Positions 1 through 64,000 of a DNA stretch of 64,000 bases are shown piece by piece. The stretch is from NCBI GenBank assembly GCA_902800395.1, contig CADCEC010000001.1, forward strand, positions 62,001 through 126,000. Direction: 5' to 3'. The translations under genes and the position numbers were made by a program. The first letter of the stretch is position 1. The number at the start of each line of letters is the position of its first letter. The notes under the pieces were generated by a model. It was not told the DNA's origin and did not search any database. It saw only the letters and a program-made list of their open reading frames with translations. The DNA is from an uncultured Bacteroidota bacterium. GTDB taxonomy: Bacteria > Bacteroidota > Bacteroidia > Bacteroidales > P3.

Positions 1-129
1 GACACCTGTGGAGTCGAAGAGGGTGAGTGTGTTGCTGCCGGCGTATTTGCCGGGGAGCGCCTTCTGCTGTGCGGTGGCGAACGAGGCCGTGGCCGCTATC
101 AGTGTGAGGAATACGAATGCTTTTTTCAT
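1..129 (-). CDS. Secreted protein, N-terminal fragment (gene runs off the window)
   Basis: Only the first 43 codons are inside the window. They begin MKKAFVFLTLIAATASFATAQ, a clear Sec signal peptide (KK, about 13 hydrophobic residues, cleavage after an A-x-A-like site before QQ). The mature part starts QQKALPGKYAGSNTLTLFD. No domain can be recognised from so little. The start ATG lies 26 nt downstream of a TATCTTTG -7 box on the same strand, which supports it. The function is unknown; the protein is exported to the periplasm or beyond. Confidence 0.8.
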   Translation of the reverse strand, partial: MKKAFVFLTLIAATASFATAQQKALPGKYAGSNTLTLFDSTGV

Positions 130-154
130 AAAAAATGAATTCTATTTTAAAATG

Positions 155-162
155 CAAAGATA
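155..162 (-). promoter_or_regulatory. -7 promoter box TATCTTTG of the secreted-protein gene
   Basis: On the minus strand the sequence reads TATCTTTGCA, matching the Bacteroidetes -7 consensus TAnnTTTG followed by C. It lies 26 nt before the ATG at 129. No convincing TTTG -33 element is seen. Confidence 0.6.
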
Positions 163-188
163 CAAATATTTTTTTAATTTAGGGGACG

Positions 189-225
189 AAAAAAGAAAAG
201 TCCCAATTTTTGCATTGGAACTTTT
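189..225 (-). terminator. Rho-independent terminator after tRNA-Gln
   Basis: Reading the minus strand, a 12-bp stem (AAAAGTTCCAAT pairing with ATTGGGACTTTT, one G-U pair) with a 6-nt loop is followed closely by a run of T. It starts six bases after the tRNA 3' end, so it ends the tRNA transcript. Confidence 0.7.
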
Positions 226-230
226 CAGTG

Positions 231-301
231 TTGTCCTACCTGGATTCGAACCAAGACAAGCTGATCCAGAGTCAGATGTGCTACCGTTACACCATAGGAC
301 A
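231..301 (-). tRNA. tRNA-Gln (anticodon CUG)
   Basis: Read on the minus strand this folds as a 71-nt tRNA. The acceptor stem TGTCCTA pairs with TAGGACA and the discriminator is A. The D arm contains GGTGTAACGGTAGC. The anticodon loop CTCTGGA places CTG at positions 34-36. The T loop GGTTCGAATCC is standard. The short D region is typical of bacterial tRNA-Gln. No CCA is encoded. The gene has its own promoter and terminator. Confidence 0.93.
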
Positions 302-375
302 ATCGGTATTTTTCTTTCCTTTTAGAGGAAAAGTTCACTCGCTTCGCTCGTGTTCTTTTTCCTCGAAAGCGGGTG

Positions 376-406
376 CAAAAGTACAACCTTTTTTGAAACT
401 GGCAAA
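376..406 (-). promoter_or_regulatory. Full promoter for tRNA-Gln (TTTG, 19 nt, TACTTTTG)
   Basis: Minus-strand TTTG (403-406) and TACTTTTG (376-383) are separated by exactly 19 nt, the ideal Bacteroidetes spacing. The -33 region is extended as TTTTGCCAGTTTC, almost identical to the tRNA-Phe promoter at 14842. The leader between promoter and tRNA (302-375) contains a hairpin with outer arms GAGGAAAA and TTTTCCTC. Confidence 0.8.
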
Positions 407-548
407 ATATTTTTTAATTGAAAATTGAAAAATGAAAATTAAAAATTGATTGTCAGTAGATTATTTTTTTATTTTTTTGTTTTGTGATGCAATAAATCTT
501 TCTTCGACACGTTATCAAAAATATCATTTGAAACCAAAAATAGGAATT

Positions 549-1679
549 ATGAATATTATCATCACCGGCGGTGCCGGATTCATCGGGAGCCATGTGGTAC
601 GTCTGTTTGTCAACAAGTACCCGCAGTACAAAATCATCAACCTCGACAAGCTGACCTATGCTGGTAACCTCGCCAACCTCAAGGACATCGAGGACAAGCC
701 CAACTACAAGTTCGTGCGCATGGACATCTGCGACTTCGACGGTGTCTACAAGCTGATGCAGGACGAGAAGGTCGACGGCATCATCCATCTGGCCGCCGAG
801 AGCCATGTGGACCGCAGCATCAAGGACCCCTTCACCTTCGCACAGACCAACGTGATGGGAACCCTCAGCATGCTTCAGGCCGCCAAACTCTATTGGGAGA
901 GCCTTCCCGAGAAATTCGAAGGCAAGCGTTTCTATCATATCTCGACCGACGAGGTCTATGGCGCCCTGGAGATGACCCACCCCGAGGGCATCAAGCCTCC
1001 GTTCACCACCAAGGCCAGCAGCGGTGAGCACCACCTCGCCTATGGCGAGAAATTTTTCACCGAGGACCTCAAATACCAGCCCCACAGTCCCTATAGTGCC
1101 GCCAAGGCCTCGAGCGACCACTTCGTGCGTGCCTTCCACGACACCTATGGTCTGCCCACAGTCGTCACCAACTGCTCCAACAACTACGGCCCCTATCAGT
1201 TCCCTGAGAAGCTCATCCCGCTCTTTATCAATAATATCCGCCACCGCAAGCCGCTGCCTGTCTACGGAAAAGGTGAGAATGTCCGCGACTGGCTCTATGT
1301 AGAGGACCACGCCCGCGCCATAGACCTCATCTTCCATCAGGGCAAGATTGCCGAGACTTATAACATCGGTGGCTTCAACGAGTGGAAGAACATCGACATC
1401 ATCAAAGTGGTCATCAACACCGTCGACCGCCTGCTGGGTCGTCCCGAAGGGCAGGACATGGACCTCATCACCTATGTCACCGACCGCGCCGGCCACGATA
1501 TGCGCTACGCCATCGACAGCTCGAAGTTGCAGCGTGAGCTCGGCTGGGAGCCCAGCCTTCAGTTCGAGGAGGGCATCGAGAAGACCGTCCGCTGGTACCT
1601 CGACAACCAGGAATGGATGGACAATGTAACTTCGGGCGACTACATGAAATACTACGAGGATATGTACGCCAACCGGTAA
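549..1679 (+). CDS. rfbB: dTDP-glucose 4,6-dehydratase
   Basis: This cytosolic short-chain dehydrogenase converts dTDP-glucose to dTDP-4-keto-6-deoxyglucose, the committed step of dTDP-rhamnose and other deoxysugar synthesis. The protein has 376 residues. The Rossmann motif GGAGFIG is at 7-13, the catalytic STDE block at 132-135 and YSAAK at 182-186. A loop of about 28 residues (145-172) before the YxxxK motif is typical of Bacteroidetes RmlB. The ATG at 549 is chosen because MNIIITGGAGFIGSH is the normal N terminus. The gene stands alone: no rfbA, rfbC or rfbD is next to it. A strong terminator follows. Confidence 0.95.
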   Translation: MNIIITGGAGFIGSHVVRLFVNKYPQYKIINLDKLTYAGNLANLKDIEDKPNYKFVRMDICDFDGVYKLMQDEKVDGIIHLAAESHVDRSIKDPFTFAQTNVMGTLSMLQAAKLYWESLPEKFEGKRFYHISTDEVYGALEMTHPEGIKPPFTTKASSGEHHLAYGEKFFTEDLKYQPHSPYSAAKASSDHFVRAFHDTYGLPTVVTNCSNNYGPYQFPEKLIPLFINNIRHRKPLPVYGKGENVRDWLYVEDHARAIDLIFHQGKIAETYNIGGFNEWKNIDIIKVVINTVDRLLGRPEGQDMDLITYVTDRAGHDMRYAIDSSKLQRELGWEPSLQFEEGIEKTVRWYLDNQEWMDNVTSGDYMKYYEDMYANR

Positions 1680-1715
1680 TGGTGGTTTGATTAACGGTTA
1701 ATGGTTAACGATAAG

Positions 1716-1740
1716 CGGGGCCTTGTGGCCCCGTTTTTTT
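1716..1740 (+). terminator. Rho-independent terminator of rfbB
   Basis: Perfect 7-bp stem CGGGGCC/GGCCCCG with loop TTGT and seven T, 36 nt after the rfbB stop. Confidence 0.92.
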
Positions 1741-1810
1741 GTCTTTTAAATTTTTTTTCACTTTTATACAATAAATAAAAATAAACCTCGTTTCTTAACT
1801 AGAAAAATAA

Positions 1811-1830
1811 TTACAAAACAATATGTATAA
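1811..1830 (+). promoter_or_regulatory. Possible BlaI-type operator
   Basis: TTACA and TGTATAA half-sites (TACA at 1812-1815, TGTA at 1824-1827) face each other immediately before the repressor gene. BlaI/MecI repressors bind TACA/TGTA dyads near their own start. The 8-nt gap is longer than in staphylococcal operators, so this is only a candidate. Confidence 0.25.
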
Positions 1831-1832
1831 TT

Positions 1833-2183
1833 ATGAATAGGGAATTGACAAAAGCAGAGGAACAGGTGATGCAGGCCTTGTGGAAGATCGAGAAAGGATT
1901 TGCAAACGAGATTGTTGCGGCGGTGGAGAGCAATGCGGCGTACAATACGGTGCTTACCGTGGTGCGTGTGCTGGAGCAGAAGGGTTTCGTGGCGCATGAG
2001 ACCTTCAACCGCTCGAACCGCTACTATCCGCTCGTCACGCGCGAGGAATATATGCAGCAGCAATTGGGACGGTTGACCAAAAGTTATTTTGGATCGGCAC
2101 GTGCGCTGGTGTCGTTTCTGGTGGACAAGAAAGAAGTCTCGTTAGAAGACTTGGAATCAATCACTAAAGCCCTTGAGTCATGA
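1833..2183 (+). CDS. BlaI/MecI/CopY-family transcriptional repressor
   Basis: The protein has 116 residues, the usual size for BlaI. An N-terminal winged helix (LTKAEEQVMQALWKIEKGFANEIVAA, then YNTVLTVVRVLEQKGFV) is followed by a C-terminal helical dimerisation part. In known systems this repressor is cleaved when its M56 sensor partner is activated. Its stop codon overlaps the start of the M56 gene (ATGA, 2180-2183), so the two are translationally coupled and almost certainly form such a pair. No beta-lactamase is nearby. In Bacteroidetes these pairs often control envelope functions, so antibiotic resistance should not be assumed. Confidence 0.92.
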   Translation: MNRELTKAEEQVMQALWKIEKGFANEIVAAVESNAAYNTVLTVVRVLEQKGFVAHETFNRSNRYYPLVTREEYMQQQLGRLTKSYFGSARALVSFLVDKKEVSLEDLESITKALES

Positions 2184-3457
2184 TACGCTGGATGATTATT
2201 TCGACGCTGGCCACTGGCCTTTTCTACGCGCTTTACCTCTGGCTTTTCCGCCGCGACCGCTGGTTTGAACTATCGCGCGCGTATCTATTCATTATAATAG
2301 GGTTCTGTTCCCTGTTTCCCTGGTTCCGGTTGCCCGCGAGCATGATGTCGTCGACACCCGCGACAGAATTTCTGATGACAGTCGACATCCCCGAGCCGTA
2401 TGTCGTCGGGAGCGCTCCGATGGAGGAACCCGAACTCTCGCTCAAGCTGGACATTATCCCCATGATCTATTTGGGAGGCGTGGCCCTGATGATGGCGATA
2501 CTCATCATCCAGCTGACGGCACAGGCGGTGCGCATTCGCCGACTGCGCAGGGAGTACCCGGTTTATGGCTGGGGCAACGGATTCGCCATTCCTAAAGGGG
2601 CGCTACTCATCCTCGTCCCCGACAACACGGAGCCTTACTCGTTTTTCAAGAATATCATTGTCGGTACACGCGACCTCGACGAGGAGGAAATGCGCTGCAT
2701 CCTCGCCCACGAGTCGGAGCACGTGAGCCGAAACCATTCGCTCGACATCGTGTGCATGCGATGGGTATGCTGCGTCATGTGGTTCAACCCCTTCGCGTGG
2801 ATGATGCTGCATGAGTTGAGGGCCGTGCACGAGTATCAAGCCGATGCAGCAGTCGCCGACGGCGACAACAAAGATTATCTGCGTCTGCTCTACCGGCAGA
2901 CCCTCGGTACCGGATATGGCCATATCACCAATAATTTCCAAAGTATTAACATCAAAAAACGCATTGTTATGATGAACAAAACGAAAACGCGCTTCGGCGC
3001 ATGGAAAGCACTGGCGGCGCTGCCCGTGGCGGCATTGTTGATGATGGTGGGTTGCAAGCCCGCGACATCTGAAATTGTCGACTCCGAGAAGCAGGCGGTG
3101 GTTGAGCCTCAGGCTACCGTCGAGCCAGAACTCTTCGACCCTCAAACTGCTCCCGAGGGATTTATTCCTCCCGAATATCCTGACGGCGAGAAAGCCCTTT
3201 ACAAGTATCTTGCTGAAAACATCCACTATCCCGAACAGGCCAAGGCCGACGGCATCGAAGGTAAAGTGTTTGTCCGTTTTATTGTGAGGGACAACGGAGA
3301 CATCGTCAATGTCGAGGTGGAGCGTGGCATCGGTGGCGGATGCGATGAGGAGGCAATGCGCGTGATTAAAAGCATGCCCAAATGGATACCTGCCACAAGC
3401 GAGGGCAAAGTTGTAAACGTGCAATACGTCATTCCTATCAACTTCAAACTGCAATGA
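2180..3457 (+). CDS. BlaR1-like M56 metallopeptidase with C-terminal TonB domain
   Basis: A 425-residue inner-membrane sensor protease. Hydrophobic segments lie at about 3-22, 34-52, 93-115 and 274-292. The zinc motif HESEH is at 177-181 and HEYQAD follows at about 217-222. After the last membrane segment comes a Pro/Glu-rich linker and, from about 325, a TonB-like C-terminal domain (YPEQAKADGIEGKVFVRF ... VPINF). In the BlaR1 family the cytoplasmic protease cleaves the BlaI repressor on signal. A TonB end instead of a penicillin-binding sensor is a known Bacteroidetes variant and suggests a contact with outer-membrane proteins. Both ends of the gene overlap neighbours by ATGA. Confidence 0.88.
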   Translation: MIRWMIISTLATGLFYALYLWLFRRDRWFELSRAYLFIIIGFCSLFPWFRLPASMMSSTPATEFLMTVDIPEPYVVGSAPMEEPELSLKLDIIPMIYLGGVALMMAILIIQLTAQAVRIRRLRREYPVYGWGNGFAIPKGALLILVPDNTEPYSFFKNIIVGTRDLDEEEMRCILAHESEHVSRNHSLDIVCMRWVCCVMWFNPFAWMMLHELRAVHEYQADAAVADGDNKDYLRLLYRQTLGTGYGHITNNFQSINIKKRIVMMNKTKTRFGAWKALAALPVAALLMMVGCKPATSEIVDSEKQAVVEPQATVEPELFDPQTAPEGFIPPEYPDGEKALYKYLAENIHYPEQAKADGIEGKVFVRFIVRDNGDIVNVEVERGIGGGCDEEAMRVIKSMPKWIPATSEGKVVNVQYVIPINFKLQ

Positions 3458-4158
3458 AGAGGCTCCCTTTCGTTGTGGTATTCAGCGTCCTGTTGTTAGC
3501 CGGCTGCGGTGCCTCGCGGCCGGCTGGCGGCTGGCCGACTTGCGAGTGCGAGCGGGCGGTGAAGGTGCCGGATGGGACGTTCCGTGCGTGGCTGGTGGAG
3601 AAGGGATATGCCGAGAAGGCAGGATGGAAGAAGTTGAGGGCCACCGAGGAAGGGTGCAGGTTGAAGGAGTTGGAGTGTTACAGTCAGGGCATCCATAGCC
3701 TTGAGGGGATAGAGATGTTTCCGCAGCTGGAGCAACTGACTTGCAGCGACAATCCCATCGAGGAGATGGACCTCAATGGGCTGCCGCATCTGGAAAGGCT
3801 TTATGCTCTCAATGTGCCGCTGCGGCGGTTGGAGATGGACAGCTGCCACCACCTGAAGCGAATGCAGGTCAGCTATACGAAGATTGCATCTGTCGACCTG
3901 GCGCCGTTTCCGGAGTTGGAGCTGCTGCTGTTCATATTTTCGCCGATTACAGAGATGGACCTCACGCCTTGCGTCAACCTCAAGCAGTTGTATGTTCGTG
4001 GCACACAGATTCGCGAGGTGGATTTGAGACCTTGTGTCAAGTTGCTGGAACTTCACGCGCTTGATACGCCGTTGGAGACAATTATCGTCTCAGAGGAACA
4101 GTACGGCAGTGAGATAAAGGTGTCGGTGGACGACTCGGTGAGAATCGAGGTGAGGTAG
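3454..4158 (+). CDS. Leucine-rich-repeat lipoprotein
   Basis: The start ATG at 3454 overlaps the M56 stop (ATGA) and gives MKRLPFVVVFSVLLLAGCGA, a type II signal peptide with lipobox LAGC. The mature part (about 215 residues) holds tandem repeats of roughly 21-22 residues of the form LxxLxxxxxPIxEMDLxxCxxLxxL, like internalin or BspA leucine-rich repeats. An in-frame upstream ATG at 3382 would remove the signal position and is rejected. It is the last gene of the BlaI/M56 operon, so it is likely a surface or periplasmic target of that system. The ligand is unknown. Confidence 0.8.
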   Translation: MKRLPFVVVFSVLLLAGCGASRPAGGWPTCECERAVKVPDGTFRAWLVEKGYAEKAGWKKLRATEEGCRLKELECYSQGIHSLEGIEMFPQLEQLTCSDNPIEEMDLNGLPHLERLYALNVPLRRLEMDSCHHLKRMQVSYTKIASVDLAPFPELELLLFIFSPITEMDLTPCVNLKQLYVRGTQIREVDLRPCVKLLELHALDTPLETIIVSEEQYGSEIKVSVDDSVRIEVR

Positions 4159-4164
4159 GCAATA

Positions 4165-4203
4165 ATTAATATGTTAATGCGTTAATGTATTAATGTGTTA
4201 GTT
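4165..4203. repeat. Short tandem repeat, GTTAATG type
   Basis: Four imperfect 8-9 nt copies of GTTAATG(C/T) fill most of the 50-nt gap between the LRR lipoprotein and the HAD gene. The same unit recurs at 7177-7213 and a relative occurs at 6209-6239. Confidence 0.8.
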
Positions 4204-4208
4204 ATTAT

Positions 4209-4796
4209 ATGAAGAATATTATTTTCGATTTCGGCAATGTGTTGGTGCAGTGGCATCCGGAGCATGTGTATGGTGAGTATTTCGGTGACGAGGCCAAGGC
4301 GTGGTGGTTTCTGCGGCATGTGGCCGACATGGACTTCCGGCAGCGCATCGACGCCGGCGAGAGTTTCGACGGATGTATCCGTGAGAAGCAGGCGCAATAT
4401 CCCGAATATGAGCAGGCTATTGAACTTTACCGTTCGAAGTGGCGCGAGATGCTGACGGATGAGGTGCCGGGGATGCGGGAGGTGATAGTTGAACTAAGAG
4501 GTAAGAACTACGAGCTATATGGACTTACTAATTGGAGCATGGAGACGTTTCCTGAGGCGAGAGTGCATTTCGGTATCCTGCAGATGATTGACCGTTATGT
4601 TGTGAGCGGCGCCGAGGGATATGTGAAGCCCGACCCGAGACTGTTCCAGGTGCTCTTGGGCCGCTATGGGTTGCGCGCCGAAGAGTGCATCTTCATCGAT
4701 GACAACCCCGACAACGTGGCCGCAGCCCGAAACTTGGGCATGCGTGGCATCGTCTTCACCAATGCAGAATCATTACGAAAAGAACTTGCTATATGA
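4209..4796 (+). CDS. HAD-superfamily phosphatase, YihX-like
   Basis: A 195-residue cytosolic haloacid-dehalogenase hydrolase. Motif I is DFGN at 7-10 (the second Asp of DxD is replaced by Asn, as in the YihX/epoxide-hydrolase N-domain branch). Motif II is LTNWS at 106-110, motif III is VKPDP at 139-143 and motif IV is FIDDNPDN at 162-169. The alpha-helical cap lies between I and II. YihX dephosphorylates alpha-D-glucose 1-phosphate, but substrates in this branch are broad and cannot be read from sequence. The stop overlaps the next start by ATGA, indicating coupling with the barrel gene. Confidence 0.88.
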   Translation: MKNIIFDFGNVLVQWHPEHVYGEYFGDEAKAWWFLRHVADMDFRQRIDAGESFDGCIREKQAQYPEYEQAIELYRSKWREMLTDEVPGMREVIVELRGKNYELYGLTNWSMETFPEARVHFGILQMIDRYVVSGAEGYVKPDPRLFQVLLGRYGLRAEECIFIDDNPDNVAAARNLGMRGIVFTNAESLRKELAI

Positions 4797-5413
4797 AAAA
4801 GACATTACTGTTACTCCTGCTTTTTACCTTTCACTTTTCACCTTTCACCTGTCGGGCGCAGGGGCGTTTTGATGCTACGGCATTTGCTGGCTTGAACATG
4901 AGTCAGATTGACGGTGACGGTGCGGGAAGCTACAACCACATGGGGCTACGTGCGGGCGTGGGTACCAGTTTTACGTTGGGAAACGATTTGAAGTCGCCGT
5001 GGCGCATGGTGGTGGAATTGGCTTTTAGCAATAAGGGTTCTCATATCGATGCTTACGACCGTAATCTGTCAGCCAGTTATATTGAACTGCCTGTGATGAT
5101 GTCGTACAACTTGTTGGAGGGTCGTTTACGTTTGGCTGCTGGCGTGGCTCCCGCCATCCTTGTGGATTCCAAAGTGACCAATTATGGTGCTGAAGACCTG
5201 CCTTCACAGGAAAACTTCACCACATTCGATTGGCTTCCGCTGACTGCTAGTATTCGCTACCGCTTTCTTGACCATCTCGGTTTTGAGGTGCGTTATCAAA
5301 ATTCCTTCCTTAGCATCACCAAGGAGAACGGCAGTGGTACCTATCGCCTTTTCAAAGACAACAAAGGAGCTTTCAGCCGGTTGGTTTCCTTTGCTCTCAC
5401 TTATACTTTCTAG
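4793..5413 (+). CDS. Outer-membrane beta-barrel protein (PorT-like family)
   Basis: The 206-residue protein has a signal peptide ending CRAQ and a mature part of alternating amphipathic strands (FDATAFAGLNMSQI, GLRAGVGTSF, WRMVVELAFSNKG, YIELPVMMSYNL, RLAAGVAPAI), ending in an aromatic residue (LTYTF) as expected for BAM-inserted barrels. Such proteins in Bacteroidetes are small outer-membrane barrels of mostly unknown role. The hydrophobic core of the signal peptide (LFTFHFSPFT) is encoded by a CTTTTCAC/CTTTCAC tandem repeat. The last four bases CTAG are shared with the convergent lpxA stop. Confidence 0.85.
   Translation: MKKTLLLLLLFTFHFSPFTCRAQGRFDATAFAGLNMSQIDGDGAGSYNHMGLRAGVGTSFTLGNDLKSPWRMVVELAFSNKGSHIDAYDRNLSASYIELPVMMSYNLLEGRLRLAAGVAPAILVDSKVTNYGAEDLPSQENFTTFDWLPLTASIRYRFLDHLGFEVRYQNSFLSITKENGSGTYRLFKDNKGAFSRLVSFALTYTF
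4824..4850. repeat. CTTTCAC-type heptamer repeat inside a signal peptide
   Basis: About four degenerate 7-8 nt copies (ACCTTTCACTTTTCACCTTTC) lie in frame in the signal-peptide region of the barrel gene. They belong to the (G)GTGAAAG/GTGGAAA family seen at 8688, 15148, 53871, 55385, 56379, 59411 and 61406. Confidence 0.85.
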
Positions 5414-6198
5414 CTTTTCTTTACCACACTTTTGTAGCCGCTCAGCAGGCCGGTGTTGGCGTTGCCGATGAAGGCGAGGATTTGCTTGCCTTCGTCGGTG
5501 GTGCCGAAATGCTCCTTCACCTGCTCGATGGCGTCGGTGACGTTGAGGCCCTTGACGAAGATGTAGCGGTAGATGTCGCTGATGCGGTTGATGCTCTCCT
5601 GGGTGAATCCGCGGCGCTGGAGGCCGAGGGTGTTCACGCCGCAGTACTGGATGGGGTAGCGGGCAGCTTTGATGAAAGGAGGCACGTCCTTGTCGATGAG
5701 GGCACCCCCCTGGGTGATGACGTGGGAGCCGATATGGATGAACTGTAGGCAGGCAGTCTTGCCGCCGAGGATGACATAGTCGCCCATGATGATGTGGCCG
5801 GCGAGGGTGGCGTTATTGGCAAGTACGCAGTTGTCGCCTACGACACAGTCGTGGGCCACATGGACGTAAGCCATGAGGAGGTTGCCGTTGCCGATGACGG
5901 TCTTGCCGCTGGCGGCGGTGCCACGGTTAATGGTGCAGCATTCGCGGATGGTGTTGTCGTCGCCAATCTCGACGGTGGTGTATTCGCCAGCGAACTTGAG
6001 ATCCTGGGGCACGGCAGCGATGACAGCACCGGGGAAGATGCGGCAGTTCTTGCCGATGCGGGCACCGGGGAAGATGGTCACGTTGGGGCCTATCCAGGTG
6101 CCGTCGCCTATTTCAACATCTTCGCAGATAGTGGTAAAGTTCGAGATTTTGACGTTTTGGCCAATCTTGGCGTCGGGGTGTAAGTCGTAAAGGGTCAT
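5410..6198 (-). CDS. lpxA: Acyl-[ACP]:UDP-GlcNAc O-acyltransferase (lipid A step 1)
   Basis: The protein has 262 residues, the same length as E. coli LpxA. The N-terminal two thirds is a left-handed beta-helix of hexapeptide repeats (IGDGTWIGPNVTIFPGARIG and onwards). The catalytic region VHVAHDC includes His116, matching E. coli His125. The C-terminal helical part starts at about GVNTLGLQRRGFTQESI. It acylates UDP-GlcNAc in the cytosol at the start of lipid A synthesis, just before LpxC. The ATG at 6198 gives the normal start MTLYDLHPDAKIG; in-frame codons further upstream run into lpxC and are not used. It is cotranscribed behind lpxC. Confidence 0.96.
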   Translation of the reverse strand: MTLYDLHPDAKIGQNVKISNFTTICEDVEIGDGTWIGPNVTIFPGARIGKNCRIFPGAVIAAVPQDLKFAGEYTTVEIGDDNTIRECCTINRGTAASGKTVIGNGNLLMAYVHVAHDCVVGDNCVLANNATLAGHIIMGDYVILGGKTACLQFIHIGSHVITQGGALIDKDVPPFIKAARYPIQYCGVNTLGLQRRGFTQESINRISDIYRYIFVKGLNVTDAIEQVKEHFGTTDEGKQILAFIGNANTGLLSGYKSVVKKS

Positions 6199-6208
6199 TA
6201 TTGAAATT

Positions 6209-6239
6209 GCGTTATTGCGTTGATTCGTTATTGTGTTAG
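6209..6239. repeat. Short tandem repeat between lpxC and lpxA
   Basis: Copies of (G)CGTTATT/CGTTGATT with 7-9 nt period occupy nearly all of the 43-nt gap between lpxC and lpxA. In most Bacteroidetes the FabZ part of an LpxC-FabZ fusion lies at this position. Confidence 0.75.
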
Positions 6240-6241
6240 TT

Positions 6242-7174
6242 TTATTTGAGGTTTTCCGGGTGGTTTTTGATGTATTCCATGAGGAAGAGAGCGAAGGCGG
6301 TGTTGGCCTTGTGTCCAGGTTTGAAGATAGAGAACTTGCCGTTGAGTAGGGAGCCTGCCAGACGTACGTCGCCCACAAAGTCGAGCAGTTTATGGCGTGC
6401 GGGCTCGTTGGGGTAGTAGGGGTTGGTGGTGTTGAGGACACCATCATGTACCTTGAAATTATTGATATCTTTATTGAAGGTCTTGCCTAGACGTTTGAGC
6501 TGTTTGGGAGTGAGCTCCTCATTGACGTAAACCAGAGCGTTGTCGAGGCTTCCGCCCTTGATGAGGTTGAAGCGCAGCAGAGGCTCTATTTCGTGGAGAA
6601 ACACAAAGGTGCGGCAGGGTGCGATGCCGGCGGGATATTCGGAGAGGTTGTTTATGTCGGCCTCCTGTCGGCCAATGACACTATTGGGGAAGTCGATAAC
6701 GCAGTGTACGGCGAAATGGTCGCAAGGCTCGAGGTCATATACAGAGCCTGTCGGTTTGAATTCGAAGTGCAGAGGTTCGGGGAAGTTGTAGTATTTGCGC
6801 GGAGTGGACATAGTGCGTACGCCCACACGTACGAGTTCCAGCATCCAAGGACGCGAGGAGCCGTCGATGATGGGAACTTCACCACCGTCGAGTTCTACGA
6901 GGGCGTTGTCGATGCCCATGCCGTGGAGGGCGGACATAAGATGTTCGATGGTGGCGATGGTTTGACGGCCACTGCCCAGAGTGGTGCCACGCGAGGTTGC
7001 ACCGACGTTACTGGCCAGCGCTTGCTGGGTGATGATGTTGGTGCGGTCGGTGCGACGGAAGGCGATGCCGAAGTCCTCGAAGGCGGGCTTCACGGTGACG
7101 GTCACTGTGCGGCCAGTGTGAAGTCCGGGACCTGTGACGCGGAACTCTTTATTGATGGTGGTTTGGTATTCCAC
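6242..7174 (-). CDS. lpxC: UDP-3-O-acyl-N-acetylglucosamine deacetylase (no FabZ fusion)
   Basis: The protein has 310 residues, a full single-domain LpxC. Zinc ligands are visible: His78 in EHLMSALHG, and His261 and Asp265 in RHKLLDFVGD. The catalytic His288 is in FKPGHKANTA, and the GGSLDNALV and DGSS signatures are present. It removes acetate from UDP-3-O-acyl-GlcNAc, the committed step of lipid A synthesis. The start codon is GTG at 7174, which encodes the normal N terminus MEYQTTINKEF. In most Bacteroidetes this gene is fused to FabZ; here the protein stops right after the LpxC domain. lpxA follows 43 nt downstream. Confidence 0.95.
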   Translation of the reverse strand: MEYQTTINKEFRVTGPGLHTGRTVTVTVKPAFEDFGIAFRRTDRTNIITQQALASNVGATSRGTTLGSGRQTIATIEHLMSALHGMGIDNALVELDGGEVPIIDGSSRPWMLELVRVGVRTMSTPRKYYNFPEPLHFEFKPTGSVYDLEPCDHFAVHCVIDFPNSVIGRQEADINNLSEYPAGIAPCRTFVFLHEIEPLLRFNLIKGGSLDNALVYVNEELTPKQLKRLGKTFNKDINNFKVHDGVLNTTNPYYPNEPARHKLLDFVGDVRLAGSLLNGKFSIFKPGHKANTAFALFLMEYIKNHPENLK

Positions 7175-7176
7175 GG

Positions 7177-7213
7177 GTGAATGCGTTAATGTGTGAATGC
7201 GTTAATGTGTTAG
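7177..7213. repeat. Short tandem repeat before lpxC
   Basis: Two copies of a 16-nt unit made of GTGAATGC and GTTAAT(GT), plus a partial third, fill the gap between the LysM gene and lpxC. It is nearly the same unit as at 4165-4203. Confidence 0.8.
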
Positions 7214-8790
7214 TGGGTAGTGGCGGGGACGAAACGAAGGGACTCCATGCGGTAGAGTTGTGGTTGGTCGTTTTCTAGTCCGGCCTGACGACGGCTGAGG
7301 TGAAGGGGGTGGATGAGATTGGTGAGTGTCACGCCAGGTTCGAACCAGAACTTACTGTTGCGAAGGGAGAGTCCATAGACGATATAGGTGGTTAGGTCAT
7401 AGGCTGTGGCAGCCAATGCTGAGGTGGGTTCGGAACCGAAACGGTTGCGAAAGTTAGTGAGAAAATCGATATGCACGCTGTTCCCCATATCCCAATTAGA
7501 GGTGAATGTGTGGTAGTTGAGCAGTTGCAGTTGTGCGAAGTCGATATCGGAAAAGTCGCGGGTCCAGTCGGAGAGAGTGTACAACGTAGGAGAATTGCTC
7601 TTGATGGCAGCAAGACGGTTGAGAAGATTGCTAACGTAGACGCGCATCTGGTCGGCTTGTTGGTCGTAGATGCTTAGCACATGGCAGTTGGGAGAGGCTT
7701 TTAGGGTGGAAGTGAGCTTGTTGCTCTGACTCCAGTTGAAGAGTGTGTGTTTGATGTCGCCGCGTTCAGAAAGCTGACGTTTGATTTCATTCAGGAGAGG
7801 TTTCTCACCGCTGCCGCCATGGATGATGAAAAGGTGTCCGTCAGGTCGTTCGGCTTTCATGTTGTCGAGCATGGTCTTTATCTGACTCTCTACAGAAGGT
7901 TGGATTTTAACCATGTAAGAATTGTCAGCGCAGATTTCACTGCGTGTGGACATGGGGTTGACGATATAGACTCCGGCTTGGCGTGACAGGTCAGCTGCTT
8001 TTGTGAAGGCATCTCGGAAAAGGAGTGCTACCACGACATCAGACTGGGCCACGTTGTGAGACTGAAATACTTTCTCCACGCCCTGTGCACTATTGTCGGG
8101 GACATCCACCACGTTGAGTTCCACACGGGCGGTGGTTGTCGTTGAAGACAGCTGCTCGAGAGCCATAAGCATGCCCTCATAGAATTCAATGAATTCAAAC
8201 TGGCGGTAGCTTTTCTTTCCACGTTGTTCGATGTCGAACTTTGTGGTTGAAATATCATCTATCTCGTTTAGGTGCAGCGGCATCAGTAAAGAGATGCGGA
8301 TGACATCACCCACGGACCGAACGGAGGGAGCCGGAGTAGTGGAAGATGAGACTTCTTTTGTGGTAGAGGGAGTCTGCTGACTGTCGTTCTTCTTGTCGTT
8401 TTTCTTTTCAGTTTGTTTTTTTGCAGATTCCTGTTTGTCTGCATCCATCTTTTCATCGGAGGATGAGAATTGGCCGCGGAAGGGAAGCCACACGGTGTCG
8501 CCGGCATGCAGGAAATGGATGTCGACGTGGGTGACGGCATCATAGCTATTTACCTTATAGGCCTTAGCGATAGAGTAAACGGTTTGGCCTGTCTCCACGA
8601 TGTGGACGTAGTATTTGCGCCCGTTCATCACCTGAGTCTCGTGGCTTACTTTGACAGGTGTCGTGCCTGGGGCCTGCGCTTTTAGTGAGTGGAAAGTGGA
8701 AAGCGGAAAATGGAAAGCGATGCTGACGCAAATCAACAGTATCACTTTCTCTGCTCGTCCACTGAATACATTAAATACTCTTTTTTTCAT
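7210..8790 (-). CDS. Secreted LysM protein with a type 1 periplasmic-binding fold
   Basis: The 526-residue protein starts with a signal peptide (about 1-39, ending SLKAQ). One LysM domain follows at about 58-103 (YYVHIVETGQTVYSIAKAY ... LHAGDTVWLPF), then a low-complexity Ser/Thr/Lys linker (about 105-165). A C-terminal domain of about 350 residues (RISLLMPLHLNEID ... FYEGMLMALEQL ... VVVALLFRDAFTKAADLSRQ) looks like LppC/LivJ-type binding proteins. LysM implies attachment to peptidoglycan; the binding domain could sense wall precursors or small ligands. Part of the signal peptide ([10 protein letters not shown]) is encoded by the GTGGAAA tandem repeat. It lies between guaA and lpxC in one direction. 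Confidence 0.8.
   Translation of the reverse strand: MKKRVFNVFSGRAEKVILLICVSIAFHFPLSTFHSLKAQAPGTTPVKVSHETQVMNGRKYYVHIVETGQTVYSIAKAYKVNSYDAVTHVDIHFLHAGDTVWLPFRGQFSSSDEKMDADKQESAKKQTEKKNDKKNDSQQTPSTTKEVSSSTTPAPSVRSVGDVIRISLLMPLHLNEIDDISTTKFDIEQRGKKSYRQFEFIEFYEGMLMALEQLSSTTTTARVELNVVDVPDNSAQGVEKVFQSHNVAQSDVVVALLFRDAFTKAADLSRQAGVYIVNPMSTRSEICADNSYMVKIQPSVESQIKTMLDNMKAERPDGHLFIIHGGSGEKPLLNEIKRQLSERGDIKHTLFNWSQSNKLTSTLKASPNCHVLSIYDQQADQMRVYVSNLLNRLAAIKSNSPTLYTLSDWTRDFSDIDFAQLQLLNYHTFTSNWDMGNSVHIDFLTNFRNRFGSEPTSALAATAYDLTTYIVYGLSLRNSKFWFEPGVTLTNLIHPLHLSRRQAGLENDQPQLYRMESLRFVPATTH
8688..8719. repeat. GTGGAAA heptamer repeat inside a signal peptide
   Basis: On the plus strand GTGGAAA, GTGGAAA, GCGGAAA, ATGGAAA in a row; on the coding minus strand this reads FHFPLSTFH within the signal peptide of the LysM gene. 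Confidence 0.9.
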
Positions 8791-8793
8791 AAT

Positions 8794-8825
8794 CTTTCCT
8801 CTTTACACTTTCATTTTTCCACTTG
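8794..8825. repeat. Degenerate TTTCCAC-type repeat between guaA and the LysM gene
   Basis: CTTTCCTCTTTACACTTTC and TTTTTCCACTT fill the 39-nt gap. This is a weaker copy of the same heptamer family. Confidence 0.55.
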
Positions 8826-8829
8826 GGAT

Positions 8830-10356
8830 TTATTCCCATTCTATGGTTGCGGGGGGTTTGGAACTGATGTCGTAGCAGACGCGGTTCACACCCTTGACGC
8901 GGTTGATAATCTCGTTGGAGATACGGGCCATGAAGTCGTAGGGGAGATGGCTCCAGTCGGCTGTCATGCCGTCGACGCTCTCCACGGCACGCAGTGCCAC
9001 TACGCTCTCGTAGGTGCGTTCGTCACCCATCACGCCCACGCTCTGCACGGGTAGCAGCATGGCACCTGCCTGCCAGACTTTGTCGTAGAGCCCGGCATCG
9101 CGGAGGCCTTGGATAAAGATGTGGTCTACTTCTTGGAGGATGTGTACCTTCTCGGGGGTGACATCGCTGAGGATTCGAATGGCGAGGCCTGGACCAGGGA
9201 AGGGATGGCGTCCGATGAGCTCATCCTTAATGCCCAGCTGGCGGCCCACGCCGCGGACCTCGTCCTTGAAGAGGCTTCGGAGAGGTTCCACAAGTTTCAA
9301 CTTCATATAGTCGGGCAGACCTCCCACGTTGTGGTGACTCTTGATGGTCTGGCTGGGACCCTTGACGCTGGAACTCTCAATAACGTCGGGATAGATAGTG
9401 CCTTGTCCGAGCCATTTGGCGTCGGTGATGAGTTTGGCTTCGGCATCGAAGACATCGATGAAGGTTTTGCCAATGGCCTTGCGTTTCTTCTCAGGATCTT
9501 TCACCCCAGCTAATACATCATAAAAGCGTTGCTTAGCGTCGACACCTTTCACGTTGAGGCCCATGTCCTTGTAACTCTCGAGCACATTTTCGAACTCGTT
9601 CTTGCGGAGCAGGCCGTTGTCAACGAAAATGCAGTGGAGTTGATGGCCGATGGCGCGGTTGAGCAATACGGCAGCCACAGTGGAGTCGACACCGCCGCTG
9701 AGGCCCAGTACCACTTTGTCGTCGCCCACTTTCTCGCGTAACTCTTTTACGGTTGTCTCAATGAAACTCTCGGGAGTCCACGACTGCTGACAGCCGCAGA
9801 TGTCGACAACGAAGTTATGCAGCAGGGTGTTGCCGTCCACGGAGTGGTGCACTTCGGGATGGAACTGGATGGCGTAGGTCTCTTCGCCATCTATTTTATA
9901 GCCAGCGAACTTGACGTTTTCTGTCGAGCAGATGACTTTATAGTTGTCGGGGAGAATTTCGATGGTGTCGCCATGGCTCATCCATACTTGGCTGCCCATG
10001 GGGATGCCTTTCATCAGGGGACTGTTGCTGTCGATATAGTTAAGATTGGCGCGTCCGTACTCGCGAATTTTACTTTGCTGCACACGTCCACCGCCCCATT
10101 TGGCCAGATATTGGGCACCATAACAGACGGCTAAGAGAGGAAGTTTGCCCTTAATATTCGACATGTCGGGCACGGGAGCATCTGGGGCGTTGCAGCTGAA
10201 CGGACTGCCGGAGAAGACCACACCTTTTACGTCGCTGCCAAGGGTGGGAATCTTGTTAAAAGGGTGTATCTCGCAGTAAACATGCTGCTCCCTAATCTTG
10301 CGGGCAATGAGTTGAGTGTATTGAGAGCCAAAGTCTAATATGATAATGGTGTCCAT
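8830..10356 (-). CDS. guaA: GMP synthase (glutamine-hydrolysing)
   Basis: A 508-residue cytosolic enzyme that makes GMP from XMP, ATP and glutamine. The N-terminal class I glutamine amidotransferase has nucleophile Cys78 (AVCYGAQ) and the His166/Glu168 pair (FHPEVHH). The ATP-pyrophosphatase PP-loop SGGVDST is at 220-226. The C-terminal dimerisation domain ends in the family signature KPPATIEWE. The ATG at 10356 gives the usual [13 protein letters not shown] start and lies 22 nt after an ideal promoter. Confidence 0.97.
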
Positions 10357-10378
10357 ATATATGTTATATTTAAAAATG

Positions 10379-10409
10379 CAAAAATACTAAAAATGATTGG
10401 AATGGCAAA
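10379..10409 (-). promoter_or_regulatory. Full promoter for guaA (TTTG, 19 nt, TATTTTTG)
   Basis: Minus-strand TTTG at 10406-10409 and TATTTTTG at 10379-10386 are spaced by 19 nt. The -33 box is extended as TTTTGCCA, as in the two tRNA promoters. Confidence 0.82.
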
Positions 10410-10415
10410 ATTTTT

Positions 10416-10443
10416 TTTGAATAAATTTTTTTTCGTATCTTTG
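10416..10443 (+). promoter_or_regulatory. Promoter of the M16 peptidase operon
   Basis: A -7 box TATCTTTG at 10436-10443, followed by C, lies 14 nt before the start ATG at 10458. The nearest TTTG (10416-10419) has only a 16-nt spacer, so the -33 assignment is uncertain. It is divergent from guaA. Confidence 0.6.
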
Positions 10444-10457
10444 CATTTTGTTTTGAA

Positions 10458-11720
10458 ATGATTGATTGGAGAAAATATATATTAGCCAATGGATTGACAG
10501 TGCTGACGCATGAGGCGTGGGATACGCCTTTGACGACAGTGAATGTGCTATATAATGTGGGGGCACGGGACGAAGATCCGGGTTGCACGGGTTTTGCGCA
10601 TCTGTTTGAGCATCTGATGTTTGGCGGTACTGAGCGAGTGCCCGATTATGATGCTGTGGTGAGTTCGTTGGGAGGAGAGAATAATGCTTTTACAAACAAT
10701 GACATCACCAACTATTATGTAACAGTTCCTGTTGGCGGATTGCAGACAGCGCTGGAACTGGAGGCGGACCGGATGGAAGGGTTGAATCTGACGCAGAAAG
10801 TTTTAGAGGTGCAACAGAAAGTGGTGAAGGAGGAATATAACCAGCGGTATATGAATCGTCCGTATGGCGATATGTGGTTGTTGTTGAGATCGCTATGTTA
10901 TCAGGTTAGTCCTTATCGCTGGGCGACCATTGGCGCTGATATCCGGCATGTAGCGGAGGCTACACTGGAGGATGTGCAGCAGTTCCATGAGAAATTTTAC
11001 CGTCCTGACAATGCAATAGTTGCCATCGCAGCCCCGTTGAAGCATGAAGAGATGGTTGGGATGGCAGAACGTGCTTTTGGCACGCTTCTTCTCCCTCGCA
11101 AAAGAGTGGCAGAGTCTAGATGTTTTGCCCGAGAGCGGGAATATCCGCAGGAACCTTTGCAGATTACATCGCGGCGATTAGAAGTGATACGTGAAGTGCC
11201 ATCAGACGCTGTATACATGGCATGGCCGATGTGTGATAGGTATGATTCTGATTTCCAAGCTTGCGACTTGATAAGTGATATTCTAGGCACGGGCAACTCG
11301 AGCCGTTTGTATAGGGGAATGGTGAGTGAAGGACGTCTGGTGTCTGAGGCCGACGCCTGCATCACGGGTGATGTGGGACAAGGTCTGCTGATGGTGAGCG
11401 CTAAAGTGCGAGAAGGAGAGAGTTTTGAGGATGTGATAGATACGATAAGGAAAGAGACTCGTCGATTGACAGAAGAGACTGTCGACCCTTACGAACTGGA
11501 AAAGGTGGCAAATAGGTATGAGAGTACGTTTGTATTCTCGCAGTACAAAGCCTCGGACCGAGCAACGGGATTGTGCTACTACACATGGCTTGGCGATACC
11601 TCGTTGGTGAATAGGGAACCTGAGAGATATCGCCAGGTGACACCGGAGGGAGTACAGCGTGCGGCGCGGCGACTCTTTCGTGAGGAAAATGAAAATATAT
11701 TGATTATAAGGAAGAAATGA
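10458..11720 (+). CDS. M16-family zinc metallopeptidase (insulinase/pitrilysin)
   Basis: The 420-residue single-unit M16 protease carries the inverted zinc motif HLFEH at 48-52 (GFAHLFEHLMFGG). The third ligand Glu is in the KVVKEEYNQR segment near 125. The second half is the M16 C-terminal domain (AATLEDVQQFHEKFYRPDNA and YMAWPM ... ILGTGNSSRLYRGMV). No signal peptide is seen, so it acts in the cytosol or is exported by another route. The family degrades peptides. It opens an operon with the ion channel (ATGA overlap at 11717). Confidence 0.93.
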   Translation: MIDWRKYILANGLTVLTHEAWDTPLTTVNVLYNVGARDEDPGCTGFAHLFEHLMFGGTERVPDYDAVVSSLGGENNAFTNNDITNYYVTVPVGGLQTALELEADRMEGLNLTQKVLEVQQKVVKEEYNQRYMNRPYGDMWLLLRSLCYQVSPYRWATIGADIRHVAEATLEDVQQFHEKFYRPDNAIVAIAAPLKHEEMVGMAERAFGTLLLPRKRVAESRCFAREREYPQEPLQITSRRLEVIREVPSDAVYMAWPMCDRYDSDFQACDLISDILGTGNSSRLYRGMVSEGRLVSEADACITGDVGQGLLMVSAKVREGESFEDVIDTIRKETRRLTEETVDPYELEKVANRYESTFVFSQYKASDRATGLCYYTWLGDTSLVNREPERYRQVTPEGVQRAARRLFREENENILIIRKK

Positions 11721-12670
11721 GCATTCGTGAGAGCATAGTGACATTTCTCGGGAAATTGAAAGAGATGGTAACCCATATTAACTATCGTCCTGTGACGAAG
11801 GTGATAGGGGGTGTGATGCACAAAATCGTGCTTGAATGGTTGATGCCGAAGCGCTATCGTAATTTGACGAAAAAAGAGATTTTTGAAATTATCTTCAAGA
11901 GCGACACTCCGGCAGGTAAGAAGTTCGATGTGTGGCTTTTGGTGCTTATCGTGTCCAATATTGTGTTGCTGATGTTCGACAGTGTTTGGGGCGCGACTGA
12001 CACGATGACTTCCGGCGTGCATGAGTCGTTCTCGTTCTGGATTGTGAAGGCTTTGGAGTGGGCTTTTACATTGATTTTTACTTTCGAATACTATCTGAGA
12101 ATCTATTGCTTGAAGCACCCAATGAAGTATGTGCTCTCTTTCTGGGGCGTGATAGATTTCCTTTCTATATTTCCCGCCTATTTGAGTCTTTTCGTCCCCA
12201 CGACGCAGGCGTTGACGGTGTTGAGACTGCTGAGGGTGATGCGTATCTTCCGCATCTTCAAGATGAAACGATTCCAGATGGAGGCTTTCCATCTGATGAA
12301 TGCCCTGCGTAACAGTGCCATCAAGATATTGATTTTCATGATGGTGGTGATGGTGGCGGCTGTAATCTTGGGTACCCTCATGTATTCGTTTGAAGCCGAG
12401 GTGAATCCTGCTTTTAAGAGTATCCCCACGGGTATCTATTGGGCTGTGGTGACCATCACTACAGTAGGTTTTGGCGACGTGGTGCCGCTGACGACGCCGG
12501 GGCGCTTTCTTGCTGTGATAGTGATGTTGTTAGGTTACTCCATCATTGCTGTGCCTACAGGTATTGTGGCGGGTGAGACCCTCAAAGAATATAGCCCTAG
12601 AAATCGTCGTCGCCGTCCTGCTCCGGAAGAATTTGACAATGACGAGGAAAATGAGGCAATAAATAGCTAA
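11717..12670 (+). CDS. Voltage-gated-type potassium channel (six membrane segments)
   Basis: A 317-residue integral membrane protein. Membrane helices run from about 72 to 285. The voltage-sensor-like S4 LTVLRLLRVMRIFRIFKMKRF lies at about 166-186 with regularly spaced Arg/Lys. The pore loop carries the K+ selectivity filter TVGFGD at 249-254, then the inner helix S6. The N-terminal cytosolic part (1-70) is basic. Bacterial Kv-type proteins form tetrameric K+ channels. Coupled by ATGA to the M16 gene before it and by TAATG to the dehydrogenase after it. Confidence 0.93.
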   Translation: MSIRESIVTFLGKLKEMVTHINYRPVTKVIGGVMHKIVLEWLMPKRYRNLTKKEIFEIIFKSDTPAGKKFDVWLLVLIVSNIVLLMFDSVWGATDTMTSGVHESFSFWIVKALEWAFTLIFTFEYYLRIYCLKHPMKYVLSFWGVIDFLSIFPAYLSLFVPTTQALTVLRLLRVMRIFRIFKMKRFQMEAFHLMNALRNSAIKILIFMMVVMVAAVILGTLMYSFEAEVNPAFKSIPTGIYWAVVTITTVGFGDVVPLTTPGRFLAVIVMLLGYSIIAVPTGIVAGETLKEYSPRNRRRRPAPEEFDNDEENEAINS

Positions 12671-13611
12671 TGATGAAGAGAGTGCTTATATCCGACCGTA
12701 CCCATGAGGTGCTTCCGCAACGGCTGCGTGAGGCGGGCTTCGAGGTCCGCGTGGAGCCTGACCATGACTATGAGAGTCTGGTACGGGCGGCACAGGGTTG
12801 CGAGGGATTGGTGGTGAGAAGCAAGGTGAATATTGATCGTGCTTTCATTGACAGGGTGCCGTCACTGAAGTGCATCGGTCGCGTGGGTGCCGGCATGGAG
12901 ACCATCGATGTGGACTATGCTGAGGCTCATGGCGTTCGCTGCCTCAATTCGCCCGAGGGCAACCGCGATGCAGTGGGCGAGCATGCCGTGGGACTATTGC
13001 TGGCATTGCTGAACAATATCGCCCGTGCCGACGCCGAGGTGCGACGGGGACTGTGGCAGCGCGAGGCCAACCGTGGCTATGAGTTGGGACCATTGACGGT
13101 GGGCATCATCGGATATGGCAATATGGGACAGGCGTTTGCAAAGAGACTCAGTGGATTCGGTTGCCGGGTGATATACTATGATAAATACCTGGGAGACGCG
13201 GCAGGCCGCGTCTCTACAGAACGGGTCTCTTTGGCGGAGCTGCAGGCTGAGGCCGATGTGGTGAGTTTCCATGTGCCGTTGACGGAGGAGACGCACCATT
13301 ACCTTGATGCGGCGTTCATTGAGGCGATGGCCAAGCCGTTCTACCTTCTCAATACCTCACGCGGCGCCGTGGTGGACACTGAGGCGTTGGTGGCAGGATT
13401 GGAGAGCGGAAAGGTTCGCGGTGCGGCACTGGATGTGCTGGAATATGAGAATATGCAGGCTGATGGGCTGGGCGATGTACCGGAATGCGTACATTATTTG
13501 CAGCGGTCACCACGCACGGTACTCACGCCTCATGTGGCGGGATGGACCGTGGAATCGAAATATAAGCTCGCTGCCGTGCTGGCAGAAAAGATGATAGAGG
13601 TGCTGAAATGA
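12670..13611 (+). CDS. SerA-like D-2-hydroxyacid dehydrogenase
   Basis: A 313-residue NAD-dependent dehydrogenase of the D-isomer 2-hydroxyacid family. The substrate half (1-100) contains RVGAGMETID. The NAD Rossmann motif GYGNMG is at 148-153. The catalytic Arg lies in LLNTSRGAVVDTEAL and the catalytic His in LTPHVAGWTVES near 285. Size and sequence resemble the short form of phosphoglycerate dehydrogenase (serine synthesis), which lacks ACT domains, but glyoxylate-type substrates are possible. The coding sequence contains a small GC-rich palindrome (13193-13214) in a surface loop just after the NAD domain's second strand. Confidence 0.87.
   Translation: MMKRVLISDRTHEVLPQRLREAGFEVRVEPDHDYESLVRAAQGCEGLVVRSKVNIDRAFIDRVPSLKCIGRVGAGMETIDVDYAEAHGVRCLNSPEGNRDAVGEHAVGLLLALLNNIARADAEVRRGLWQREANRGYELGPLTVGIIGYGNMGQAFAKRLSGFGCRVIYYDKYLGDAAGRVSTERVSLAELQAEADVVSFHVPLTEETHHYLDAAFIEAMAKPFYLLNTSRGAVVDTEALVAGLESGKVRGAALDVLEYENMQADGLGDVPECVHYLQRSPRTVLTPHVAGWTVESKYKLAAVLAEKMIEVLK
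13193..13214. repeat. In-frame palindrome inside the dehydrogenase gene
   Basis: GAGACGCGG, loop CAGG, CCGCGTCTC: a perfect 9-bp hairpin read as part of YLGDAAGRVST. It is much more GC-rich and symmetrical than the surrounding codons, as expected of a REP-like insert. Confidence 0.65.
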
Positions 13612-14144
13612 TTATAGTGCAGAATAGTATAGTTTCCGATGATGTGGCCGACTGCCGCTTCTGCTGCGACCTAAGCGTGTGCAAGGGCGCTTGCTGCGTG
13701 GATGGCGACAGTGGGGCACCGCTGATGGAGGAGGAGGTGAGGAAGATTGAGGCAGTGTTGCCCGAGGCGTTGCCGAAGATGACGGAAGAGGGTAGGGCTG
13801 CTGTTGAAACTCATGGAGTTGCAGTGCGTGACAAAGACGGTGACCTTGGCACTACGCTCATCAACGGAGGCGCTTGTGCTTTCATCACCCCTGGTCCCGA
13901 CGGCTGTACTTTCTGTGCTTTGCAGGGGTTATACAAGCCGGTGTCGTGCCACCTCTACCCTATCCGCGTGGAGGATTTCGGTGAGTTTACGGCCGTCAAC
14001 TATCACCAGTGGGACATCTGCCGATGCGCCAAAGGCAAAGGAGAGCCGCTGTATGTCTACCTGAAAGAACCACTCATCCGCCGCTTCGGACAGGAGTGGT
14101 ATGACGAATTGTTGGAGCAAATAGAACTGAGAAACAATGGATAA
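13608..14144 (+). CDS. DUF3109 cysteine-rich protein
   Basis: A 178-residue protein of the DUF3109 family common in Bacteroidetes. It is rich in Cys, with clusters CRFCC, CKGACC, CAF, CTFCALQ, CHLYP and CRCAKG that resemble the YkgJ-type zinc or Fe-S binding fold. The reaction is unknown. It overlaps the dehydrogenase by ATGA and its end overlaps the start of lspA by 8 nt, so it is in the same operon. Placement beside lspA is frequent in Bacteroidetes as far as I recall. Confidence 0.88.
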   Translation: MIIVQNSIVSDDVADCRFCCDLSVCKGACCVDGDSGAPLMEEEVRKIEAVLPEALPKMTEEGRAAVETHGVAVRDKDGDLGTTLINGGACAFITPGPDGCTFCALQGLYKPVSCHLYPIRVEDFGEFTAVNYHQWDICRCAKGKGEPLYVYLKEPLIRRFGQEWYDELLEQIELRNNG

Positions 14145-14790
14145 GAAAAAACGAGCCATCATCTACGCTGTCATAGTGGCAGCCATCATTGTGGTGGACC
14201 AGATTGTGAAGATATTGGTCAAGACCCATATGCACATAGGCGAGGATATCCCGCTTATCGGGGAATGGTGCCGACTGCATTTCATAGAGAACGAGGGTTT
14301 TGCCTTCGGTATGGCTTTTGGTGGTTCCGTCGGAAAGATAGGCTTGACGCTTTTCCGCATCTTTGCCACCGGGGGTATTGCTTGGTTTATCTGGAAACAG
14401 TTAAAGGGGAACGGACGTACTTCACTCATTGCCAGTCTTACGCTTATTTTCGCTGGAGCTATAGGAAATCTGATTGACAGTTGTTTCTATGGGATGATCT
14501 TCAGTGAGAGCTACTATGATGTCGCCACGCTGTTCCCGCCGGAGGGTGGCTATGGTGTGTTCCTGCAGGGTAAGGTGGTGGATATGTTTTATTTCCCGTT
14601 GTTCGACTTCTACTGGCCGGAATGGATTCCGGTGATTGGAGGCAACTATTTCGAGTTCTTCAGTGCTATCTTCAATGTGGCCGATGCCGCTATCACAATT
14701 GGTGTAATTTGGCTGATTATCGAGCTTGCTTTCCTCGCTCCGAAGGCACAAAAGGCTGCTGCGGATGAAAAAAATCGGAATCGGAAGTAG
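14137..14790 (+). CDS. lspA: Lipoprotein signal peptidase (signal peptidase II)
   Basis: A 217-residue inner-membrane aspartic protease that cleaves prolipoproteins at the lipobox Cys. Four membrane helices are visible. The two catalytic Asp are in GAIGNLIDS (Asp114) and FNVADAAI (Asp183). Bacteroidetes LspA is longer than the E. coli enzyme because of an insert between the two motifs (about 118-160, ESYYDVATLFPPEGGYG), also present here. It serves the many lipoproteins of this window. It ends the operon that began at 10458. Confidence 0.95.
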   Translation: MDKKKRAIIYAVIVAAIIVVDQIVKILVKTHMHIGEDIPLIGEWCRLHFIENEGFAFGMAFGGSVGKIGLTLFRIFATGGIAWFIWKQLKGNGRTSLIASLTLIFAGAIGNLIDSCFYGMIFSESYYDVATLFPPEGGYGVFLQGKVVDMFYFPLFDFYWPEWIPVIGGNYFEFFSAIFNVADAAITIGVIWLIIELAFLAPKAQKAAADEKNRNRK

Positions 14791-14841
14791 TTGAAAATTA
14801 ACTGAGAATTGGAGATTTGGAATTATGAATTGAAAAAAAAT

Positions 14842-14872
14842 TTTGCCAGTTTCCAAATTCTTCGTACTTTTG
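14842..14872 (+). promoter_or_regulatory. Full promoter for tRNA-Phe (TTTG, 19 nt, TACTTTTG)
   Basis: TTTG at 14842-14845 and TACTTTTG at 14865-14872, exactly 19 nt apart. The -33 region TTTTGCCAGTTTC is identical over 13 nt to that of the tRNA-Gln promoter. Confidence 0.85.
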
Positions 14873-14890
14873 CATCCGATTTCAAGAGTT

Positions 14891-14963
14891 GGCGTCGTAG
14901 CTCAGTTGGTAGAGCGAAGGACTGAAAATCCTTGCGTCACTGGTTCAAATCCAGTCGATGCCA
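14891..14963 (+). tRNA. tRNA-Phe (anticodon GAA)
   Basis: A 73-nt cloverleaf. The acceptor stem GGCGTCG pairs with CGATGCC (one G-U) and the discriminator is A. The D arm is GCTCAGTTGGTAGAGC, the anticodon loop CTGAAAA (GAA), and the T arm CTGGTTCAAATCCAG. No CCA is encoded. Its own promoter and terminator flank it. Confidence 0.97.
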
Positions 14964-14972
14964 CACCGAAAG

Positions 14973-14997
14973 GGAGACTCAAACGAGTCTCCTTTTT
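14973..14997 (+). terminator. Rho-independent terminator of tRNA-Phe
   Basis: Perfect 8-bp stem GGAGACTC/GAGTCTCC with loop AAAC and five T, ten bases after the tRNA. Confidence 0.93.
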
Positions 14998-15036
14998 GTT
15001 TGTACAATAATTTGTGTTGCGGCGCGTTATTAAGGT

Positions 15037-15654
15037 ATGCAACGGATACTTGTAGTCGATGACGAAGAGGACCTGCGGGAGATTCTGCGGTTCAACTTGG
15101 AGGCCGAGGGCTTCGAGGTGGAGACGGCAGCCTCTGCCGAGGAGGTTCTTTCCACTTTCCACTTTCCACTTTCCACTTTCCACTTAGTTCTCTTGGACGT
15201 GATGATGGACCGCATGTCGGGCTTCGAGATGGCACAGCGGATGCGTAAGGTGGGGGACAATACGCCGATTATCTTCCTCACGGCACGCGATGCACACGAC
15301 GACCAACTGCAGGGGTTCGGCGTGGGGGCTGATGACTATATCACCAAGCCGTTCTCGTTCGACACGGTGCTGGCGCGGGTGAGGGCGGTGCTGCGGCGAT
15401 CTAGTAGTTCTAGTTTATCTAGTTCAACTAGTTTAACTAGTCTTACTAGAAGGGAACATCTTATCCTCGACCTCTTCCGGCAGCAGCCGGGGCGTTTCTT
15501 CACGAGGGAGGAAATCCTGAAGGCTGTGTGGCCCGATGATGCTTTCGTTGGGGAAAGGAGTGTGGATGTGCATATCGCGAGGCTGCGGAAGAAGCTCGGA
15601 GCCGAAGGACAACGGATTGTGAATAAAACAGGATTTGGCTATGGATTGGTCTGA
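15037..15654 (+). CDS. OmpR-family response regulator with repeat-encoded inserts
   Basis: A 205-residue two-component regulator. The receiver domain (1-118) has acidic Asp8/Asp9, phospho-acceptor Asp54 (LVLLDVMM), Thr82 and Lys104. The winged-helix DNA-binding part starts at about 138 (LTRREHLILDLF ... RSVDVHIARLRKKLG ... GFGYGLV). Two tandem-repeat stretches are translated. Residues 38-49 ([12 protein letters not shown]), just before strand 3, come from a CTTTCCA heptamer. Residues 122-137 (Ser/Thr/Leu only) come from a CTAGTTxxx nonamer and replace the usual linker and the N-terminal sheet of the OmpR effector domain. Both keep the frame, so the gene is probably functional. It overlaps its kinase. 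Confidence 0.92.
   Translation: MQRILVVDDEEDLREILRFNLEAEGFEVETAASAEEVLSTFHFPLSTFHLVLLDVMMDRMSGFEMAQRMRKVGDNTPIIFLTARDAHDDQLQGFGVGADDYITKPFSFDTVLARVRAVLRRSSSSSLSSSTSLTSLTRREHLILDLFRQQPGRFFTREEILKAVWPDDAFVGERSVDVHIARLRKKLGAEGQRIVNKTGFGYGLV
15148..15186. repeat. CTTTCCA heptamer repeat inside the response regulator
   Basis: Five near-perfect copies of CTTTCCA in a row, in frame, read as [11 protein letters not shown]. Same family as the repeat at 8688. Confidence 0.95.
15400..15450. repeat. CTAGTTxxx nonamer repeat in the response-regulator linker
   Basis: Five 9-nt copies beginning CTAGT, then a partial copy CTAGA, in frame and read as a Ser/Thr/Leu linker of about 16 residues. Confidence 0.93.
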
Positions 15655-16468
15655 TGTGATATTATTGATACTGGTGGTCACCATTTTGGTGCTCTACATA
15701 CGTCTGATGCTGAAGAACAAGCGCTTGAAGCAGATGGCCGACGAGGCCAACCGGCTGCGGCTCGAAGCCACGGAGGCCGAGCGGCGCAACCGGCAGCTGA
15801 AGCAGGAGATGACTTCCAACATCGCCCACGAACTGAAGACGCCAGTGAGTTCTATCCGCGGCTACCTAGAGATTTTACTCTCCGACAAGCCCGTGGACGA
15901 CGAGCGGCGCCGCTACTTCCTCGACCGCTGTTTCCGCCAAACACTGCGGCTCTCGGACCTGATACAGGATGTCTCTATTATCAACAAGTTGGAGGAGAGC
16001 GCCGACCTCTTCCCGCGGACGGAGGTGGACGCCACAGAGGTGGCCAAAGAGGCCATCGACGACCTCGCCGACAAGGCCGCTGCCGCCGGCATCACCATCC
16101 AGAACAACCTGCCTGCCATGCCGCTGGGTGGCAACCGCGAACTGCTTTACTGCATCTTCCGCAACCTAGTGGAGAACAGCATCGCCTACGCTGGCAGCAA
16201 TATTAATATTGTGTTGGAGACCTACAAGGAGAGTCCCGACCACTATTTCATTCATTACTATGACACCGGCAAGGGTGTGGCTGACGAATATCTCTCGCGC
16301 CTTTTCGACCGCTTCGTGCGTATCGACGAGGGCCGCTCGCGACAGAACGGCGGCACTGGCCTAGGCCTCAGCATCGTCAAGCACTCGGTGCTCTTCCACG
16401 GCGGCGAGATATATGCCCGCAACCGCGAAGGTGGAGGTTTGGAATATTACTTCTCACTCAAAAAATAA
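15641..16468 (+). CDS. Sensor histidine kinase
   Basis: A 275-residue kinase with a single membrane helix at about 6-23 and no sizeable sensor domain. A coiled-coil (26-56) leads to the H-box NIAHELKTPVSS with His63. The ATPase domain carries the N-box NLVENSIAYA, the G1 box DTGKGV, the F-box LFDRFVR and the G2 box GGTGLGLSIVKH. The ATG at 15641 lies inside the end of the regulator gene and is preferred over a TTG six bases upstream. It is the cognate kinase of the upstream regulator; the signal is unknown and must come through the membrane helix or partner proteins. Confidence 0.93.
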   Translation: MDWSDVILLILVVTILVLYIRLMLKNKRLKQMADEANRLRLEATEAERRNRQLKQEMTSNIAHELKTPVSSIRGYLEILLSDKPVDDERRRYFLDRCFRQTLRLSDLIQDVSIINKLEESADLFPRTEVDATEVAKEAIDDLADKAAAAGITIQNNLPAMPLGGNRELLYCIFRNLVENSIAYAGSNINIVLETYKESPDHYFIHYYDTGKGVADEYLSRLFDRFVRIDEGRSRQNGGTGLGLSIVKHSVLFHGGEIYARNREGGGLEYYFSLKK

Positions 16469-16469
16469 C

Positions 16470-16498
16470 CCATTCAACCCATTCAACCCATTAACCCC
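16470..16498. repeat. Short tandem repeat before the thioesterase gene
   Basis: Three 9-nt copies of AACCCATT(C/A) make up the whole 30-nt gap between the kinase stop and the thioesterase ATG. Confidence 0.9.
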
Positions 16499-16885
16499 AT
16501 GCATAAAACAGATATTCAAATCAGATTCAACGACGTGGACCAGATGGGGCACGTCAATAACGCCGTCATCATGGAGTACCTCGACCTGGGCAAGGACGAG
16601 TTCTTCTCCTCGCACGGCGTGCCGCCGACCAAGGGCGACTTCACCGTGATGGTGGTGCACTACGATGTCGACTTCAAGGCGCAGATCCATTACCACGACC
16701 GCATCCACGTCACCACCGAGGTGGAGAAGCTGGGCAACAAGAGCCTCACCATCATGCAGCGTGTCGTCAACAGCGAGAGCGGGGTGGTGTGTGTGGAGTG
16801 CCGCACTGTCATGGCCGGCTACCGCCGCAGCACCAGCAGCTCGGAGGTTATCCCGCCGGAGGTGCGGGAGTGGCTGCTGCGGTGA
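16499..16885 (+). CDS. Acyl-CoA thioesterase, 4HBT hot-dog family
   Basis: A 128-residue single hot-dog domain protein. The signature RFNDVDQMGHVNNAVIMEYLDLG (catalytic Asp near 14, then GHVNN) is that of the 4-hydroxybenzoyl-CoA thioesterase/YbgC group. The strand pattern VMVVHYDVDFKAQIHYHDRI follows. It hydrolyses acyl-CoA or acyl-ACP thioesters in the cytosol; the natural substrate cannot be read from sequence. Only a 30-nt repeat gap separates it from the kinase, so they may be cotranscribed. Confidence 0.9.
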   Translation: MHKTDIQIRFNDVDQMGHVNNAVIMEYLDLGKDEFFSSHGVPPTKGDFTVMVVHYDVDFKAQIHYHDRIHVTTEVEKLGNKSLTIMQRVVNSESGVVCVECRTVMAGYRRSTSSSEVIPPEVREWLLR

Positions 16886-16960
16886 CGGTCCGAAACAGAC
16901 TATTTTTTTGAGGGGGACGACAATAGCGACAGTTCCTGCGGAGGGCGTCCGGGTCAACCT

Positions 16961-17018
16961 CGGCAGTTGACAATGTCAACTTCGGAACTTGACAACGTCA
17001 ACTTCGGCAGTTGACAAA
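16961..17018. repeat. 22-nt composite repeat with GTTGACA/TGTCAAC dyads
   Basis: Two and a half 22-nt units (CGGCAGTTGAC plus AATGTCAACTT), each itself a dyad of two 11-nt halves. It lies between the convergent thioesterase and uvrA genes. Confidence 0.85.
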
Positions 17019-17062
17019 CATCCCTCTCGGGGAGGGGTCGATGGCAGGGCTATATATGCTAT

Positions 17063-17095
17063 GGGGCCCCGCGGCGCGAAGCGCCGCGGGGCCCC
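17063..17095. terminator. Very strong GC hairpin between convergent genes
   Basis: A perfect 15-bp inverted repeat, arms GGGGCCCCGCGGCGC and GCGCCGCGGGGCCCC, loop GAA. There is no T-tract on either side, so it is not a textbook terminator. Its position right at the uvrA stop and downstream of the thioesterase suggests it blocks read-through or protects both mRNA 3' ends. Confidence 0.6.
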
Positions 17096-17099
17096 TTCA

Positions 17100-19952
17100 T
17101 TATCGCTTCATAGCTTCTAATTCTGCTTTTAGGTACTGCCCCGTGAAGTTGTCTTTCTGCTTGGCGAGGGCCTCCGGTGTGCCGGCGAAGGTGATACGTC
17201 CACCGGCGCGGCCGCCGTCGGGACCGAGGTCGATGACCCAGTCGGCCACCTTGATGACGTCCATGTTGTGCTCGATGACGAGGACGCTGTTGCCTTTGTC
17301 CACCAGCTTCTGCAGCACGCCGAGGAGGATGCGGATGTCCTCGAAATGGAGGCCCGTGGTGGGCTCATCGAGGATATAAAGTGTCTTGCCGGTATCGGTG
17401 CGGCTGAGCTCGGTGGCGAGCTTGACGCGCTGTGCCTCGCCGCCGCTGAGGGTGGTGCTCTGCTGACCGAGGGTGATGTAGCCGAGGCCCACGTCCTGCA
17501 GGGCCAGCAGCTTGCGCCGCAGCTTCGGATGTGCGTCGAAGAACTCCACAGCTTCGTTGACAGTCATGTCGAGCACGTCGGCGATGGACTTGCCCTTGTA
17601 GCGTATCTCCAGCGTCTCGCGGTTGTAGCGCTTGCCGCCGCAGACCTCGCACTGCACGTATACGTCTGGCAGGAAGTTCATCTCGATGGTGCGCAGTCCG
17701 GCACCCTTGCAGTGCTCGCAGCGGCCGCCGCTGACGTTGAAGCTGAAGCGGCCGGGCTTGTAGCCGCGGATGCGTGCCGACGGCAACTCGGCGAAGAGAC
17801 GTCGGATGTCGTCGAAGAAGCCCGCGTAGGTGGCGGGGTTGGAGCGCGGCGTGCGGCCGATGGGGCTCTGGTCTATCTGGATGACCTTGTCGATATGCTC
17901 GATACCCTCGATGCTCTGGTAGGGCAGGGGGGCGCGGAGCGAGCGGTAGAAATGCTGGCTGAGGATGGGCTGGAGGGTGTCGTTGATGAGGGTCGACTTG
18001 CCGCTGCCCGAGACGCCCGTCACGCAGACGAACAAGCCCAGCGGCAGGTCGAGGTCGACGCCCTTGAGGTTGTTGCCGGTGGCGCCGCGCAGGAGGATAT
18101 GCTCGCGGCCTTCGACGGTTCTTCTTTCGGGCAGCGCGATATCGCGCTGTCGAGAGAGATACTGCAGTGTCAGCGAAGGGTCTTTAAGGTTCTTAAAGTC
18201 CTTAGGGTCCTTAAGGTCTTTAAGGTCGCCCGCAAACAGTATCTTCCCCCCGTGCACCCCGGCGCCGGGACCGATGTCGACGAGGTAGTCGGCGGCGAGC
18301 ATCATATCGCGGTCGTGCTCGACGACGATGATGCTGTTGCCCAGGTCGCGCAGTTGCTTGAGGCTCTCGATGAGGCGCTGGTTGTCGCGCTGGTGGAGGC
18401 CAATGCTGGGCTCGTCGAGGATATAGAGGACGTTGGTGAGTTGTGAGCCTATCTGCGTAGCCAGACGGATGCGCTGTGCCTCGCCGCCGGAGAGCGACTT
18501 GGCGCTGCGGTTCATCGAGAGGTAGCCCACACCCACGTTGTTGAGGAATGACAGGCGCTTCAGTATCTCGTTAAGCACCTCGTGCGCCACCTTCTGGTCG
18601 CGCTCGTCGAGCTGCGGCTCCAATGCCCGCAGCCACTCCTCCAGCTCCAGCAGGTCCATGTCGGCCAACTGCCCAATGTTCTTATCCAATATGCGGAAGG
18701 CCAGCGATTCGGCCTTCAGGCGGTGTCCGTGGCATTCGGGACACGGAACGGTATTCATAAAGCTCGCCGCCCACTTCTGCAGGCTGGCGGGACTCTCGTC
18801 GCCGGCCAGTTCGGTGATATAGTTCACGATGCCCTGGAACTCGCTGAGGTAGCCCGGATCTTCGGGGTCCTCGATGCCAGCGAAGTGGTTGCTGCCGTAG
18901 AGGATGGCGTTGACGGCCTCCTCGCTGAGGTCGGCCACGGGCGTGTCGAGCGTGAAATCATAGTGCTTGCCCATCAGTTCCAGCTTGCGGTAGACATAGT
19001 TGGTGGGCGAGTATTTCCCCAGCACCTCAATGGCACCATCTTTGATGCTCTTCTTTGGGTCGGGGATGAGCTTCTTCATATCAATCTGCGCCACCTCGCC
19101 GAGGCCGTTGCAATGGGGGCAGGCACCGTAGGGCGAGTTGAACGAGAAGGTGTTGGGCTCCGGCTCGGGGTAGGAAAGACCGCTGTCGGGGTCCATCAGC
19201 ATGCGGCTGAAATAGCGTATGCTGCCGTCCTCGTTGTTCAATATCATCAGGATGCCTTTGCCCTGACGGAAGGCCGTCTGGACGGCTTCGCGGAGACGGG
19301 TGGCATTGCGGTCGGCACGCAGGCGGTCGACCACAAGCTCGATGTCGTGCACCTTGTAACGGTCCACCTGCATCTTGTAGGTAATCTCCTTCACCTCGCC
19401 GTCGACACGTACTTTCAGGAACCCTTTCTTCGCCACCTGCTCGAAGAGCTCGCGGTAGTGACCCTTGCGCCCTTTCACCAGCGGAGCGAGAATCATGATG
19501 TCGCGGCTGCCGTATTCCGAGGTGATAATCTCCAGTATCTTCTCCTCGCTGTACTTCACCATGGGCTTGCCGCTGACGGTGCTGTAGGCCTTGCCGATGC
19601 GGGCGTAGAGCAGACGCAGCAGGTCGTAGGTGTCTGTCAGTGTGCCCACCGTCGAGCGTGGGTTGTTATTCGTGCTCTTCTGCTCGATGGAGATGACGGG
19701 CGAGAGGCCCTCGATGAGGTCCACGTCGGGCCGCTCCATATTGCCGATGAAGTGGCGGGCGTAGGCCGAGAAGGTCTCCATGTAGCGGCGCTGCCCCTCG
19801 GCATGGATGGTGTCGAACGCCAGCGACGACTTGCCGCTGCCGCTGAGCCCGGTGAACACCACAAGCTTCCCCCGCGGAATCTCCAAGTCCACGTTCTGCA
19901 GGTTGTGCTCCCGCGCCCCTAATATCTTGATGCTATTGTTGTTGTCCATCAT
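17100..19952 (-). CDS. uvrA: Excinuclease ABC subunit A
   Basis: A 950-residue DNA damage-recognition ATPase of nucleotide excision repair (works with UvrB and UvrC). The first Walker A is GLSGSGKS at 35-42; the second GVSGSGKS lies in the C-terminal half. ABC signatures [17 protein letters not shown] and [16 protein letters not shown] are present, as are zinc fingers CPHC...CPEC and CEHC...CEVC. The start MMDNNN at 19952 is preferred because a -7 box at 19975-19982 lies between it and the longer in-frame start at 20012. A nonamer repeat (18181-18228) encodes [16 protein letters not shown] at about 575-591 in the loop before the QYLSRQR motif, where other UvrA proteins have an unrelated short stretch. 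Confidence 0.96.
18181..18228. repeat. CTTAAGGTC nonamer repeat inside uvrA
   Basis: Five 9-nt copies of (T/C)CTTAAGGT in frame. On the coding strand each copy reads approximately Asp-Leu-Lys or Asp-Pro-Lys. Confidence 0.95.
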
Positions 19953-19974
19953 GCATGGTTGTAAAACACCGCTG

Positions 19975-19982
19975 CAAAAATA
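19975..19982 (-). promoter_or_regulatory. -7 box TATTTTTG of uvrA
   Basis: TATTTTTGC on the minus strand, 22 nt before the MMDNNN start. A TTG about 20 nt further upstream may be the -33. It excludes the upstream start codon. Confidence 0.62.
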
Positions 19983-20002
19983 ACAAAAAAATACATAATT
20001 AT

Positions 20003-20027
20003 CAATTTTCAATTTTCAATTTTCATT
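20003..20027. repeat. CAATTTT heptamer repeat between divergent promoters
   Basis: Three perfect 7-nt copies of CAATTTT and a partial fourth (CATTTTT), between the uvrA and C1-peptidase promoters. Confidence 0.85.
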
Positions 20028-20034
20028 TTTTTCG

Positions 20035-20042
20035 TATCTTTG
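20035..20042 (+). promoter_or_regulatory. -7 box TATCTTTG of the secreted C1 peptidase gene
   Basis: TATCTTTGC, 60 nt before the ATG at 20103. The leader in between contains a CAAACAATCAA-like repeat. No clear -33. Confidence 0.6.
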
Positions 20043-20102
20043 CACCGCAATTTTGCGACTCAAACAATCAAGAATTCAAATAATCAAACAATTAATATCA
20101 CA

Positions 20103-21359
20103 ATGAAGAAAGCATTTTTATTCCTTGGCGCTATGGCTATCTGCGCCAGCGCTGTGTTCGCACAGGATGAGAAAAAAGAGGACGAGGGCTACAAGTTCGA
20201 CACCATCAAGGTGCTGCCCATCACCTCCGTCAAGAACCAGAACAACGCCGGCACCTGCTGGAGCTATTCCGGCATCGCCTTCCTCGAAAGCGAGCTGCTC
20301 CGCATGGGCAAGGGTGAGTATGACCTGAGCGAGATGTACGTGGTCGAGAAGACCTATAACGACCGCGCTTATGCCGCCGTGCGTACCCACGGCGACGTGA
20401 GTTTCAGCCAGGGCGGCGCCTTCAACGACGTCATCTACTGCCTCCGCAACTACGGCATGGTGCCCGACGAGGTGATGCCTGCCGGCAAGATGTACGGTGA
20501 TACCCTTTCCAATCACACCGAGCTCAGCGCCCTCACCGACGTGATGGTCGAGGCCGTGGCCAAAGGTAAACTGAAAAAACTCCAGATGAGCCCCGACGGC
20601 CAGCCCCTGTGGCAGAAGGCCATCGCCGCCGTCCACGCCATCTACCTGGGCGAAATCCCCGAGAAGTTCAAATACAACGGCAAAGAGTACACCCCCAAGA
20701 GCTTCGGCGAGAGCCTCGGTCTGAACCCCGACGATTACGTCAGCATCACCTCCTACACCCATCACCCCTTCTACGAGCAGTTCGTCATCGAAATCCAGGA
20801 CAACTGGCGTTGGGGCCTGAGCTGGAATCTGCCGCTGGACGAGATGATGGAGGTCTTTGACTATGCCATCGACAACGGCTACACCGTGGCTTGGGGCGCC
20901 GACGTCAGCGAGCCTGGCTTCCGCTACAGCCGCAAGGGCTTCGCTGTCCTGCCCGCCACCGAGGCCCCGAAGGCTGGCGTGGGCAGCGACCAGGCCAAAT
21001 GGAGCGGCATGAAGGCCGCCGACATCGCCGACGAGGCTGCCAAGCACCCCACCCCCCAGCGTTGGGTGACCCAGGAAGAGCGCCAGCAGGCCTACGACAA
21101 CTGGGAGACCACCGACGACCACGGCATGCTTATCTTCGGTACCGCCAAGGATCAGATGGGTAACGAGTACTACATGGTGAAGAACAGCTGGGGCCAGTAC
21201 AATGGCGAGTTCGGTGGCAACTTCTTCTGCAGTAAAGCCTTTGTCCGCTACAAAACCATGAACATCGTGGTCCACAAGGACGCCATCCCCGCCCACATCA
21301 AGGCTAAACTTGGCATCGAGGACAAGAACGCCAACACCAAGAAAGGCAAAAAGAAATAA
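20103..21359 (+). CDS. Secreted C1-family cysteine peptidase (PepC/bleomycin-hydrolase type)
   Basis: A 418-residue papain-fold protease with signal peptide MKKAFLFLGAMAICASAVFAQ. The catalytic Cys52 lies in NNAGTCWSYSG, His340 in TDDHGMLIFG and Asn361 in VKNSWGQYNG. The long insert between Cys and His is typical of the C1B aminopeptidase C group, but the signal peptide puts it in the periplasm or outside, as in Bacteroidetes secreted relatives. A basic Lys-rich tail ends the protein. A second, more divergent member lies at 50738-52162. It likely degrades dietary or host peptides. Confidence 0.93.
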   Translation: MKKAFLFLGAMAICASAVFAQDEKKEDEGYKFDTIKVLPITSVKNQNNAGTCWSYSGIAFLESELLRMGKGEYDLSEMYVVEKTYNDRAYAAVRTHGDVSFSQGGAFNDVIYCLRNYGMVPDEVMPAGKMYGDTLSNHTELSALTDVMVEAVAKGKLKKLQMSPDGQPLWQKAIAAVHAIYLGEIPEKFKYNGKEYTPKSFGESLGLNPDDYVSITSYTHHPFYEQFVIEIQDNWRWGLSWNLPLDEMMEVFDYAIDNGYTVAWGADVSEPGFRYSRKGFAVLPATEAPKAGVGSDQAKWSGMKAADIADEAAKHPTPQRWVTQEERQQAYDNWETTDDHGMLIFGTAKDQMGNEYYMVKNSWGQYNGEFGGNFFCSKAFVRYKTMNIVVHKDAIPAHIKAKLGIEDKNANTKKGKKK

Positions 21360-21375
21360 TCATCCCCATTGATTA

Positions 21376-21407
21376 AAAAGCCCTCCGTTGGCTCGGAGGG
21401 CTTTTTT
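21376..21407 (+). terminator. Rho-independent terminator of the C1 peptidase gene
   Basis: 8-bp stem GCCCTCCG/CGGAGGGC, loop TTGGCT, preceded by A-rich and followed by six T. It ends only 6 nt before the next ATG, so the radical-SAM gene must be read by partial read-through or from a start I cannot see. Confidence 0.88.
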
Positions 21408-21413
21408 GATATT

Positions 21414-23087
21414 ATGCGAGTACTGCTCATCACACCACCGCTCACGCAGCTCAACACGCCCTATCCCGCCACGGCCTATCTCAAAGGCTACTACCGCGAG
21501 CAGGGCGCTGAGGTGCGGCAGGTGGACCTCGGTATCGAGGTGGCCGACCGCGTGCTGAGCCGCGAGTTCCTGGAGAGCATCGGATTGATGGAGCAGGCGC
21601 GGCTGATAAAGCCGGTCAAACGCTTTCTTCGCGGACAGGACGACACCCTCGGTCCCCGCATCGCCAACCGTTCTTTATTGCCCGAGGGCAAACGCTTCGA
21701 GCAACTCGACGAGGACAACCTCGAGTGGAGCTTCGGCGTCAGCGGCACCACCGACAAGGCCATGCACCTCGCCACGTTATTTATAGAGGACATAGCGGAT
21801 TATATTAGGGAGCATGTTGACCCCCACTTCGACCTTGTGCGCTACGCCGAATATCTCAGCAATGACGCCCCCACCTTTGATCCCCTCTATGCTGAGCTGC
21901 AGCAGGCGCCGTCGGTCATCGACCGGATGATGCTCTCGTTGCTCGCCGACTGCTTGTCGGGGTTTGCCCCCGACAGGGTTTGCCTCACCGTTCCCTTCCC
22001 TGGCTGCCTCTATGGTGCCCTGCGCTGCGGACAGTGGCTTAAGGCTAACACCAATGCTACCGTCGAGATAGGCGGTGGTTTTCCCAACACCGAATGGCGC
22101 CAGATGAGCGACCGTCGTATCTATGAGTTCTGCCATGAGGTAGCTATTGACGGCCATAAAGAGGCCGACCAATATTGCCCCGACTTCAGTGACCTGCCAT
22201 TGGACAAATATCTCTCGCTCACCGAGATGACTAACCCTATGCACCGGCTGTGGAGCCAGGGGCGATGGAACAAGATGGTGATGGCCCATGGCTGCTACTG
22301 GCACCGCTGCGCCTTCTGCGACACCTCGCTCGACTACATCGGCAACTACCGCGCTCCCAAGGCCGCTACGGTGGTCGACCACATGGAGCGCATTATAGAG
22401 CAGACCCACCGAACGGGCTTCCATTTCGTCGACGAGGCCCTGCCGCCCAAGCTGCTGCGCGAGGTCGCTGAGGAGATACTGCGTCGCGGCCTGGCCGTCA
22501 GCTTTTGGGGCAATATACGCTTTGAGAAAGCCTATACCGCCGAGCTGTGCGACCTGCTGGCCGAGGCCGGCGTGGTGGCCGTCAGCGGCGGCTTGGAGGT
22601 GGCCAGCGACCGTTTATTAAAGCTTATCGACAAGGGCGTTACCATACAACAGACCGTCGAAGCCTGCCGCCACCTGCGCGACGCCGGCATCATGGTGCAC
22701 ACCTACCTTATGTACGGCTTTCCCACTGAGACACTGCAGGAGAGCGTCGATGCCCTCGAGACCGTGCGCCGCATGTTCGACGAGGGCATCGTCCAGAGTG
22801 CTTTCTGGCACCGCTACGCCATGACCTGCCACTCGCCCAGCGGTCTCAACCCCGAAGCCTATGGCGCCCGCCGTGTGACGCTGGAGCCGAATCCCTTCTG
22901 CAATAACGAGGTCGACTGGGAACCCCAGTTTGACTATGATATCGAGGCCGTGGGAGCGGCCCTTCGCTTAGCTACATATAATTATATGAATGGTCTCGGC
23001 CTTGATCAGCCGGTCCGCAGCTGGTTCCCCATCCGCGTCCCTAAGCCTACATCTTACTCTAAGTCAAACAGTTCTACCTCTTTTTAA
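21414..23087 (+). CDS. B12-binding-domain radical SAM protein
   Basis: A 557-residue protein. The N-terminal part (1-270) resembles a cobalamin-binding domain (MRVLLITPPLTQLNTPYPATAYLKGYYREQG). The radical SAM core has its cluster cysteines at 294, 299 and 302 in the form CX4CX2C (GCYWHRCAFCD), one residue longer than the usual CX3CX2C. The barrel then continues with FHFVDEALPPK, VSGGLEVASDRLL and LMYGFPTETLQES. The substrate is unknown; relatives do methylations or ring chemistry. The ATG at 21414 is chosen because MRVLLITPP is the standard start. It directly follows a terminator. Confidence 0.88.
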   Translation: MRVLLITPPLTQLNTPYPATAYLKGYYREQGAEVRQVDLGIEVADRVLSREFLESIGLMEQARLIKPVKRFLRGQDDTLGPRIANRSLLPEGKRFEQLDEDNLEWSFGVSGTTDKAMHLATLFIEDIADYIREHVDPHFDLVRYAEYLSNDAPTFDPLYAELQQAPSVIDRMMLSLLADCLSGFAPDRVCLTVPFPGCLYGALRCGQWLKANTNATVEIGGGFPNTEWRQMSDRRIYEFCHEVAIDGHKEADQYCPDFSDLPLDKYLSLTEMTNPMHRLWSQGRWNKMVMAHGCYWHRCAFCDTSLDYIGNYRAPKAATVVDHMERIIEQTHRTGFHFVDEALPPKLLREVAEEILRRGLAVSFWGNIRFEKAYTAELCDLLAEAGVVAVSGGLEVASDRLLKLIDKGVTIQQTVEACRHLRDAGIMVHTYLMYGFPTETLQESVDALETVRRMFDEGIVQSAFWHRYAMTCHSPSGLNPEAYGARRVTLEPNPFCNNEVDWEPQFDYDIEAVGAALRLATYNYMNGLGLDQPVRSWFPIRVPKPTSYSKSNSSTSF

Positions 23088-23138
23088 CCATTGTTTAACC
23101 ATTGTTTAACCATTAAAATGGTTAAACAATGGTTAAAC
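23084..23138. repeat. 11-bp repeat forming a perfect 22-bp inverted repeat
   Basis: Three direct copies of TTTAACCATTG (the last cut short), a 2-nt loop AA, then two inverted copies. Arms 23093-23114 and 23117-23138 pair perfectly over 22 bp. It lies at the 3' end of the radical-SAM gene. Confidence 0.95.
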
Positions 23139-23164
23139 AGTCAGAAAATCATTGAGATAAAGAT

Positions 23165-23194
23165 AAACCCGATACTTATGGTACCGGGTTTTAT
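23165..23194. terminator. Bidirectional terminator-like hairpin
   Basis: Arms AAACCCGATAC and GTACCGGGTTT (one A-C mismatch), loop TTATG, with T-rich sequence after it. It sits between the convergent radical-SAM and lipoprotein genes. Confidence 0.7.
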
Positions 23195-23214
23195 GGGGTG
23201 GCGACGGGTGGACG

Positions 23215-23676
23215 TCAGATTTTCTTCATGATGATGGAATTTTTCTCGTAGTATATGGTCGAGCCGCCGATATCGTAGTGAAAGGTGTGTTCCTCAGTCA
23301 TGCTGAGCACCAGGTTTTCGCTGTCGAGTTTGTCGATGTGATAGCGCACTCCCATATAGCCTTGGAAAATGGAGAGCTCATCGCCGTTTATGGAGTAGGT
23401 GAAGGTGTCGGTGTCTTCGTCGACTCCATCTTCGTCGGTATATTTGTAGTATGCGACACAGGTCTTGTCCTCATTGAAGGTGAGAGTCCCCACGTAGCCT
23501 TCGGTGGTGGGTTCCGTGGTGGTTCTGTTATGGGATTCGATGGGGTGGTTATACACCGTTCGAGTGGTTTCAGTGATTTTCCATGTGCCAAGGATGAGGT
23601 CTTCGTTGTCCTTGGAGCAGGAGACATATGTTGTCGCAAAGAGGGCGACTAGCAGGAGTGGGATAATCTTTTTCAT
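23215..23676 (-). CDS. Lipocalin-like lipoprotein
   Basis: The protein has 153 residues. The signal peptide MKKIIPLLLVALFATTYVSC ends in a lipobox-like Cys20 followed by SKDNED. The mature part begins LILGTWKITETTRT, the GxW start motif of small lipocalin-like domains of Bacteroidetes, followed by beta-strands (YVGTLTFNEDKTCVAYY, TFTYSINGDELSI). Its role is unknown. It is the last gene of the minus-strand run and lies 21 nt after mgtC. Confidence 0.75.
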   Translation of the reverse strand: MKKIIPLLLVALFATTYVSCSKDNEDLILGTWKITETTRTVYNHPIESHNRTTTEPTTEGYVGTLTFNEDKTCVAYYKYTDEDGVDEDTDTFTYSINGDELSIFQGYMGVRYHIDKLDSENLVLSMTEEHTFHYDIGGSTIYYEKNSIIMKKI

Positions 23677-23697
23677 TACTTACTTTATTAATATAGT

Positions 23698-24180
23698 TTA
23701 TCGGGCGATGTCCTCGTCGTTGTCGTCTCCGCGTTTGCTGCGACGGAGGCGCTTGATGTAGAGCTCGATGCTCTTGAGTCCCCAGTTGATGAGGATAACC
23801 ACGGCGACAGCGATAAGGGCTTCGCGCCACATTCCGTAGCCGCAGAGGCAGCCCACGGCGGCGCTGCACCAGATGGTGGCGGCGGAAGAGAGGCCGTGGA
23901 TGGTGAGGCCGTTCTTCATGATGACGCCGGCGCCGAGGAAGCCGATGCCGGTGACCACCTGCGAGAGGACACGGAGGTTGTCGTTGTTCACCGGACCGCC
24001 CGCCAACTTGGCACTCATGATGACGCTCTCGCTTATCAATATAAATATACAGGCACCTACAGCCACTAGGGAGTTGGTGGTGAGACCGGCCTGGCGCTGC
24101 TTGAGTTCGCGCTGTGTGCCGATGATGATGCCGGCGATAAGGGCGCAGGCGAGGCGGAAGATGAATGTTTCTAACGGCAT
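23698..24180 (-). CDS. MgtC/SapB-family membrane protein
   Basis: A 160-residue inner-membrane protein with about four helices (TFIFRLACALIAGIIIG, TNSLVAVGACIFILIS, TGIGFLGAGVIMKNG, EALIAVAVVILINWGL). The motifs ERE-like QREL, GIGFLGAG and the conserved LSSAATIW segment identify MgtC. The soluble C-terminal ACT-like domain of Salmonella MgtC is absent, as in many family members. The family is linked to magnesium homeostasis or membrane-potential control; here the role is inferred only. Confidence 0.9.
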   Translation of the reverse strand: MPLETFIFRLACALIAGIIIGTQRELKQRQAGLTTNSLVAVGACIFILISESVIMSAKLAGGPVNNDNLRVLSQVVTGIGFLGAGVIMKNGLTIHGLSSAATIWCSAAVGCLCGYGMWREALIAVAVVILINWGLKSIELYIKRLRRSKRGDDNDEDIAR

Positions 24181-24182
24181 TC

Positions 24183-24216
24183 TTAAATTAAGAATTAAGA
24201 ATTAAAAATTAAGAAT
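24183..24216. repeat. AATTAAG tandem repeat between rsmI and mgtC
   Basis: Four to five copies of (A)ATTAAGA fill the 28-nt gap and supply the stop and last codons of rsmI. Confidence 0.85.
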
Positions 24217-24880
24217 TTCCGGCGAGGATGACGACTATCTCGCCTTTGACTTCCTTCTGCTGGAAGTGGGTGAGCACCTCGGCGAGGGTGCCGCGGGCGG
24301 TCTCGGCGTGGAGCTTGCTGATTTCGCGGCTCACGGAGACCAGGCGGTCGGGACCGAGGACTTCGATAAGTTGTTCCAGCAGCTTCACTAGCCGGTATGG
24401 ACTCTCGTAGATAATCATCGTGCGTTCCTCGTCGGCGAGGGCGTTGATGGCCGTCTGGCGGCCTTTCTTATGCGGCAAGAAGCCAAGGAAGACGAAGCGG
24501 TCGCATGGCAGACCACTGTCTATCAGTGCAGGCACGAAAGCTGTGGCGCCTGGCAGACACTCCACCTCGATGTCCTCTTTCACCGCTTCGCGGACAAGTA
24601 GGAAACCTGGGTCGCTGATGCCGGGGGTGCCGGCGTCGGTGACCACGGCGATGGTGGTGCCGCCCTTCAGCCGCTCGACGAGTCCCGCCACTGTCTGGTG
24701 CTCGTTGAAGATATGGTAGCTTTGCAACGGCGTGTCGATGCCGTAGTGCTGCAGGAGCACACGGGAGGTGCGGGTGTCCTCGGCGAGGATGAGGCCGACA
24801 GACTTGAGAACCTCGACGCCACGGAAAGTCATGTCGCCGAGGTTCCCAACGGGTGTCGGTACTAAGTACAATTTCGACAT
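24209..24880 (-). CDS. rsmI: 16S rRNA (cytidine-1402-2'-O)-methyltransferase
   Basis: A 223-residue SAM-dependent tetrapyrrole-methylase-fold enzyme that 2'-O-methylates C1402 in the ribosomal decoding centre. Diagnostic motifs are LYLVPTPVGNLGDMTFRGVEVL, AEDTRTSRVLLQHYGI, VTDAGTPGISDPG and IYESPYRL. The ATG at 24880 gives MSKLYLVPTPVGNL and overlaps the yebC stop (TAATG), showing coupling. In-frame sequence further upstream lies inside yebC and is not part of the protein. It is slightly shorter than E. coli RsmI, lacking the C-terminal extension. Confidence 0.95.
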   Translation of the reverse strand: MSKLYLVPTPVGNLGDMTFRGVEVLKSVGLILAEDTRTSRVLLQHYGIDTPLQSYHIFNEHQTVAGLVERLKGGTTIAVVTDAGTPGISDPGFLLVREAVKEDIEVECLPGATAFVPALIDSGLPCDRFVFLGFLPHKKGRQTAINALADEERTMIIYESPYRLVKLLEQLIEVLGPDRLVSVSREISKLHAETARGTLAEVLTHFQQKEVKGEIVVILAGNS

Positions 24881-25620
24881 TATTCTTCCTCGAAGTCGTC
24901 GGGGATTTCCATGTCGTGGTAGACGTTGGTCACGTCGTCGTCCTCTTCGAGGATGCCGATGACCTTCATGACCTTGCGGATGGTCTCGGTGTCGACCTGA
25001 CGCAGGGTGTTGGGGATGCGCTGGAGCTCGGCGCTCTCGCACTCGATACCCTTCTGCTCGAGCATCTTCACCATGTTGCCGAAGTCCTCGTAAGCGGTGT
25101 AGAGGGTCAGGTACTCGTCGTCGGCCTCCATCTCTTCCAGGCCACCGTCGATGAGTTCCATCTCGAGTTCCTCGATGTCCATCTCGGGCTTGCGGGGGAT
25201 GACGAAGACACCCTTGCGGGTGAAGAGGAAGGCAAGGCTGCCGTTGGTCTCGAGAGTGCCACCGTTCTTGTTCATGATAGCTTTGACGTTGGCGACGGTG
25301 CGGTTGTTGTTGTCGGAGAGGGCCTCGATGAAGAGGGCGATACCGTGGCTCACGTGGCACTCGAAGGTAAGTTCCTGCATCTGGGCGGCATCCTTATCGT
25401 TAGCCTTGTTGATGGAACGCTGGAGGGTGTCCTTGGGCATGTTGCAGCCGCGGGCGTTCTGAACGAGCAGACGCAGACGGGGGTTGCTGTCGGGGTCGGG
25501 ACCGCCTTCGCGCACGGCGATGGTGACCTGTTTCAGAATGTTACTCCACTGTTTCGAGCGCTTGGCATCAGCTGCACCTTTGGCTCTCTTAATCTTTGAC
25601 CATTTGTTGTGTCCTGACAT
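24880..25620 (-). CDS. YebC/PmpR-family protein (translation or transcription regulator)
   Basis: A 246-residue member of the YebC/TACO1 family, full length. The N terminus MSGHNKWSKIKRAKGAADAKR is diagnostic, followed by CNMPKDTLQRSINKA and the acidic C-terminal domain. Members are DNA-binding regulators or, as shown for some, relieve ribosome stalling; which applies here is unknown. Overlaps rsmI by one base. Confidence 0.94.
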   Translation of the reverse strand: MSGHNKWSKIKRAKGAADAKRSKQWSNILKQVTIAVREGGPDPDSNPRLRLLVQNARGCNMPKDTLQRSINKANDKDAAQMQELTFECHVSHGIALFIEALSDNNNRTVANVKAIMNKNGGTLETNGSLAFLFTRKGVFVIPRKPEMDIEELEMELIDGGLEEMEADDEYLTLYTAYEDFGNMVKMLEQKGIECESAELQRIPNTLRQVDTETIRKVMKVIGILEEDDDVTNVYHDMEIPDDFEEE

Positions 25621-25629
25621 AATGATTAG

Positions 25630-25668
25630 TTTTATTGTTTGATTGATTTATTGTTTGATTGCTTGAAT
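25630..25668. repeat. TTATTGTTTGATTG repeat between trmB and yebC
   Basis: Two 17-nt copies of TTATTGTTTGATTG(A/C)TT with internal TTGATTG echoes fill most of the 53-nt gap. Confidence 0.8.
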
Positions 25669-25673
25669 AATCG

Positions 25674-26336
25674 TTATTTCGTTTTCCATTGAATATAGGT
25701 GATTGGCATCCCCTGTTCGAGGAACATCTTCTCATAAAAAGTCTGCGTGAGCTTTGCCTCACCGTCGTAGTCAGTGTGGTAGAGGTCGTTGGTGCTGAAG
25801 AGCACCTCGACATTGCGTGTCGGCAGCACCTCGTTGAGGGTGTAGTCGTAGAGTTCCTGGCTGTCGGTTTTGAGGTGCAACGTGCTGCCGGGGGCGAGGA
25901 AACGGCTGTAGGTGTCGAGGAAGCGGGGCGACGTGAGGCGCTTGTTGGGCTTCTTCAGTTGCGGGTCGCAAAATGTAATCCATATCTCACTCACCTCGCC
26001 AGGGGCGAAGAAGCGGTCGATAAGCTCGATGCGCGTGCGGATAAATGCCACGTTCTTCATCTGCTCCTCATTGCTGGTCTTGGCCCCGCGCCAGAGGCGG
26101 GCACCTTTGATGTCGACACCAATGTAGTTACGCTCGGGATGGATGCGGGCCAGCGCGATAGTGTAGTCGCCCTTGCCGCACCCCAGCTCCAGTGTGATGG
26201 GATTGTCGTTGCCAAACTGCTCGCGCCATTTGCCCCTCAAGGCAAAGCCCTCCTTCTCCAGCTGGTCGAAGCCCACCTGGAAAAGATTGGGGAATGTGAG
26301 GTTCTCCGCGAAGCGCTGCAACTTATGATGTCCCAT
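25674..26336 (-). CDS. trmB: tRNA (guanine-N7-)-methyltransferase
   Basis: A 220-residue Rossmann methyltransferase that makes m7G46 in tRNA. The SAM motif LELGCGKGDYTIALA begins near 49. GVDIKGARLWRGAK, the FCDPQLKKPNKRL segment (catalytic Asp region) and the C-terminal TxYE-like YEKMFLEQG are all present. It lies 17 nt after the SPOR gene in the minus-strand run. Confidence 0.95.
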   Translation of the reverse strand: MGHHKLQRFAENLTFPNLFQVGFDQLEKEGFALRGKWREQFGNDNPITLELGCGKGDYTIALARIHPERNYIGVDIKGARLWRGAKTSNEEQMKNVAFIRTRIELIDRFFAPGEVSEIWITFCDPQLKKPNKRLTSPRFLDTYSRFLAPGSTLHLKTDSQELYDYTLNEVLPTRNVEVLFSTNDLYHTDYDGEAKLTQTFYEKMFLEQGMPITYIQWKTK

Positions 26337-26353
26337 TCTGCTTAACTACTTTT

Positions 26354-28048
26354 CTACCACTGTTTGATGGCGATATCGCCGTCGTACCAACTCTTGAGGT
26401 GATTGAACAGTGCTTCGGCCTTGGTGCGCGTCGGGGCGCTGCCCATGCTCACGTAGTAGCCGTCGTTCTTCTCGATAATATAGGCGTCGCAGCCCTGGGC
26501 ATGCAGACGTGAGGCCATCTTGTTGGCAGTAGCCTTATTGATATAGAAGCCGGCGATGACGTCGAAACCCTGCTTGCTCTCTTTGGTGGTGTAGGCGGGA
26601 GCCACGACAGGCTCTTCTTCGACGGCGGGTTTCTTCTTCACAACAGCCTCGCGCTCCTGTGCTCTCACCTGCTGCACTTCGGCAGCGGTGTACTCTTTCT
26701 CGCCCTGCTGCATGCCGAGGTCGCCCACCAGTTGGTCAAGCATTTCGTTGAGCAGGTCAAGGTTCATCAACTCGCTCTGCACGATGCCGCGCACCTTGCT
26801 GGCGTAGCTGTAGCGCATCCAAGGCTCGCAGTGGGCAGTGATATAGTCACTGTAAGGGAGCATGCGCTGCACAGCGTAGCGGTCGCCCATCATGTCGTTC
26901 ATCCGGCGGTCGGCATACTGGCGCACGCGGTCCATCATGGCAGCCTTGCCGCCGCGATAGTTGCGGGCAGCAAGGAAATCGCTGATGTAAGCGTCCATGG
27001 CCACGCAGACCTTGCCGCTGTTGTTCATCATCTCGGCGTTGCTGTAGACGAGGGCGTCGCAGTTGTAGGTCAGGTCGTTCTCGGCCGGCACATCCAGGTG
27101 CTTGCCACCCACCGTAGGCTCGGAGACCTCGGTGGTGTCGGCAGGTTTCATGTAATGGGTGTAATAGTAGTATCCACCGCCGGCAAGTGCCAGCAGGAGC
27201 AGCAGCAACAGCCAGATCCACCAGCGGCGCTTCTTCTCTTTCTTTTCTTTCTTCTCTTTCTTTTCCTGCTTCTTCTGAGCCTTGCGGGCATGTTTCTCCT
27301 CCTTGGCAGCGGCTTCCGCGCGTTTCTTCTCCTCTTTGGCAGCGGCCTCCTTACGCTCTTTCTCGGCTTTCGCCTCGGCCTTCAGAGCGGCCTTCGACTT
27401 CGGCAGTTCGTCGAGCTGCTTCAGGGTATCCTGGATTTCGTCAGTTTTCTCAGATTCGGGTTCCGGTTCCGGTTCGAGCTCAGGTTCAGGCTCGGGTTCA
27501 GGCTCTGGCTCAGGTTCGGGTTCCGGTTCCGGTTCGGGTTCCGGTTCCGGTTCGGGTTCCGGCTCGGGTTCAGGCTCACTTTCCACTCCCTTCTCTTCTT
27601 CGAATTGGGCGAAGGGGTCCTCGTTGTCATTGTGGGCGTAGGTCTTCACACCCTCCAGCGGCTTCTCGCTGCTGTTGCCGGCCTCGATGACCAGGCCTTC
27701 GGCCATCTTGAAGCCAAAGCTCTCGCCCGTTTTTGTCAGCACGCCGAGGTCGCCGAAGCGGTGCTCGCCGCTGCGCGTAATCTTGTCGGTCAGCGCGTCG
27801 ACGTAGTTGTTCCACATCTGTCCGGCAATCTCCTCGTTCACGCACTCACGGGCGGCAATCTCGCGCACGATGGCGTTGTCGCCGCTGCACTCCTGCTTGA
27901 AGAGGATATTCCTTGTGGAAGGATAGTAAATCTGCGTCTGCGGGTCGTGCCGCGGGGCCTGCACCTCGCTGTCGAACGTACCGATGCCGGGCAGCTCCAC
28001 GCGCTGTCCCGCTTTCAACAACTCAACAATTAAATCTGTTATATTCAT
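26354..28048 (-). CDS. HU-like plus SPOR-domain membrane protein
   Basis: The protein has 564 residues. The N-terminal region of about 110 residues ([12 protein letters not shown] ... [21 protein letters not shown]) resembles the HU-related domain found in Bacteroidetes SPOR proteins and is cytosolic. A Glu-Pro repeat of about 45 residues follows (153-200), then a Lys/Ala/Glu coiled coil (about 215-272). One membrane helix [16 protein letters not shown] lies near 275-291. A periplasmic part of about 200 residues follows, and a C-terminal SPOR domain (about 490-564, [17 protein letters not shown] ... [17 protein letters not shown]) that binds glycan strands stripped of peptides at division sites. 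It likely links the nucleoid side to septal wall. Confidence 0.87.
27440..27590. repeat. Hexamer repeat encoding Glu-Pro
   Basis: About twenty GGTTCC/GGCTCA-like hexamers in a row, coding strand GAACCG/GAGCCT, giving an alternating Glu-Pro rod between the HU-like domain and the coiled coil. Confidence 0.92.
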
Positions 28049-28068
28049 AAAGCTTTATTTTTCAATTC

Positions 28069-28117
28069 CTAGTTCTTAGTTCTTACCTCTTAGTTCTTAG
28101 TTCTCATTTCTCATTTC
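28069..28117. repeat. CTTAGTT-type repeat between kdsB and the SPOR gene
   Basis: Six to seven degenerate 7-8 nt copies (TTCTTAGTTCTTACCTCTTA...). The repeat crosses the kdsB stop codon and encodes its last residues RNEN. Confidence 0.85.
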
Positions 28118-28861
28118 CCTCTCTGCCGCCGCTAGGTCTTCAGGGGTGTCGATGCCGATATTGGCGCAGGGGGTCTCGCGCACGGCGATGGTGTATCCTG
28201 CCTCCAGCCAGCGGAGTTGCTCCAGCTTCTCGCTGCATTCCAGCGGGCTCTGCGGCAGCTTGCACACCTCCGCCAGCACCTGGCTGCGGAAGGCATAGAT
28301 GCCCACATGCTTGAAGTAGTCACCCACCTGAAGCCAGGACTCAAACTCCTCACCGCGGCGGTAAGGGATGGGCTGACGGCTGAAATAGAGTGCCCGTCCG
28401 TCGGCGGCGCATACCACCTTCACGTTGTTGGGCGATGCCAGTTCCTTGCTGCTCGTGATGCGGGTCTTCAGCGTGGCGATGGCCGTCTCGGGGTACTCGA
28501 AGCACTCTGCGAGACTCTGTAGCTGCGAGGCCTTCACGAAAGGCTCGTCGCCCTGCAGATTGATGACCACGTCGTAGCGCTCGCCGCGCTGCACGAGTTT
28601 CTGCATCACCTCGCCGCAGCGGTCGGTGCCGCTCTTGTGCTCCGTCGATGTCATCATCACGCTCTCCTCACCGAAGGTCTCCTTCATGTGGGCGAAGATG
28701 CGCTCGTCGTCGGTAGCCACCACCGCCTTCGCCACGCACTCCGCACCGGCGGCCACGCCGTAGGCGTAGTCGATAATGGGGCGTCCGCCCAGCAGCGCCA
28801 GTGGCTTACCGGGAAAACGTGTTGACGCGTAACGTGCAGGTATGACAGCTAAAATCTTCAT
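28097..28861 (-). CDS. kdsB: CMP-KDO synthetase (3-deoxy-manno-octulosonate cytidylyltransferase)
   Basis: A 254-residue cytosolic nucleotidyltransferase that activates Kdo for lipid A core synthesis. The start MKILAVIPARYASTRFPGKPLALLGG is the nucleotide-binding signature, with conserved TSTEHKSGTDRCGEV, NLQGDEPF and the metal-binding KHVGIYAFR and GIDTPEDL motifs. It fits with lpxA and lpxC elsewhere in the window. The last codons come from the tandem repeat in the intergenic gap. Confidence 0.96.
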   Translation of the reverse strand: MKILAVIPARYASTRFPGKPLALLGGRPIIDYAYGVAAGAECVAKAVVATDDERIFAHMKETFGEESVMMTSTEHKSGTDRCGEVMQKLVQRGERYDVVINLQGDEPFVKASQLQSLAECFEYPETAIATLKTRITSSKELASPNNVKVVCAADGRALYFSRQPIPYRRGEEFESWLQVGDYFKHVGIYAFRSQVLAEVCKLPQSPLECSEKLEQLRWLEAGYTIAVRETPCANIGIDTPEDLAAAEREMRNEN

Positions 28862-28864
28862 TCG

Positions 28865-28904
28865 TCTTATCTCCTTATCTCCTGACTCCTTATCTCCTTA
28901 TCAG
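28865..28904. repeat. CTTATCTC tandem repeat before kdsB
   Basis: Copies of (CC)TTATCTCC, 8-10 nt period, fill the 39-nt gap between the nucleoside kinase and kdsB and overlap the kinase stop. Confidence 0.87.
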
Positions 28905-29515
28905 TTAAACAAGCCGCCGAGTTCGGCATCGATTCGGTTGATAATCAGTCCCAAGTCTTCGCGGTTCTCCACAAAGTCGCACTCGTCGGTATCCACCACA
29001 ACCATCTTGCCCTCGTACGACGAGGCCCAATGCTCGTAGCGGTTATTGAGGTTCGTCAGATAGTCTAGGCGGATGCCCCGTTCGTACTCGCGGCCGCGTT
29101 TCTGGATATGCTTCACCAGTGTCGGCACGTCGCCGCGCACATACACCACCAGGTCTGGCTTGGGCAGCAGTTCCATCAGTGTCTCCGCCATCTTGGTGTA
29201 TGTCGTCAGGTCGCGGGTGGTCATGAGGCCCATGCTCTGCAGGTTCGGGGCGAACACACACACGTCGTCGAGCAGCGACCGGTCGCGGATGAAACTCTCA
29301 CCGCTCTTGGCCAGCTCGTTCAACTCCTTCACACCGGCATACAGCGAATGCACCATCATATTGAACGACCAGCGGCGCATGTCCTCATAAAAGCTGTTCA
29401 GGTAAGGGTTCTCTTCCGATGGTCCATAGACGGCCTTGTACCCGTAATGCTTCGACAGCAGCTTCGTCAGCTCCGTCTTCCCAGCGCCTATATTTCCCGA
29501 GATTGCTATCTGCAT
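28901..29515 (-). CDS. Deoxynucleoside kinase (dGK/dAK family)
   Basis: A 204-residue kinase of the deoxyadenosine/deoxyguanosine kinase family. The P-loop GNIGAGKT is at 7-14, the catalytic/lid motif RDRSLLDD near 77-84, and KRGREYERGIRLDYL is the lid. It phosphorylates deoxynucleosides in salvage. The ATG at 29515 gives MQIAISGNIGAGKT; an in-frame ATG 21 nt upstream (MKLENCG) is less likely because it is made from the intergenic repeat. It heads the minus-strand run of eight genes and has a promoter about 90 nt upstream. Confidence 0.92.
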   Translation of the reverse strand: MQIAISGNIGAGKTELTKLLSKHYGYKAVYGPSEENPYLNSFYEDMRRWSFNMMVHSLYAGVKELNELAKSGESFIRDRSLLDDVCVFAPNLQSMGLMTTRDLTTYTKMAETLMELLPKPDLVVYVRGDVPTLVKHIQKRGREYERGIRLDYLTNLNNRYEHWASSYEGKMVVVDTDECDFVENREDLGLIINRIDAELGGLFN

Positions 29516-29527
29516 ACCACAATTTTC

Positions 29528-29572
29528 AAGTTTCAACTGTTAACTATTAATTGTTAGTTGTTAATTGTTAAC
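29528..29572. repeat. TTAATTGTTAG-type repeat upstream of the kinase gene
   Basis: Degenerate copies of (G)TTAACTA/TTAATTG/TTAGTTG with 7-11 nt period in the 5' leader of the dNK transcript. Confidence 0.7.
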
Positions 29573-29607
29573 CGTTTGCCTTTATTATTTGTTTTTATTT
29601 AAAAAAG

Positions 29608-29615
29608 CAAATATA
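29608..29615 (-). promoter_or_regulatory. -7 box TATATTTG of the dNK-kdsB operon
   Basis: Minus-strand TATATTTGC inside the block AATAATGCGTATATTTGC, which is nearly identical to the block before the LRR gene at 37882-37901. No TTTG -33. Confidence 0.6.
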
Positions 29616-29717
29616 CGCATTATTTTTAATATAAAGGAGAAAAAGTATAAAAAAAGTTTTTGGGTGGAATGAAGGGGGCAGAACCCCCGAAAATGACAAA
29701 AAAAGAAAGATTCTCTA

Positions 29718-29748
29718 TTTGGCACGAAATTAATATCTTGTACATTTG
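29718..29748 (+). promoter_or_regulatory. Full promoter for nadC (TTTG, 19 nt, TACATTTG)
   Basis: TTTG at 29718-29721 and TACATTTG at 29741-29748, exactly 19 nt apart. It lies 190 nt before nadC, so the transcript would carry a long structured leader. The stretch 29516-29933 holds no other gene I can support. Confidence 0.75.
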
Positions 29749-29810
29749 TTGTTCGTTTGTTGTTCGTTTGTTGTTCGCTTTTAAAACGAACAACAAACGA
29801 ACAACAACTG
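29744..29810. repeat. 11-bp repeat forming a 21-bp inverted repeat in the nadC leader
   Basis: Three direct copies of TTTGTTGTTCG, the loop CTTTTAAAA, then two inverted copies (CGAACAACAAA, CGAACAACAAC). The arms pair perfectly over 21 bp. The layout is the same as at 23084-23138, with an unrelated sequence. Confidence 0.95.
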
Positions 29811-29818
29811 TTTATCAA

Positions 29819-29866
29819 ATGAAGAAAAGATTAAGTTGGCAGATGTCTTCTATCTGTTTTTTTTGA
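29819..29866 (+). promoter_or_regulatory. Possible leader peptide and attenuator before nadC
   Basis: A 15-codon ORF MKKRLSWQMSSICFF begins 11 nt after the inverted repeat. Its 3' half contains a weak hairpin (CAGAT at 29840-29844, ATCTG at 29852-29856) followed by eight T (29857-29864), which looks like a small terminator. Together with the upstream promoter it could attenuate nadC. No homologous system is known to me; this is inference. Confidence 0.3.
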
Positions 29867-29933
29867 AAATAATTTCCGGAGGATATAATATATTTTATAT
29901 TAACGCGTTATTGTTGGATAAATTCAGATTATT

Positions 29934-30779
29934 ATGATGAACATTGACAATCTTGACGAACTAATCAAAATGGCACTCCGCGAGGATATCGGCGACGGCG
30001 ACCACTCCACGCTCGCCTGCATCCCTCCCACGGCCCGGGGCACGGCCAAGATGGTGGCCAAACAGGACGGCATCCTCTGCGGCGCCGAAGTGGGCGAACG
30101 GGTGTTCAAGATAGTGGATAATAATCTGAACGTCACCCTGCTGAAGCATGATGGCGACGCCATCTTCAAGGGTGAGATAGTGATGACCATCGAGGGCCCT
30201 TCGGGCTCCATCCTCACCGCCGAGCGCACGGCCCTGAACTTCATGCAGCGCCTCTCCGGCATCGCCACCGAGACTCGCCGCATGGTCGCCATGCTCAAGG
30301 GCCTCAATACCCAGCTCCTCGATACCCGCAAGACGACGCCCAATATGCGCCTGCTGGAGAAATATGCCGTGAAGTGCGGCGGCGGCACCAACCACCGCAT
30401 CGGCCTCTACGACATGGTGATGCTCAAGGATAACCATATCGACTTCGCAGGCGGCATTGAGGCGGCCATCGACCGTACCAACGACTACTTGAAAGCCAAA
30501 GGCAAAGACCTCCGCATCGAGATAGAGGTGCGTAACCCCGACGAGTTGCAGCGCGTCCTCAACCACGGCGGCGTGCACCGCATCATGCTCGACAACTTCG
30601 ACACTACGACCCTCCGCAAGGCCGTGCGCTGCATCGACCACCGTTACGAGACCGAGGCCTCGGGCGGTATCACCGAGAAGACGCTGCGCGAATACGCCGA
30701 GACGGGGGTCGACTTCATCTCCGTCGGTGCACTGACACATCATATCAAAAGTCTAGATTTGTCGCTTGTGAAGAAATGA
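29934..30779 (+). CDS. nadC: Nicotinate-nucleotide diphosphorylase (carboxylating)
   Basis: A 281-residue quinolinate phosphoribosyltransferase that makes nicotinate mononucleotide from quinolinate and PRPP, the third step of de novo NAD synthesis. Conserved blocks are ALREDIGDGDHST, LNFMQRLSGIAT, LDTRKTTPNMRLLEKYAVKCGGG, NHRIGLYDMVMLKDNHI, VNNEEL-like IEVRNPDELQ and the C-terminal EASGGI/VDFISVGALTH. The start is ATG at 29934 or 29937. nadA and nadB are not nearby. The stop overlaps yihY by ATGA. Confidence 0.96.
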   Translation: MMNIDNLDELIKMALREDIGDGDHSTLACIPPTARGTAKMVAKQDGILCGAEVGERVFKIVDNNLNVTLLKHDGDAIFKGEIVMTIEGPSGSILTAERTALNFMQRLSGIATETRRMVAMLKGLNTQLLDTRKTTPNMRLLEKYAVKCGGGTNHRIGLYDMVMLKDNHIDFAGGIEAAIDRTNDYLKAKGKDLRIEIEVRNPDELQRVLNHGGVHRIMLDNFDTTTLRKAVRCIDHRYETEASGGITEKTLREYAETGVDFISVGALTHHIKSLDLSLVKK

Positions 30780-31855
30780 AGAAACTGAAGGTCTGGATAC
30801 GGGCTGTGAGAGTCAAAGGCCGCCAAATGGGCCGCAAACTCTTGTACAAGCGGAAGGTGCGCCAGGTGCTTTATTGGCTCCACAACTTCTCCTTTCCGGG
30901 TCATAAAGGTGTGCCTATCTACTACGTACTCAGCTACTTCTTCGTCAGCGCCTTCAATTCATCGCTCACCGACCGCGCCAAAGGCCTGGCCTACTCCTTC
31001 ATCGCCGCCCTGCCGCCGCTGATGATTTTCTTCTTCTCCCTCATCGCATACTTCCCCGTCGACGGCGTTCAGAACGAGTTGCTTAACAGCCTCGGCGGCA
31101 TCATCCCGGAGAAAATCATGGGTCCCATAAGCAACACTATCAACGACATCATGGGACATAAGCACTCCACGCTCCTCTCCATAGGTTTCATCGGTTCCGT
31201 CATCCTGGCAGCCAACGGCATGAACGGCTTCATCGTCTCGCTGAACTTCGCCAACCACAGCATCGAGAAGCGCCCCTTCATGCAGCGTTTTCTCATCTGC
31301 ATCGGTCTGGTGTTCATCATGTACCTCCTCATTGTGCTGGTGCTCTGCCTCCTTCTCGGACACAAGCACATCATGTGGTACTTCCTCATCCACAACATCA
31401 TCCCTATGTCTACTTTCGGTGCCATACTCTTCCATACCGTCCGGTGGCTGCTGCTTATCTTCGCCACCCTCACGGCCATCTCCATCATCTACTACTGGGC
31501 ACCCGTCAAGAAGCAGCGTGTGGGTTTCTTCTCGCCGGGTTCCATCCTCGCCACCGGCATGTTCTTCCTGCTCACCTGGGGATTCGGCGTCTATATCAAC
31601 AACTTCAGTCGCTATAACCTGCTCTACGGCTCCATCGGCACCGTGCTGCTGCTCATGCTGTGGGTCTACTTCAGTTGCATCGTCCTGCTGGTGGGCTACG
31701 AGCTGAATATCAGCATATACAACGGTAAGCTGCGTGTCAACAACCGCAGGGCCAAACGCGAACTCAAAGACAGAATACAAATTTTTAGCAATGATCATAC
31801 AGAAAAACCACGGAAAAGTGGTGCCCAACGAGAGCACCGCCAAGGAAAAGTATAA
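30776..31855 (+). CDS. YihY/UPF0761-family membrane protein
   Basis: A 359-residue inner-membrane protein with about six helices between 60 and 320. Family marks are AKGLAYSFIAALPPLMIFF, SIGFIGSVILAANGMNGFIVSLN, YYWAPVKKQRVGFFSPGSI and the C-terminal GSIGTVLLLMLWVYFSCIVLLVGYELN. The N terminus (1-45) and the last 35 residues are very basic. It was once called ribonuclease BN by mistake; the function is unknown. The last 65 nt overlap the next gene, and the C-terminal tail after residue 325 shows no conservation I can recognise. Confidence 0.9.
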   Translation: MKKLKVWIRAVRVKGRQMGRKLLYKRKVRQVLYWLHNFSFPGHKGVPIYYVLSYFFVSAFNSSLTDRAKGLAYSFIAALPPLMIFFFSLIAYFPVDGVQNELLNSLGGIIPEKIMGPISNTINDIMGHKHSTLLSIGFIGSVILAANGMNGFIVSLNFANHSIEKRPFMQRFLICIGLVFIMYLLIVLVLCLLLGHKHIMWYFLIHNIIPMSTFGAILFHTVRWLLLIFATLTAISIIYYWAPVKKQRVGFFSPGSILATGMFFLLTWGFGVYINNFSRYNLLYGSIGTVLLLMLWVYFSCIVLLVGYELNISIYNGKLRVNNRRAKRELKDRIQIFSNDHTEKPRKSGAQREHRQGKV

Positions 31856-33038
31856 GATGGTGGCCAAGACGATGGTCAGCCTCGAAGAGGTGCTGGCCGA
31901 CGAGCTGCGTGAGATGGGTGCCGAGAATGTCGTCGTGGGCAACCGCGCCGTCGAGTTCGAGGGCGACATGCGGCTGCTCTATCGCGCCAACTACTGTTGC
32001 CGCACGGCACTGGCGATACTGAAGCCCTTCGCCGAGTTTGACGCCAACGACGACCAGGAGCTCTACGACCAGGTGTACAAAATCCGCTGGGAGAAAATCC
32101 TCGATGTCGATGGCACCTTCATGATCGACTCCACCACCAGCGGCGAGGTCTTCACGCACAGCTACTATGCCGCCCTGAAGACCAAAGACGCCATCGTTGA
32201 CCGCTTCCGCCGTAACTTCGGCAAGCGCCCCTCCATCGATACCGAGATGCCCGACTATAAGTTTAACCTGCATATCCGCGACAACCACGTCACCCTGCTG
32301 ATGAACGCCAGTGGCGACTCGCTGCATAAGCGCGGCTACCGACAAGGTGTCGGCGTGGCCCCCATCAACGAGGTCCTCGCCGCAGGCCTTCTCAAACTCG
32401 CTGGCTGGGATCAAGCAGTCAAACAATCAAACGATCAAGCAATCACGAACTTTTATGACCCCATGTGCGGTTCGGGCACGATGCTCATCGAGGCCGCCAT
32501 GATGGCCAACAATATACCCGCTCAGTACTATCGCGGTAATCGTTTTGGCTTCATGAAGTGGAAAGAGTTCAATCTGGGCGAGTGGAAGAGCGTCAAGAAC
32601 GAGGAAGACCGCAAGATCGGCGCCCTCGACTTCGAAGGCGAGATTTGGGGCAACGACATCGACGAGCAGGTCATCCAGCAGTGCGAGAAGAACCTCGAAT
32701 ACACCAAGTTGCACAAAGACGTGATGCTTCATATCGGCGACTTCGCTGACCAGGAGCCGCCCGAGGGCAAGACGCTGATAGTCACCAACCCGCCCTACGG
32801 CGAGCGCATCAAGGTCGAGGACCTTAACGCCATGTACGAGAAACTCGGCGACACCTTCAAGCAGAAATATGGCAAGGACTGCGACGTGTGGCTCATCACC
32901 AGCGACTTCGAGGCTATGAAGCACATCGGCCTGCATCCCTCTGCCAAGATTCCCGTGCAGAACGGCTCCCTCGACTGCCGCTTCCTCCACTTCGAACTTT
33001 ACGACGGCTCGAAAAAGGCTAAAAATAGCGGCGAATAA
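31791..33038 (+). CDS. THUMP-domain class I rRNA methyltransferase (RlmL N-domain type)
   Basis: A 415-residue protein. A THUMP region (about 22-185, KMVAKTMVSLEEVLADELREMGA ... FNLHIRDNHVTLLMN) precedes a Rossmann methyltransferase (DPMCGSGTMLIEAAMMA, GNDIDEQVIQQCEKN, IVTNPPYGERI). The NPPY motif points to an N2-guanine methyltransferase of 23S rRNA (G2445-like). ATG 31791 is chosen because homologues have a few residues before MVAKT; ATG 31857, just after the yihY stop, is the alternative. An octamer repeat at 32412-32444 encodes about 11 residues between the GYR and DPMCGSG motifs. Confidence 0.9.
   Translation: MIIQKNHGKVVPNESTAKEKYKMVAKTMVSLEEVLADELREMGAENVVVGNRAVEFEGDMRLLYRANYCCRTALAILKPFAEFDANDDQELYDQVYKIRWEKILDVDGTFMIDSTTSGEVFTHSYYAALKTKDAIVDRFRRNFGKRPSIDTEMPDYKFNLHIRDNHVTLLMNASGDSLHKRGYRQGVGVAPINEVLAAGLLKLAGWDQAVKQSNDQAITNFYDPMCGSGTMLIEAAMMANNIPAQYYRGNRFGFMKWKEFNLGEWKSVKNEEDRKIGALDFEGEIWGNDIDEQVIQQCEKNLEYTKLHKDVMLHIGDFADQEPPEGKTLIVTNPPYGERIKVEDLNAMYEKLGDTFKQKYGKDCDVWLITSDFEAMKHIGLHPSAKIPVQNGSLDCRFLHFELYDGSKKAKNSGE
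32412..32444. repeat. CAAGCAAT octamer repeat inside the rRNA methyltransferase gene
   Basis: Four 8-nt copies (CAAGCAGT, CAAACAAT, CAAACGAT, CAAGCAAT) in a row, read as QAVKQSNDQAI. Confidence 0.9.
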
Positions 33039-33046
33039 TAAGCCGT

Positions 33047-33766
33047 ATGTTGAGCAGCGCTGATGTTAAGCAGGCGGCGTTGGCCGTGGGGTTTGACGAC
33101 TGCGGCGTCGCACGCGCCGATGCCCTCACCGACGAGGAGTACCCGCTACGCGAATGGATTCGTCGCGGCTGGCACGGCGACCTCGACTATATGGAGCGTA
33201 ATGCCGACAAACGCATGGACCCGCGTCTACTTGTCCCCGGCGCCAAAAGCGTCATATGCTGTGTCAGCGCCTATCCTCCACCCAACAGCGTCGGCGGCAC
33301 TGCCGCCTACGCCCGCACCCGCGAGTACCATAAAGACATCAAGCAGATGCTCTTCGCCCTGCGGGAACGGCTGGGCATCGAGGGCAAGTGTTGCTGTGAC
33401 ACCGTGCCCATCAGCGACAAGCACTGGGCTGCACGTGCCGGCCTCGGATGGATAGGTCGCCACACACTTCTCATCACTTCCCGCTGGGGCTCCTGGGTCA
33501 ACCTTGGCGAAATAGTAACCACTGAGGAGTGCTCAGAATATTCTGAATACTCCGAATATTCTGATTTTTGCTCTCGCTGTGGCCGCTGTGTCGCCGCCTG
33601 CCCCAACCAAGCCTTGGACCCTGAGGGTCCGCCCATGCTGAATGTGAAGCGCTGCACCGCCTACTACACCACCCACCACTCGCGTCCCCTGCCGCCCGAC
33701 GTCGACACCCGCGGCTACACCCGCGGCTGCGACCTCTGTCAGCTCGCCTGCCCTTTCAATCATTAA
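33047..33766 (+). CDS. queG: Epoxyqueuosine reductase, short form
   Basis: A 239-residue protein. The N-terminal cobalamin-binding DUF1730 region (LREWIRRGWHGDLDYMERN, DTVPISDKHWAARAGLGWIGRHTLLI) is followed by two 4Fe-4S clusters with CSRCGRCVAACP and CDLCQLACP. It reduces epoxyqueuosine to queuosine in tRNA. The family is usually 300-380 residues; this one stops three residues after the last cluster motif and lacks the C-terminal HEAT-like part, which is dispensable in some relatives. A nonamer repeat (33533-33569) encodes CSEYSEYSEYSD directly before the first cluster. The TTAA end is shared with the convergent gene. Confidence 0.9.
   Translation: MLSSADVKQAALAVGFDDCGVARADALTDEEYPLREWIRRGWHGDLDYMERNADKRMDPRLLVPGAKSVICCVSAYPPPNSVGGTAAYARTREYHKDIKQMLFALRERLGIEGKCCCDTVPISDKHWAARAGLGWIGRHTLLITSRWGSWVNLGEIVTTEECSEYSEYSEYSDFCSRCGRCVAACPNQALDPEGPPMLNVKRCTAYYTTHHSRPLPPDVDTRGYTRGCDLCQLACPFNH
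33533..33569. repeat. TCTGAATAT nonamer repeat inside queG
   Basis: Four 9-nt copies in frame, each read Ser-Glu-Tyr, immediately upstream of the first Fe-S cysteine. Confidence 0.94.
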
Positions 33767-34176
33767 TTGTAGCGACCCAACTTGGTCCAGCTGTGTGAGC
33801 TGCCTGCCGGACAACCCAGCGAGGAGGGTGTGCGCTGGCTGCGGATGGCGATGCCGCATTTACGGCATTGGTAGGTGATGTTGCCTACACGACCTAAGTG
33901 ATTCCAGGAGTGCGAGTTGCCGGCTGGACAACCCAACGAGCTGGGGTTTCTTCGGTTCTCGATGCAGGTACCGCATTTCTTGCAGCAGTAGTTCTCCTCG
34001 CCCACCTCGCCGAGGTTCTGCCAACTGTGCGAGCCGCGGGCGGGACAGTTGAGCGACGACGGCGTACTGCCAGCCCTGACCAACGTGCCGCATTTCTTGC
34101 ACTGGTAATTGCGCAACGCACCCCCAATAGAAAATAAAAGACTGAAAGTTAAACAGTAAGCAATAATTTTTATCAT
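33763..34176 (-). CDS. Secreted protein with three tandem zinc-ribbon-like repeats
   Basis: The protein has 137 residues. The signal peptide (about 1-20) is followed by three near-identical repeats of about 39 residues, each with the pattern CX2CX14CX5H: Cys26-Cys29-Cys44-His50, Cys65-Cys68-Cys83-His89, Cys104-Cys107-Cys122-His128. Each repeat contains TPSSLxCPAxxSHSW or a close variant and ends LGxVG/LGRY. The ligand set is that of a small zinc ribbon. Zinc ribbons on exported proteins are unusual; the function is unknown. It is the last gene of the minus-strand block. Confidence 0.8.
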   Translation of the reverse strand: MIKIIAYCLTFSLLFSIGGALRNYQCKKCGTLVRAGSTPSSLNCPARGSHSWQNLGEVGEENYCCKKCGTCIENRRNPSSLGCPAGNSHSWNHLGRVGNITYQCRKCGIAIRSQRTPSSLGCPAGSSHSWTKLGRYN

Positions 34177-34223
34177 ATCTTTTTTGTTTAGTTTTGTTTT
34201 CGCTTGTGCGAATCTTGGAACTG

Positions 34224-35048
34224 CTAGGAATCGTAATCTGTCCGAATCTTGTCAAGAATATTCATGACGGTGATGTGGATATCCCCGCCCTCGGAGTAGT
34301 CGGCCTTGCACATGAAATCCACGCGGTTCTCGTTGATAAGTTTTTGGGCGGTGGCTTTTTTCTTTAGGTCGCCATAGACGGCTATGGCATGGCCACCTTG
34401 CGACTTCACCACACTCATCGAGGGGACGTCAGTCTCTCCGTCGCCAAAGTATATCATCCGCTCGAAAGGAATGGGGCGGTCCTCTTTGGCAACATACTCG
34501 TTTATTCTCTTATTGTCGCTCACCTCGCGGATACCCTTATTGATCTTAAAGAGGAATTGGGTCTTAGTGGTATAGTCCACCGCCACAGCAGGCCAATAGG
34601 CGATACCATCGATGTCGTATAAGAACGAGCATGCGTAGATGTTCTCAAACTCCTTGGCAATAGAAGTGCCTTCTATCATCTCTTTTAAGCCGGAGGAGTT
34701 GATATAGTGTTTGATATTAAGACCAATGGTTTTTCCATACTCATTTATCATTTCAAACCATTCCCTCACACCGTTGTAGAGTTCTACCTGAGCGCCGAAC
34801 CTGCGGAAAGAATCCCGTTTCAACGAAATCTGGCTGGCTTTTGCCTCTTGCAGCATGAGATACATATAGCACAGAATTCCACTGGCATCGTTCTCCGTTG
34901 CCATCTCGACCACCTTCTCCCAGAACTGCGTCGGGTCTTTCCCAACGGCTTGCACAAAGCCGAACTCCTGCATATTGCCCGGCGAGAGAGTCCCGTCGAA
35001 GTCGTAGACAAGGGCCACATCGATAATATTTCTTGAAGTCATAGGCAT
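34224..35048 (-). CDS. HAD-superfamily hydrolase, phosphoserine-phosphatase-like
   Basis: A 274-residue protein with the DxD nucleophile motif YDFDGTLSPG (Asp16, Asp18), a helical cap (about 30-110), motif II around NSSG, and motif IV FGDGETDVPS. The DGTL and GDGETD pattern is that of the phosphoserine phosphatase-like branch, but the large cap and the family's use in Bacteroidetes do not reveal a substrate. Start is ATG 35048, or ATG 35042 two codons in. It is 30 nt behind the 5'-nucleotidase gene. Confidence 0.85.
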   Translation of the reverse strand: MPMTSRNIIDVALVYDFDGTLSPGNMQEFGFVQAVGKDPTQFWEKVVEMATENDASGILCYMYLMLQEAKASQISLKRDSFRRFGAQVELYNGVREWFEMINEYGKTIGLNIKHYINSSGLKEMIEGTSIAKEFENIYACSFLYDIDGIAYWPAVAVDYTTKTQFLFKINKGIREVSDNKRINEYVAKEDRPIPFERMIYFGDGETDVPSMSVVKSQGGHAIAVYGDLKKKATAQKLINENRVDFMCKADYSEGGDIHITVMNILDKIRTDYDS

Positions 35049-35078
35049 CTATTTCTTCCAGAGTGTCCAACAAAACCT

Positions 35079-35552
35079 TTATTGCTGCATAGTAGCGTTC
35101 GGGTGATAAGGTTTGCATAGGTAGTCTTCTATGGCCGCCCAGTCAGGGAACTCGGGGGAGCCGAACTGAATCCACTTGCCTCGGAATTCGCTGGCGCCGT
35201 TATTGGGGCGATCGTCGATAAGGTAGTCGCCGTTCAACAGCTCCTTATGGTGGCTGATGATAAGCCGCTTATGGAACAGGTCGTCGAGATGTTCCGTCAC
35301 CCACCTCACTTTGTCGGCCCACGACGACGGATTTTTCCAAGGGGCTGTGGAGAGGATATAGCAGTCGTAGTGCTCGGCAATACGGTGCAACGCCTCGATG
35401 GCACCAGGCATCGGCTCCATAAGCCCAAAAATGCCTGGAATATTGTCCGGTTTGTACCCGTAGGCCTGCTTCGTCGCCTCGTCAACCCTGTCAAGCCCCG
35501 ACTGGAAGTCGACGATGACATTGTCCATATCGAAATAAACGCGTTTCTTCAT
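35079..35552 (-). CDS. 5'(3')-deoxyribonucleotidase-like phosphatase
   Basis: A 157-residue HAD protein of the NT5C group. Motif I is FDMDNVIVDF (Asp8, Asp10), motif II lies in YILSTAPWKNPSSWADKVRWV, and the motif IV Asp pair in DYLIDDRPNNG. It dephosphorylates (deoxy)nucleoside monophosphates in the cytosol. It has its own -7 box 14 nt upstream. Confidence 0.9.
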   Translation of the reverse strand: MKKRVYFDMDNVIVDFQSGLDRVDEATKQAYGYKPDNIPGIFGLMEPMPGAIEALHRIAEHYDCYILSTAPWKNPSSWADKVRWVTEHLDDLFHKRLIISHHKELLNGDYLIDDRPNNGASEFRGKWIQFGSPEFPDWAAIEDYLCKPYHPNATMQQ

Positions 35553-35565
35553 CAGAATTCGTGTG

Positions 35566-35573
35566 CAAAGATA
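35566..35573 (-). promoter_or_regulatory. -7 box TATCTTTG of the 5'-nucleotidase/HAD pair
   Basis: Minus-strand TATCTTTGC in the 36-nt gap after the AAA ATPase gene; the start ATG lies 14 nt further on. Confidence 0.65.
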
Positions 35574-35588
35574 CGAAATAATTTTGAT

Positions 35589-37232
35589 TCATGCGGCAAA
35601 ACCTATTCTTCTCGTCGCAGGCGAGCTAATACTCTCGTTGCTACACAGTTCCTCAAGGGTATCCTGCGTGTCAGCGGAGTCACCGTGCAGGATGCATTTG
35701 ACAGCATACTTGCGGGCGATGTTCTCTATCTGGCCACCACTGAAATCATACTCTCCGGCAAGAGCATCGACGATATCCGTCGGCAACTCGGGAATCATCG
35801 TCTTCCATATTTTTGAACGCACCGCGGCGTCGGGCTGCTCGAAGCGTATCTTGTAGAGAAAGCGTCGTTCGAAGGCGCTGTCGAGGTTTTCTGTGAGGTT
35901 GGTGGTGGCGATGAGGATGCCGTCGAGACTCTCCATCTCTTGTAAGATGATGTTTTGAATGGTATTCTCCATCTTGTCGACGGCGTTCTGCGCTCCCTGC
36001 TTGCGGATGCCTATGATGGCGTCGGCTTCGTTGAAGAGGAGGATGGGCGCGACATTGAACTTAGCCACCAGCGTACGGTATCGGTCGAAGAGGGCTTTAA
36101 TGTTCTTCTCGCTCTCCCCCACCCATTTGCTCTTAATCTGCGGCACGTCGACCACCATCACCTGACGCCCTGTGCGGCGCGCCAGCTGGTACACCGTCTC
36201 GGTCTTTCCCGTCCCCGGACCCCCGTGGAAGAGGCAGGTGAACGCCTGTCGGAAGCCCCGCTGTCGCATGCGTTCGTGCACCTCCTTGTAGCGCTTCGCA
36301 TCGAGCAGCGACGCCAACTCCTCGACCTGACGGTCTACCTTGTCGCAATAGAAGAGTTCCTTCTCCCCGATGCTATCGGGTTTCATCACATCGGCAGCAG
36401 TGTCGGCAGCCACGCTAATGTTCAGCTCGCCCAACAGCTCGCGCTTGGCATGTTCGGTGAGGTGGAAGCGGTTGTTGTCGGCGATACCGTCGGCACACAG
36501 GTGTTCTATCAGCTTCATGTGCATTAAGGGATTGGCGTCGTTGCTCATTTCCGACCGCAGCCGCATGAAGGTTGCTTTGTTCTCGTAGAGAGGCTCTATC
36601 TGATTGAAGCGCACGTCGTCGTCGTCCTCGTTGACCAATAGGTGGCAGAAGAGGACGATCAACAGTTGGTCGATGGAACGCACCTTCAGCGCGCACACCT
36701 TTCTGGCAAAGGTCAGCTGGGGGTTCTGCTTCAGCAGGGTTTTCACCTCCTCGCCCAGTTCGTCGGGAGTGATGGTCTCGTCGCCGAGGTCGTCGAAGAG
36801 CACCTTCAGGCGGGCGAATAGCTCGCAGCAGTCGAGCCCCGTGTTCGGCGGCATATGGTAGGCCTCGTTGTGCTTCAGGGCGCGGAGGACGGCAGCGGGC
36901 ACAATGAAGGTGTCCTCGTCCTTTCCGCGGCGGTGGTAGCGCAGCAGCCGGTGGCGGGTCAACGCCTCGACGTCTCCGCTATAGCTGAGGATGCGTATGT
37001 TAGAAATGTCGAGGTAGGTGGCCAGGTCGTCGTAATCCACATAGCGGCAGTTGCGGTCAAGGAAGACGGTGAAGAACACCGCCTGCCGGGTGGTGATACC
37101 ATAGCTCTCGGCGAGGAATGCAAGTTCTTCCTTGCAGTCGACGAAGAGTTGGTCGTCCAACTTCGACTTTTTGGCTTTTGCAGCCACACGCTCGATGGCG
37201 TCAATCAAGGTAAATTGCTTCAAGTTTTCCAT
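35589..37232 (-). CDS. AAA-family ATPase with a helical N-terminal domain
   Basis: The protein has 547 residues. The N-terminal 300 residues are unrecognised, mostly helical. A classic AAA module follows: Walker A GGPGTGKT at 337-344, Walker B ILLFNEADAI near 397-406, sensor 1 ATTN at 442-445, and the arginine finger SAFERRF at 452-458. The Asp of Walker B is Asn401 while the catalytic Glu402 is kept. Overall it resembles CDC48/FtsH-type unfoldase modules without a protease domain. Thirteen nt separate it from the LRR gene upstream, so the LRR protein may be its partner or adaptor. Confidence 0.87.
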   Translation of the reverse strand: MENLKQFTLIDAIERVAAKAKKSKLDDQLFVDCKEELAFLAESYGITTRQAVFFTVFLDRNCRYVDYDDLATYLDISNIRILSYSGDVEALTRHRLLRYHRRGKDEDTFIVPAAVLRALKHNEAYHMPPNTGLDCCELFARLKVLFDDLGDETITPDELGEEVKTLLKQNPQLTFARKVCALKVRSIDQLLIVLFCHLLVNEDDDDVRFNQIEPLYENKATFMRLRSEMSNDANPLMHMKLIEHLCADGIADNNRFHLTEHAKRELLGELNISVAADTAADVMKPDSIGEKELFYCDKVDRQVEELASLLDAKRYKEVHERMRQRGFRQAFTCLFHGGPGTGKTETVYQLARRTGRQVMVVDVPQIKSKWVGESEKNIKALFDRYRTLVAKFNVAPILLFNEADAIIGIRKQGAQNAVDKMENTIQNIILQEMESLDGILIATTNLTENLDSAFERRFLYKIRFEQPDAAVRSKIWKTMIPELPTDIVDALAGEYDFSGGQIENIARKYAVKCILHGDSADTQDTLEELCSNESISSPATRRIGFAA

Positions 37233-37245
37233 ATTTATATATAAT

Positions 37246-37854
37246 TCAATCTTGGTAATTCTTAACCTTCAGATCGGATTTTTTCTCACCGTCGAACATC
37301 TCAATGTGGTCGATGGCGGTAGGAGCAACGACTTCTTCGAGGTTCACGCAGTAGTGGAACGCGTTGGATGCTACTCGTGTGACGCTGACGGGCAACACGA
37401 TGCGGCGCAGGTTGCGGCAGTCGTAGAAGCAGGCGGTGGGTATTTGGGTTATGTTGTCGGGCAGCGTCACATCGTTCACGGCACTGTCGTAGAACAGCGC
37501 TTCGGGCAGTACGGAGAGGTTGCGGGGCAGCACGACTTTCTTCAGAGCGAGCGTACCCTCGAAGGCAGCTTTACCGATATGGGTGATGCTGTCGGGGAGG
37601 GTGATCTCTTCAAGTTTGTCGCACAAACCGAAAGCTTCGTCTTCGATGCTGTGGAGCGATGACGGCAGCTGTACGCGTCGCAGCTTAGTACACTCGTAAA
37701 ATGCTTTCTTCGCAATGACGGAGACGCGGTAACCTTGCACATGCGGCGGTATGACGAGACGGGTCACATCGCTCGTGCGAGGATAAAGATGGAGGACTTT
37801 TACTTCATTGTCATTCAGTACACTGAATGCAATATTGTCTTGATGTATAACCAT
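37246..37854 (-). CDS. BspA-type leucine-rich-repeat protein
   Basis: A 202-residue protein made of about six LRR_5 repeats of 22-23 residues (KLRRVQLPSSLHSIEDEAFGLC, KLEEITLPDSITHIGKAAFEG and so on). BspA-like repeats usually mediate protein binding and are often surface exposed, but this protein has no signal peptide and is likely cytosolic. It is cotranscribed with the AAA ATPase 13 nt downstream. Confidence 0.9.
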   Translation of the reverse strand: MVIHQDNIAFSVLNDNEVKVLHLYPRTSDVTRLVIPPHVQGYRVSVIAKKAFYECTKLRRVQLPSSLHSIEDEAFGLCDKLEEITLPDSITHIGKAAFEGTLALKKVVLPRNLSVLPEALFYDSAVNDVTLPDNITQIPTACFYDCRNLRRIVLPVSVTRVASNAFHYCVNLEEVVAPTAIDHIEMFDGEKKSDLKVKNYQD

Positions 37855-37881
37855 AACAATAACATTTAATTTGTCAACAAT

Positions 37882-37901
37882 GCGAATATACGCATTATTT
37901 T
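37882..37901 (-). promoter_or_regulatory. Probable promoter block of the LRR-AAA operon
   Basis: Minus-strand AATAATGCGTATATTCGC. The -7 box TATATTCG (37883-37890) differs from the consensus by one base. The 18-nt block differs by one base from the one at the dNK promoter (29608 region). Confidence 0.5.
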
Positions 37902-37938
37902 CAAATTAAATGTTAAAGAAGTGTTAAAAATTTTAGTT

Positions 37939-40665
37939 TTAGTAAAGATTAGGTAGATTATTATAAATTTCTTTTATATCCGAGATCATCTTGTTCATCA
38001 AAGTTTTAATTGCCATACCATCGATTTTTCTATATCTATAGATGTAATGATTATCATAGCAACAGAATGGACCAGATTTCTCTATCTTGGTACCTTTGTA
38101 ATATAATATATCACGATTGGGATGCACCTCTGTTGCGCCGTAAAAATTAAGGAATTGTAGTGCCCCTTTATCATCGATTTCCCCTAATCTTTTAAAGCAT
38201 TTATTAAGTTGGTTGTATTTTTCTTCACCTTTAACGATATCATCTTTGAAAATGCCCAGTTGGTTAATGCCATGCCTATATTGATTGCCTTGAATTACAA
38301 TCTCATAGGTATTACTTTTTTCATTGCCAGGTCCTTCTCCATCACAAATCCAGGCTGCAATTTGCCCAACGCCTTGGTTTATAGCAATATTCAAATTGAC
38401 CACCCTTTTCCCTTCTTCTTTTATCTTTCTATTTGAGTATTTGTCGATAACTACAGCGGGAATCCCATTTTTCTTTAACTCATTCTTCAAATTTAGAGCG
38501 AACATTGAACACCGAAGTTTTATGTACAAGTCATGTAATCTTACCGATTTAAGGTCTTCGATTGATTTGGACTCAAACAAGGTTGACTCTTCGTTGTTTT
38601 TCGGGAGGATTATATCCTTCAGCTGTACCAGATGTTCTACGAAGTCGCAATAATCTTTAATATAATGTAAGTGTTTATCATTTTCACTTTTGTAATATTT
38701 CGAAATGCTCTCCTTGATCTCGTTATATCCAACTATTTCCCATGGCTTAACATTATCTTTGTCTGGAAAATCGTCAGAAAGTGTCAACAGGATAAACCTG
38801 CAGCATTTGGAATCCTTTGCCTTTTTTACATATTCCTCTAATTGCTCCTTGTATGGAATACTCTTAACCTTGTTCTCAATCACAAGATCATACACTTTTT
38901 TTCCCTCTTCCTTGTGAAAAATGCAAATGTCAAAATTCTCTATTTCTCTTCCAAATTCATATTCTTGATTGTGATTCAATGGATAGGGAAGATGAAATTC
39001 TTTTTTTACGTTTTCGTTTATTACATTTATTAATGCTTCTTGATTTACATTCCAAAGGTATTCTAAAAAATTACTATGAAATAATTCTTTGGATCCCAGC
39101 GACATGCTGAAAATTGGATTATTCTTTAATTTTGTGATAATTGTTTCCATTTTCAGTTTCTCCCACACTTTGACCATCGCCCAGGTGTCGAGTTCGCAGT
39201 AGCGGAGAAGGGCTTCGCGGCTGGCGGCAGCTTCGTTGGGCGACATGTCCTTGATGCGAGGGAAGATAGTCATGGCGTCGCCACCGTTCTGACAACGATC
39301 GTCGAGACTGTGGTAATCCAGTTCGGGGGCGCTGGGGAAGAGGGCGGGCAATACCTTTTTTATACTGAACGAGCCGTTCATAGCAGGCACATAGTAATTG
39401 CCCTCGCGGAACGGCACGAGCAAATCCTTCATATTGGCGTGGATGTTCATCAGGTGTCCAGCCAAGTCGGGGTAGGATTCTGCAAGGGACTTGATGACCA
39501 TTCTCTCAAAAGCCATGTTGTATGCCAGCGAGCAAACATCGCAGGGGATGTCGTCGCACAGCTGTTCGGCCAGCGCGCGACGCGGGTCGCTGCCGTCGCT
39601 GGGGGCGAGAAACTCGCGGTGCTCGAAGGGAGCGTCGGCACTCTTCTTGATATGCAGGGAGTACTGGAATGGCACCTGCTGGTAGGGATGCGTGCCGTCA
39701 TACTGTGGCACGGCATCCTGCATCGTCTCGAAGTCGAGGAAATAGAGCGGATAGGTCAGCCCGTCGAGGAAGCGACGGATGCCCTCGCGGTTGATATACT
39801 CCTTGTTCGCCAGGGTGCATTCTATCTGCATCTGCTGGATGGGCGTGAGTTTTTGTTCCCGCATGTCGGCCAGTGTGATACGTCCGGCGCGGTAGTTCTC
39901 CACCTTCTTGGAGAACCACATGCCGTAAAGGTCAAACACCGTAGGCTCCTCTGTCGGGATGCCGTGCTGTTGCATACAATGCTGGAGGAAGGCGCAACGG
40001 TAAGGCTTGTTGCAGTTGTCGGAGAGGTCCATGTCGGGTTCCTCCTTCTGCGACAGCAATTTCAGCACCGTAGGCACACAGAGTGGCACTTTCGCCAGCT
40101 CGTCCTGCACAGCCTCGCGCATGTCGTTGATGACGAACAACTGCTGGATATCCAGAGCCCCATGACGCACATAGTCGCTGTTGAGACACACGAGGTTGAT
40201 GCCCGTCACGTTGACGCCGCATTGTCGCAGGACCCATGTTTGATAGGCGATGTCGGGCAGGTATTTGTCCAGTTTCTCTTGGTTCCCGTTATCGTCCTTG
40301 GTGCCGGTGCTCTTCACCTCGTAGATGGCCCAGCCGTTGCCCTCGCGGCGCAACAGGTCGACGGCGCAGTAGCAGCCATCATGAGAGAAGGCCGCTTCGG
40401 CTATCACTGGCGTCCCATCGGCCATCAAATGGCGTGTTTTCTCAATCATGGCGGCAAGGTCGAGTGAGCCATCAGCTTTGTGCGTGGTAACGTCAACGGT
40501 GTTAGGGAACAGACGTTTGGCCAGTTCCCCCACCTCGGTGCCTTTTTCAAAACGCGCCTGTGCCGCAGGGTCTACCTCCGCAGCAACCTCCGGATGGTAG
40601 ACCCCAAGCCACAGGTTCTTCGGACACTGACAATAGGCAGTGTAGCGTGATTTAGAAATATTCAT
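37939..40665 (-). CDS. DUF2779 nuclease-exonuclease fused to a second PD-(D/E)XK nuclease
   Basis: The protein has 908 residues in three parts. (1) Residues 1-240: a Cas4/RecB-like PD-(D/E)XK domain with Asp103 and Glu116-x-Lys118 (AVDLL...YEVKST) and Cas4-like cysteines Cys14, Cys218, Cys224, Cys230 that could hold a 4Fe-4S cluster. (2) Residues 300-505: a DEDD 3'-5' exonuclease fold with FLDFET (Asp311, Glu313), AYNMAFER and YCELDTW. Parts 1 and 2 make up the DUF2779 family. (3) Residues 506-908, starting at an internal Met: another PD-(D/E)XK nuclease (FSMSLGSKELFHSNFLEYLW, then FDICI and VIENK, i.e. Asp579, Glu597, Lys599), similar to PDDEXK_4 proteins. Part 3 is strikingly AT-rich compared with parts 1-2. 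It is likely a DNA-processing or defence enzyme; its role is not established. Confidence 0.87.
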   Translation of the reverse strand: MNISKSRYTAYCQCPKNLWLGVYHPEVAAEVDPAAQARFEKGTEVGELAKRLFPNTVDVTTHKADGSLDLAAMIEKTRHLMADGTPVIAEAAFSHDGCYCAVDLLRREGNGWAIYEVKSTGTKDDNGNQEKLDKYLPDIAYQTWVLRQCGVNVTGINLVCLNSDYVRHGALDIQQLFVINDMREAVQDELAKVPLCVPTVLKLLSQKEEPDMDLSDNCNKPYRCAFLQHCMQQHGIPTEEPTVFDLYGMWFSKKVENYRAGRITLADMREQKLTPIQQMQIECTLANKEYINREGIRRFLDGLTYPLYFLDFETMQDAVPQYDGTHPYQQVPFQYSLHIKKSADAPFEHREFLAPSDGSDPRRALAEQLCDDIPCDVCSLAYNMAFERMVIKSLAESYPDLAGHLMNIHANMKDLLVPFREGNYYVPAMNGSFSIKKVLPALFPSAPELDYHSLDDRCQNGGDAMTIFPRIKDMSPNEAAASREALLRYCELDTWAMVKVWEKLKMETIITKLKNNPIFSMSLGSKELFHSNFLEYLWNVNQEALINVINENVKKEFHLPYPLNHNQEYEFGREIENFDICIFHKEEGKKVYDLVIENKVKSIPYKEQLEEYVKKAKDSKCCRFILLTLSDDFPDKDNVKPWEIVGYNEIKESISKYYKSENDKHLHYIKDYCDFVEHLVQLKDIILPKNNEESTLFESKSIEDLKSVRLHDLYIKLRCSMFALNLKNELKKNGIPAVVIDKYSNRKIKEEGKRVVNLNIAINQGVGQIAAWICDGEGPGNEKSNTYEIVIQGNQYRHGINQLGIFKDDIVKGEEKYNQLNKCFKRLGEIDDKGALQFLNFYGATEVHPNRDILYYKGTKIEKSGPFCCYDNHYIYRYRKIDGMAIKTLMNKMISDIKEIYNNLPNLY

Positions 40666-40687
40666 ATTATAGTGTTGTTATTTGCCG

Positions 40688-40695
40688 CAAATATA
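40688..40695 (-). promoter_or_regulatory. -7 box TATATTTG close to the nuclease-fusion gene
   Basis: Minus-strand TATATTTGC, 22 nt before the ATG at 40665. No TTTG -33. Confidence 0.5.
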
Positions 40696-40772
40696 AGATA
40701 TTTTTTCGACTAAAATGTTAAAAAATTGTTTTTTCTTCGAATCTCATACGTTATGGTTTCAAAAATCATGTG

Positions 40773-40804
40773 CAAAGTTACAAAAAAATATTAAATATTC
40801 CAAA
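40773..40804 (-). promoter_or_regulatory. Full promoter upstream of the nuclease fusion (TTTG, 20 nt, TAACTTTG)
   Basis: Minus-strand TTTG at 40801-40804 and TAACTTTG at 40773-40780 with a 20-nt spacer. With the box at 40688 this gives two possible starts for the fusion gene. The gap 40666-41214 otherwise holds very AT-rich sequence, a hairpin around 40985-41008 (arms ATTTTATGG and CCATAAAAT) and the htpG promoters. Confidence 0.6.
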
Positions 40805-41042
40805 TTAAAAACACAAAAAACTATCCTGTAGTTAATTATAGACACAACCATCACAATTATATATGCAATACCTGTCTCAATGGAACTACGAATTAAATGT
40901 TTGGACCCAAAGCAATGAACTTGCGACACGAAACGCGGAGGGTGTCATAATAAGGATCTATTGTAATCCAAAAAATTCATATAATTTTATGGATTATAAT
41001 CCCATAAAATATTATAATTTATTGGATTATGAAAAATATTTG

Positions 41043-41050
41043 TATCTTTG
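41043..41050 (+). promoter_or_regulatory. -7 box TATCTTTG of htpG
   Basis: TATCTTTGC, with a TTG 18 nt upstream, about 165 nt before htpG. It implies a leader of about 155 nt. Confidence 0.6.
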
Positions 41051-41118
41051 CATCATGTTTTAAAATTATCCAGCGTTTTGCATTTTCTGCGACTGCCATT
41101 TTGTCAGCCGTCTGCCAC

Positions 41119-41134
41119 TTGGCACGGATGTTGT
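41119..41134 (+). promoter_or_regulatory. Possible sigma-54 promoter of htpG
   Basis: TTGGCACGGATGTTGT matches the sigma-54 consensus TGGCACG-N4-TTGC except for the last base (GT instead of GC at -12). The GG and the G of the -12 element are correctly 10 nt apart. It lies 80 nt before htpG inside its leader. Confidence 0.4.
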
Positions 41135-41138
41135 CTTA

Positions 41139-41167
41139 TCTCTATCAGAACTATCAGAACAATCAGA
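41139..41167. repeat. CTATCAGAA nonamer repeat in the htpG leader
   Basis: Three 9-nt copies (CTATCAGAA, CTATCAGAA, CAATCAGAA) lie directly downstream of the sigma-54-like element. Confidence 0.9.
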
Positions 41168-41214
41168 ATTCTTTTAGTTCTTTTCGTTTTGATTGAAACA
41201 AAAAAATAGATATT

Positions 41215-43107
41215 ATGCAAGGCAAACTTAACGTACAGACCGAGAATATTTTTCCGGTCATCAAGAAGTTCCTCTATTCGGACCACGAGATTTTTCTGCG
41301 CGAGCTAATCAGCAACGCCGTCGACGCCACGCAGAAGCTTAAGACGCTGAGCACCCGCGGCGACTTCAAGGGCGAGCTCGGCGACCTCACCATCGACGTG
41401 AAGATTGACAGTAAGAAGAAGACCCTTACCGTCAGTGACCGCGGCATCGGCATGACTGCCGACGAGGTGGAGAAGTACATCAACCAGATAGCTTTCAGCG
41501 GCGTCACGGACTTCCTTGACAAGTACAAGGACAGTCACGAACCGCTGATAGGACATTTTGGCTTGGGCTTCTACAGCGCCTTCATGGTCAGCGACAAGGT
41601 GGAAATCTTTACCAAATCATGGAAGGAAGAGCCGGCACAGCACTGGAGCTGTGAAGGCAATCCAGAGTTCAGCATGGAGGAAGACAAGAAAGCCGATCGC
41701 GGCACCGATATCGTGCTGCATATCGCCGACGATTGCAAGGAGTTCCTTGAAGAGGGAACCATCCTGCAGCTACTGAAGAAGTACTGCCGCTTCATGCCAG
41801 TAGCCATCCGCTTCGGCGAGGAGACCGTCTGGGTCGACAGCGAGACCGAGTGCGACAAAGATGGCAAACCCAAACGCGTGGAAAAGAAACAGCCCCGCAT
41901 CATCAACGATCCCGAACCGGCATGGAAGAAGTCGCCCAGCAGCCTCACCGACGAGGATTACAAGAAGTTCTATCACGAGCTGTTCCCCATGAACTTCGAG
42001 GAACCGCTGTTCCAGATACACCTCAACGTCGACTACCCCTTCAACCTCACGGGCATCCTCTACTTCCCGAAGGTGCGCAAGACTATCGACCCCAACCGCA
42101 ACAAGATTCAGCTCTACTGCAACCAGGTCTTTGTTACCGACCAGGTGGAAGGCGTGGTGCCCGACTACCTGATGCTGCTGCACGGTGTGCTCGACAGCCC
42201 CGATATCCCGCTGAACGTCAGCCGCAGCTACCTGCAGAGCGACAGCAACGTGAAGAAGATTTCCCAGCATATCAGCAAGAAAGTGGCCGACAAACTGGAA
42301 GAGATGTCGAAAAAGAAAGAGGGAGAAGAGAAGAGTGCGTTGGAAGAGAAGTGGGATGATATTAAAATATTTGTCCAGTACGGCATGCTGACCGATGAGA
42401 AGTTCTGCGAACGCGCTATGAAGTTCTATCTTCTTAAGGGCGTGGACGGAACCTACTACAACCTCGACTCCTACCGTGAGAAAATCAAGGCCCTGCAGAC
42501 CGATATGGACAAGATCGTCTGTTACCTCTATGCCGCCAACGCCGAGGAGGAGCACGCCTATATTGAGAAGGCCAAGGAGAAGGGCTACGACGTGCTGCTC
42601 ATGGATTCACCGCTGGAGAGCCACTTCATCAACCTGCTGGAGCAGAAGATTGAGAAGAGCCGTTTCGTCCGTGTCGACAGCGATACCGTAGAGAAGCTTA
42701 TCCCCCACGACGATAGCATCCCCGAAAAACTCACGAAGGATGAAAAAGAGAAACTGCAGCCCATCATCGAGGGCGAGGTTGACAAGCAGAAGTTTACCGT
42801 ACAGTTGGAGAGCCTCGAGGAAAGCGACGCCCCCATGCAGGTGACGCAGAGCGAGTTCATGCGCCGCTACCGCGAGATGGCGCAGACCTCAGGTGGTGGC
42901 ATGGGCTTCTATGGAGAGCTGCCGGAGAGCTACAACTTGGTGGTCAACATCAACCACCCGCTCATCGGCCGTGTGCTCAACGAGACCGACACCGAGAAGC
43001 AGAAAGAACTCGTCCACCAGCTTACCGACTTGGCCCTGCTGGGCAACGGCTTGCTGAAAGGCGAAGCCCTCAGCCGCTTCTTGAAGCGTAGCGTTGAGAT
43101 GATTTGA
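41215..43107 (+). CDS. htpG: Chaperone HtpG (Hsp90)
   Basis: A 630-residue cytosolic Hsp90. The GHKL ATPase domain contains Glu30 and Asn34 (FLRELISNAVDA), DRGIGMTADEV and the lid/G-box GHFGLGFYSAFMVSD. The middle domain has the conserved client/ATPase Arg region (IPLNVSRSYLQSD) and the C-terminal dimerisation part ends LLKGEALSRFLKRSVEMI. Length is normal for HtpG. The leader carries a housekeeping -7 box and a possible sigma-54 site, so stress control is plausible. Confidence 0.97.
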   Translation: MQGKLNVQTENIFPVIKKFLYSDHEIFLRELISNAVDATQKLKTLSTRGDFKGELGDLTIDVKIDSKKKTLTVSDRGIGMTADEVEKYINQIAFSGVTDFLDKYKDSHEPLIGHFGLGFYSAFMVSDKVEIFTKSWKEEPAQHWSCEGNPEFSMEEDKKADRGTDIVLHIADDCKEFLEEGTILQLLKKYCRFMPVAIRFGEETVWVDSETECDKDGKPKRVEKKQPRIINDPEPAWKKSPSSLTDEDYKKFYHELFPMNFEEPLFQIHLNVDYPFNLTGILYFPKVRKTIDPNRNKIQLYCNQVFVTDQVEGVVPDYLMLLHGVLDSPDIPLNVSRSYLQSDSNVKKISQHISKKVADKLEEMSKKKEGEEKSALEEKWDDIKIFVQYGMLTDEKFCERAMKFYLLKGVDGTYYNLDSYREKIKALQTDMDKIVCYLYAANAEEEHAYIEKAKEKGYDVLLMDSPLESHFINLLEQKIEKSRFVRVDSDTVEKLIPHDDSIPEKLTKDEKEKLQPIIEGEVDKQKFTVQLESLEESDAPMQVTQSEFMRRYREMAQTSGGGMGFYGELPESYNLVVNINHPLIGRVLNETDTEKQKELVHQLTDLALLGNGLLKGEALSRFLKRSVEMI

Positions 43108-43130
43108 GAATTGACAATTATCAAAGAACA

Positions 43131-43167
43131 ATTCGGCTGTCGCAGGATATGAATGCGGCAGCCGAAT
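43131..43167. terminator. Hairpin between convergent htpG and lipoprotein genes
   Basis: 13-bp stem, arms ATTCGGCTGTCGC and GCGGCAGCCGAAT (one G-T pair), loop of 11 nt. It has no T-tract but sits where both transcripts should end. Confidence 0.6.
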
Positions 43168-43187
43168 CTAGTTGAAGGGTGTGGTGG

Positions 43188-43643
43188 TCAGAAATCACGA
43201 TCGAAAACGAGCGGTCCACTTCCCATGTCGATTGTCAGTTTATTTCCATTGACAACAAAAGAATAATTGCCTTCTTTTACCATGTTGCTCCGTGTGTCCA
43301 TATACCAATAATGTATGACGCCATCTGGGATGTCATAGTCGTATGTGCAGTCGACGAATAATTCATGGTTAAGTGAAGGCTGCAAGCAGGAAACGGTTTT
43401 TGTTTTGATAAGTCCTACATTATTTGTCTTGAAAACCAGATTGTAGTTTATTGAATAATCCACCATCATGTTCTCACCTTCGCTGTCTGTGGTAAGAATG
43501 CTGTCTGTGACAGAACAAACCCATGAGGTGGAAACGAGCGAGGAAGGCGTTCTCTCTAAAAGATTGGGGCCTTCGTATTTGTCACACGAAGCCATCAGAA
43601 ACAATGCCAATCCTGGCAGCAAGGTTTTCAGTATCTTTTTCAT
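43188..43643 (-). CDS. Lipoprotein of unknown function
   Basis: A 151-residue protein with signal peptide MKKILKTLLPGLALFLMASC (lipobox MASC). The mature part is mostly beta-strand (SINYNLVFKTNNVGLIKT, YDIPDGVIHYWYMDTRSN, NYSFVVNGNKLTIDMG) and resembles small lipocalin-like Bacteroidetes lipoproteins such as the one at 23215, though without a clear GxW start. It follows the TonB-linked barrel gene by 27 nt and is probably cotranscribed, so it may be a surface partner. Confidence 0.75.
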   Translation of the reverse strand: MKKILKTLLPGLALFLMASCDKYEGPNLLERTPSSLVSTSWVCSVTDSILTTDSEGENMMVDYSINYNLVFKTNNVGLIKTKTVSCLQPSLNHELFVDCTYDYDIPDGVIHYWYMDTRSNMVKEGNYSFVVNGNKLTIDMGSGPLVFDRDF

Positions 43644-43670
43644 ATACATATAATATTTATTGTTGTTTCT

Positions 43671-46373
43671 TTAGTTGAGTGAGTCACCTGTCTCGCTGTC
43701 GCCTTCCTTGGCATTGCGCTCGAGTTCAAGCTTGCCGAAACGGAGGGTGATACCGGCGGAGATGTAGCGGCTGTTGAGCATCTTGTTGGTGCTTTCGCTC
43801 AGATAGTAGGGGTTGGTGTTTTCGCTGCCGAACCCGTAGCGGGCGCCCCAGTTGAAGAGGTCTTGGATGTTGACGAAGACGGAGAGTTTTCTGTTGAAGA
43901 AATCGCTGCGGACACCGATATTGAACCAATAGCGCGCCTTCTGCTCACTCATGAGGCTGAGGGTGGGGGAGGAGTAGTTAAACGCCATGGTAATCTGGTA
44001 CTGGTCGAAGACCTTGGCCCAGGCGTTGACGCGCACACTCCATGACCATTTGTCGCGCTCGTCGACCTGATGGGTGGAGATGCCATTGTCATTGCGGTCG
44101 TATTCCATGCGGTAACCGTAGTCATAGACATTGGCGTAGAGTCGTACGTTGAAGAAACCACTGGGACGGTAGGTCATGTTGAGGCTTGCTCCATAGCGCC
44201 ACGAGGTTCCCATGTTGTAAGGTGTGGAGTAGGAGACGATACGGTCGAGGAACTCGTCCATCTTGGAATCGGTCAGCGAACTAATCTCGTTGGTGCTCCA
44301 GCGGCCGTAGCCTTCGATGCCGATATTGCCGAAGGTCTCAAAGTATTTCTGCCAGCCAGCCTCCATTGAGTGAGTGTAACCTGGTTTCAATCCGTCGCGA
44401 TTGCCAGTGCGGTAGCTATCCTCACCGTAGATTCGGAAGCGCGTCAAATCCTCCTCGCCGGGGTGGCTCATGCGCATGGAATAGTTGAGCTTGAAGTTGT
44501 GCATGTCCTCGGTGCGGTAGGTGAGGTGGATAGAGGGACGGAAACTGTGGGTGTAGAAGGAACTGTCGTCGGCGAAAGGACTGCCGTTGGGATAAAGTTG
44601 GTCGGAGGTGTAGTTATAATAGGTATGATTGAGAGCGTAACCGAGGCCAGTGCTGAGGGTGAAGCTTCCCCAGCGGTGGGTCCAGTTGACGTCGGCGCTG
44701 ACACTTTCCTCCTCTCCGTCGAAGTGGTAGGTGCGGAGGGTATCGATGAGGGTGCCGTCGTGGTCGTTATAGCGTTTATAGTCGTTGTCGGTGCGCTGTA
44801 TGTCGGCGCGTAGGCCGTAGCTGAGTTCTCCATCCTTGGAGTAGGGACGATTGTAGCGTGCATCAAGGCTGATGCCGTAGTTGAAGTTGCGTGTCATGAG
44901 GTAACGCTCCTCATCGAAAGGGATAGGATTGAGGGTGTAGAGGGTGTAGTTACGGTTATAGTACTCGTCGCTGGCATTGCGCGAGAAGCGCGAGTTGATG
45001 CTGGTGCGCAGATTGTGACCCTCGTTGTCGAACTTCTTGGTGTAGTCGACGCCGAAATGACCGAAGCCCGAGGGCGAAGTGGTGGTGTCGCCAATATTGT
45101 AGGCAATGGTGTCGAGAGGATTGAAATAGAACTGTTCGGTGTTGCGGTCGGAGTAACTCTTGTTGTAGTTGAGAAAGCCGCCACCATCGACGGAAATCTC
45201 ACTGGTAGAGTCGATTTCGTAGTTGATATTCAGGAAGATGTTTCCACTGTATCCGCGGTTGCCACTCTTCGAGGTGTCGGTCTGATAGAGGGTGGTGTCG
45301 TAGCCGTCGCCGGTGGCATTGTCTGTGCGACGCATCGACCATCCTTCGTTCTCGTTGTCACGGAAGGAGTAACGACCCGAGGCAAAGAGGTTGATGCTCA
45401 GCTTCTCCTTGGCCCACATGTAGCTAATCCAGGGGCTGACGAAGGGCTGGTTCGAGCCGTTGACGCCGAAACTGACGAACTGGTTGCTCTTGATGTGTGC
45501 CGAAGTGACGATGTTGATGACCGCTTCGGCGTCGGTGGCATACTTGGCAGAGGGATTGGTGATGGTCTCGATGCGGGCCAGTGCGTTGGCCGGCAGGGTC
45601 TGGAGGTAGGTTTTGAGGTTCTCCTCAGTGAGTTTTGAGGGCTTGTCGTTAATCCAAATCTCCACGCTGGAGACACCGCGCAGCGTCACGTTGCCCTCCA
45701 CGTCGACTTCCACACCTGGAGCGTTCTGCAGAGCATCCTCAGTGGTACCGGTCTGGATGGAGGGGTCTTCGCTGACGTTATAGATGAGTTTCTCACCGTC
45801 CATGGCATAGAGGGGCTTCTCAGCGGTGATTTCCACAGTGCTGAGGGTGGTGGCGCCGGGTTTTAGTCGGAAGGTTCCAAGTGCGGTGTTGTTCTCCACC
45901 CGGAAGGGTACCATACGGTTCTGGTAGCCGATGGCCGAGATGCGCAACAGGTAGGCTCCCTGAGGGACATCCTTGATTTCGAAGAGACCCTCGAAATCGG
46001 TGGCACCGCCTTTCACAAAGGAACTGTCGGCGGAGTCGAGGATGGCGACATTGACGAAGGCAAGGAATTCGCCGCTCACAGAGTCGCGCAGCGAACCGAC
46101 CACCTTGAAGGTGTCGCCTTCTTTCACTTTTTTCTTTTTCTTCACCTCGCTGGCTTTCTTATTGTCGGACTGGTTGTTCCAATCCTGGCCTGGCATGGGG
46201 GGACGACCCTTGGGACGTGTACCCGAAGGGGGGCGGCCGCCGGGAAATCCTCCCGGACCACCGGGTTGGGCTTCGACCAAGGGCGTGGCCATAAAGATCA
46301 TCATCAAGATGACGAAAGCTTTAAGAAACAATCTTTTTTTTTGTCGGCAGGAAGCCGGCGCTCCATTATCCAT
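43671..46373 (-). CDS. TonB-linked outer-membrane beta-barrel (OMP_b-brl_3 family)
   Basis: A 900-residue protein. A signal peptide (to about PLVEAQ) is followed by a Gly/Pro-rich segment and a Lys-rich stretch. A carboxypeptidase-like regulatory domain (GEFLAFVNVAILD ... GLFEIKDVPQGAYLLRISAIGY) comes next, then a plug-like domain (YNVSEDPSIQTGTTEDALQNAPGVEVDVEGNVTLRG) and a large 22-strand-type barrel ending FGKLELERN. The tail after the barrel is acidic. The family lacks a clear SusD partner here. The ATG at 46373 is used rather than a GTG 12 nt upstream. The first codons (GAPASCRQ) come from a small palindromic element. Confidence 0.9.
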   Translation of the reverse strand: MDNGAPASCRQKKRLFLKAFVILMMIFMATPLVEAQPGGPGGFPGGRPPSGTRPKGRPPMPGQDWNNQSDNKKASEVKKKKKVKEGDTFKVVGSLRDSVSGEFLAFVNVAILDSADSSFVKGGATDFEGLFEIKDVPQGAYLLRISAIGYQNRMVPFRVENNTALGTFRLKPGATTLSTVEITAEKPLYAMDGEKLIYNVSEDPSIQTGTTEDALQNAPGVEVDVEGNVTLRGVSSVEIWINDKPSKLTEENLKTYLQTLPANALARIETITNPSAKYATDAEAVINIVTSAHIKSNQFVSFGVNGSNQPFVSPWISYMWAKEKLSINLFASGRYSFRDNENEGWSMRRTDNATGDGYDTTLYQTDTSKSGNRGYSGNIFLNINYEIDSTSEISVDGGGFLNYNKSYSDRNTEQFYFNPLDTIAYNIGDTTTSPSGFGHFGVDYTKKFDNEGHNLRTSINSRFSRNASDEYYNRNYTLYTLNPIPFDEERYLMTRNFNYGISLDARYNRPYSKDGELSYGLRADIQRTDNDYKRYNDHDGTLIDTLRTYHFDGEEESVSADVNWTHRWGSFTLSTGLGYALNHTYYNYTSDQLYPNGSPFADDSSFYTHSFRPSIHLTYRTEDMHNFKLNYSMRMSHPGEEDLTRFRIYGEDSYRTGNRDGLKPGYTHSMEAGWQKYFETFGNIGIEGYGRWSTNEISSLTDSKMDEFLDRIVSYSTPYNMGTSWRYGASLNMTYRPSGFFNVRLYANVYDYGYRMEYDRNDNGISTHQVDERDKWSWSVRVNAWAKVFDQYQITMAFNYSSPTLSLMSEQKARYWFNIGVRSDFFNRKLSVFVNIQDLFNWGARYGFGSENTNPYYLSESTNKMLNSRYISAGITLRFGKLELERNAKEGDSETGDSLN

Positions 46374-46469
46374 AAATATGTACACTTTTTTAGCACGAAA
46401 AGATAATCATTAGTACCTATTAATACGAAAAACTTGCAACCCAATCAGAATTTTTTCTCAATTCTCCTC

Positions 46470-47075
46470 CTAGAGTCCCGCGTCCTTGATGACGATGGCA
46501 ATGTTGTTGGCGAAGAGTTTCAAGGCGATGGCTAATAGAATAACACCGAAGAATTTACGCAGTACATACACCACCTCGTCGCCCAGCCACCGCTGAAGTT
46601 TTTTAAGCATGCGGATGACTACATAGTCGATGACGATATTCAGCAGAAGACCAATGAGAATGTTCACCGTGGCGTACTCGGCACGAAGGGAGAGAAGGGC
46701 GGTGATGGCACCGGGACCCGCAATGAGCGGGAAGGCCACTGGGACGATGGAGGCCCCCGAACCCATGCTTTCGTTCTTGATAAACTCGCGTCCCATCACC
46801 ATTTCAAGAGCCAGGAGGAAAAGCACAAAGGCTCCCGCTACAGCAAAGGAGTGAATGTCAATTCCGAAGAGGTTTAGCAATGCTTCGCCAGTGAAGAAGA
46901 AGACAAGGAATAGGCCCAGGGCTACACTGGTGGCCTGTAACGGCTTGATGTGTTTTCCGCTATCTTCCATGCTGATGAAAATGGGAATGGAACCCGTGAT
47001 ATCAATGATGGCGTACATCACGATGAAGACGCTGATAATCTGCAGAAAATCAATTTGACTAAAAAACTCTATCAT
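46470..47075 (-). CDS. MarC-family integral membrane protein
   Basis: A 201-residue protein with six predicted membrane helices (IISVFIVMYAIIDITGSIPIF, FFTGEALLNLFGI, SFAVAGAFVLFLLALEM, IVPVAFPLIAGPGAITALL, NILIGLLLNIVIDYVVI, FFGVILLAIALKLFANN). PLIAGPGAI is the family signature. The name comes from the E. coli mar locus but no transport role is established. ATG 47075 is chosen; a TTG 18 nt upstream is less likely. Confidence 0.92.
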   Translation of the reverse strand: MIEFFSQIDFLQIISVFIVMYAIIDITGSIPIFISMEDSGKHIKPLQATSVALGLFLVFFFTGEALLNLFGIDIHSFAVAGAFVLFLLALEMVMGREFIKNESMGSGASIVPVAFPLIAGPGAITALLSLRAEYATVNILIGLLLNIVIDYVVIRMLKKLQRWLGDEVVYVLRKFFGVILLAIALKLFANNIAIVIKDAGL

Positions 47076-47207
47076 AGATAAATACAATTTCAAATTTATT
47101 TTAACGTGATTCAGGGTAATTTATTGTGCCAATAGTCTCTGTTTTCTCAAAAAAAATATCGCTAAATTTTTTTTGGAAAACTTTGTTTTTATATTGAAAA
47201 ACTTTTG

Positions 47208-47215
47208 TATTTTTG
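47208..47215 (+). promoter_or_regulatory. -7 box TATTTTTG of the bamD operon
   Basis: TATTTTTGC, six nt before the bamD ATG. A TTTG lies 22 nt upstream. The leader would be nearly absent. Confidence 0.58.
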
Positions 47216-47221
47216 CAATTT

Positions 47222-48037
47222 ATGAAAAAAATGAAAAATATCCTTGGGGTTGCTGCAATGTGCTTATTCCTTGCGAGTTGTGGCGGGTATAACAAATTAC
47301 TCAACAGCAACGATTTTGATGGGAAGTATGTAGCGGCGATGAAATATTACAACGAGGGCAGCTACTCTCGGGCGGCACAGTTGTTCGAGAACCTGACGAT
47401 GTACTACCGCGGCAAGGAGAACGCAGAGAATATCGCATGGTACTACGGCATGTCGTTGTTGAAGGAGAAGGATTACTACATGGCAGGCTACCAGTTTAAA
47501 CGCTTTTCCAAGCAGTTTCCTTATAGTGAAAAACTGGAGGATGCGATGTACTATTCGGCCTATTGCAAGTATATGGACTCGCCGGAGTATAACCTCGACC
47601 AGTCGCAGACAAAAGAAGCTATTGAGGAGTTTGAACTGTTTGTCGAACGCTACCCCCGCAGCACGAGGATTCCTGAGGTGAACAGATGCTTGGACGAACT
47701 AAGGGGCAAATTAGTGAGAAAGGACTACGAGATTGCATACGGGTACTATTTCGTCGAAGAGTATCATGCGGCCTACGAGTCGTTCAGGCGCTTCCTGAAT
47801 CTCTATCCCGAAGCCGACATGCGTGAGGATGCCATGTACTACATGTTGGAGTCGAGTTTCCGCTATGCCATTAACAGCCGCGAGGATAAAATGTACGAAC
47901 GCTTGCAGCAGGTAGTCAACGACTTCGATAAGTTTAACAGCAGCTTCAACAACTCGAAATATATTGCTTTGGCGCAGGATATTTACACCAAGACTCGCGC
48001 CGCAATGGCACAATTGGAAACCAAGAAAGATAAATAA
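47222..48037 (+). CDS. bamD: Outer-membrane assembly lipoprotein BamD
   Basis: A 271-residue lipoprotein (lipobox LASC, Cys20) made of tetratricopeptide-like helices (YYNEGSYSRAAQLFENLTMYYRG, YMAGYQFKRFSKQFPYSE, AIEEFELFVERYPRS, AYESFRRFLNLYPEADMRED). With BamA it inserts beta-barrels such as those at 4793, 43671 and 60718. ATG 47222 gives MKKMKNILG. The order bamD, rpoZ-like, coaBC is conserved in Bacteroidetes. Confidence 0.94.
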   Translation: MKKMKNILGVAAMCLFLASCGGYNKLLNSNDFDGKYVAAMKYYNEGSYSRAAQLFENLTMYYRGKENAENIAWYYGMSLLKEKDYYMAGYQFKRFSKQFPYSEKLEDAMYYSAYCKYMDSPEYNLDQSQTKEAIEEFELFVERYPRSTRIPEVNRCLDELRGKLVRKDYEIAYGYYFVEEYHAAYESFRRFLNLYPEADMREDAMYYMLESSFRYAINSREDKMYERLQQVVNDFDKFNSSFNNSKYIALAQDIYTKTRAAMAQLETKKDK

Positions 48038-48086
48038 AAAAGTCAATCAATGCTGGAGGCATGTTCCACGCTAAAGGCATTAATAA

Positions 48087-48105
48087 CCCCACAAGAAGTG
48101 TGGGG
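48087..48105 (+). promoter_or_regulatory. Hairpin in the bamD-rpoZ gap
   Basis: 7-bp stem CCCCACA/TGTGGGG, loop AGAAG, no T-tract. It may act as an mRNA processing or stability element between the two genes. Confidence 0.4.
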
Positions 48106-48125
48106 ATGAAACAAATAAAAATACA

Positions 48126-48503
48126 ATGGAAGAAAAGAAAAAGAAAGTGGTGAACACCACCATTACCAGAAACACGGGCGACTTCAGCCAGGGAACTGAG
48201 AATATCTACGAGACCGTCGCTGTGCTGACCAAACGCGCCAACCAGATTGCAGCCGAGGAGAAACGCGAGCTCCACAACAAAATCGACGACTTCAAGTCGA
48301 ATAACGACACCGTCGACGAGATGTACGAGAACCGCGAGCAGATTGAGATTGTGCGTCGCTACGAGATGCAGCCCAAGCCTACCCTCGAAGCCACGGAGGA
48401 GTACCTTGAAGGCCAGATTTATTTCCGCAACCCCGCCAAGAACTCTCTGGAAGAGAAGCAGGCTGAGGCTATTGACGAGGAAATCAAACAGGTGGAAGGC
48501 TAA
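48126..48503 (+). CDS. rpoZ: RNA polymerase omega subunit, Bacteroidetes type
   Basis: A 125-residue protein. The segment NTTITRNTGDFSQGTENIYETVAVLTKRANQIAAEEK carries the omega core (NxYETVAxxxKRANQI), and the C-terminal part PTLEATEEYLEGQIYFRNPAK is typical of the Bacteroidetes form. It helps assemble RNA polymerase. It lies 3 nt before coaBC; this linkage is conserved in the phylum. Confidence 0.87.
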   Translation: MEEKKKKVVNTTITRNTGDFSQGTENIYETVAVLTKRANQIAAEEKRELHNKIDDFKSNNDTVDEMYENREQIEIVRRYEMQPKPTLEATEEYLEGQIYFRNPAKNSLEEKQAEAIDEEIKQVEG

Positions 48504-48506
48504 ACA

Positions 48507-49679
48507 ATGAAGATTGTCGTCGGCATCACGGGAGGTATCGCGGCTTACAAGGCGCCGGAATTGGTGCGTCTGCTGAAGAAAGCAGGGCACGAGGTGCGCT
48601 GTGCTGCAACGGAGCACGCGTTGGAGTTCGTTACGAGGGTAACCCTCGAGACCGTCTCGGGTGCGCCGCTCTATTCCGACCTCTTTGCCTCCGGCCGCAC
48701 CGAGCATATCTCACTCAAGGACTGGGGAGAGATGCTCGTGGTGGCTCCCGCCACCGCCAATATCATCGGCAAGGTGGCAGGGGGTATCGCTGACGATGCC
48801 TTAAGTACCCTCTTGTTGGCCTTCTCCGGCAAGCCCGTTATCATGGCTCCCGCCATGAATTGCGAGATGTGGGCGCATCCTGCTGTGCAACGTAATGTCG
48901 AGACGCTGAAAGGGTGGGGCATATGTATGGTCGGTCCCGAAGAGGGTGAATTGGCCTGCGGTGTGAACGGTATGGGACGTATGGCAGAGCCGGAACAAAT
49001 CGCTGACGCGATTTGCACGATGGCAGCTGGGAGGCTTGCAGGCCAACGCTGGCTGGTGACAGCAGGACCAACGTATGAAAGGATTGATTCCGTTCGCTTT
49101 ATAGGCAATTACAGTAGCGGCAAGATGGGCTTCGCTTTGGCAGAGGCTTTGGCCGAACAAGGTGCCGAGGTGGAACTGGTTACGGGGCCAACCTATTTGA
49201 ACGTATCAACGTATCAACGTATCAGCCTCCATCGCGTGGAGAGTGCCCGCGAGATGTATTCCGCCGCCACCGAGGTATTTCCCCGCTGCAACGGAGCCAT
49301 CCTCTCCGCCGCTGTGGCTGACTACCGTCCGGCGGAATGTGCCGACCACAAGCTCAAGAAAAACGGCAACGAAGGCATGCACCTCGACCTGGTACAGAAT
49401 CCCGATATCCTGGCCACGCTTGGCAGCATGAAAACCGATAAGCAGACGCTGGTGGGCTTCGCACTCGAGACCGACAACGAAGAGACCAACGCTCAACGCA
49501 AGTTGGAAAAGAAGAACCTCGACTTTGTCGTCCTCAACTCGCTGCGCGACAAAGGTGCCGGCTTTGGCGTCGACACCAACAAGGTGACCATCATAGCCCG
49601 CGACGGGAGCAAGACGGAAAGCCCCCTGCTCAGCAAAAAAGAAGTGGCACGGCTTATTATTGAAACAATAACTCCTTAA
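48507..49679 (+). CDS. coaBC: Bifunctional phosphopantothenoylcysteine decarboxylase/synthetase
   Basis: A 390-residue two-domain enzyme of coenzyme A synthesis. The N-terminal FMN-dependent decarboxylase (CoaC, 1-180) has KIVVGITGGIAAYKA, VAPATANIIGKVAGGIADD, PAMNCEMW and the Cys of the substrate clamp in ELACGVNGMGRMAEP. The C-terminal synthetase (CoaB) has TAGPTYERIDSVRFIGNYSSGKMG and AAVADYRP. An octamer repeat (49200-49224) encodes NVSTYQRIS in the loop after the TGPTYL motif, normally a variable region. Confidence 0.96.
   Translation: MKIVVGITGGIAAYKAPELVRLLKKAGHEVRCAATEHALEFVTRVTLETVSGAPLYSDLFASGRTEHISLKDWGEMLVVAPATANIIGKVAGGIADDALSTLLLAFSGKPVIMAPAMNCEMWAHPAVQRNVETLKGWGICMVGPEEGELACGVNGMGRMAEPEQIADAICTMAAGRLAGQRWLVTAGPTYERIDSVRFIGNYSSGKMGFALAEALAEQGAEVELVTGPTYLNVSTYQRISLHRVESAREMYSAATEVFPRCNGAILSAAVADYRPAECADHKLKKNGNEGMHLDLVQNPDILATLGSMKTDKQTLVGFALETDNEETNAQRKLEKKNLDFVVLNSLRDKGAGFGVDTNKVTIIARDGSKTESPLLSKKEVARLIIETITP
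49200..49224. repeat. AACGTATC octamer repeat inside coaBC
   Basis: Three perfect 8-nt copies of AACGTATC in frame (24 nt). Confidence 0.93.
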
Positions 49680-49705
49680 TGTCCTTAACGACTCTAAAAC
49701 CATCA

Positions 49706-50683
49706 ATGAAGAAACTATCCATCATCGCCATTATACTGGCCTCCGTGGCAATTGCCGGCGAGGCCTTTATTTTCGCCACCCAGAAAGAGAAGAACGACGA
49801 CGAGATTCTCACTCGCGCCATACGTGCCGACTATCGTGTCTATGCGCCACCGATGCCAGATACACTTTATTTCTGCGGCGAACGTGTGCCGCTGAACCTG
49901 TGGTATGTCCGCGAGGGACTGGACCGCGAGTTGGTATCCAATATGTATTACCAGAGCAGCACACTCTTCATCATCAAGCGCGCTACCCGTGTCTTCCCCA
50001 CCATCGAGCGTATTCTCAAGGAGGAGGGAGTGCCGCTGGATATGAAGTACCTCTGCGTCATCGAGAGCAGCCTGCAGAATGCAACCTCTCCTGCCGGTGC
50101 CCAAGGCTACTGGCAGTTTATGAAAGCCACAGGACAGAAATACGGGTTGGAGATTAACGACGAGATTGACATGCGCAACGACCTCGAAGCCGCCACGCAC
50201 GCCGCCTGCCAGTACCTCAAATACCTCAAACGCCGTTTGGGTAACTGGACCAACGCCGCCGCTGCCTACAACTGCGGAGAGGGGGGGCTTGAGAAGCGTC
50301 TCACCAACCAGCAGCAGAAGAGTTACTACGACCTGCTACTCAATAAGGAAACACAGCGTTATGTCTACCGCATCCTTGCCCTCAAGCTCATTATGCAGCA
50401 CCCGCAGGACTACGGCTATACCGTGCGCCGCTGCGACACCTATCCTGAGCTTCCCTATGAAGAGGTGACCCTCAGCGGCAAGGATGTCGACCTCGTGCAG
50501 TTCGCCGTCGACCACGGCACCAGCTACAAGATGCTACGTACCATGAATCCTTGGCTGCAGACCGACAAACTGAAGAACAAAGCCGGCAAAACATACAAGG
50601 TTCGTATCCCTATTAAGAAAGGCACCGAATACAATACTATCACCAAAGGGAAACACGACACCACGGTGATAGAGAGAATATAA
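49706..50683 (+). CDS. Membrane-bound lytic murein transglycosylase (MltD-like)
   Basis: A 325-residue exported protein with an N-terminal signal or anchor (LSIIAIILASVAIAGEAFIF). The SLT domain carries the catalytic Glu120 in CVIESSLQNATSPAGAQGYWQFM and the AAAAYNCGEGG motif. The C-terminal part (DLVQFAVDHGTSYKMLRTMNPWL ... GKTYKVRIP) is LysM-like. It cleaves the glycan backbone of peptidoglycan. The start ATG is 27 nt after the coaBC stop. Confidence 0.92.
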   Translation: MKKLSIIAIILASVAIAGEAFIFATQKEKNDDEILTRAIRADYRVYAPPMPDTLYFCGERVPLNLWYVREGLDRELVSNMYYQSSTLFIIKRATRVFPTIERILKEEGVPLDMKYLCVIESSLQNATSPAGAQGYWQFMKATGQKYGLEINDEIDMRNDLEAATHAACQYLKYLKRRLGNWTNAAAAYNCGEGGLEKRLTNQQQKSYYDLLLNKETQRYVYRILALKLIMQHPQDYGYTVRRCDTYPELPYEEVTLSGKDVDLVQFAVDHGTSYKMLRTMNPWLQTDKLKNKAGKTYKVRIPIKKGTEYNTITKGKHDTTVIERI

Positions 50684-50718
50684 AAAATTAAGTAACCAAA
50701 CTTGGTCACTTAATTTTT
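50683..50718. terminator. Bidirectional Rho-independent terminator
   Basis: A long A/T-flanked stem, AAAAATTAAGTAACCAA with TTGGTCACTTAATTTTT (one mismatch) and a 2-nt loop. It has T-tracts in both directions and lies between the convergent transglycosylase and PepC genes. Confidence 0.85.
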
Positions 50719-50737
50719 ATCTATATCCTAAAACATA

Positions 50738-52162
50738 TTACTCCTCCGGGGCGAACATCGGGTCCCAGGCGGGGAGCATGATGGGGGTCTGGTCCATCAT
50801 GGCGCGGATGTTGGCGGGGATGTATTTCTCCTCGAGCACCACGCGGAACATATACTCGTTGAACCAGTCGTTGGTCATGATGAGATTGCCCTGCCAGCCG
50901 TAGTTGGGGCCCCAGCTGTTCTCTACCATCCACTTCACAGGCTTGCCCTCCTTGTCGAGGTCGACGGCGCAGAGGGTCATGGCGTGGCTTGAGCCGCTGG
51001 CGAAGGTGGCCACGCGCTGCTTCTTGTCCATGCCGAAGGTGGTACCCATCAGACTCTCATAGTCGTAGTTGTTCATGTCCATCAGGCCGTTGTCGCGGTT
51101 GAGGAATTTTCCCACATCGCAGCTGAAGTACATCATGGTGCTGTCCTTGATGCTGGCGATGCACATGGGGGCGATGTCCTCCATGGGCAGGTTGAGGTAG
51201 CGCCAGTTCTGGCCGTCGTAGACGTGGCGATCATACTGTATTTCATACACTTTGTAGTATTCGCGGGTGGGGTCGTTCATCACCATGTAGTACTTCGAGA
51301 AGTCGGTCTTGGCGAATTTCTCGTAGAACTCCATCGGGGTGTAGCTCTTGGTCTCCACAATCTCGCCCTTGGCGTCCTTCTGCTGCCAAGTGAACTGTGC
51401 GGGAGGCTCGCCCATGGTGAGGGCCAGCATGCGGTAGATGGTGCCGAGCATCTCGGTCTTCTTCTGCTGCAGCTTCTGCGGGGTCATGCCTTTCTGGGCG
51501 GCCATCTCGCGCAGGGCGAGGCCGTCTTCGCGGAGCTTGAGGGCGATGAGGTTGCTGATGCTGGAGGTGTTGTTGGTGTTGTAGGTCTCGGGCATCACGT
51601 CGCTGGGCACGAGGCCGTACTTGGCGATAAGGTTGGCCACACCAGTGAACTGGCCGCCGTCGCCGATGGGGTTCTTGAAGAGCCATTGCACCTCCTGGTC
51701 GTCGATGGGTTTCTTGTAGGTGTCGATCATCGCTTGCAGGAAGAGGTTGCTCTTCTCCAGCTGGTCGTAGAAGAAGAGGTAGGCCTGCGAGAACTGGAAG
51801 TCGGCGGGCAGGTTGTGGTGGCGGATGGCCTGGTTGCGCAGCACGTTCATGCCGGTGAACATCCAGCAGCGGCCACTCGACTTCTGGTCTGTCACGGCCT
51901 TGCTGACGACGCGGTTCGAGAAGTGCGAGTCGAACTTGGTGGCATTCTCGTAGTTCATGGCCAGTTTGGCGGGGCTGTTGTTCACCATGATGTTGCGGAG
52001 TGCCTTGTCGCTGGCTGAGCCGCCGAAGCCTTTCTTCATCTGCTGCATCATCTCGGTGGTGATGCCGCCGTTGTACTGCTCCTGTTGTTTCTTTTTCTGT
52101 GCCGTCGCTGTGCCGAAAATCAGCAGTGAAGCGATGGCTAAAGCAATGAGTCTTACTTTCAT
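50738..52162 (-). CDS. pepC: Secreted aminopeptidase C/bleomycin hydrolase (C1B peptidase)
   Basis: A 474-residue papain-fold peptidase with signal peptide (IALAIASLLIFGTATAQ). The catalytic Cys99 is in DQKSSGRCWMFTG, His in ASGSSHAMTLCAV and Asn in MVENSWGPNYG. The architecture (long insert with helical hook, C-terminal tail) is that of bleomycin hydrolase/PepC, which form hexameric self-compartmentalised aminopeptidases; these are usually cytosolic, while this one is exported. It is closer to classical PepC than the protein at 20103. Confidence 0.94.
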   Translation of the reverse strand: MKVRLIALAIASLLIFGTATAQKKKQQEQYNGGITTEMMQQMKKGFGGSASDKALRNIMVNNSPAKLAMNYENATKFDSHFSNRVVSKAVTDQKSSGRCWMFTGMNVLRNQAIRHHNLPADFQFSQAYLFFYDQLEKSNLFLQAMIDTYKKPIDDQEVQWLFKNPIGDGGQFTGVANLIAKYGLVPSDVMPETYNTNNTSSISNLIALKLREDGLALREMAAQKGMTPQKLQQKKTEMLGTIYRMLALTMGEPPAQFTWQQKDAKGEIVETKSYTPMEFYEKFAKTDFSKYYMVMNDPTREYYKVYEIQYDRHVYDGQNWRYLNLPMEDIAPMCIASIKDSTMMYFSCDVGKFLNRDNGLMDMNNYDYESLMGTTFGMDKKQRVATFASGSSHAMTLCAVDLDKEGKPVKWMVENSWGPNYGWQGNLIMTNDWFNEYMFRVVLEEKYIPANIRAMMDQTPIMLPAWDPMFAPEE

Positions 52163-52190
52163 ATTATAATGATTTTATTATTTCGCGGTG

Positions 52191-52198
52191 CAAAAATA
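52191..52198 (-). promoter_or_regulatory. -7 box TATTTTTG of the secreted PepC gene
   Basis: Minus-strand TATTTTTGC, 28 nt before the ATG at 52162, divergent from the peroxidase promoter. Confidence 0.62.
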
Positions 52199-52230
52199 CA
52201 ATTTATTTCTGACATATCGGAAATAATCTG

Positions 52231-52238
52231 TACTTTTG
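52231..52238 (+). promoter_or_regulatory. -7 box TACTTTTG of the peroxidase gene
   Basis: TACTTTTGC, 27 nt before the ATG at 52266. The -33 position is TTCTG-like and weak. Confidence 0.6.
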
Positions 52239-52265
52239 CACCCCGAAAAACAAAAAAACACGGAA

Positions 52266-52817
52266 ATGAAACACATGAAACTTATTGCTATGGTGCTGAC
52301 GACCATGATGCTCTTCGTCGCCTGCGACAAGAACGATGACAAGACAGAAAACAAGGACAATATCTACCAGTTCAAAGTCCTCGACGGACAGGGCGATAGC
52401 GTCTCCCTCGCTACCTACGAAGGCCAGGTGCTTCTGGTGGTCAATACCGCCACGCAGTGCGGATACACCCCTCAGTATGAGGACCTCGAGCGCATCTATG
52501 AGACCTACCGCGACCAGGGTTTCACCATCCTCGACTTCCCCTGCAACCAGTTCGGCAGCCAAGCCCCTGGCTCCTATGACGATATTCACAATTTCTGTAC
52601 CTCCACATATAACATCACCTTCCCACAGTTCGCTAAAATTAACGTCAACGGTGCCAACGCCTCGCCTCTCTACGTTTGGCTCAAGAGTAAGAAGCCCGGC
52701 GACATCCCCTGGAACTTCACCAAGTTCCTCATCGACCGCGAAGGCAACGTGGTGTCGCGTTTCAGTCACGCCTCCTCGATGACCGCTATGGAAAACGCCA
52801 TCCAAGCCCAATTGTAG
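52266..52817 (+). CDS. Glutathione peroxidase-like lipoprotein
   Basis: The protein has 183 residues. The first 20 are a lipoprotein signal (MMLFVAC, Cys20). The thioredoxin-fold peroxidase domain has the catalytic Cys65 in VVNTATQCGYTPQY, Gln in FPCNQFG and Trp in IPWNFTKF. Such enzymes reduce peroxides, usually with thioredoxin rather than glutathione in bacteria. The lipid anchor puts it on a membrane facing the periplasm or surface, which differs from the common cytosolic form. Confidence 0.93.
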   Translation: MKHMKLIAMVLTTMMLFVACDKNDDKTENKDNIYQFKVLDGQGDSVSLATYEGQVLLVVNTATQCGYTPQYEDLERIYETYRDQGFTILDFPCNQFGSQAPGSYDDIHNFCTSTYNITFPQFAKINVNGANASPLYVWLKSKKPGDIPWNFTKFLIDREGNVVSRFSHASSMTAMENAIQAQL

Positions 52818-52914
52818 CCCCTACCAACTCAGTTGGAGTGGGGTAGGGAATGGGATGAACCCCATTTCAACAGACGGTGAAAAAAAACTTTTTTTACATT
52901 CGCGAAAAAAAGTG

Positions 52915-52922
52915 TATTTTTG
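52915..52922 (+). promoter_or_regulatory. -7 box TATTTTTG of the acyltransferase gene
   Basis: TATTTTTGC, nine nt before the ATG at 52932. Confidence 0.6.
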
Positions 52923-52931
52923 CATTTCGTT

Positions 52932-53492
52932 ATGAAGAAAATCTGGATAGTAATAGCGAAACTCGGTGGATGGAGGTTTATTCTACCTGACAGGGCTTCG
53001 CGTCCCGAATTGGAACGGTGTGTTTTTGCCGTCGCTCCACACACGTCTGTGGTTGATTATCTGGTAGGTACGGCTTATCTGTGGCAGGTCTGCTCCAACG
53101 GTAAGATATTCATTAAAAAAGAGTTTTTCAAGGGGCCGTTGGGGCCCATTCTGCGCCATCTGGGATGCATTTCGATAGACCGCGGCAACCGAAAAAATGA
53201 TATGGTGGGAGCCGCTGTGAAAGAGTTCGCCAAAGGCGAGCCTCTCTCCATCGCCATCACGCCTGAGGGCTCTCGTAAGCCTGTACATCGTTGGAAACGT
53301 GGTTTCTGGGAGATTGCCCATCAGGCAGGTGTGCCTATCGTACCGGCATTCCTCGATTTTCGGAATAAAAAAATCTATCTCGGCGAGACGATGTGGACCA
53401 CCGACGATCATGAGGCTGATATCCAGAAGATTCGCAGTCTCTTCAAGAAGGAGATGGCGAAACGACCCGAGAATTTTATTGAAGTGGAATAA
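52932..53492 (+). CDS. 1-acylglycerol-3-phosphate O-acyltransferase-like protein
   Basis: A 186-residue PlsC-type acyltransferase. The catalytic HX4D motif is APHTSVVDY (His37, Asp42); IDRGNR and the glycerol-phosphate-binding TPEGSRKPVHRWKRGFWEIA follow. It is shorter than most PlsC and is close to the small acyltransferases linked to ornithine-lipid or phospholipid synthesis. It probably acts at the cytoplasmic face of the inner membrane. It lies 13 nt before purL, so cotranscription is possible. Confidence 0.88.
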   Translation: MKKIWIVIAKLGGWRFILPDRASRPELERCVFAVAPHTSVVDYLVGTAYLWQVCSNGKIFIKKEFFKGPLGPILRHLGCISIDRGNRKNDMVGAAVKEFAKGEPLSIAITPEGSRKPVHRWKRGFWEIAHQAGVPIVPAFLDFRNKKIYLGETMWTTDDHEADIQKIRSLFKKEMAKRPENFIEVE

Positions 53493-53505
53493 AAAAATCA
53501 ACATA

Positions 53506-56500
53506 ATGGTAAGAAGAATCTTTGTAGAGAAGAAGGCTCCTTTTGCTGTGAAAGCCAAGGAGTTGATGAATGAAATGAGTGAGTACCTCGGCATCGAGGC
53601 CGAGGAGGTGCGTGTGCTTATCCGCTACGACGTGGAGAACGTCAGCGACGCCACCTTTGCACAGGCCAAGCAGACGGTTTTTTCAGAGCCGCCCGTGGAC
53701 GATATCTACGACGAGGAGTTTCCTCATAAGGCCGACGATTTCTGCTTCACGGTGGAGTATCTCCCTGGCCAGTTCGACCAGCGTGCCGATAGCGCCGAGC
53801 AGTGCGTCAAGTTGCTCAACGATAGCGAGGAACCTATTATCAAGAGTGCCACTACTTATGTAATTTCGGGAGTGGAAAGTGAAAAGTGGAAAGTGGAAAG
53901 CGATTGGCAGGAGGCTGTGGTGAAGCACTGCGTCAACCCCGTGGACAGCCGTGTCACCGACGAGCCCAAGCCCGCCACCCTCGAGGACCATTTCGACGAG
54001 CCCGCCGACGTGATTGTCTTCGACGGCTTCAAGGACATGGTGGAGTCCAAACTGAAAGAGCTCTATGACGGTCTCGGCCTTGCCATGACCTTCGCCGACT
54101 TCAAGCATATCCAGCGCTACTTCCACGACGAGGAGCACCGCGACCCCACGATGACGGAGATTCGCGTACTCGACACCTACTGGAGCGACCACTGCCGCCA
54201 TACTACCTTCGCCACCGAACTGAAGGATGTGAAGTTCGACGACGGATTCTACCGTCCGCTCATCGAGGGCGCCTTCCAGCAGTACCTCGCCGACCATAAG
54301 GAGCAGTACGCTGGCCGCACCGACAAGTTTGTATGCCTGATGGATATCGGCACCCTCGCCGCCAAGCGTCTCAAGAAGGCTGGCATCCTCGACGACCAGG
54401 AACCCAGCGACGAAATCAATGCCTGCTCCATCGTGGTGCCCGTGGTCATCGACGGCAACAAGGAGGAGTGGCTCATCAACTTCAAGAACGAGACCCACAA
54501 CCACCCCACCGAGATTGAGCCTTTCGGCGGTGCCGCCACCTGCCTGGGTGGCTGCATCCGCGACCCACTCTCGGGCCGTACCTACGTCTATCAGGCCATG
54601 CGTGTCACTGGTGCCGCCGACCCCACCAAGCCGCTCAACGAGACCTTGCCCGGCAAGCTGCCGCAGCGCAAGATCGTCACCACCGCCGCCCACGGCTATA
54701 GCAGCTACGGCAACCAGATAGGCCTCGCCACCGGCTTGGTCAACGAGGTGTATCATCCCAACTATGTGGCCAAGCGCATGGAGATTGGCGCCGTCATCGC
54801 CGCTGCCCCGCGCCGTGCCGTGAAGCGTCTCACTTCCGACCCCGGCGACATCATCATCCTGCTGGGCGGCCGCACGGGCCGCGACGGTATCGGTGGTGCC
54901 ACGGGTGCCTCCAAGAGCCACACCACCAAGAGTCTCACCACCTGCGGTGCCGAGGTGCAGAAGGGTAACGCCCCCACTGAGCGCAAGATCCAGCGCCTGT
55001 TCCGCCGTGAGGAGGTCTCCTCCATCATCAAGAAGTGCAACGACTTCGGTGCCGGCGGCGTGAGTGTAGCCATCGGCGAGCTGGCCGACGGTCTGCAGAT
55101 CAATCTTGATAAAGTTCCTAAGAAATATGCTGGTCTCGACGGCACCGAGTTGGCCATCAGCGAGAGCCAGGAGCGTATGGCCGTGGTCGTCGACCCCAAG
55201 GATGTCGACCTCATGCTGAAATATGCCGACGAGGAGAACCTCGAAGCCACCGTTGTGGCTACCGTCACCGAGGAACCCCGCATGGTCATCAACTGGCGTG
55301 GCAAGGAGATTGTCAACCTCAGTCGCCGCTTCATCGACACCAACGGCGCCCACCAGGAGACCACGGTTTCTGTGGCGATGCCACAGAAAGTGGAAAGTGG
55401 AAAGATGAAAGTGGAAAGTGAGAAAGACCTGTGGTTGAAGACCCTCGCCGACCTCAACGTCTGCTCGCAGAAGGGTTTGGTGGAGATGTTCGATAGCTCC
55501 ATTGGTGCCCGCAGCGTCTTCATGCCCTACGGTGGCAAGTACCAGCTGTCGCCCACGCAGGTGATGGCCGCCACGCTGCCGCTGCTCGACGGTCACTGCG
55601 ACCTCGTTACCTTCATGTCCTACGGACTCGACCCCTACCTGATGTCGTGGAGCCCCTTCCACGGCGCTGCCTGGAATATCGTGAATAGTGTGGCCAAGAT
55701 TGCCGCTGCAGGTGGCGATGCTAGCCGTGTGCGTCTCACCTTCCAGGAATATTTCAAGAAACTTGGTAACGACCCCTACCGCTGGGGTGAGCCTTTCGCA
55801 GCCCTCCTCGGTGCCTATCACGCCCAGATGGGCCTCAAACTGCCTGCCATCGGCGGCAAGGACTCCATGTCCGGCACTTTCAACGACATCGACGTGCCAC
55901 CGACGCTCTGCTCCTTCGCCGTAGGTACAGGCGACGTGCACCATGTGGTCAGCACCGAACTCAAGAAGGCCGGCAACAAGCTGATGCTCCTTGATGTCAA
56001 GGAGGACCAGTACGGTATGCCCGTCTATGATGACGTGCAGGCCCAGTATGCCGCTTTGCGTAAAGCCATCATTGCCGGTCAGGTGAAGAGTTCCTTTGTT
56101 GTCGGTTACGGTGGACTCATTGAGGCTGTCAGCAAGATGGCCTTCGGCAACAAGTTGGGTGTGCGCCTTGCTGACGGGAACGACCTCACCGCTCGTCACT
56201 ACGGCAACATCGTCCTCGAGGTGGAGAACGCCGAGGGCATGCCGTTCCGCTGCAAAGAGATTGGCTGCGTCATCGACGAAGCGGTCTTCTATGTCGGCAA
56301 CGAGAAGATTGACCTTGAAGAGGCCCTCGCCGCCTGGCAGGGTACGCTGGAAGGCGTCTTCCCCACTCGCACCGCGCAAGTTGAAAGCGAAAAGTGCAAA
56401 GTGGAAAGCGCTCTTTTCGATGCTCCCGCACCAAAAAAACTTTCAACTTTCAACTTTCAACTTTCAACTTCGGCGAAGCCGAGAGTCTTCATCCCCGCCT

Positions 56501-57273
56501 TCCCCGGCACTAACTGCGAGTACGACTCCGCTCGTGCCTTCAACCGCGCCGGTGCCGAGAGCGAGATTATCGTCTTCCGCAACCAGAACGGACAGCAGAT
56601 TCGTGAGAGCGTCGACGCCTATGTCCGTGCCATCAATAACAGCCAGATTGTGATGATTCCCGGCGGCTTCAGCGCCGGCGATGAGCCCGAAGGCTCTGCC
56701 AAGTTCATCACCAGCGTCTTCCGCAACCCGCGCATCGCCGAGGCCGTAATGGAGATGCTCAACAAGCGCGACGGCCTGATGCTTGGTATCTGCAACGGCT
56801 TCCAGGCTTTGGTGAAGCTGGGTCTTGTGCCTTACGGCGAGATTCGTCCGCAGGCCGAAGATGCACCCACCCTGACCTTCAACACCATCGGCCGTCACCA
56901 GAGCAAGATCGCCTATACCCGCGTCAGCAGCAACCTCAGCCCCTGGCTGCGCCAGGCCGAGCTGGGCGGCGTCTACGCCATCCCCATCTCGCACGGCGAA
57001 GGCCGCTTCGTGTCTCCGCAGGAGTGGCTCGACCGCCTCTTTAAGAACGGTCAGGTAGCCACCCAGTATTGCAACCTCAACGGCACCCCCACGATGGACG
57101 AGGAGTACAATATGAACGGCTCCTACTGCGCCATCGAGGGCATCACCAGCCCCGACGGCCGCGTCTTCGGCAAGATGGGCCACAGCGAGCGCCGCACCGA
57201 GTGGAGCGCACAAAACATCGACTTCCGCGACGATCAGAAGATCTTCGAGAGCGGCGTCGAATACTTTAAATAA
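53506..57273 (+). CDS. purL: Phosphoribosylformylglycinamidine synthase, single-chain form
   Basis: A 1255-residue large PurL that turns FGAR, ATP and glutamine into FGAM in purine synthesis. It has the N-terminal PurS-like part, two AIR-synthase-type halves (for example TYWSDHCRHTTF, NETHNHPTEIEPFGGAATCLGG, LGGRTGRDGIGGATGAS) and a C-terminal glutaminase with Cys1096 (MLGICNGFQAL) and His1163/Glu1165 (ISHGEGRF). ATG 53506 gives MVRRIFVEKK. Three tandem-repeat stretches are translated in frame at domain junctions: about 122-133 (VESEKWKVES), 627-640 (KVESGKMKVESEK) and 958-989 (VESEKCKVES plus LSTFNFQLST). The catalytic motifs are intact. Confidence 0.96.
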   Translation: MVRRIFVEKKAPFAVKAKELMNEMSEYLGIEAEEVRVLIRYDVENVSDATFAQAKQTVFSEPPVDDIYDEEFPHKADDFCFTVEYLPGQFDQRADSAEQCVKLLNDSEEPIIKSATTYVISGVESEKWKVESDWQEAVVKHCVNPVDSRVTDEPKPATLEDHFDEPADVIVFDGFKDMVESKLKELYDGLGLAMTFADFKHIQRYFHDEEHRDPTMTEIRVLDTYWSDHCRHTTFATELKDVKFDDGFYRPLIEGAFQQYLADHKEQYAGRTDKFVCLMDIGTLAAKRLKKAGILDDQEPSDEINACSIVVPVVIDGNKEEWLINFKNETHNHPTEIEPFGGAATCLGGCIRDPLSGRTYVYQAMRVTGAADPTKPLNETLPGKLPQRKIVTTAAHGYSSYGNQIGLATGLVNEVYHPNYVAKRMEIGAVIAAAPRRAVKRLTSDPGDIIILLGGRTGRDGIGGATGASKSHTTKSLTTCGAEVQKGNAPTERKIQRLFRREEVSSIIKKCNDFGAGGVSVAIGELADGLQINLDKVPKKYAGLDGTELAISESQERMAVVVDPKDVDLMLKYADEENLEATVVATVTEEPRMVINWRGKEIVNLSRRFIDTNGAHQETTVSVAMPQKVESGKMKVESEKDLWLKTLADLNVCSQKGLVEMFDSSIGARSVFMPYGGKYQLSPTQVMAATLPLLDGHCDLVTFMSYGLDPYLMSWSPFHGAAWNIVNSVAKIAAAGGDASRVRLTFQEYFKKLGNDPYRWGEPFAALLGAYHAQMGLKLPAIGGKDSMSGTFNDIDVPPTLCSFAVGTGDVHHVVSTELKKAGNKLMLLDVKEDQYGMPVYDDVQAQYAALRKAIIAGQVKSSFVVGYGGLIEAVSKMAFGNKLGVRLADGNDLTARHYGNIVLEVENAEGMPFRCKEIGCVIDEAVFYVGNEKIDLEEALAAWQGTLEGVFPTRTAQVESEKCKVESALFDAPAPKKLSTFNFQLSTSAKPRVFIPAFPGTNCEYDSARAFNRAGAESEIIVFRNQNGQQIRESVDAYVRAINNSQIVMIPGGFSAGDEPEGSAKFITSVFRNPRIAEAVMEMLNKRDGLMLGICNGFQALVKLGLVPYGEIRPQAEDAPTLTFNTIGRHQSKIAYTRVSSNLSPWLRQAELGGVYAIPISHGEGRFVSPQEWLDRLFKNGQVATQYCNLNGTPTMDEEYNMNGSYCAIEGITSPDGRVFGKMGHSERRTEWSAQNIDFRDDQKIFESGVEYFK
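53871..53901. repeat. GTGGAAA heptamer repeat, first copy in purL
   Basis: Four 7-nt copies (AGTGGAA/AGTGAAA) in frame, read GVESEKWKVES, between the PurS-like and first catalytic parts. Confidence 0.94.
55385..55426. repeat. GTGGAAA heptamer repeat, second copy in purL
   Basis: About six 7-nt copies, read QKVESGKMKVESEK, at the junction of the two AIR-synthase-like halves. Confidence 0.94.
56379..56470. repeat. Two opposed heptamer repeats, third copy in purL
   Basis: GTTGAAA/GTGGAAA copies (56379-56410) and, after a 30-nt spacer, four CTTTCAA copies (56439-56470) in opposite sense, so the pair can fold back. Read as VESEKCKVES and KLSTFNFQLST before the glutaminase domain. Confidence 0.93.
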
Positions 57274-59703
<2,430 letters not shown>

Positions 59704-60708
59704 TTATTTCACTTTGATGTTTTGCTGCCTACCCTCGATGTCGAACTGGAGGGTGGCGCCGTCGTGGCGGACGTCGAGGGTCACTGGTGCACCCATCACC
59801 AGCGGCAGGTTCACCGTGTCGTGCCCCGCCGGGAAGCCGCAGAGCATAGGGATGCCCATCGGCTGCAGGTATTGGCGCAGCATGGCCTCGACACTCTCGA
59901 AGGTGAACTCGTCGCCGCAGTCGGTGAACTCGCCAAGCACCACTCCCTTGCAGCGTTTGAAGATACCATTTAAGGCCAGCATGTAGAACTGGCGGTCGAT
60001 GTTGTGCATCGACTCCTCCACCTCCTCGATGAAGAGGATGAAGTCCTCAGCCTGCAGGGCGTCGGCCTGCGTGCCGAGGTTGGGGGCGAAGGTGCAGAGA
60101 TTGCCACCCACGAGGATGCCGCTGGCGTGGCCTTCGATGTTCTGCGGATGCGCCGCCACCTCGTAGCGTGGCACGGACCCCATCAGTAGGTCGCGCATCA
60201 GCGTGCTGCTACTGTCGGTACCACCTTTGGCAAGGAACATGCTCATGGTGCCGTGGATGCTCATCACGCCGGCACGCGTCAGTAGCCCGTGCAACGTGGT
60301 GATGTCGCTGAAGCCTACGAGCCATTTGGGGTGCGCACCCCATTCTTCGAGGGAGATGGCGTTGATGTAGTGTATCGTCCCGTAGCCGCCACGGTTGCAA
60401 ATGATGGCCTTGATGCTGGTGTCGTTCAGCGCCCAGCGCAAGTCAGCGACACGTTCGGCGATGGTGCCGGCGTATTTCCCGACGAAGACCTTGCCTACGT
60501 TGGGACCGATGACGGGTACCAGCCCCCAGTCGCGCAGCACGTTGGCTGCCGAGTCTACCTCTCCCATGGTGCTGGCATAGGAGGGCGAGAGGAGCGCCAC
60601 ATGGTCGCCTGCCTTCAGGAAGGGAGGACGGGTGGTCGACAGGGTGAGTGGCTGGGAATAGGAACGGAGTGATGCAAGCATAAGGATGGCGATTAACAGT
60701 TGTTTCAT
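59704..60708 (-). CDS. LD-carboxypeptidase (peptidase S66)
   Basis: A 334-residue exported enzyme (signal peptide ending SYS-QP). The S66 core has VALLSPSYAS, CNRGGYGTIHYINAI, the nucleophile Ser134 in VGFSDITTLHG, and the Glu and His of the triad in FIEEVEES and PAGHDTVNLPL. It trims the L-D bond of peptidoglycan tetrapeptides during wall recycling; this one is exported. Its stop is adjacent to the GH97 stop (convergent, no gap). It lies 9 nt after the barrel gene and is cotranscribed with it. Confidence 0.93.
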   Translation of the reverse strand: MKQLLIAILMLASLRSYSQPLTLSTTRPPFLKAGDHVALLSPSYASTMGEVDSAANVLRDWGLVPVIGPNVGKVFVGKYAGTIAERVADLRWALNDTSIKAIICNRGGYGTIHYINAISLEEWGAHPKWLVGFSDITTLHGLLTRAGVMSIHGTMSMFLAKGGTDSSSTLMRDLLMGSVPRYEVAAHPQNIEGHASGILVGGNLCTFAPNLGTQADALQAEDFILFIEEVEESMHNIDRQFYMLALNGIFKRCKGVVLGEFTDCGDEFTFESVEAMLRQYLQPMGIPMLCGFPAGHDTVNLPLVMGAPVTLDVRHDGATLQFDIEGRQQNIKVK

Positions 60709-60717
60709 CGATGGATG

Positions 60718-61530
60718 TTAAAGGTTATAGAACAGGCCGATGCAGCCGTAGATGGGATAAAGAGTCTGCTCGACGGTCTTGAAGTCACTATTGAAGATGC
60801 CGGAGAGCCCCCAGTTGAGGTCGGCGGAGAGGCCCACATGGCGGCTGAAGCGCCAGTCGAAGCCCACGCCCAGGCCCCACTGCAGGCTGCGCATCTCATC
60901 GCTGAAGTCGTAGGTGGCCCATTCGCCCTCCTTGTTGCCAATCTCGATGCGGGGACCCGTGGGGTCGCCCTGCCGCAGGTAGCCGTCGGAGGCGATGCCG
61001 CTGAACTCCTTCTTCAGCAGCAGCGAGAAATATGGTCCAATTTTGAAGGTGACACTTGACACCTGAAACCTGAAACTTACCGGTACCGAGAGCATCCACT
61101 GCGTCACCTGCTGAGAGACGTGGCCGGTGAAGAGGCCGCTGATCTGGCTGTTGCCTTTCTTCATCTCCATACTGTAGCTCTTCACGGTGACGTCGGCGTC
61201 CATGCCCTTGTTCTCGAGGTGCAGGCCGGCCGAGAGGCCGAATTTGTCGCCCAGCGGCAGGATGACGTCGCCGCCCACCAGGAAGGAGGGCGTCAGCCGG
61301 AAGGCGTCGATGCTGCGGATGGAGGCCGGCATGGGCAGGGGCGCTGTGCCGCCGATGTTATAGCCCACGCAGACCTTCACATCAAGGCTGTCGGACTGGG
61401 CAGATAAGGTGAAAGGTGAAAGGAGAAAGGTGAAAAGTATGAGGAGACAGTAGACAGGAGGTAGGGAGTTAAGACAATGGCGACGTATTGCACATTTGTC
61501 TTTAACTTCTTTAACAACCATTTTAATCAT
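60718..61530 (-). CDS. Outer-membrane beta-barrel protein
   Basis: The 270-residue protein has an N-terminal signal region with an unusually long basic start (MIKMVVKEVKDKCAIRRHC) before the hydrophobic core YCLLILFTFLLSPFTLSAQ. The mature part is a PorT-like barrel (LTPSFLVGGDVILPLGDKFGLSAGLHLENKG, FKIGPYFSLLLKK, SLQWGLGVGFDWRF, HVGLSADLNWGL) ending GLFYNL. ATG 61530 or 61521 are both possible. Part of the signal core is encoded by a GGTGAAA-type repeat. It precedes the LD-carboxypeptidase. Confidence 0.82.
   Translation of the reverse strand: MIKMVVKEVKDKCAIRRHCLNSLPPVYCLLILFTFLLSPFTLSAQSDSLDVKVCVGYNIGGTAPLPMPASIRSIDAFRLTPSFLVGGDVILPLGDKFGLSAGLHLENKGMDADVTVKSYSMEMKKGNSQISGLFTGHVSQQVTQWMLSVPVSFRFQVSSVTFKIGPYFSLLLKKEFSGIASDGYLRQGDPTGPRIEIGNKEGEWATYDFSDEMRSLQWGLGVGFDWRFSRHVGLSADLNWGLSGIFNSDFKTVEQTLYPIYGCIGLFYNL
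61406..61438. repeat. GGTGAAA heptamer repeat inside a signal peptide
   Basis: AAGGTGAAAGGTGAAAGGAG and AAAGGTGAAAAG: about four 7-nt copies, on the coding strand LFTFLLSPFTL. A variant of the GTGGAAA family, almost the same as at 4824-4850. Confidence 0.88.
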
Positions 61531-61533
61531 AAA

Positions 61534-61572
61534 CTTATTAACTATTATCTATTATCTATTAACTCTTAACTA
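61534..61572. repeat. CTATTAT tandem repeat between the PCMD and barrel genes
   Basis: Copies of (T)TATTAACTATTATC with 7-8 nt period fill the gap and overlap the stop of the PCMD gene. Confidence 0.8.
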
Positions 61573-62709
61573 ATTTTCGAATTCCACCGTCACCTCGTCG
61601 ATATAGAGCGTGCTGCCGATGGCGCCCTCGAAGGTGTCGCCGTCCTTGCTCGAGGAGAAGACCACCGTGTAACTGTAGCCCATAGCGGCGAGGATGGCGG
61701 GGTCGGCGGTGCCGCCTTCGAAGGTCATCTCGAAATGCGTCCACTCGTCGGTGGCCGCCGGCACCAGCCGCGCCTTGCTGACAATGAGGTCGCTGCTGAG
61801 CACATTGTCACCGTAGAGCACCACGGGGTTGCCCTGGGCGTCTTGGTTGCGGTAGAAAACGGCGTAGATATGGCCCTGGTCCACACGGTCGGGCAACACC
61901 TGCATCGAAGCGTTGGTGAACTCGTCACCGGGATGGTATTTATACCAGCCGCTGACCTTCACGGGCTGCTGGCTGGTGGGGATGCCAAATTCTGTGGCCT
62001 TCAGCGCATCGGTGAGCACGGCGTTGACATTGAACTTGCCGAGGAAGAGGTTGCCCGCGGCGATGGGCTTGCCAAAGGCTTCTCCGAAAGCACCGGTCGA
62101 CTGGGTGTTGAGGCACACGCCTTTGCCCTGGTAGCCATTGGCTGTCGAGTAGGTGGGGAACTGCTCGGGCGTCCAGTCGCTGTGCAGGATGGCCACGCCG
62201 GCGTTGCCAGAGGCCCAGTGGTTGCGGCGCGTGCCGTCCTCGACCTCGTAGAAGGTATGGTAGGTGCTGCCGCTGGTGAAGGTGTCCACGGCCACATGCT
62301 CGAAGCTGAAGAGGTAGGAAACAGAGGTGCTGACTTTCTGGAAGTCGACGCTGTAGGTGCGTGTCCACGAGCCGTCCTCCGACGTCACCGTGTAGGTCAC
62401 GGGACCCTGCGAAAAGTCCTGCAGCGAGCCGTTGGCGGGCTCGATGGTGGCACCGGGGGTGAGCGCGAAATACACGGGGATGAGCGGCAGGCCAGTCTTG
62501 GTGCGCACCTGGAAGACTATCTCCGTGCTGTTCGATGGGATATTGTCAATTCGCATCTGTGAGCTCTGGTAGAAATATTCCTCGTATTCTTCGCCCTCCA
62601 CCCATGCGCTCAGGATGTCGCATTCGTTGTTCTTGAGCTCCTCCTTGATGCAGGAGGAGAAGGACAAGGTGATGAAGAGGACCAAAAAGGGAGTGAAAAT
62701 ATGTTTCAT
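61570..62709 (-). CDS. PCMD-domain lipoprotein (putative carbohydrate metabolism domain)
   Basis: A 379-residue lipoprotein (lipobox SFSSC, Cys20). An N-terminal beta-sandwich of about 100 residues (DNIPSNSTEIVFQVRTKTGLPLIPVYFALTPGATIEPANGSLQDF) resembles the Ig-like domain often found before PCMD. The C-terminal PCMD domain (FEHVAVDTF ... NHWASGNAGVAIL ... GKPIAAGNLFLGKF ... VSGWYKYHPGDEF ... STLYIDEVTVEFEN) is a beta-sandwich that likely binds carbohydrate at the cell surface. A -7 box lies 41 nt upstream. Confidence 0.9.
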   Translation of the reverse strand: MKHIFTPFLVLFITLSFSSCIKEELKNNECDILSAWVEGEEYEEYFYQSSQMRIDNIPSNSTEIVFQVRTKTGLPLIPVYFALTPGATIEPANGSLQDFSQGPVTYTVTSEDGSWTRTYSVDFQKVSTSVSYLFSFEHVAVDTFTSGSTYHTFYEVEDGTRRNHWASGNAGVAILHSDWTPEQFPTYSTANGYQGKGVCLNTQSTGAFGEAFGKPIAAGNLFLGKFNVNAVLTDALKATEFGIPTSQQPVKVSGWYKYHPGDEFTNASMQVLPDRVDQGHIYAVFYRNQDAQGNPVVLYGDNVLSSDLIVSKARLVPAATDEWTHFEMTFEGGTADPAILAAMGYSYTVVFSSSKDGDTFEGAIGSTLYIDEVTVEFEN

Positions 62710-62749
62710 TGTCGTTTATTATTAGGATGCTACTACTTTTTTTCGAGTG

Positions 62750-62757
62750 CAAAAATA
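62750..62757 (-). promoter_or_regulatory. -7 box TATTTTTG of the PCMD operon
   Basis: Minus-strand TATTTTTGC, divergent from the promoter at 62787. Confidence 0.6.
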
Positions 62758-62786
62758 CGCTTTTTTCGCGACATGGAAAAACTTTT

Positions 62787-62818
62787 TTTGCATATGTCCG
62801 GAAAAAGTAGTACTTTTG
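62787..62818 (+). promoter_or_regulatory. Full promoter (TTTG, 20 nt, TACTTTTG)
   Basis: TTTG at 62787-62790 and TACTTTTG at 62811-62818. It drives the DUF3298 lipoprotein gene whose ATG is 30 nt downstream. Confidence 0.72.
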
Positions 62819-62848
62819 CAATTTGTTATTTTGAATAATACCTATACA

Positions 62849-63733
62849 ATGAAACGACTGATTTTCACTCTCTCCCTCGCTGCTGCCCTCTTCACCGCCT
62901 GTGGTGGCGACAACTCCAAAACGGAGAATGACTCCCAGCCCGCGGCCACCGATTCGGTCGCCCAGGCCACCCCGATAAAGGAGTTCAAGACCTTCACCGT
63001 CTCCGACAAGCTCTGCTTCATCGTCCACGACGAGGAGCCGTTCGCTCCCGAATTCGCCACCTACTACGTGCGGAAACGCTTCGCCGTCGAATGGCCCGAG
63101 GAAGGCATGATGACCGACAAAGCCATGAAAGAGCTGCTGTCAAACTATTTTAATGTCGACCCCACCACCGACATCAAGAAGGCTGTCGCCGAATGGCGCG
63201 ACAACGTCATCCACAATACCCCCGGCGAGAAAGTCAAGGAAATCGACGAGGACATGCCCTACGAGTATTCCGAGATGCACAGCGACTGCCGGCAGGACAG
63301 CAACATCGCCACCTTCTCCATCAGCTATGGCGACTACAATATCGGCGCCATCCACGGCATGTACGCCGAGCGGTACCTCACCGTCGATGTCGAGACCGGC
63401 GAGGTTATCCACCTCTCCGACCTCCTCGACGTGAAACGCATCGGCTACGCCGTCGCCCGCGCCATCCAGGACCTCGACGTCAACAGCGAAATCTTCGACT
63501 GCCTCTTCGACGAATACAAGGAAGTCAACGAGATGCCGCTGTCCGAGACCTTCTTCATCGACAGCACCCACAGCTCCATCAACATCATCTACGACCCCTA
63601 CGAGATTACCCCCTACTGCTGCGGTGTCCAGCGCGTCTGCCTCCCCATCTTCTGGCTCTCCAAGCACCTCAAGCTCACCCCCTATGCCAAGCAGCTCTTC
63701 GGCCCCGAAAACTTCCTGAAAGACGACAAGTAA
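62849..63733 (+). CDS. DUF3298/RsiV-like lipoprotein
   Basis: The protein has 294 residues. The lipoprotein signal is MKRLIFTLSLAAALFTAC (Cys18) followed by an acidic low-complexity linker. The C-terminal part (NIGAIHGMYAERYLTVDVETGEVIHLSDLLD ... IIYDPYEITPYCCGVQRVCLPI) matches the DUF3298 domain, also found in the anti-sigma factor RsiV where it binds lysozyme. ATG 62849 is preferred over upstream in-frame codons that precede the promoter. Role here unknown. Confidence 0.85.
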   Translation: MKRLIFTLSLAAALFTACGGDNSKTENDSQPAATDSVAQATPIKEFKTFTVSDKLCFIVHDEEPFAPEFATYYVRKRFAVEWPEEGMMTDKAMKELLSNYFNVDPTTDIKKAVAEWRDNVIHNTPGEKVKEIDEDMPYEYSEMHSDCRQDSNIATFSISYGDYNIGAIHGMYAERYLTVDVETGEVIHLSDLLDVKRIGYAVARAIQDLDVNSEIFDCLFDEYKEVNEMPLSETFFIDSTHSSINIIYDPYEITPYCCGVQRVCLPIFWLSKHLKLTPYAKQLFGPENFLKDDK

Positions 63734-63754
63734 GATAAAAAAACAATTATACCT

Positions 63755-64000
63755 ATGAAACAAGTTGACGTATTAAAGAACCTCAAGCCCGCCCGCGTAT
63801 GGCATTGGTTTGGCGAGATCATGCAGATTCCGCGTCCCTCGAAGCACGAAGAGTGCATCTCCGCCTACCTCGTGCAATGGGGTGAGGACCACGGATTGGA
63901 GACCAAGAGCGACCGCCTCGGCAACGTGCTCATCCGCAAGCCCGCCACCAAAGGCTACGAGAAAAGCCCTATGGTCTGTCTCCAGGCCCACATGGATATG
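63755..64000 (+). CDS. pepD: Aminoacyl-histidine dipeptidase, N-terminal part (gene runs off the window)
   Basis: The first 82 codons, MKQVDVLKNLKPARVWHWFGEIMQIPRPSKHEE ... VCLQAHMDM, are the M20C PepD N terminus; HMDM contains the first zinc-ligand His. It hydrolyses Xaa-His and other dipeptides in the cytosol. It lies 21 nt after the DUF3298 gene. Confidence 0.92.
   Translation, partial: MKQVDVLKNLKPARVWHWFGEIMQIPRPSKHEECISAYLVQWGEDHGLETKSDRLGNVLIRKPATKGYEKSPMVCLQAHMDM

Follow-up and report, generated by a model that had tools for sequence, protein, structure and literature searches.

What process could strew a stretch of bacterial chromosome with dozens of short tandem repeats? The question is raised by a window of 64,000 nt (the whole stretch of DNA analysed here: GCA_902800395.1, contig CADCEC010000001.1, positions 62,001-126,000, forward strand) from an uncultured Bacteroidota bacterium (Bacteroidales; P3), labelled G000. 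A preliminary description had listed 29 repeat loci, and 27 of these match a Tandem Repeats Finder (TRF) row with a score of at least 40. TRF sees only a 14-bp period at locus 8794 and only a 22-bp period at 16961, locus 33533 scores 33, and at 56379 the strong array starts at 56438, positions 56378-56408 being a weak inverted partner arm. The contention that the repeats exceed chance holds: 35 loci (score >=40, period <=12) stand against a mean of 0.42 and a maximum of 2 in 50 local dinucleotide shuffles, and 20 loci against 0 at a score of at least 50. Units of 2-6 bp are rare in the window, where 5 of 79 TRF rows (score >=30) have periods of 3-6 and exact-match runs of 12 or more at lags 2-6 are absent. 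A reading as CRISPR arrays was rejected, as the window arrays printed have no constant repeat with unique spacers; their units abut directly. Array density is not peculiar to the window: a further 20 stretches of 20 kb, which complete a sample of 464 kb, are similarly loaded, with 205 loci against 0-0.5 per 20 kb of shuffled sequence. The sample holds 215 arrays with 7-11-bp units, which extrapolates to about 1,100 for the genome, and the preliminary description thus understates the extent of the phenomenon.

Are these arrays unrelated to one another, as had been proposed? They are not, because about 20 unit clusters recur in the 464 kb with at least three arrays each (adjacent arms counted separately, 10-bp units left out). 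Heptamers account for 115-116 arrays and 14 clusters, the largest of 31 arrays; units of 8, 9, 10 and 11 bp also occur. By family, the census gives 31 arrays for GAAAGTG, 26 for TAGTTAA, 18 for CTTTAAA and 19 for TCAAGCAA. Most arrays (127 of 215) are 28-37 bp long, and the modal length of 7- and 8-mer arrays is near 32 bp. Part of our best explanation is that the arrays are a genus-wide set, usually 28-37 bp long, drawn from a restricted stock of unit families of 7-11 bp. These families recur at unlinked sites, and the same site holds different families in different species.

Within a family, some positions are fixed and others free. Eight arrays, all within roughly 43 kb of the start of contig 1, share an invariant AATTCGC with two free bases; TAGTTAA units vary mainly at two positions, and between co-oriented genes their arrays lie mostly in the sense direction (16 vs 4). 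These features and the modal length would suit selected recognition sites, bound by nucleoid, regulatory or RNA-processing proteins and divided into dialects that co-evolve with the binder, an explanation that we regard as possible and on the whole doubtful. However, it may be detection that sets the lower edge of the length mode, and similarity clustering itself limits the variation seen within families.

Several window arrays take up gaps between genes. The 8-bp array TTAATGTG (4166-4200) fills most of a 50-bp intergenic gap and is equally long in the congener G002, the 8/16-bp array GTGAATGCGTTAATGT (7177-7212; TRF) fills a 35-bp gap, an 8-bp array (6206-6238; TRF) lies between lpxA and the next gene, and the heptamer AATTAAG (24186-24217; TRF) stands in a gene gap. 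The 7-bp array AATTGAA (416-449; TRF score 54) adjoins a 110-bp block that is common to other loci and promoter-like by eye; TTTCACC (7 bp, 4822-4850; TRF) lies near the start of an ORF (4793-5413) that looks signal-peptide-like by eye, and the heptamer AATTTTC (19997-20030) is at the start of uvrA or just upstream. The family of the 9-bp array AACCCATTC (16467-16497) is also found in coding arrays in PurL of congeners. Elsewhere TRF finds the 8/16-bp array TGATTGTT (25623-25666), the heptamer TTCTTAG (28066-28104), a degenerate heptamer array AACTGTT (29535-29576; score 42) and, back to back, the 9-bp arrays CTATCAGAA and TTCTTTTAG (41142-41188). Near the end of the window, the heptamer arrays AAGGTGA (61406-61447) and TATTAAC (61536-61572) are both similar in RUG156. 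The latter adjoins a PCMD-domain gene, just past which there are ATTTTCA arrays in L023 and L024, AGTTAAG in L030 and TGAAGAA in L029.

One array carries a peculiar signature. The CTTATCTC array (28866-28902) has an irregular 8-8-7-8 register that it shares with 4 other loci in the 464 kb, so that 5 of the 8 arrays matched by the pattern for its family possess it; the same scan found a 7-nt unit in 0 of 7 TCAAGCAA-type arrays. Unit-by-unit growth in place would not repeat such a register, although 8 + 7 = 15 nt also preserves the reading frame in coding copies.

Arrays are not confined to gaps and odd genes. By our own, unbenchmarked gene finder, which misses for example 10458-11720 and 30776-31855, 85 of the 215 arrays (about 40%) are in or mostly in predicted genes, and 64 of 337 predicted genes in the 464 kb carry arrays. 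Annotation and work on metagenome-assembled genomes (MAGs) are affected, because this is about one predicted gene in five. The arrays occupy open frames of PurL, UvrA, RecO, MenG, CoaBC and a PhoB-like regulator, and the peptides they encode include VESGKWKVES, LSTFHFPLST, DLKDLK and PIKPIE. The PhoB-like regulator (best model match 257 bits, below the model cut-off of 270) has two on the plus strand: the heptamer CTTTCCA x5.4 (15148-15185), inside the receiver domain and read as 12 residues, and a 9-bp CTAG array (15399-15449), read as SSSSSLSSSTSLTSLT, between the receiver and the C-terminal part. Also on the plus strand are the 8-bp array ATCAAGCA (32410-32445), which lies in an rRNA methyltransferase of RlmK/L-like type and is some 3 bp shorter in G002; the 8-bp array AACGTATC (49200-49224), which reads NVSTYQRIS inside CoaBC; and the heptamer CACTTTC (59411-59442) inside a glycoside hydrolase 97 gene, where G009 and G002 have non-repeat sequence. 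UvrA holds a 9-bp (DLK)n array on the minus strand (18179-18227). For GAAAGTG arrays (29 coding, 4 intergenic), the number per kb is not higher in gaps than in genes, which counts against a purely neutral spreader. The share of arrays inside genes argues against recognition sites, and so does orientation, the coding GAAAGTG arrays being 14 sense and 15 anti.

At 10 of 11 sites in PurL, UvrA, RecO and MenG more than one repeat family occurs across species, and species pairs differ in family in 291 cases and share it in 124 (for each protein the comparison used the 30 best-matching orthologs within the genus, which are not a random sample). In PurL, all on the plus strand, the site 1 heptamer (53871-53900) is replaced by CTAG 9-mers in G002, G022 and RUG156 and there is no array in G009, while the site 3 heptamer (55386-55427) has 10 families among 18 bearing genomes of 30. 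The UvrA site has CTAG arrays in five other bearers and AATCAGAAT in one. Such swapping at the same place counts against recognition sites. At MenG site 2 the G000 array is 57 nt long, equal to the array-less stretch of G097, in which both array edges, AAGCGGAAAG and GGCTGACGC, are already present; this anchor is a single example, without a statistical test. At MenG site 3 the same base is changed in all unit copies between G000 and G002 and the odd third copy is retained. This is not accounted for by copying alone, and concerted change of that kind would favour recognition sites. No conversion tract is visible between species, because the flanks of arrays common to two species do not exceed the remainder of the gene in similarity.

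Some arrays are the arms of hairpins with recurring cores. In the window, the heptamer array AGTGGAA (8688-8719) is followed by a stretch with GCTGACGC and a weak inverted heptamer array (8794-8824; the feature spans 8688-8824), which scores 13, just below our counting threshold of 14. An 11-bp array x2.9 with an inverted array x2.1 (23083-23139) forms a hairpin with a 2-nt loop between convergent genes, and an 11-bp array x3 with an inverted array x2.2 (29745-29807) lies between divergent genes. PurL site 4 (56378-56470, plus strand) consists of the weak heptamer arm, a 29-nt spacer and the inverted heptamer array AACTTTC; at 16953-17017 TRF finds a 22-bp unit, a hairpin in its own right (GTCAACT..AGTTGAC), repeated three times. 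At the threshold of 14, 25 of 130 intergenic arrays (both arms counted) have an inverted partner nearby, against 7 with a direct one and 6 for a foreign array; there is no such enrichment in genes (3 vs 2 direct among 85 arrays), and most of the 215 arrays scanned in 464 kb have no detected inverted partner. The arms stay complementary while the unit differs between species, which would again be expected of recognition sites.

The enrichment of inverted partners between genes is also what local replication slippage with hairpin-templated strand switching would give, the arrays being made in place, one arm copied onto the other, unusually often after loss of the hairpin nuclease SbcCD. For heptamers in bacteria, slippage tied to the footprint of the polymerase has been put forward (PMC4692102). 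SbcD is above the model cut-off in 8 of 25 genus genomes (G000 counted) and was detected in none of the three genomes with the highest density (G002, G010 and G000); density per 20 kb is 1.4-6.0 in 8 genomes with SbcD and 0-12.0 in 15 without it (Mann-Whitney p=0.056, and p=0.19 in a first, smaller sample, both ignoring phylogeny). The search covered SbcD alone, and MAG incompleteness can mimic its absence. Outside the genus the picture is mixed: of two genomes without an SbcD match, G032 has 0 arrays in 20 kb and G034 four in 5.3 kb. Units of 1-6 bp are rare, and slippage in place does not account for families, registers and cargo that recur at unlinked loci; we consider this origin unlikely.

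The cargo is a covarying, structured element of ~51 nt, located in phase between heptamer units at nine unlinked G000 loci. Its core measures 51 nt in 14 and 50 nt in one of 15 copies (9 from G000, 6 from congeners). The flanking heptamers are of GGAAAGT type in G000, G097 and G047 and of GAAAATT type in G082, G002, G083 and G015; they are degenerate at two of the nine G000 loci. One copy lies inside MenG of G000 and is missing from MenG orthologs, and six other G000 copies are 92-99% identical to it (at most seven candidates scored per genome). The element occurs in more than one reading frame, as judged by eye, and is matched in 37 of 119 congeners (E<=1e-3). Rfam at gathering scores returned two tRNAs and a 5S rRNA only across five sources, and at E<=1 the 14 sub-threshold matches among 20 loci included none at the element.

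Recurrent cores with arrays on both sides, in-frame insertion in genes and the spread of the element among congeners are what one would look for if a transposase had moved miniature transposable elements (of the MITE, REP or Rickettsia-palindrome type) and the arrays were their ends or scars. We think this improbable: most arrays lack an inverted partner, many alleles exchange sequence for an equal length instead of inserting, and target-site duplication independent of the arrays was not noticed in an unsystematic look. The Y1 transposase, the sole transposase type searched (PF01797, E<=1e-3), has no match in the array-bearing congeners G009 and G014. A linked enzyme had been suggested as something to look for, and none was found; G000 has one reverse-transcriptase gene and two Y1-transposase genes.

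How fast, then, do the arrays change, and how widely do they occur? G067 and G016 (99.98% identical over the 40 kb compared) share seven arrays, all of 11-bp units and all identical; no copying event was seen between them, and the array-changing process looks slow. Between G021 and G100 (93.3%), 13 listed arrays comprise 5 identical, 4 different (one by a whole unit) and 4 with weak flanks. These two pairs are what bears here on the rapid copy-number change typical of phase-variable simple sequence repeats. Their coding arrays are 80.8% identical (167 bp; one 89-bp array at 70% lowers the figure) against 93.7% for coding sequence, and their intergenic arrays 95.1% (265 bp), only slightly above the 92.3% of intergenic DNA; both figures count against recognition sites. 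Density within the genus ranges from 0 to 12 arrays per 20 kb, and G198, from another genus of the same family, stands at 2.7 in 15 kb. The expectation that related families would be poorer is borne out by 11 of the 13 stretches taken from the order's other families (0-3.0 arrays of 7-11 bp per 20 kb) and not by G034 (15.1) and G040 (7.9), both 5-kb stretches. The pattern GGAAAGT x3 (<=2 mismatches) is present at all in 11 of 295 order-sample genomes; G000 has 206 matches, and none of the other 294 exceeds 13.

We give a probability of roughly 0.4 to the reading that these are genus-wide dispersed micro-repeats which copy themselves to tolerant sites, overwrite such sites and carry cargo from one to another. 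Ectopic copying would account for their spread: a strand, nascent or single, would pair through short repeat units with another array, extend on that array and return, inserting or overwriting a patch of about 20-40 nt, and a core might ride along as cargo. Selection would keep only those events that leave an open frame in genes (stop-free units, tolerant stretches) or that fall in gaps. Ordinary replication or repair enzymes could do the copying, no dedicated enzyme being established. The claim of above-chance density stands, that of an active process which creates or spreads the repeats draws indirect support from family turnover, the ~51-nt element and the 8-8-7-8 register, and the linked enzyme did not materialise. 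A bolder version, which we doubt while taking it seriously, is a rewriting system: genome-wide, arrays whose species dialect evolves would be copied onto tolerant patches of genes and gaps, repeatedly overwriting stretches of essential proteins with a limited set of families, and would also serve as landing and exchange sites for small structured RNA/DNA elements.

Sister species have different repeats at the same spots, which suggests that these stretches of DNA are rewritten in the course of time. If so, the genus has a process constantly at work by which repeat-encoded peptides take the place of parts of its housekeeping proteins while the genes stay open, and it would offer a natural experiment on the amount of overwriting that an enzyme tolerates. 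The long-standing question of what makes 7-bp repeats so favoured in bacterial genomes, and by what route short repeats reach new sites, would also gain a tractable system.

How do the arrays compare with known systems? REP sequences, which are associated with RAYT transposases, and the uptake sequences of Haemophilus and Neisseria are short motifs dispersed in hundreds, with inverted intergenic pairs; they are not tandem arrays, whereas those described here are, with many motifs per genome. A REP/RAYT system was rejected, as a Y1 transposase is not required: array-bearing G009 and G014 have no PF01797 match, G000 has 2. That natural transformation has accumulated the arrays as uptake or recombination signals seems to us very improbable. 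Density, dispersal, occurrence in genes and inverted pairs would resemble uptake sequences, and G000 has a Competence (ComEC-type) domain, yet so do 10 of 14 control genomes; one genome holds many unrelated motifs, and flank identity around shared arrays is not raised.

The closest kinds are the Xanthomonas/Beggiatoa heptamers and the Rickettsia palindromic elements. For Xanthomonas and Nostoc, the portion of the report used here (PMC4692102) describes dispersed GGGAATC / GGGGA(C/T)T arrays, four units being commonest, with fixed and free positions, neighbouring sites convergent in 70 cases among 186 patterns of one strain, and length and sequence varying between related strains in the same gaps. 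To that extent the dispersed heptamers, the fixed and free positions and the inverted neighbours are alike; however, that portion describes one G-rich quadruplex-type family, about 90% intergenic, whereas here about 20 clusters of 7-11-bp units occur, 85 of 215 arrays are in genes and families are exchanged at the same site. TAACTGA direct repeats, in the excerpted account (PMC4679880), occur in Beggiatoaceae, Cyanobacteria and five Bacteroidetes, are intergenic and often near start codons, and follow strain-specific paths; other heptamers are mixed in for some species, and the main genome of that study has a single dominant heptamer, with related ones rare. In-gene family swapping and hairpin cargo are not described in that excerpt. 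G000 shares with both the many dispersed 7-bp-unit arrays in one genome and lacks the single dominant, mostly intergenic unit. Rickettsia palindromic elements, according to the passages drawn on (PMC10969869), are short (about 150 bp), inserted in frame in unrelated metabolic genes and encode conserved peptides. In-frame insertion into unrelated housekeeping genes is found here too, by the arrays and by the ~51-nt element in MenG (a likeness of kind), whereas the element is shorter, is read by eye in more than one frame and lies between heptamer units in G000. Family swapping at the same site, arrays within genes and multi-family 7-11-bp units set the G000 arrays apart from heptamer repeats as described in those portions of the literature.

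The excess of short tandem repeats that the preliminary description had reported for the window, some thirty unrelated loci ascribed to an active creating or spreading process, is borne out by a repeat search (TRF score of at least 40, period of at most 12), which returned 35 loci there vs 0.42 in shuffled sequence. It also extends beyond the window: 20 further 20-kb stretches of the same genome (G000) hold 205 loci, with periods of 7 (102 loci), 9 (31), 8 (27), 12 (18), 11 (14), 10 (11) and shorter (2), and shuffles of the window and of the further stretches rule out chance or base composition as the source. The 464 kb, window included, contain 215 arrays of 7-11-bp units. Of these, 130 are intergenic; the other 85 lie wholly or mostly in coding sequence and are spread over 64 of the 337 genes predicted by our own script, which missed some genes. 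The genome measures 2.4 Mb in 21 contigs, the window being 62001-126000 of contig 1, and extrapolation to its full length gives about 1,100 arrays. Density is lower in most sampled congeners; in the density survey of other families of the order, the stretch from genome G039, whose GC reads 0.00, was uninformative. Assembly artefact is unlikely because reading frames stay open across the arrays and further assemblies of the genus have such arrays too, and the units stand without spacers, which rules out CRISPR arrays.

The arrays are of rather uniform size. Their length is 28-37 bp in 127 of 215 and exceeds 45 bp in 28, with a mode of about 30-36 bp for 7- and 8-bp units alike, also at a lower threshold; the fall-off at the upper end is real, and the lower edge may partly be a detection effect. 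Several families combine almost invariant unit positions with variable ones, to the extent that clustering by similarity leaves variation visible. Eight 9-mer arrays of the form AATTCGCnn, with an invariant 7-base core, all lie, within the sampled 464 kb, in stretches L002-L004 (contig 1, about 4-43 kb).

Families differ in where they sit. Those with stop codons within the repeat cycle, TAGTTAA and CTTTAAA among them, occur mostly or only between genes, as do all 18 of the 11-bp arrays; 29 of 33 GAAAGTG arrays and 15 of 19 TCAAGCAA arrays, the latter all in sense orientation, are within genes. Gene gaps of at most 90 bp hold 45 arrays, and in many cases the array takes up the whole gap (81 gaps measure 30-90 bp). 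The genes with coding arrays encode central enzymes: in the window, the arrays are found in FGAM synthase PurL (three), UvrA, a PhoB-like regulator, CoaBC and an rRNA methyltransferase, and outside it, by our own reading of translations, in RsmE, CoaX, RecO, MenG, AroE and DnaG. The UvrA array is placed where the G000 protein exceeds a solved UvrA by 7 residues. There is also a second UvrA-like gene (e.g. G000:C4:156515-159301), about 46-47% identical and with one in-frame stop in several species. Coding repeats of other kinds were seen as well: a gene at window positions 26354-28048 carries a low-complexity repeat of 6/12/18-bp period (27455-27571) that seems to be an ordinary coding repeat, not a member of the array families, and positions 8184-15400 of stretch L003 have long degenerate internal coding repeats, perhaps, as a guess, of a surface protein.

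Comparison of orthologous sites points to a turnover of families. In PurL, UvrA, RecO and MenG, each represented by the 30 best-matching genomes of the genus, G000 included, out of 111, 120, 97 and 79, respectively, more than one family was present at 10 of the 11 sites where three or more genomes bear an array, and species pairs over these 11 sites had a family in common in 124 cases and different families in 291. Between VSVxMP and K(D/E)LW, PurL has a site at which 18 bearers carry ten families, of 7- and 9-bp units; here genomes with a PurL identity of about 92% have different arrays, with flanks alignable right up to the array (G007 left out of this flank comparison). At closer range, seven 11-bp arrays are identical between two genomes at 99.98% identity, and of 13 arrays of G021 compared with G100 (93.3% identical), five are identical, four different (one by a whole unit) and four have weak flanks. 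Where two close genomes share an array, it looks stable, and this comparison makes phase-variable slippage less likely. The flanks of shared arrays gave no signal of array-centred transfer between species.

Some arrays enclose other sequence. An element of about 51 nt, CACCCCGAAGGGGAACYGARCACC...GYGARGAA, forms an in-frame insert in MenG that is missing from MenG orthologs; it is present at at least nine loci in G000, and 37 of 119 congeners have a match to it (E<=1e-3). One copy lies at about 8337-8387 of stretch L002, and G000 copies are collected as loci L224-L231. The predicted structure, a CCCCGAAGGGG hairpin and a second helix with tandem G-A, is supported by covariation: 16 cells changed on both sides vs 4.8 in shuffles, a value reached by 0 of 500 shuffles, with 0-2 cells in slid controls, in a sample of 21 sequences that we picked from the matches and from whose alignment the structure was also taken. 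The number of pair types was not above that in shuffles, and an Rfam scan found no known RNA family at the element or the scanned arrays. In G000 the element has heptamer units on both sides (GTGG / core / AAAG), which are degenerate at two of the nine loci. The flanking units are of the GAAAATT type in G082, G002, G083 and G015, and in many other congeners the element has no flanking array. Genome G107 has the core twice in direct tandem (L246).

Inverted pairs of arrays are a further source of enclosed cores. At a partner score of at least 14 with both arms counted, 25 of 130 intergenic arrays are accompanied by an inverted partner no more than 130 bp away, vs 7 by a direct one and 6 when another array, taken at random, served as control; within genes there was no such enrichment (3 inverted, 2 direct and 2 random other, of 85). 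An initial tally of neighbouring arrays, based on strict TRF pairs, had 9 inverted, 5 direct and 22 other cases. The cores recurring between arms, noted by eye with no chance control, include GGCTG(A/C)CGC..GCG(T/G)CAGCC and GACAAATG..CATTGTC. GGCTG(A/C)CGC follows different heptamers in different species; as GGCTG(A/C/T)CGC, likewise chosen by eye and searched for beside arrays without a chance control, its letters are native coding sequence in MenG. A further dispersed hairpin repeat, TGATTCCACTGCCCCGGAGGGGC...GGGAATTCATTCCCTG, has several copies in L002 (15292-15460, 17516-17633 and 18241-18566).

Growth in place, unit by unit, does not explain the recurrence of families at unlinked sites, the 8-8-7-8 register common to five of eight CTTATCTC-type arrays, or the appearance of the 51-nt core at unlinked arrays. 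We propose that whole short patches are copied between arrays, which would account for all three. Site 2 of MenG looks, from its sequence, like such a patch, as a single example with no statistic: the G000 array is exactly as long as the array-less version in genome G097, and the array ends are sequence already in G097 (a repeat match, AAGCGGAAAG, and a recurring-core match, GGCTGACGC). At odds with copying are the lack of a flank signal, concerted base changes in which an odd unit is kept, a density of GAAAGTG that is similar in genes and gaps, and the fact that no copying event was seen between close genomes.

As to the enzymes that might be involved, SbcD had no match in the densest genomes, and the association of SbcCD loss with array density, assessed without G015 (a 4-kb stretch) and G100, is suggestive and not significant (p=0.056; p=0.19 in the first sample). 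A Y1 transposase is not required as mover of the arrays. G000 has a single reverse transcriptase gene (RVT_1, G000:C1:142710-143267, locus L144), which looks retron-like from its motifs. Stretch L005, covering part of this region, has a lower GC of 0.465. A comparison of one heptamer array with phage sequences gave weak matches (best E 0.1).

Among the matches listed from open-licence literature, none described arrays that lie within genes, swap families and have hairpin cores, and there was no description of such arrays in Bacteroidales. Related repeats are on record. A tandem-repeat survey reports high density in Bacteroidota, genes included, and notes that certain repeats of 6-9 bp are enriched in prokaryotic phyla (PMC12699852), and TAACTGA heptamers are known from Beggiatoaceae and five Bacteroidetes (PMC4679880). 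The heptamer arrays of Xanthomonas, in which four is the commonest number of units, have free positions and form convergent pairs (PMC4692102); heptamer units and free positions are likewise features of the arrays described here. The Rickettsia palindromic elements are short elements inserted in frame within genes (PMC10969869), and in-frame insertion in genes is also seen in G000.
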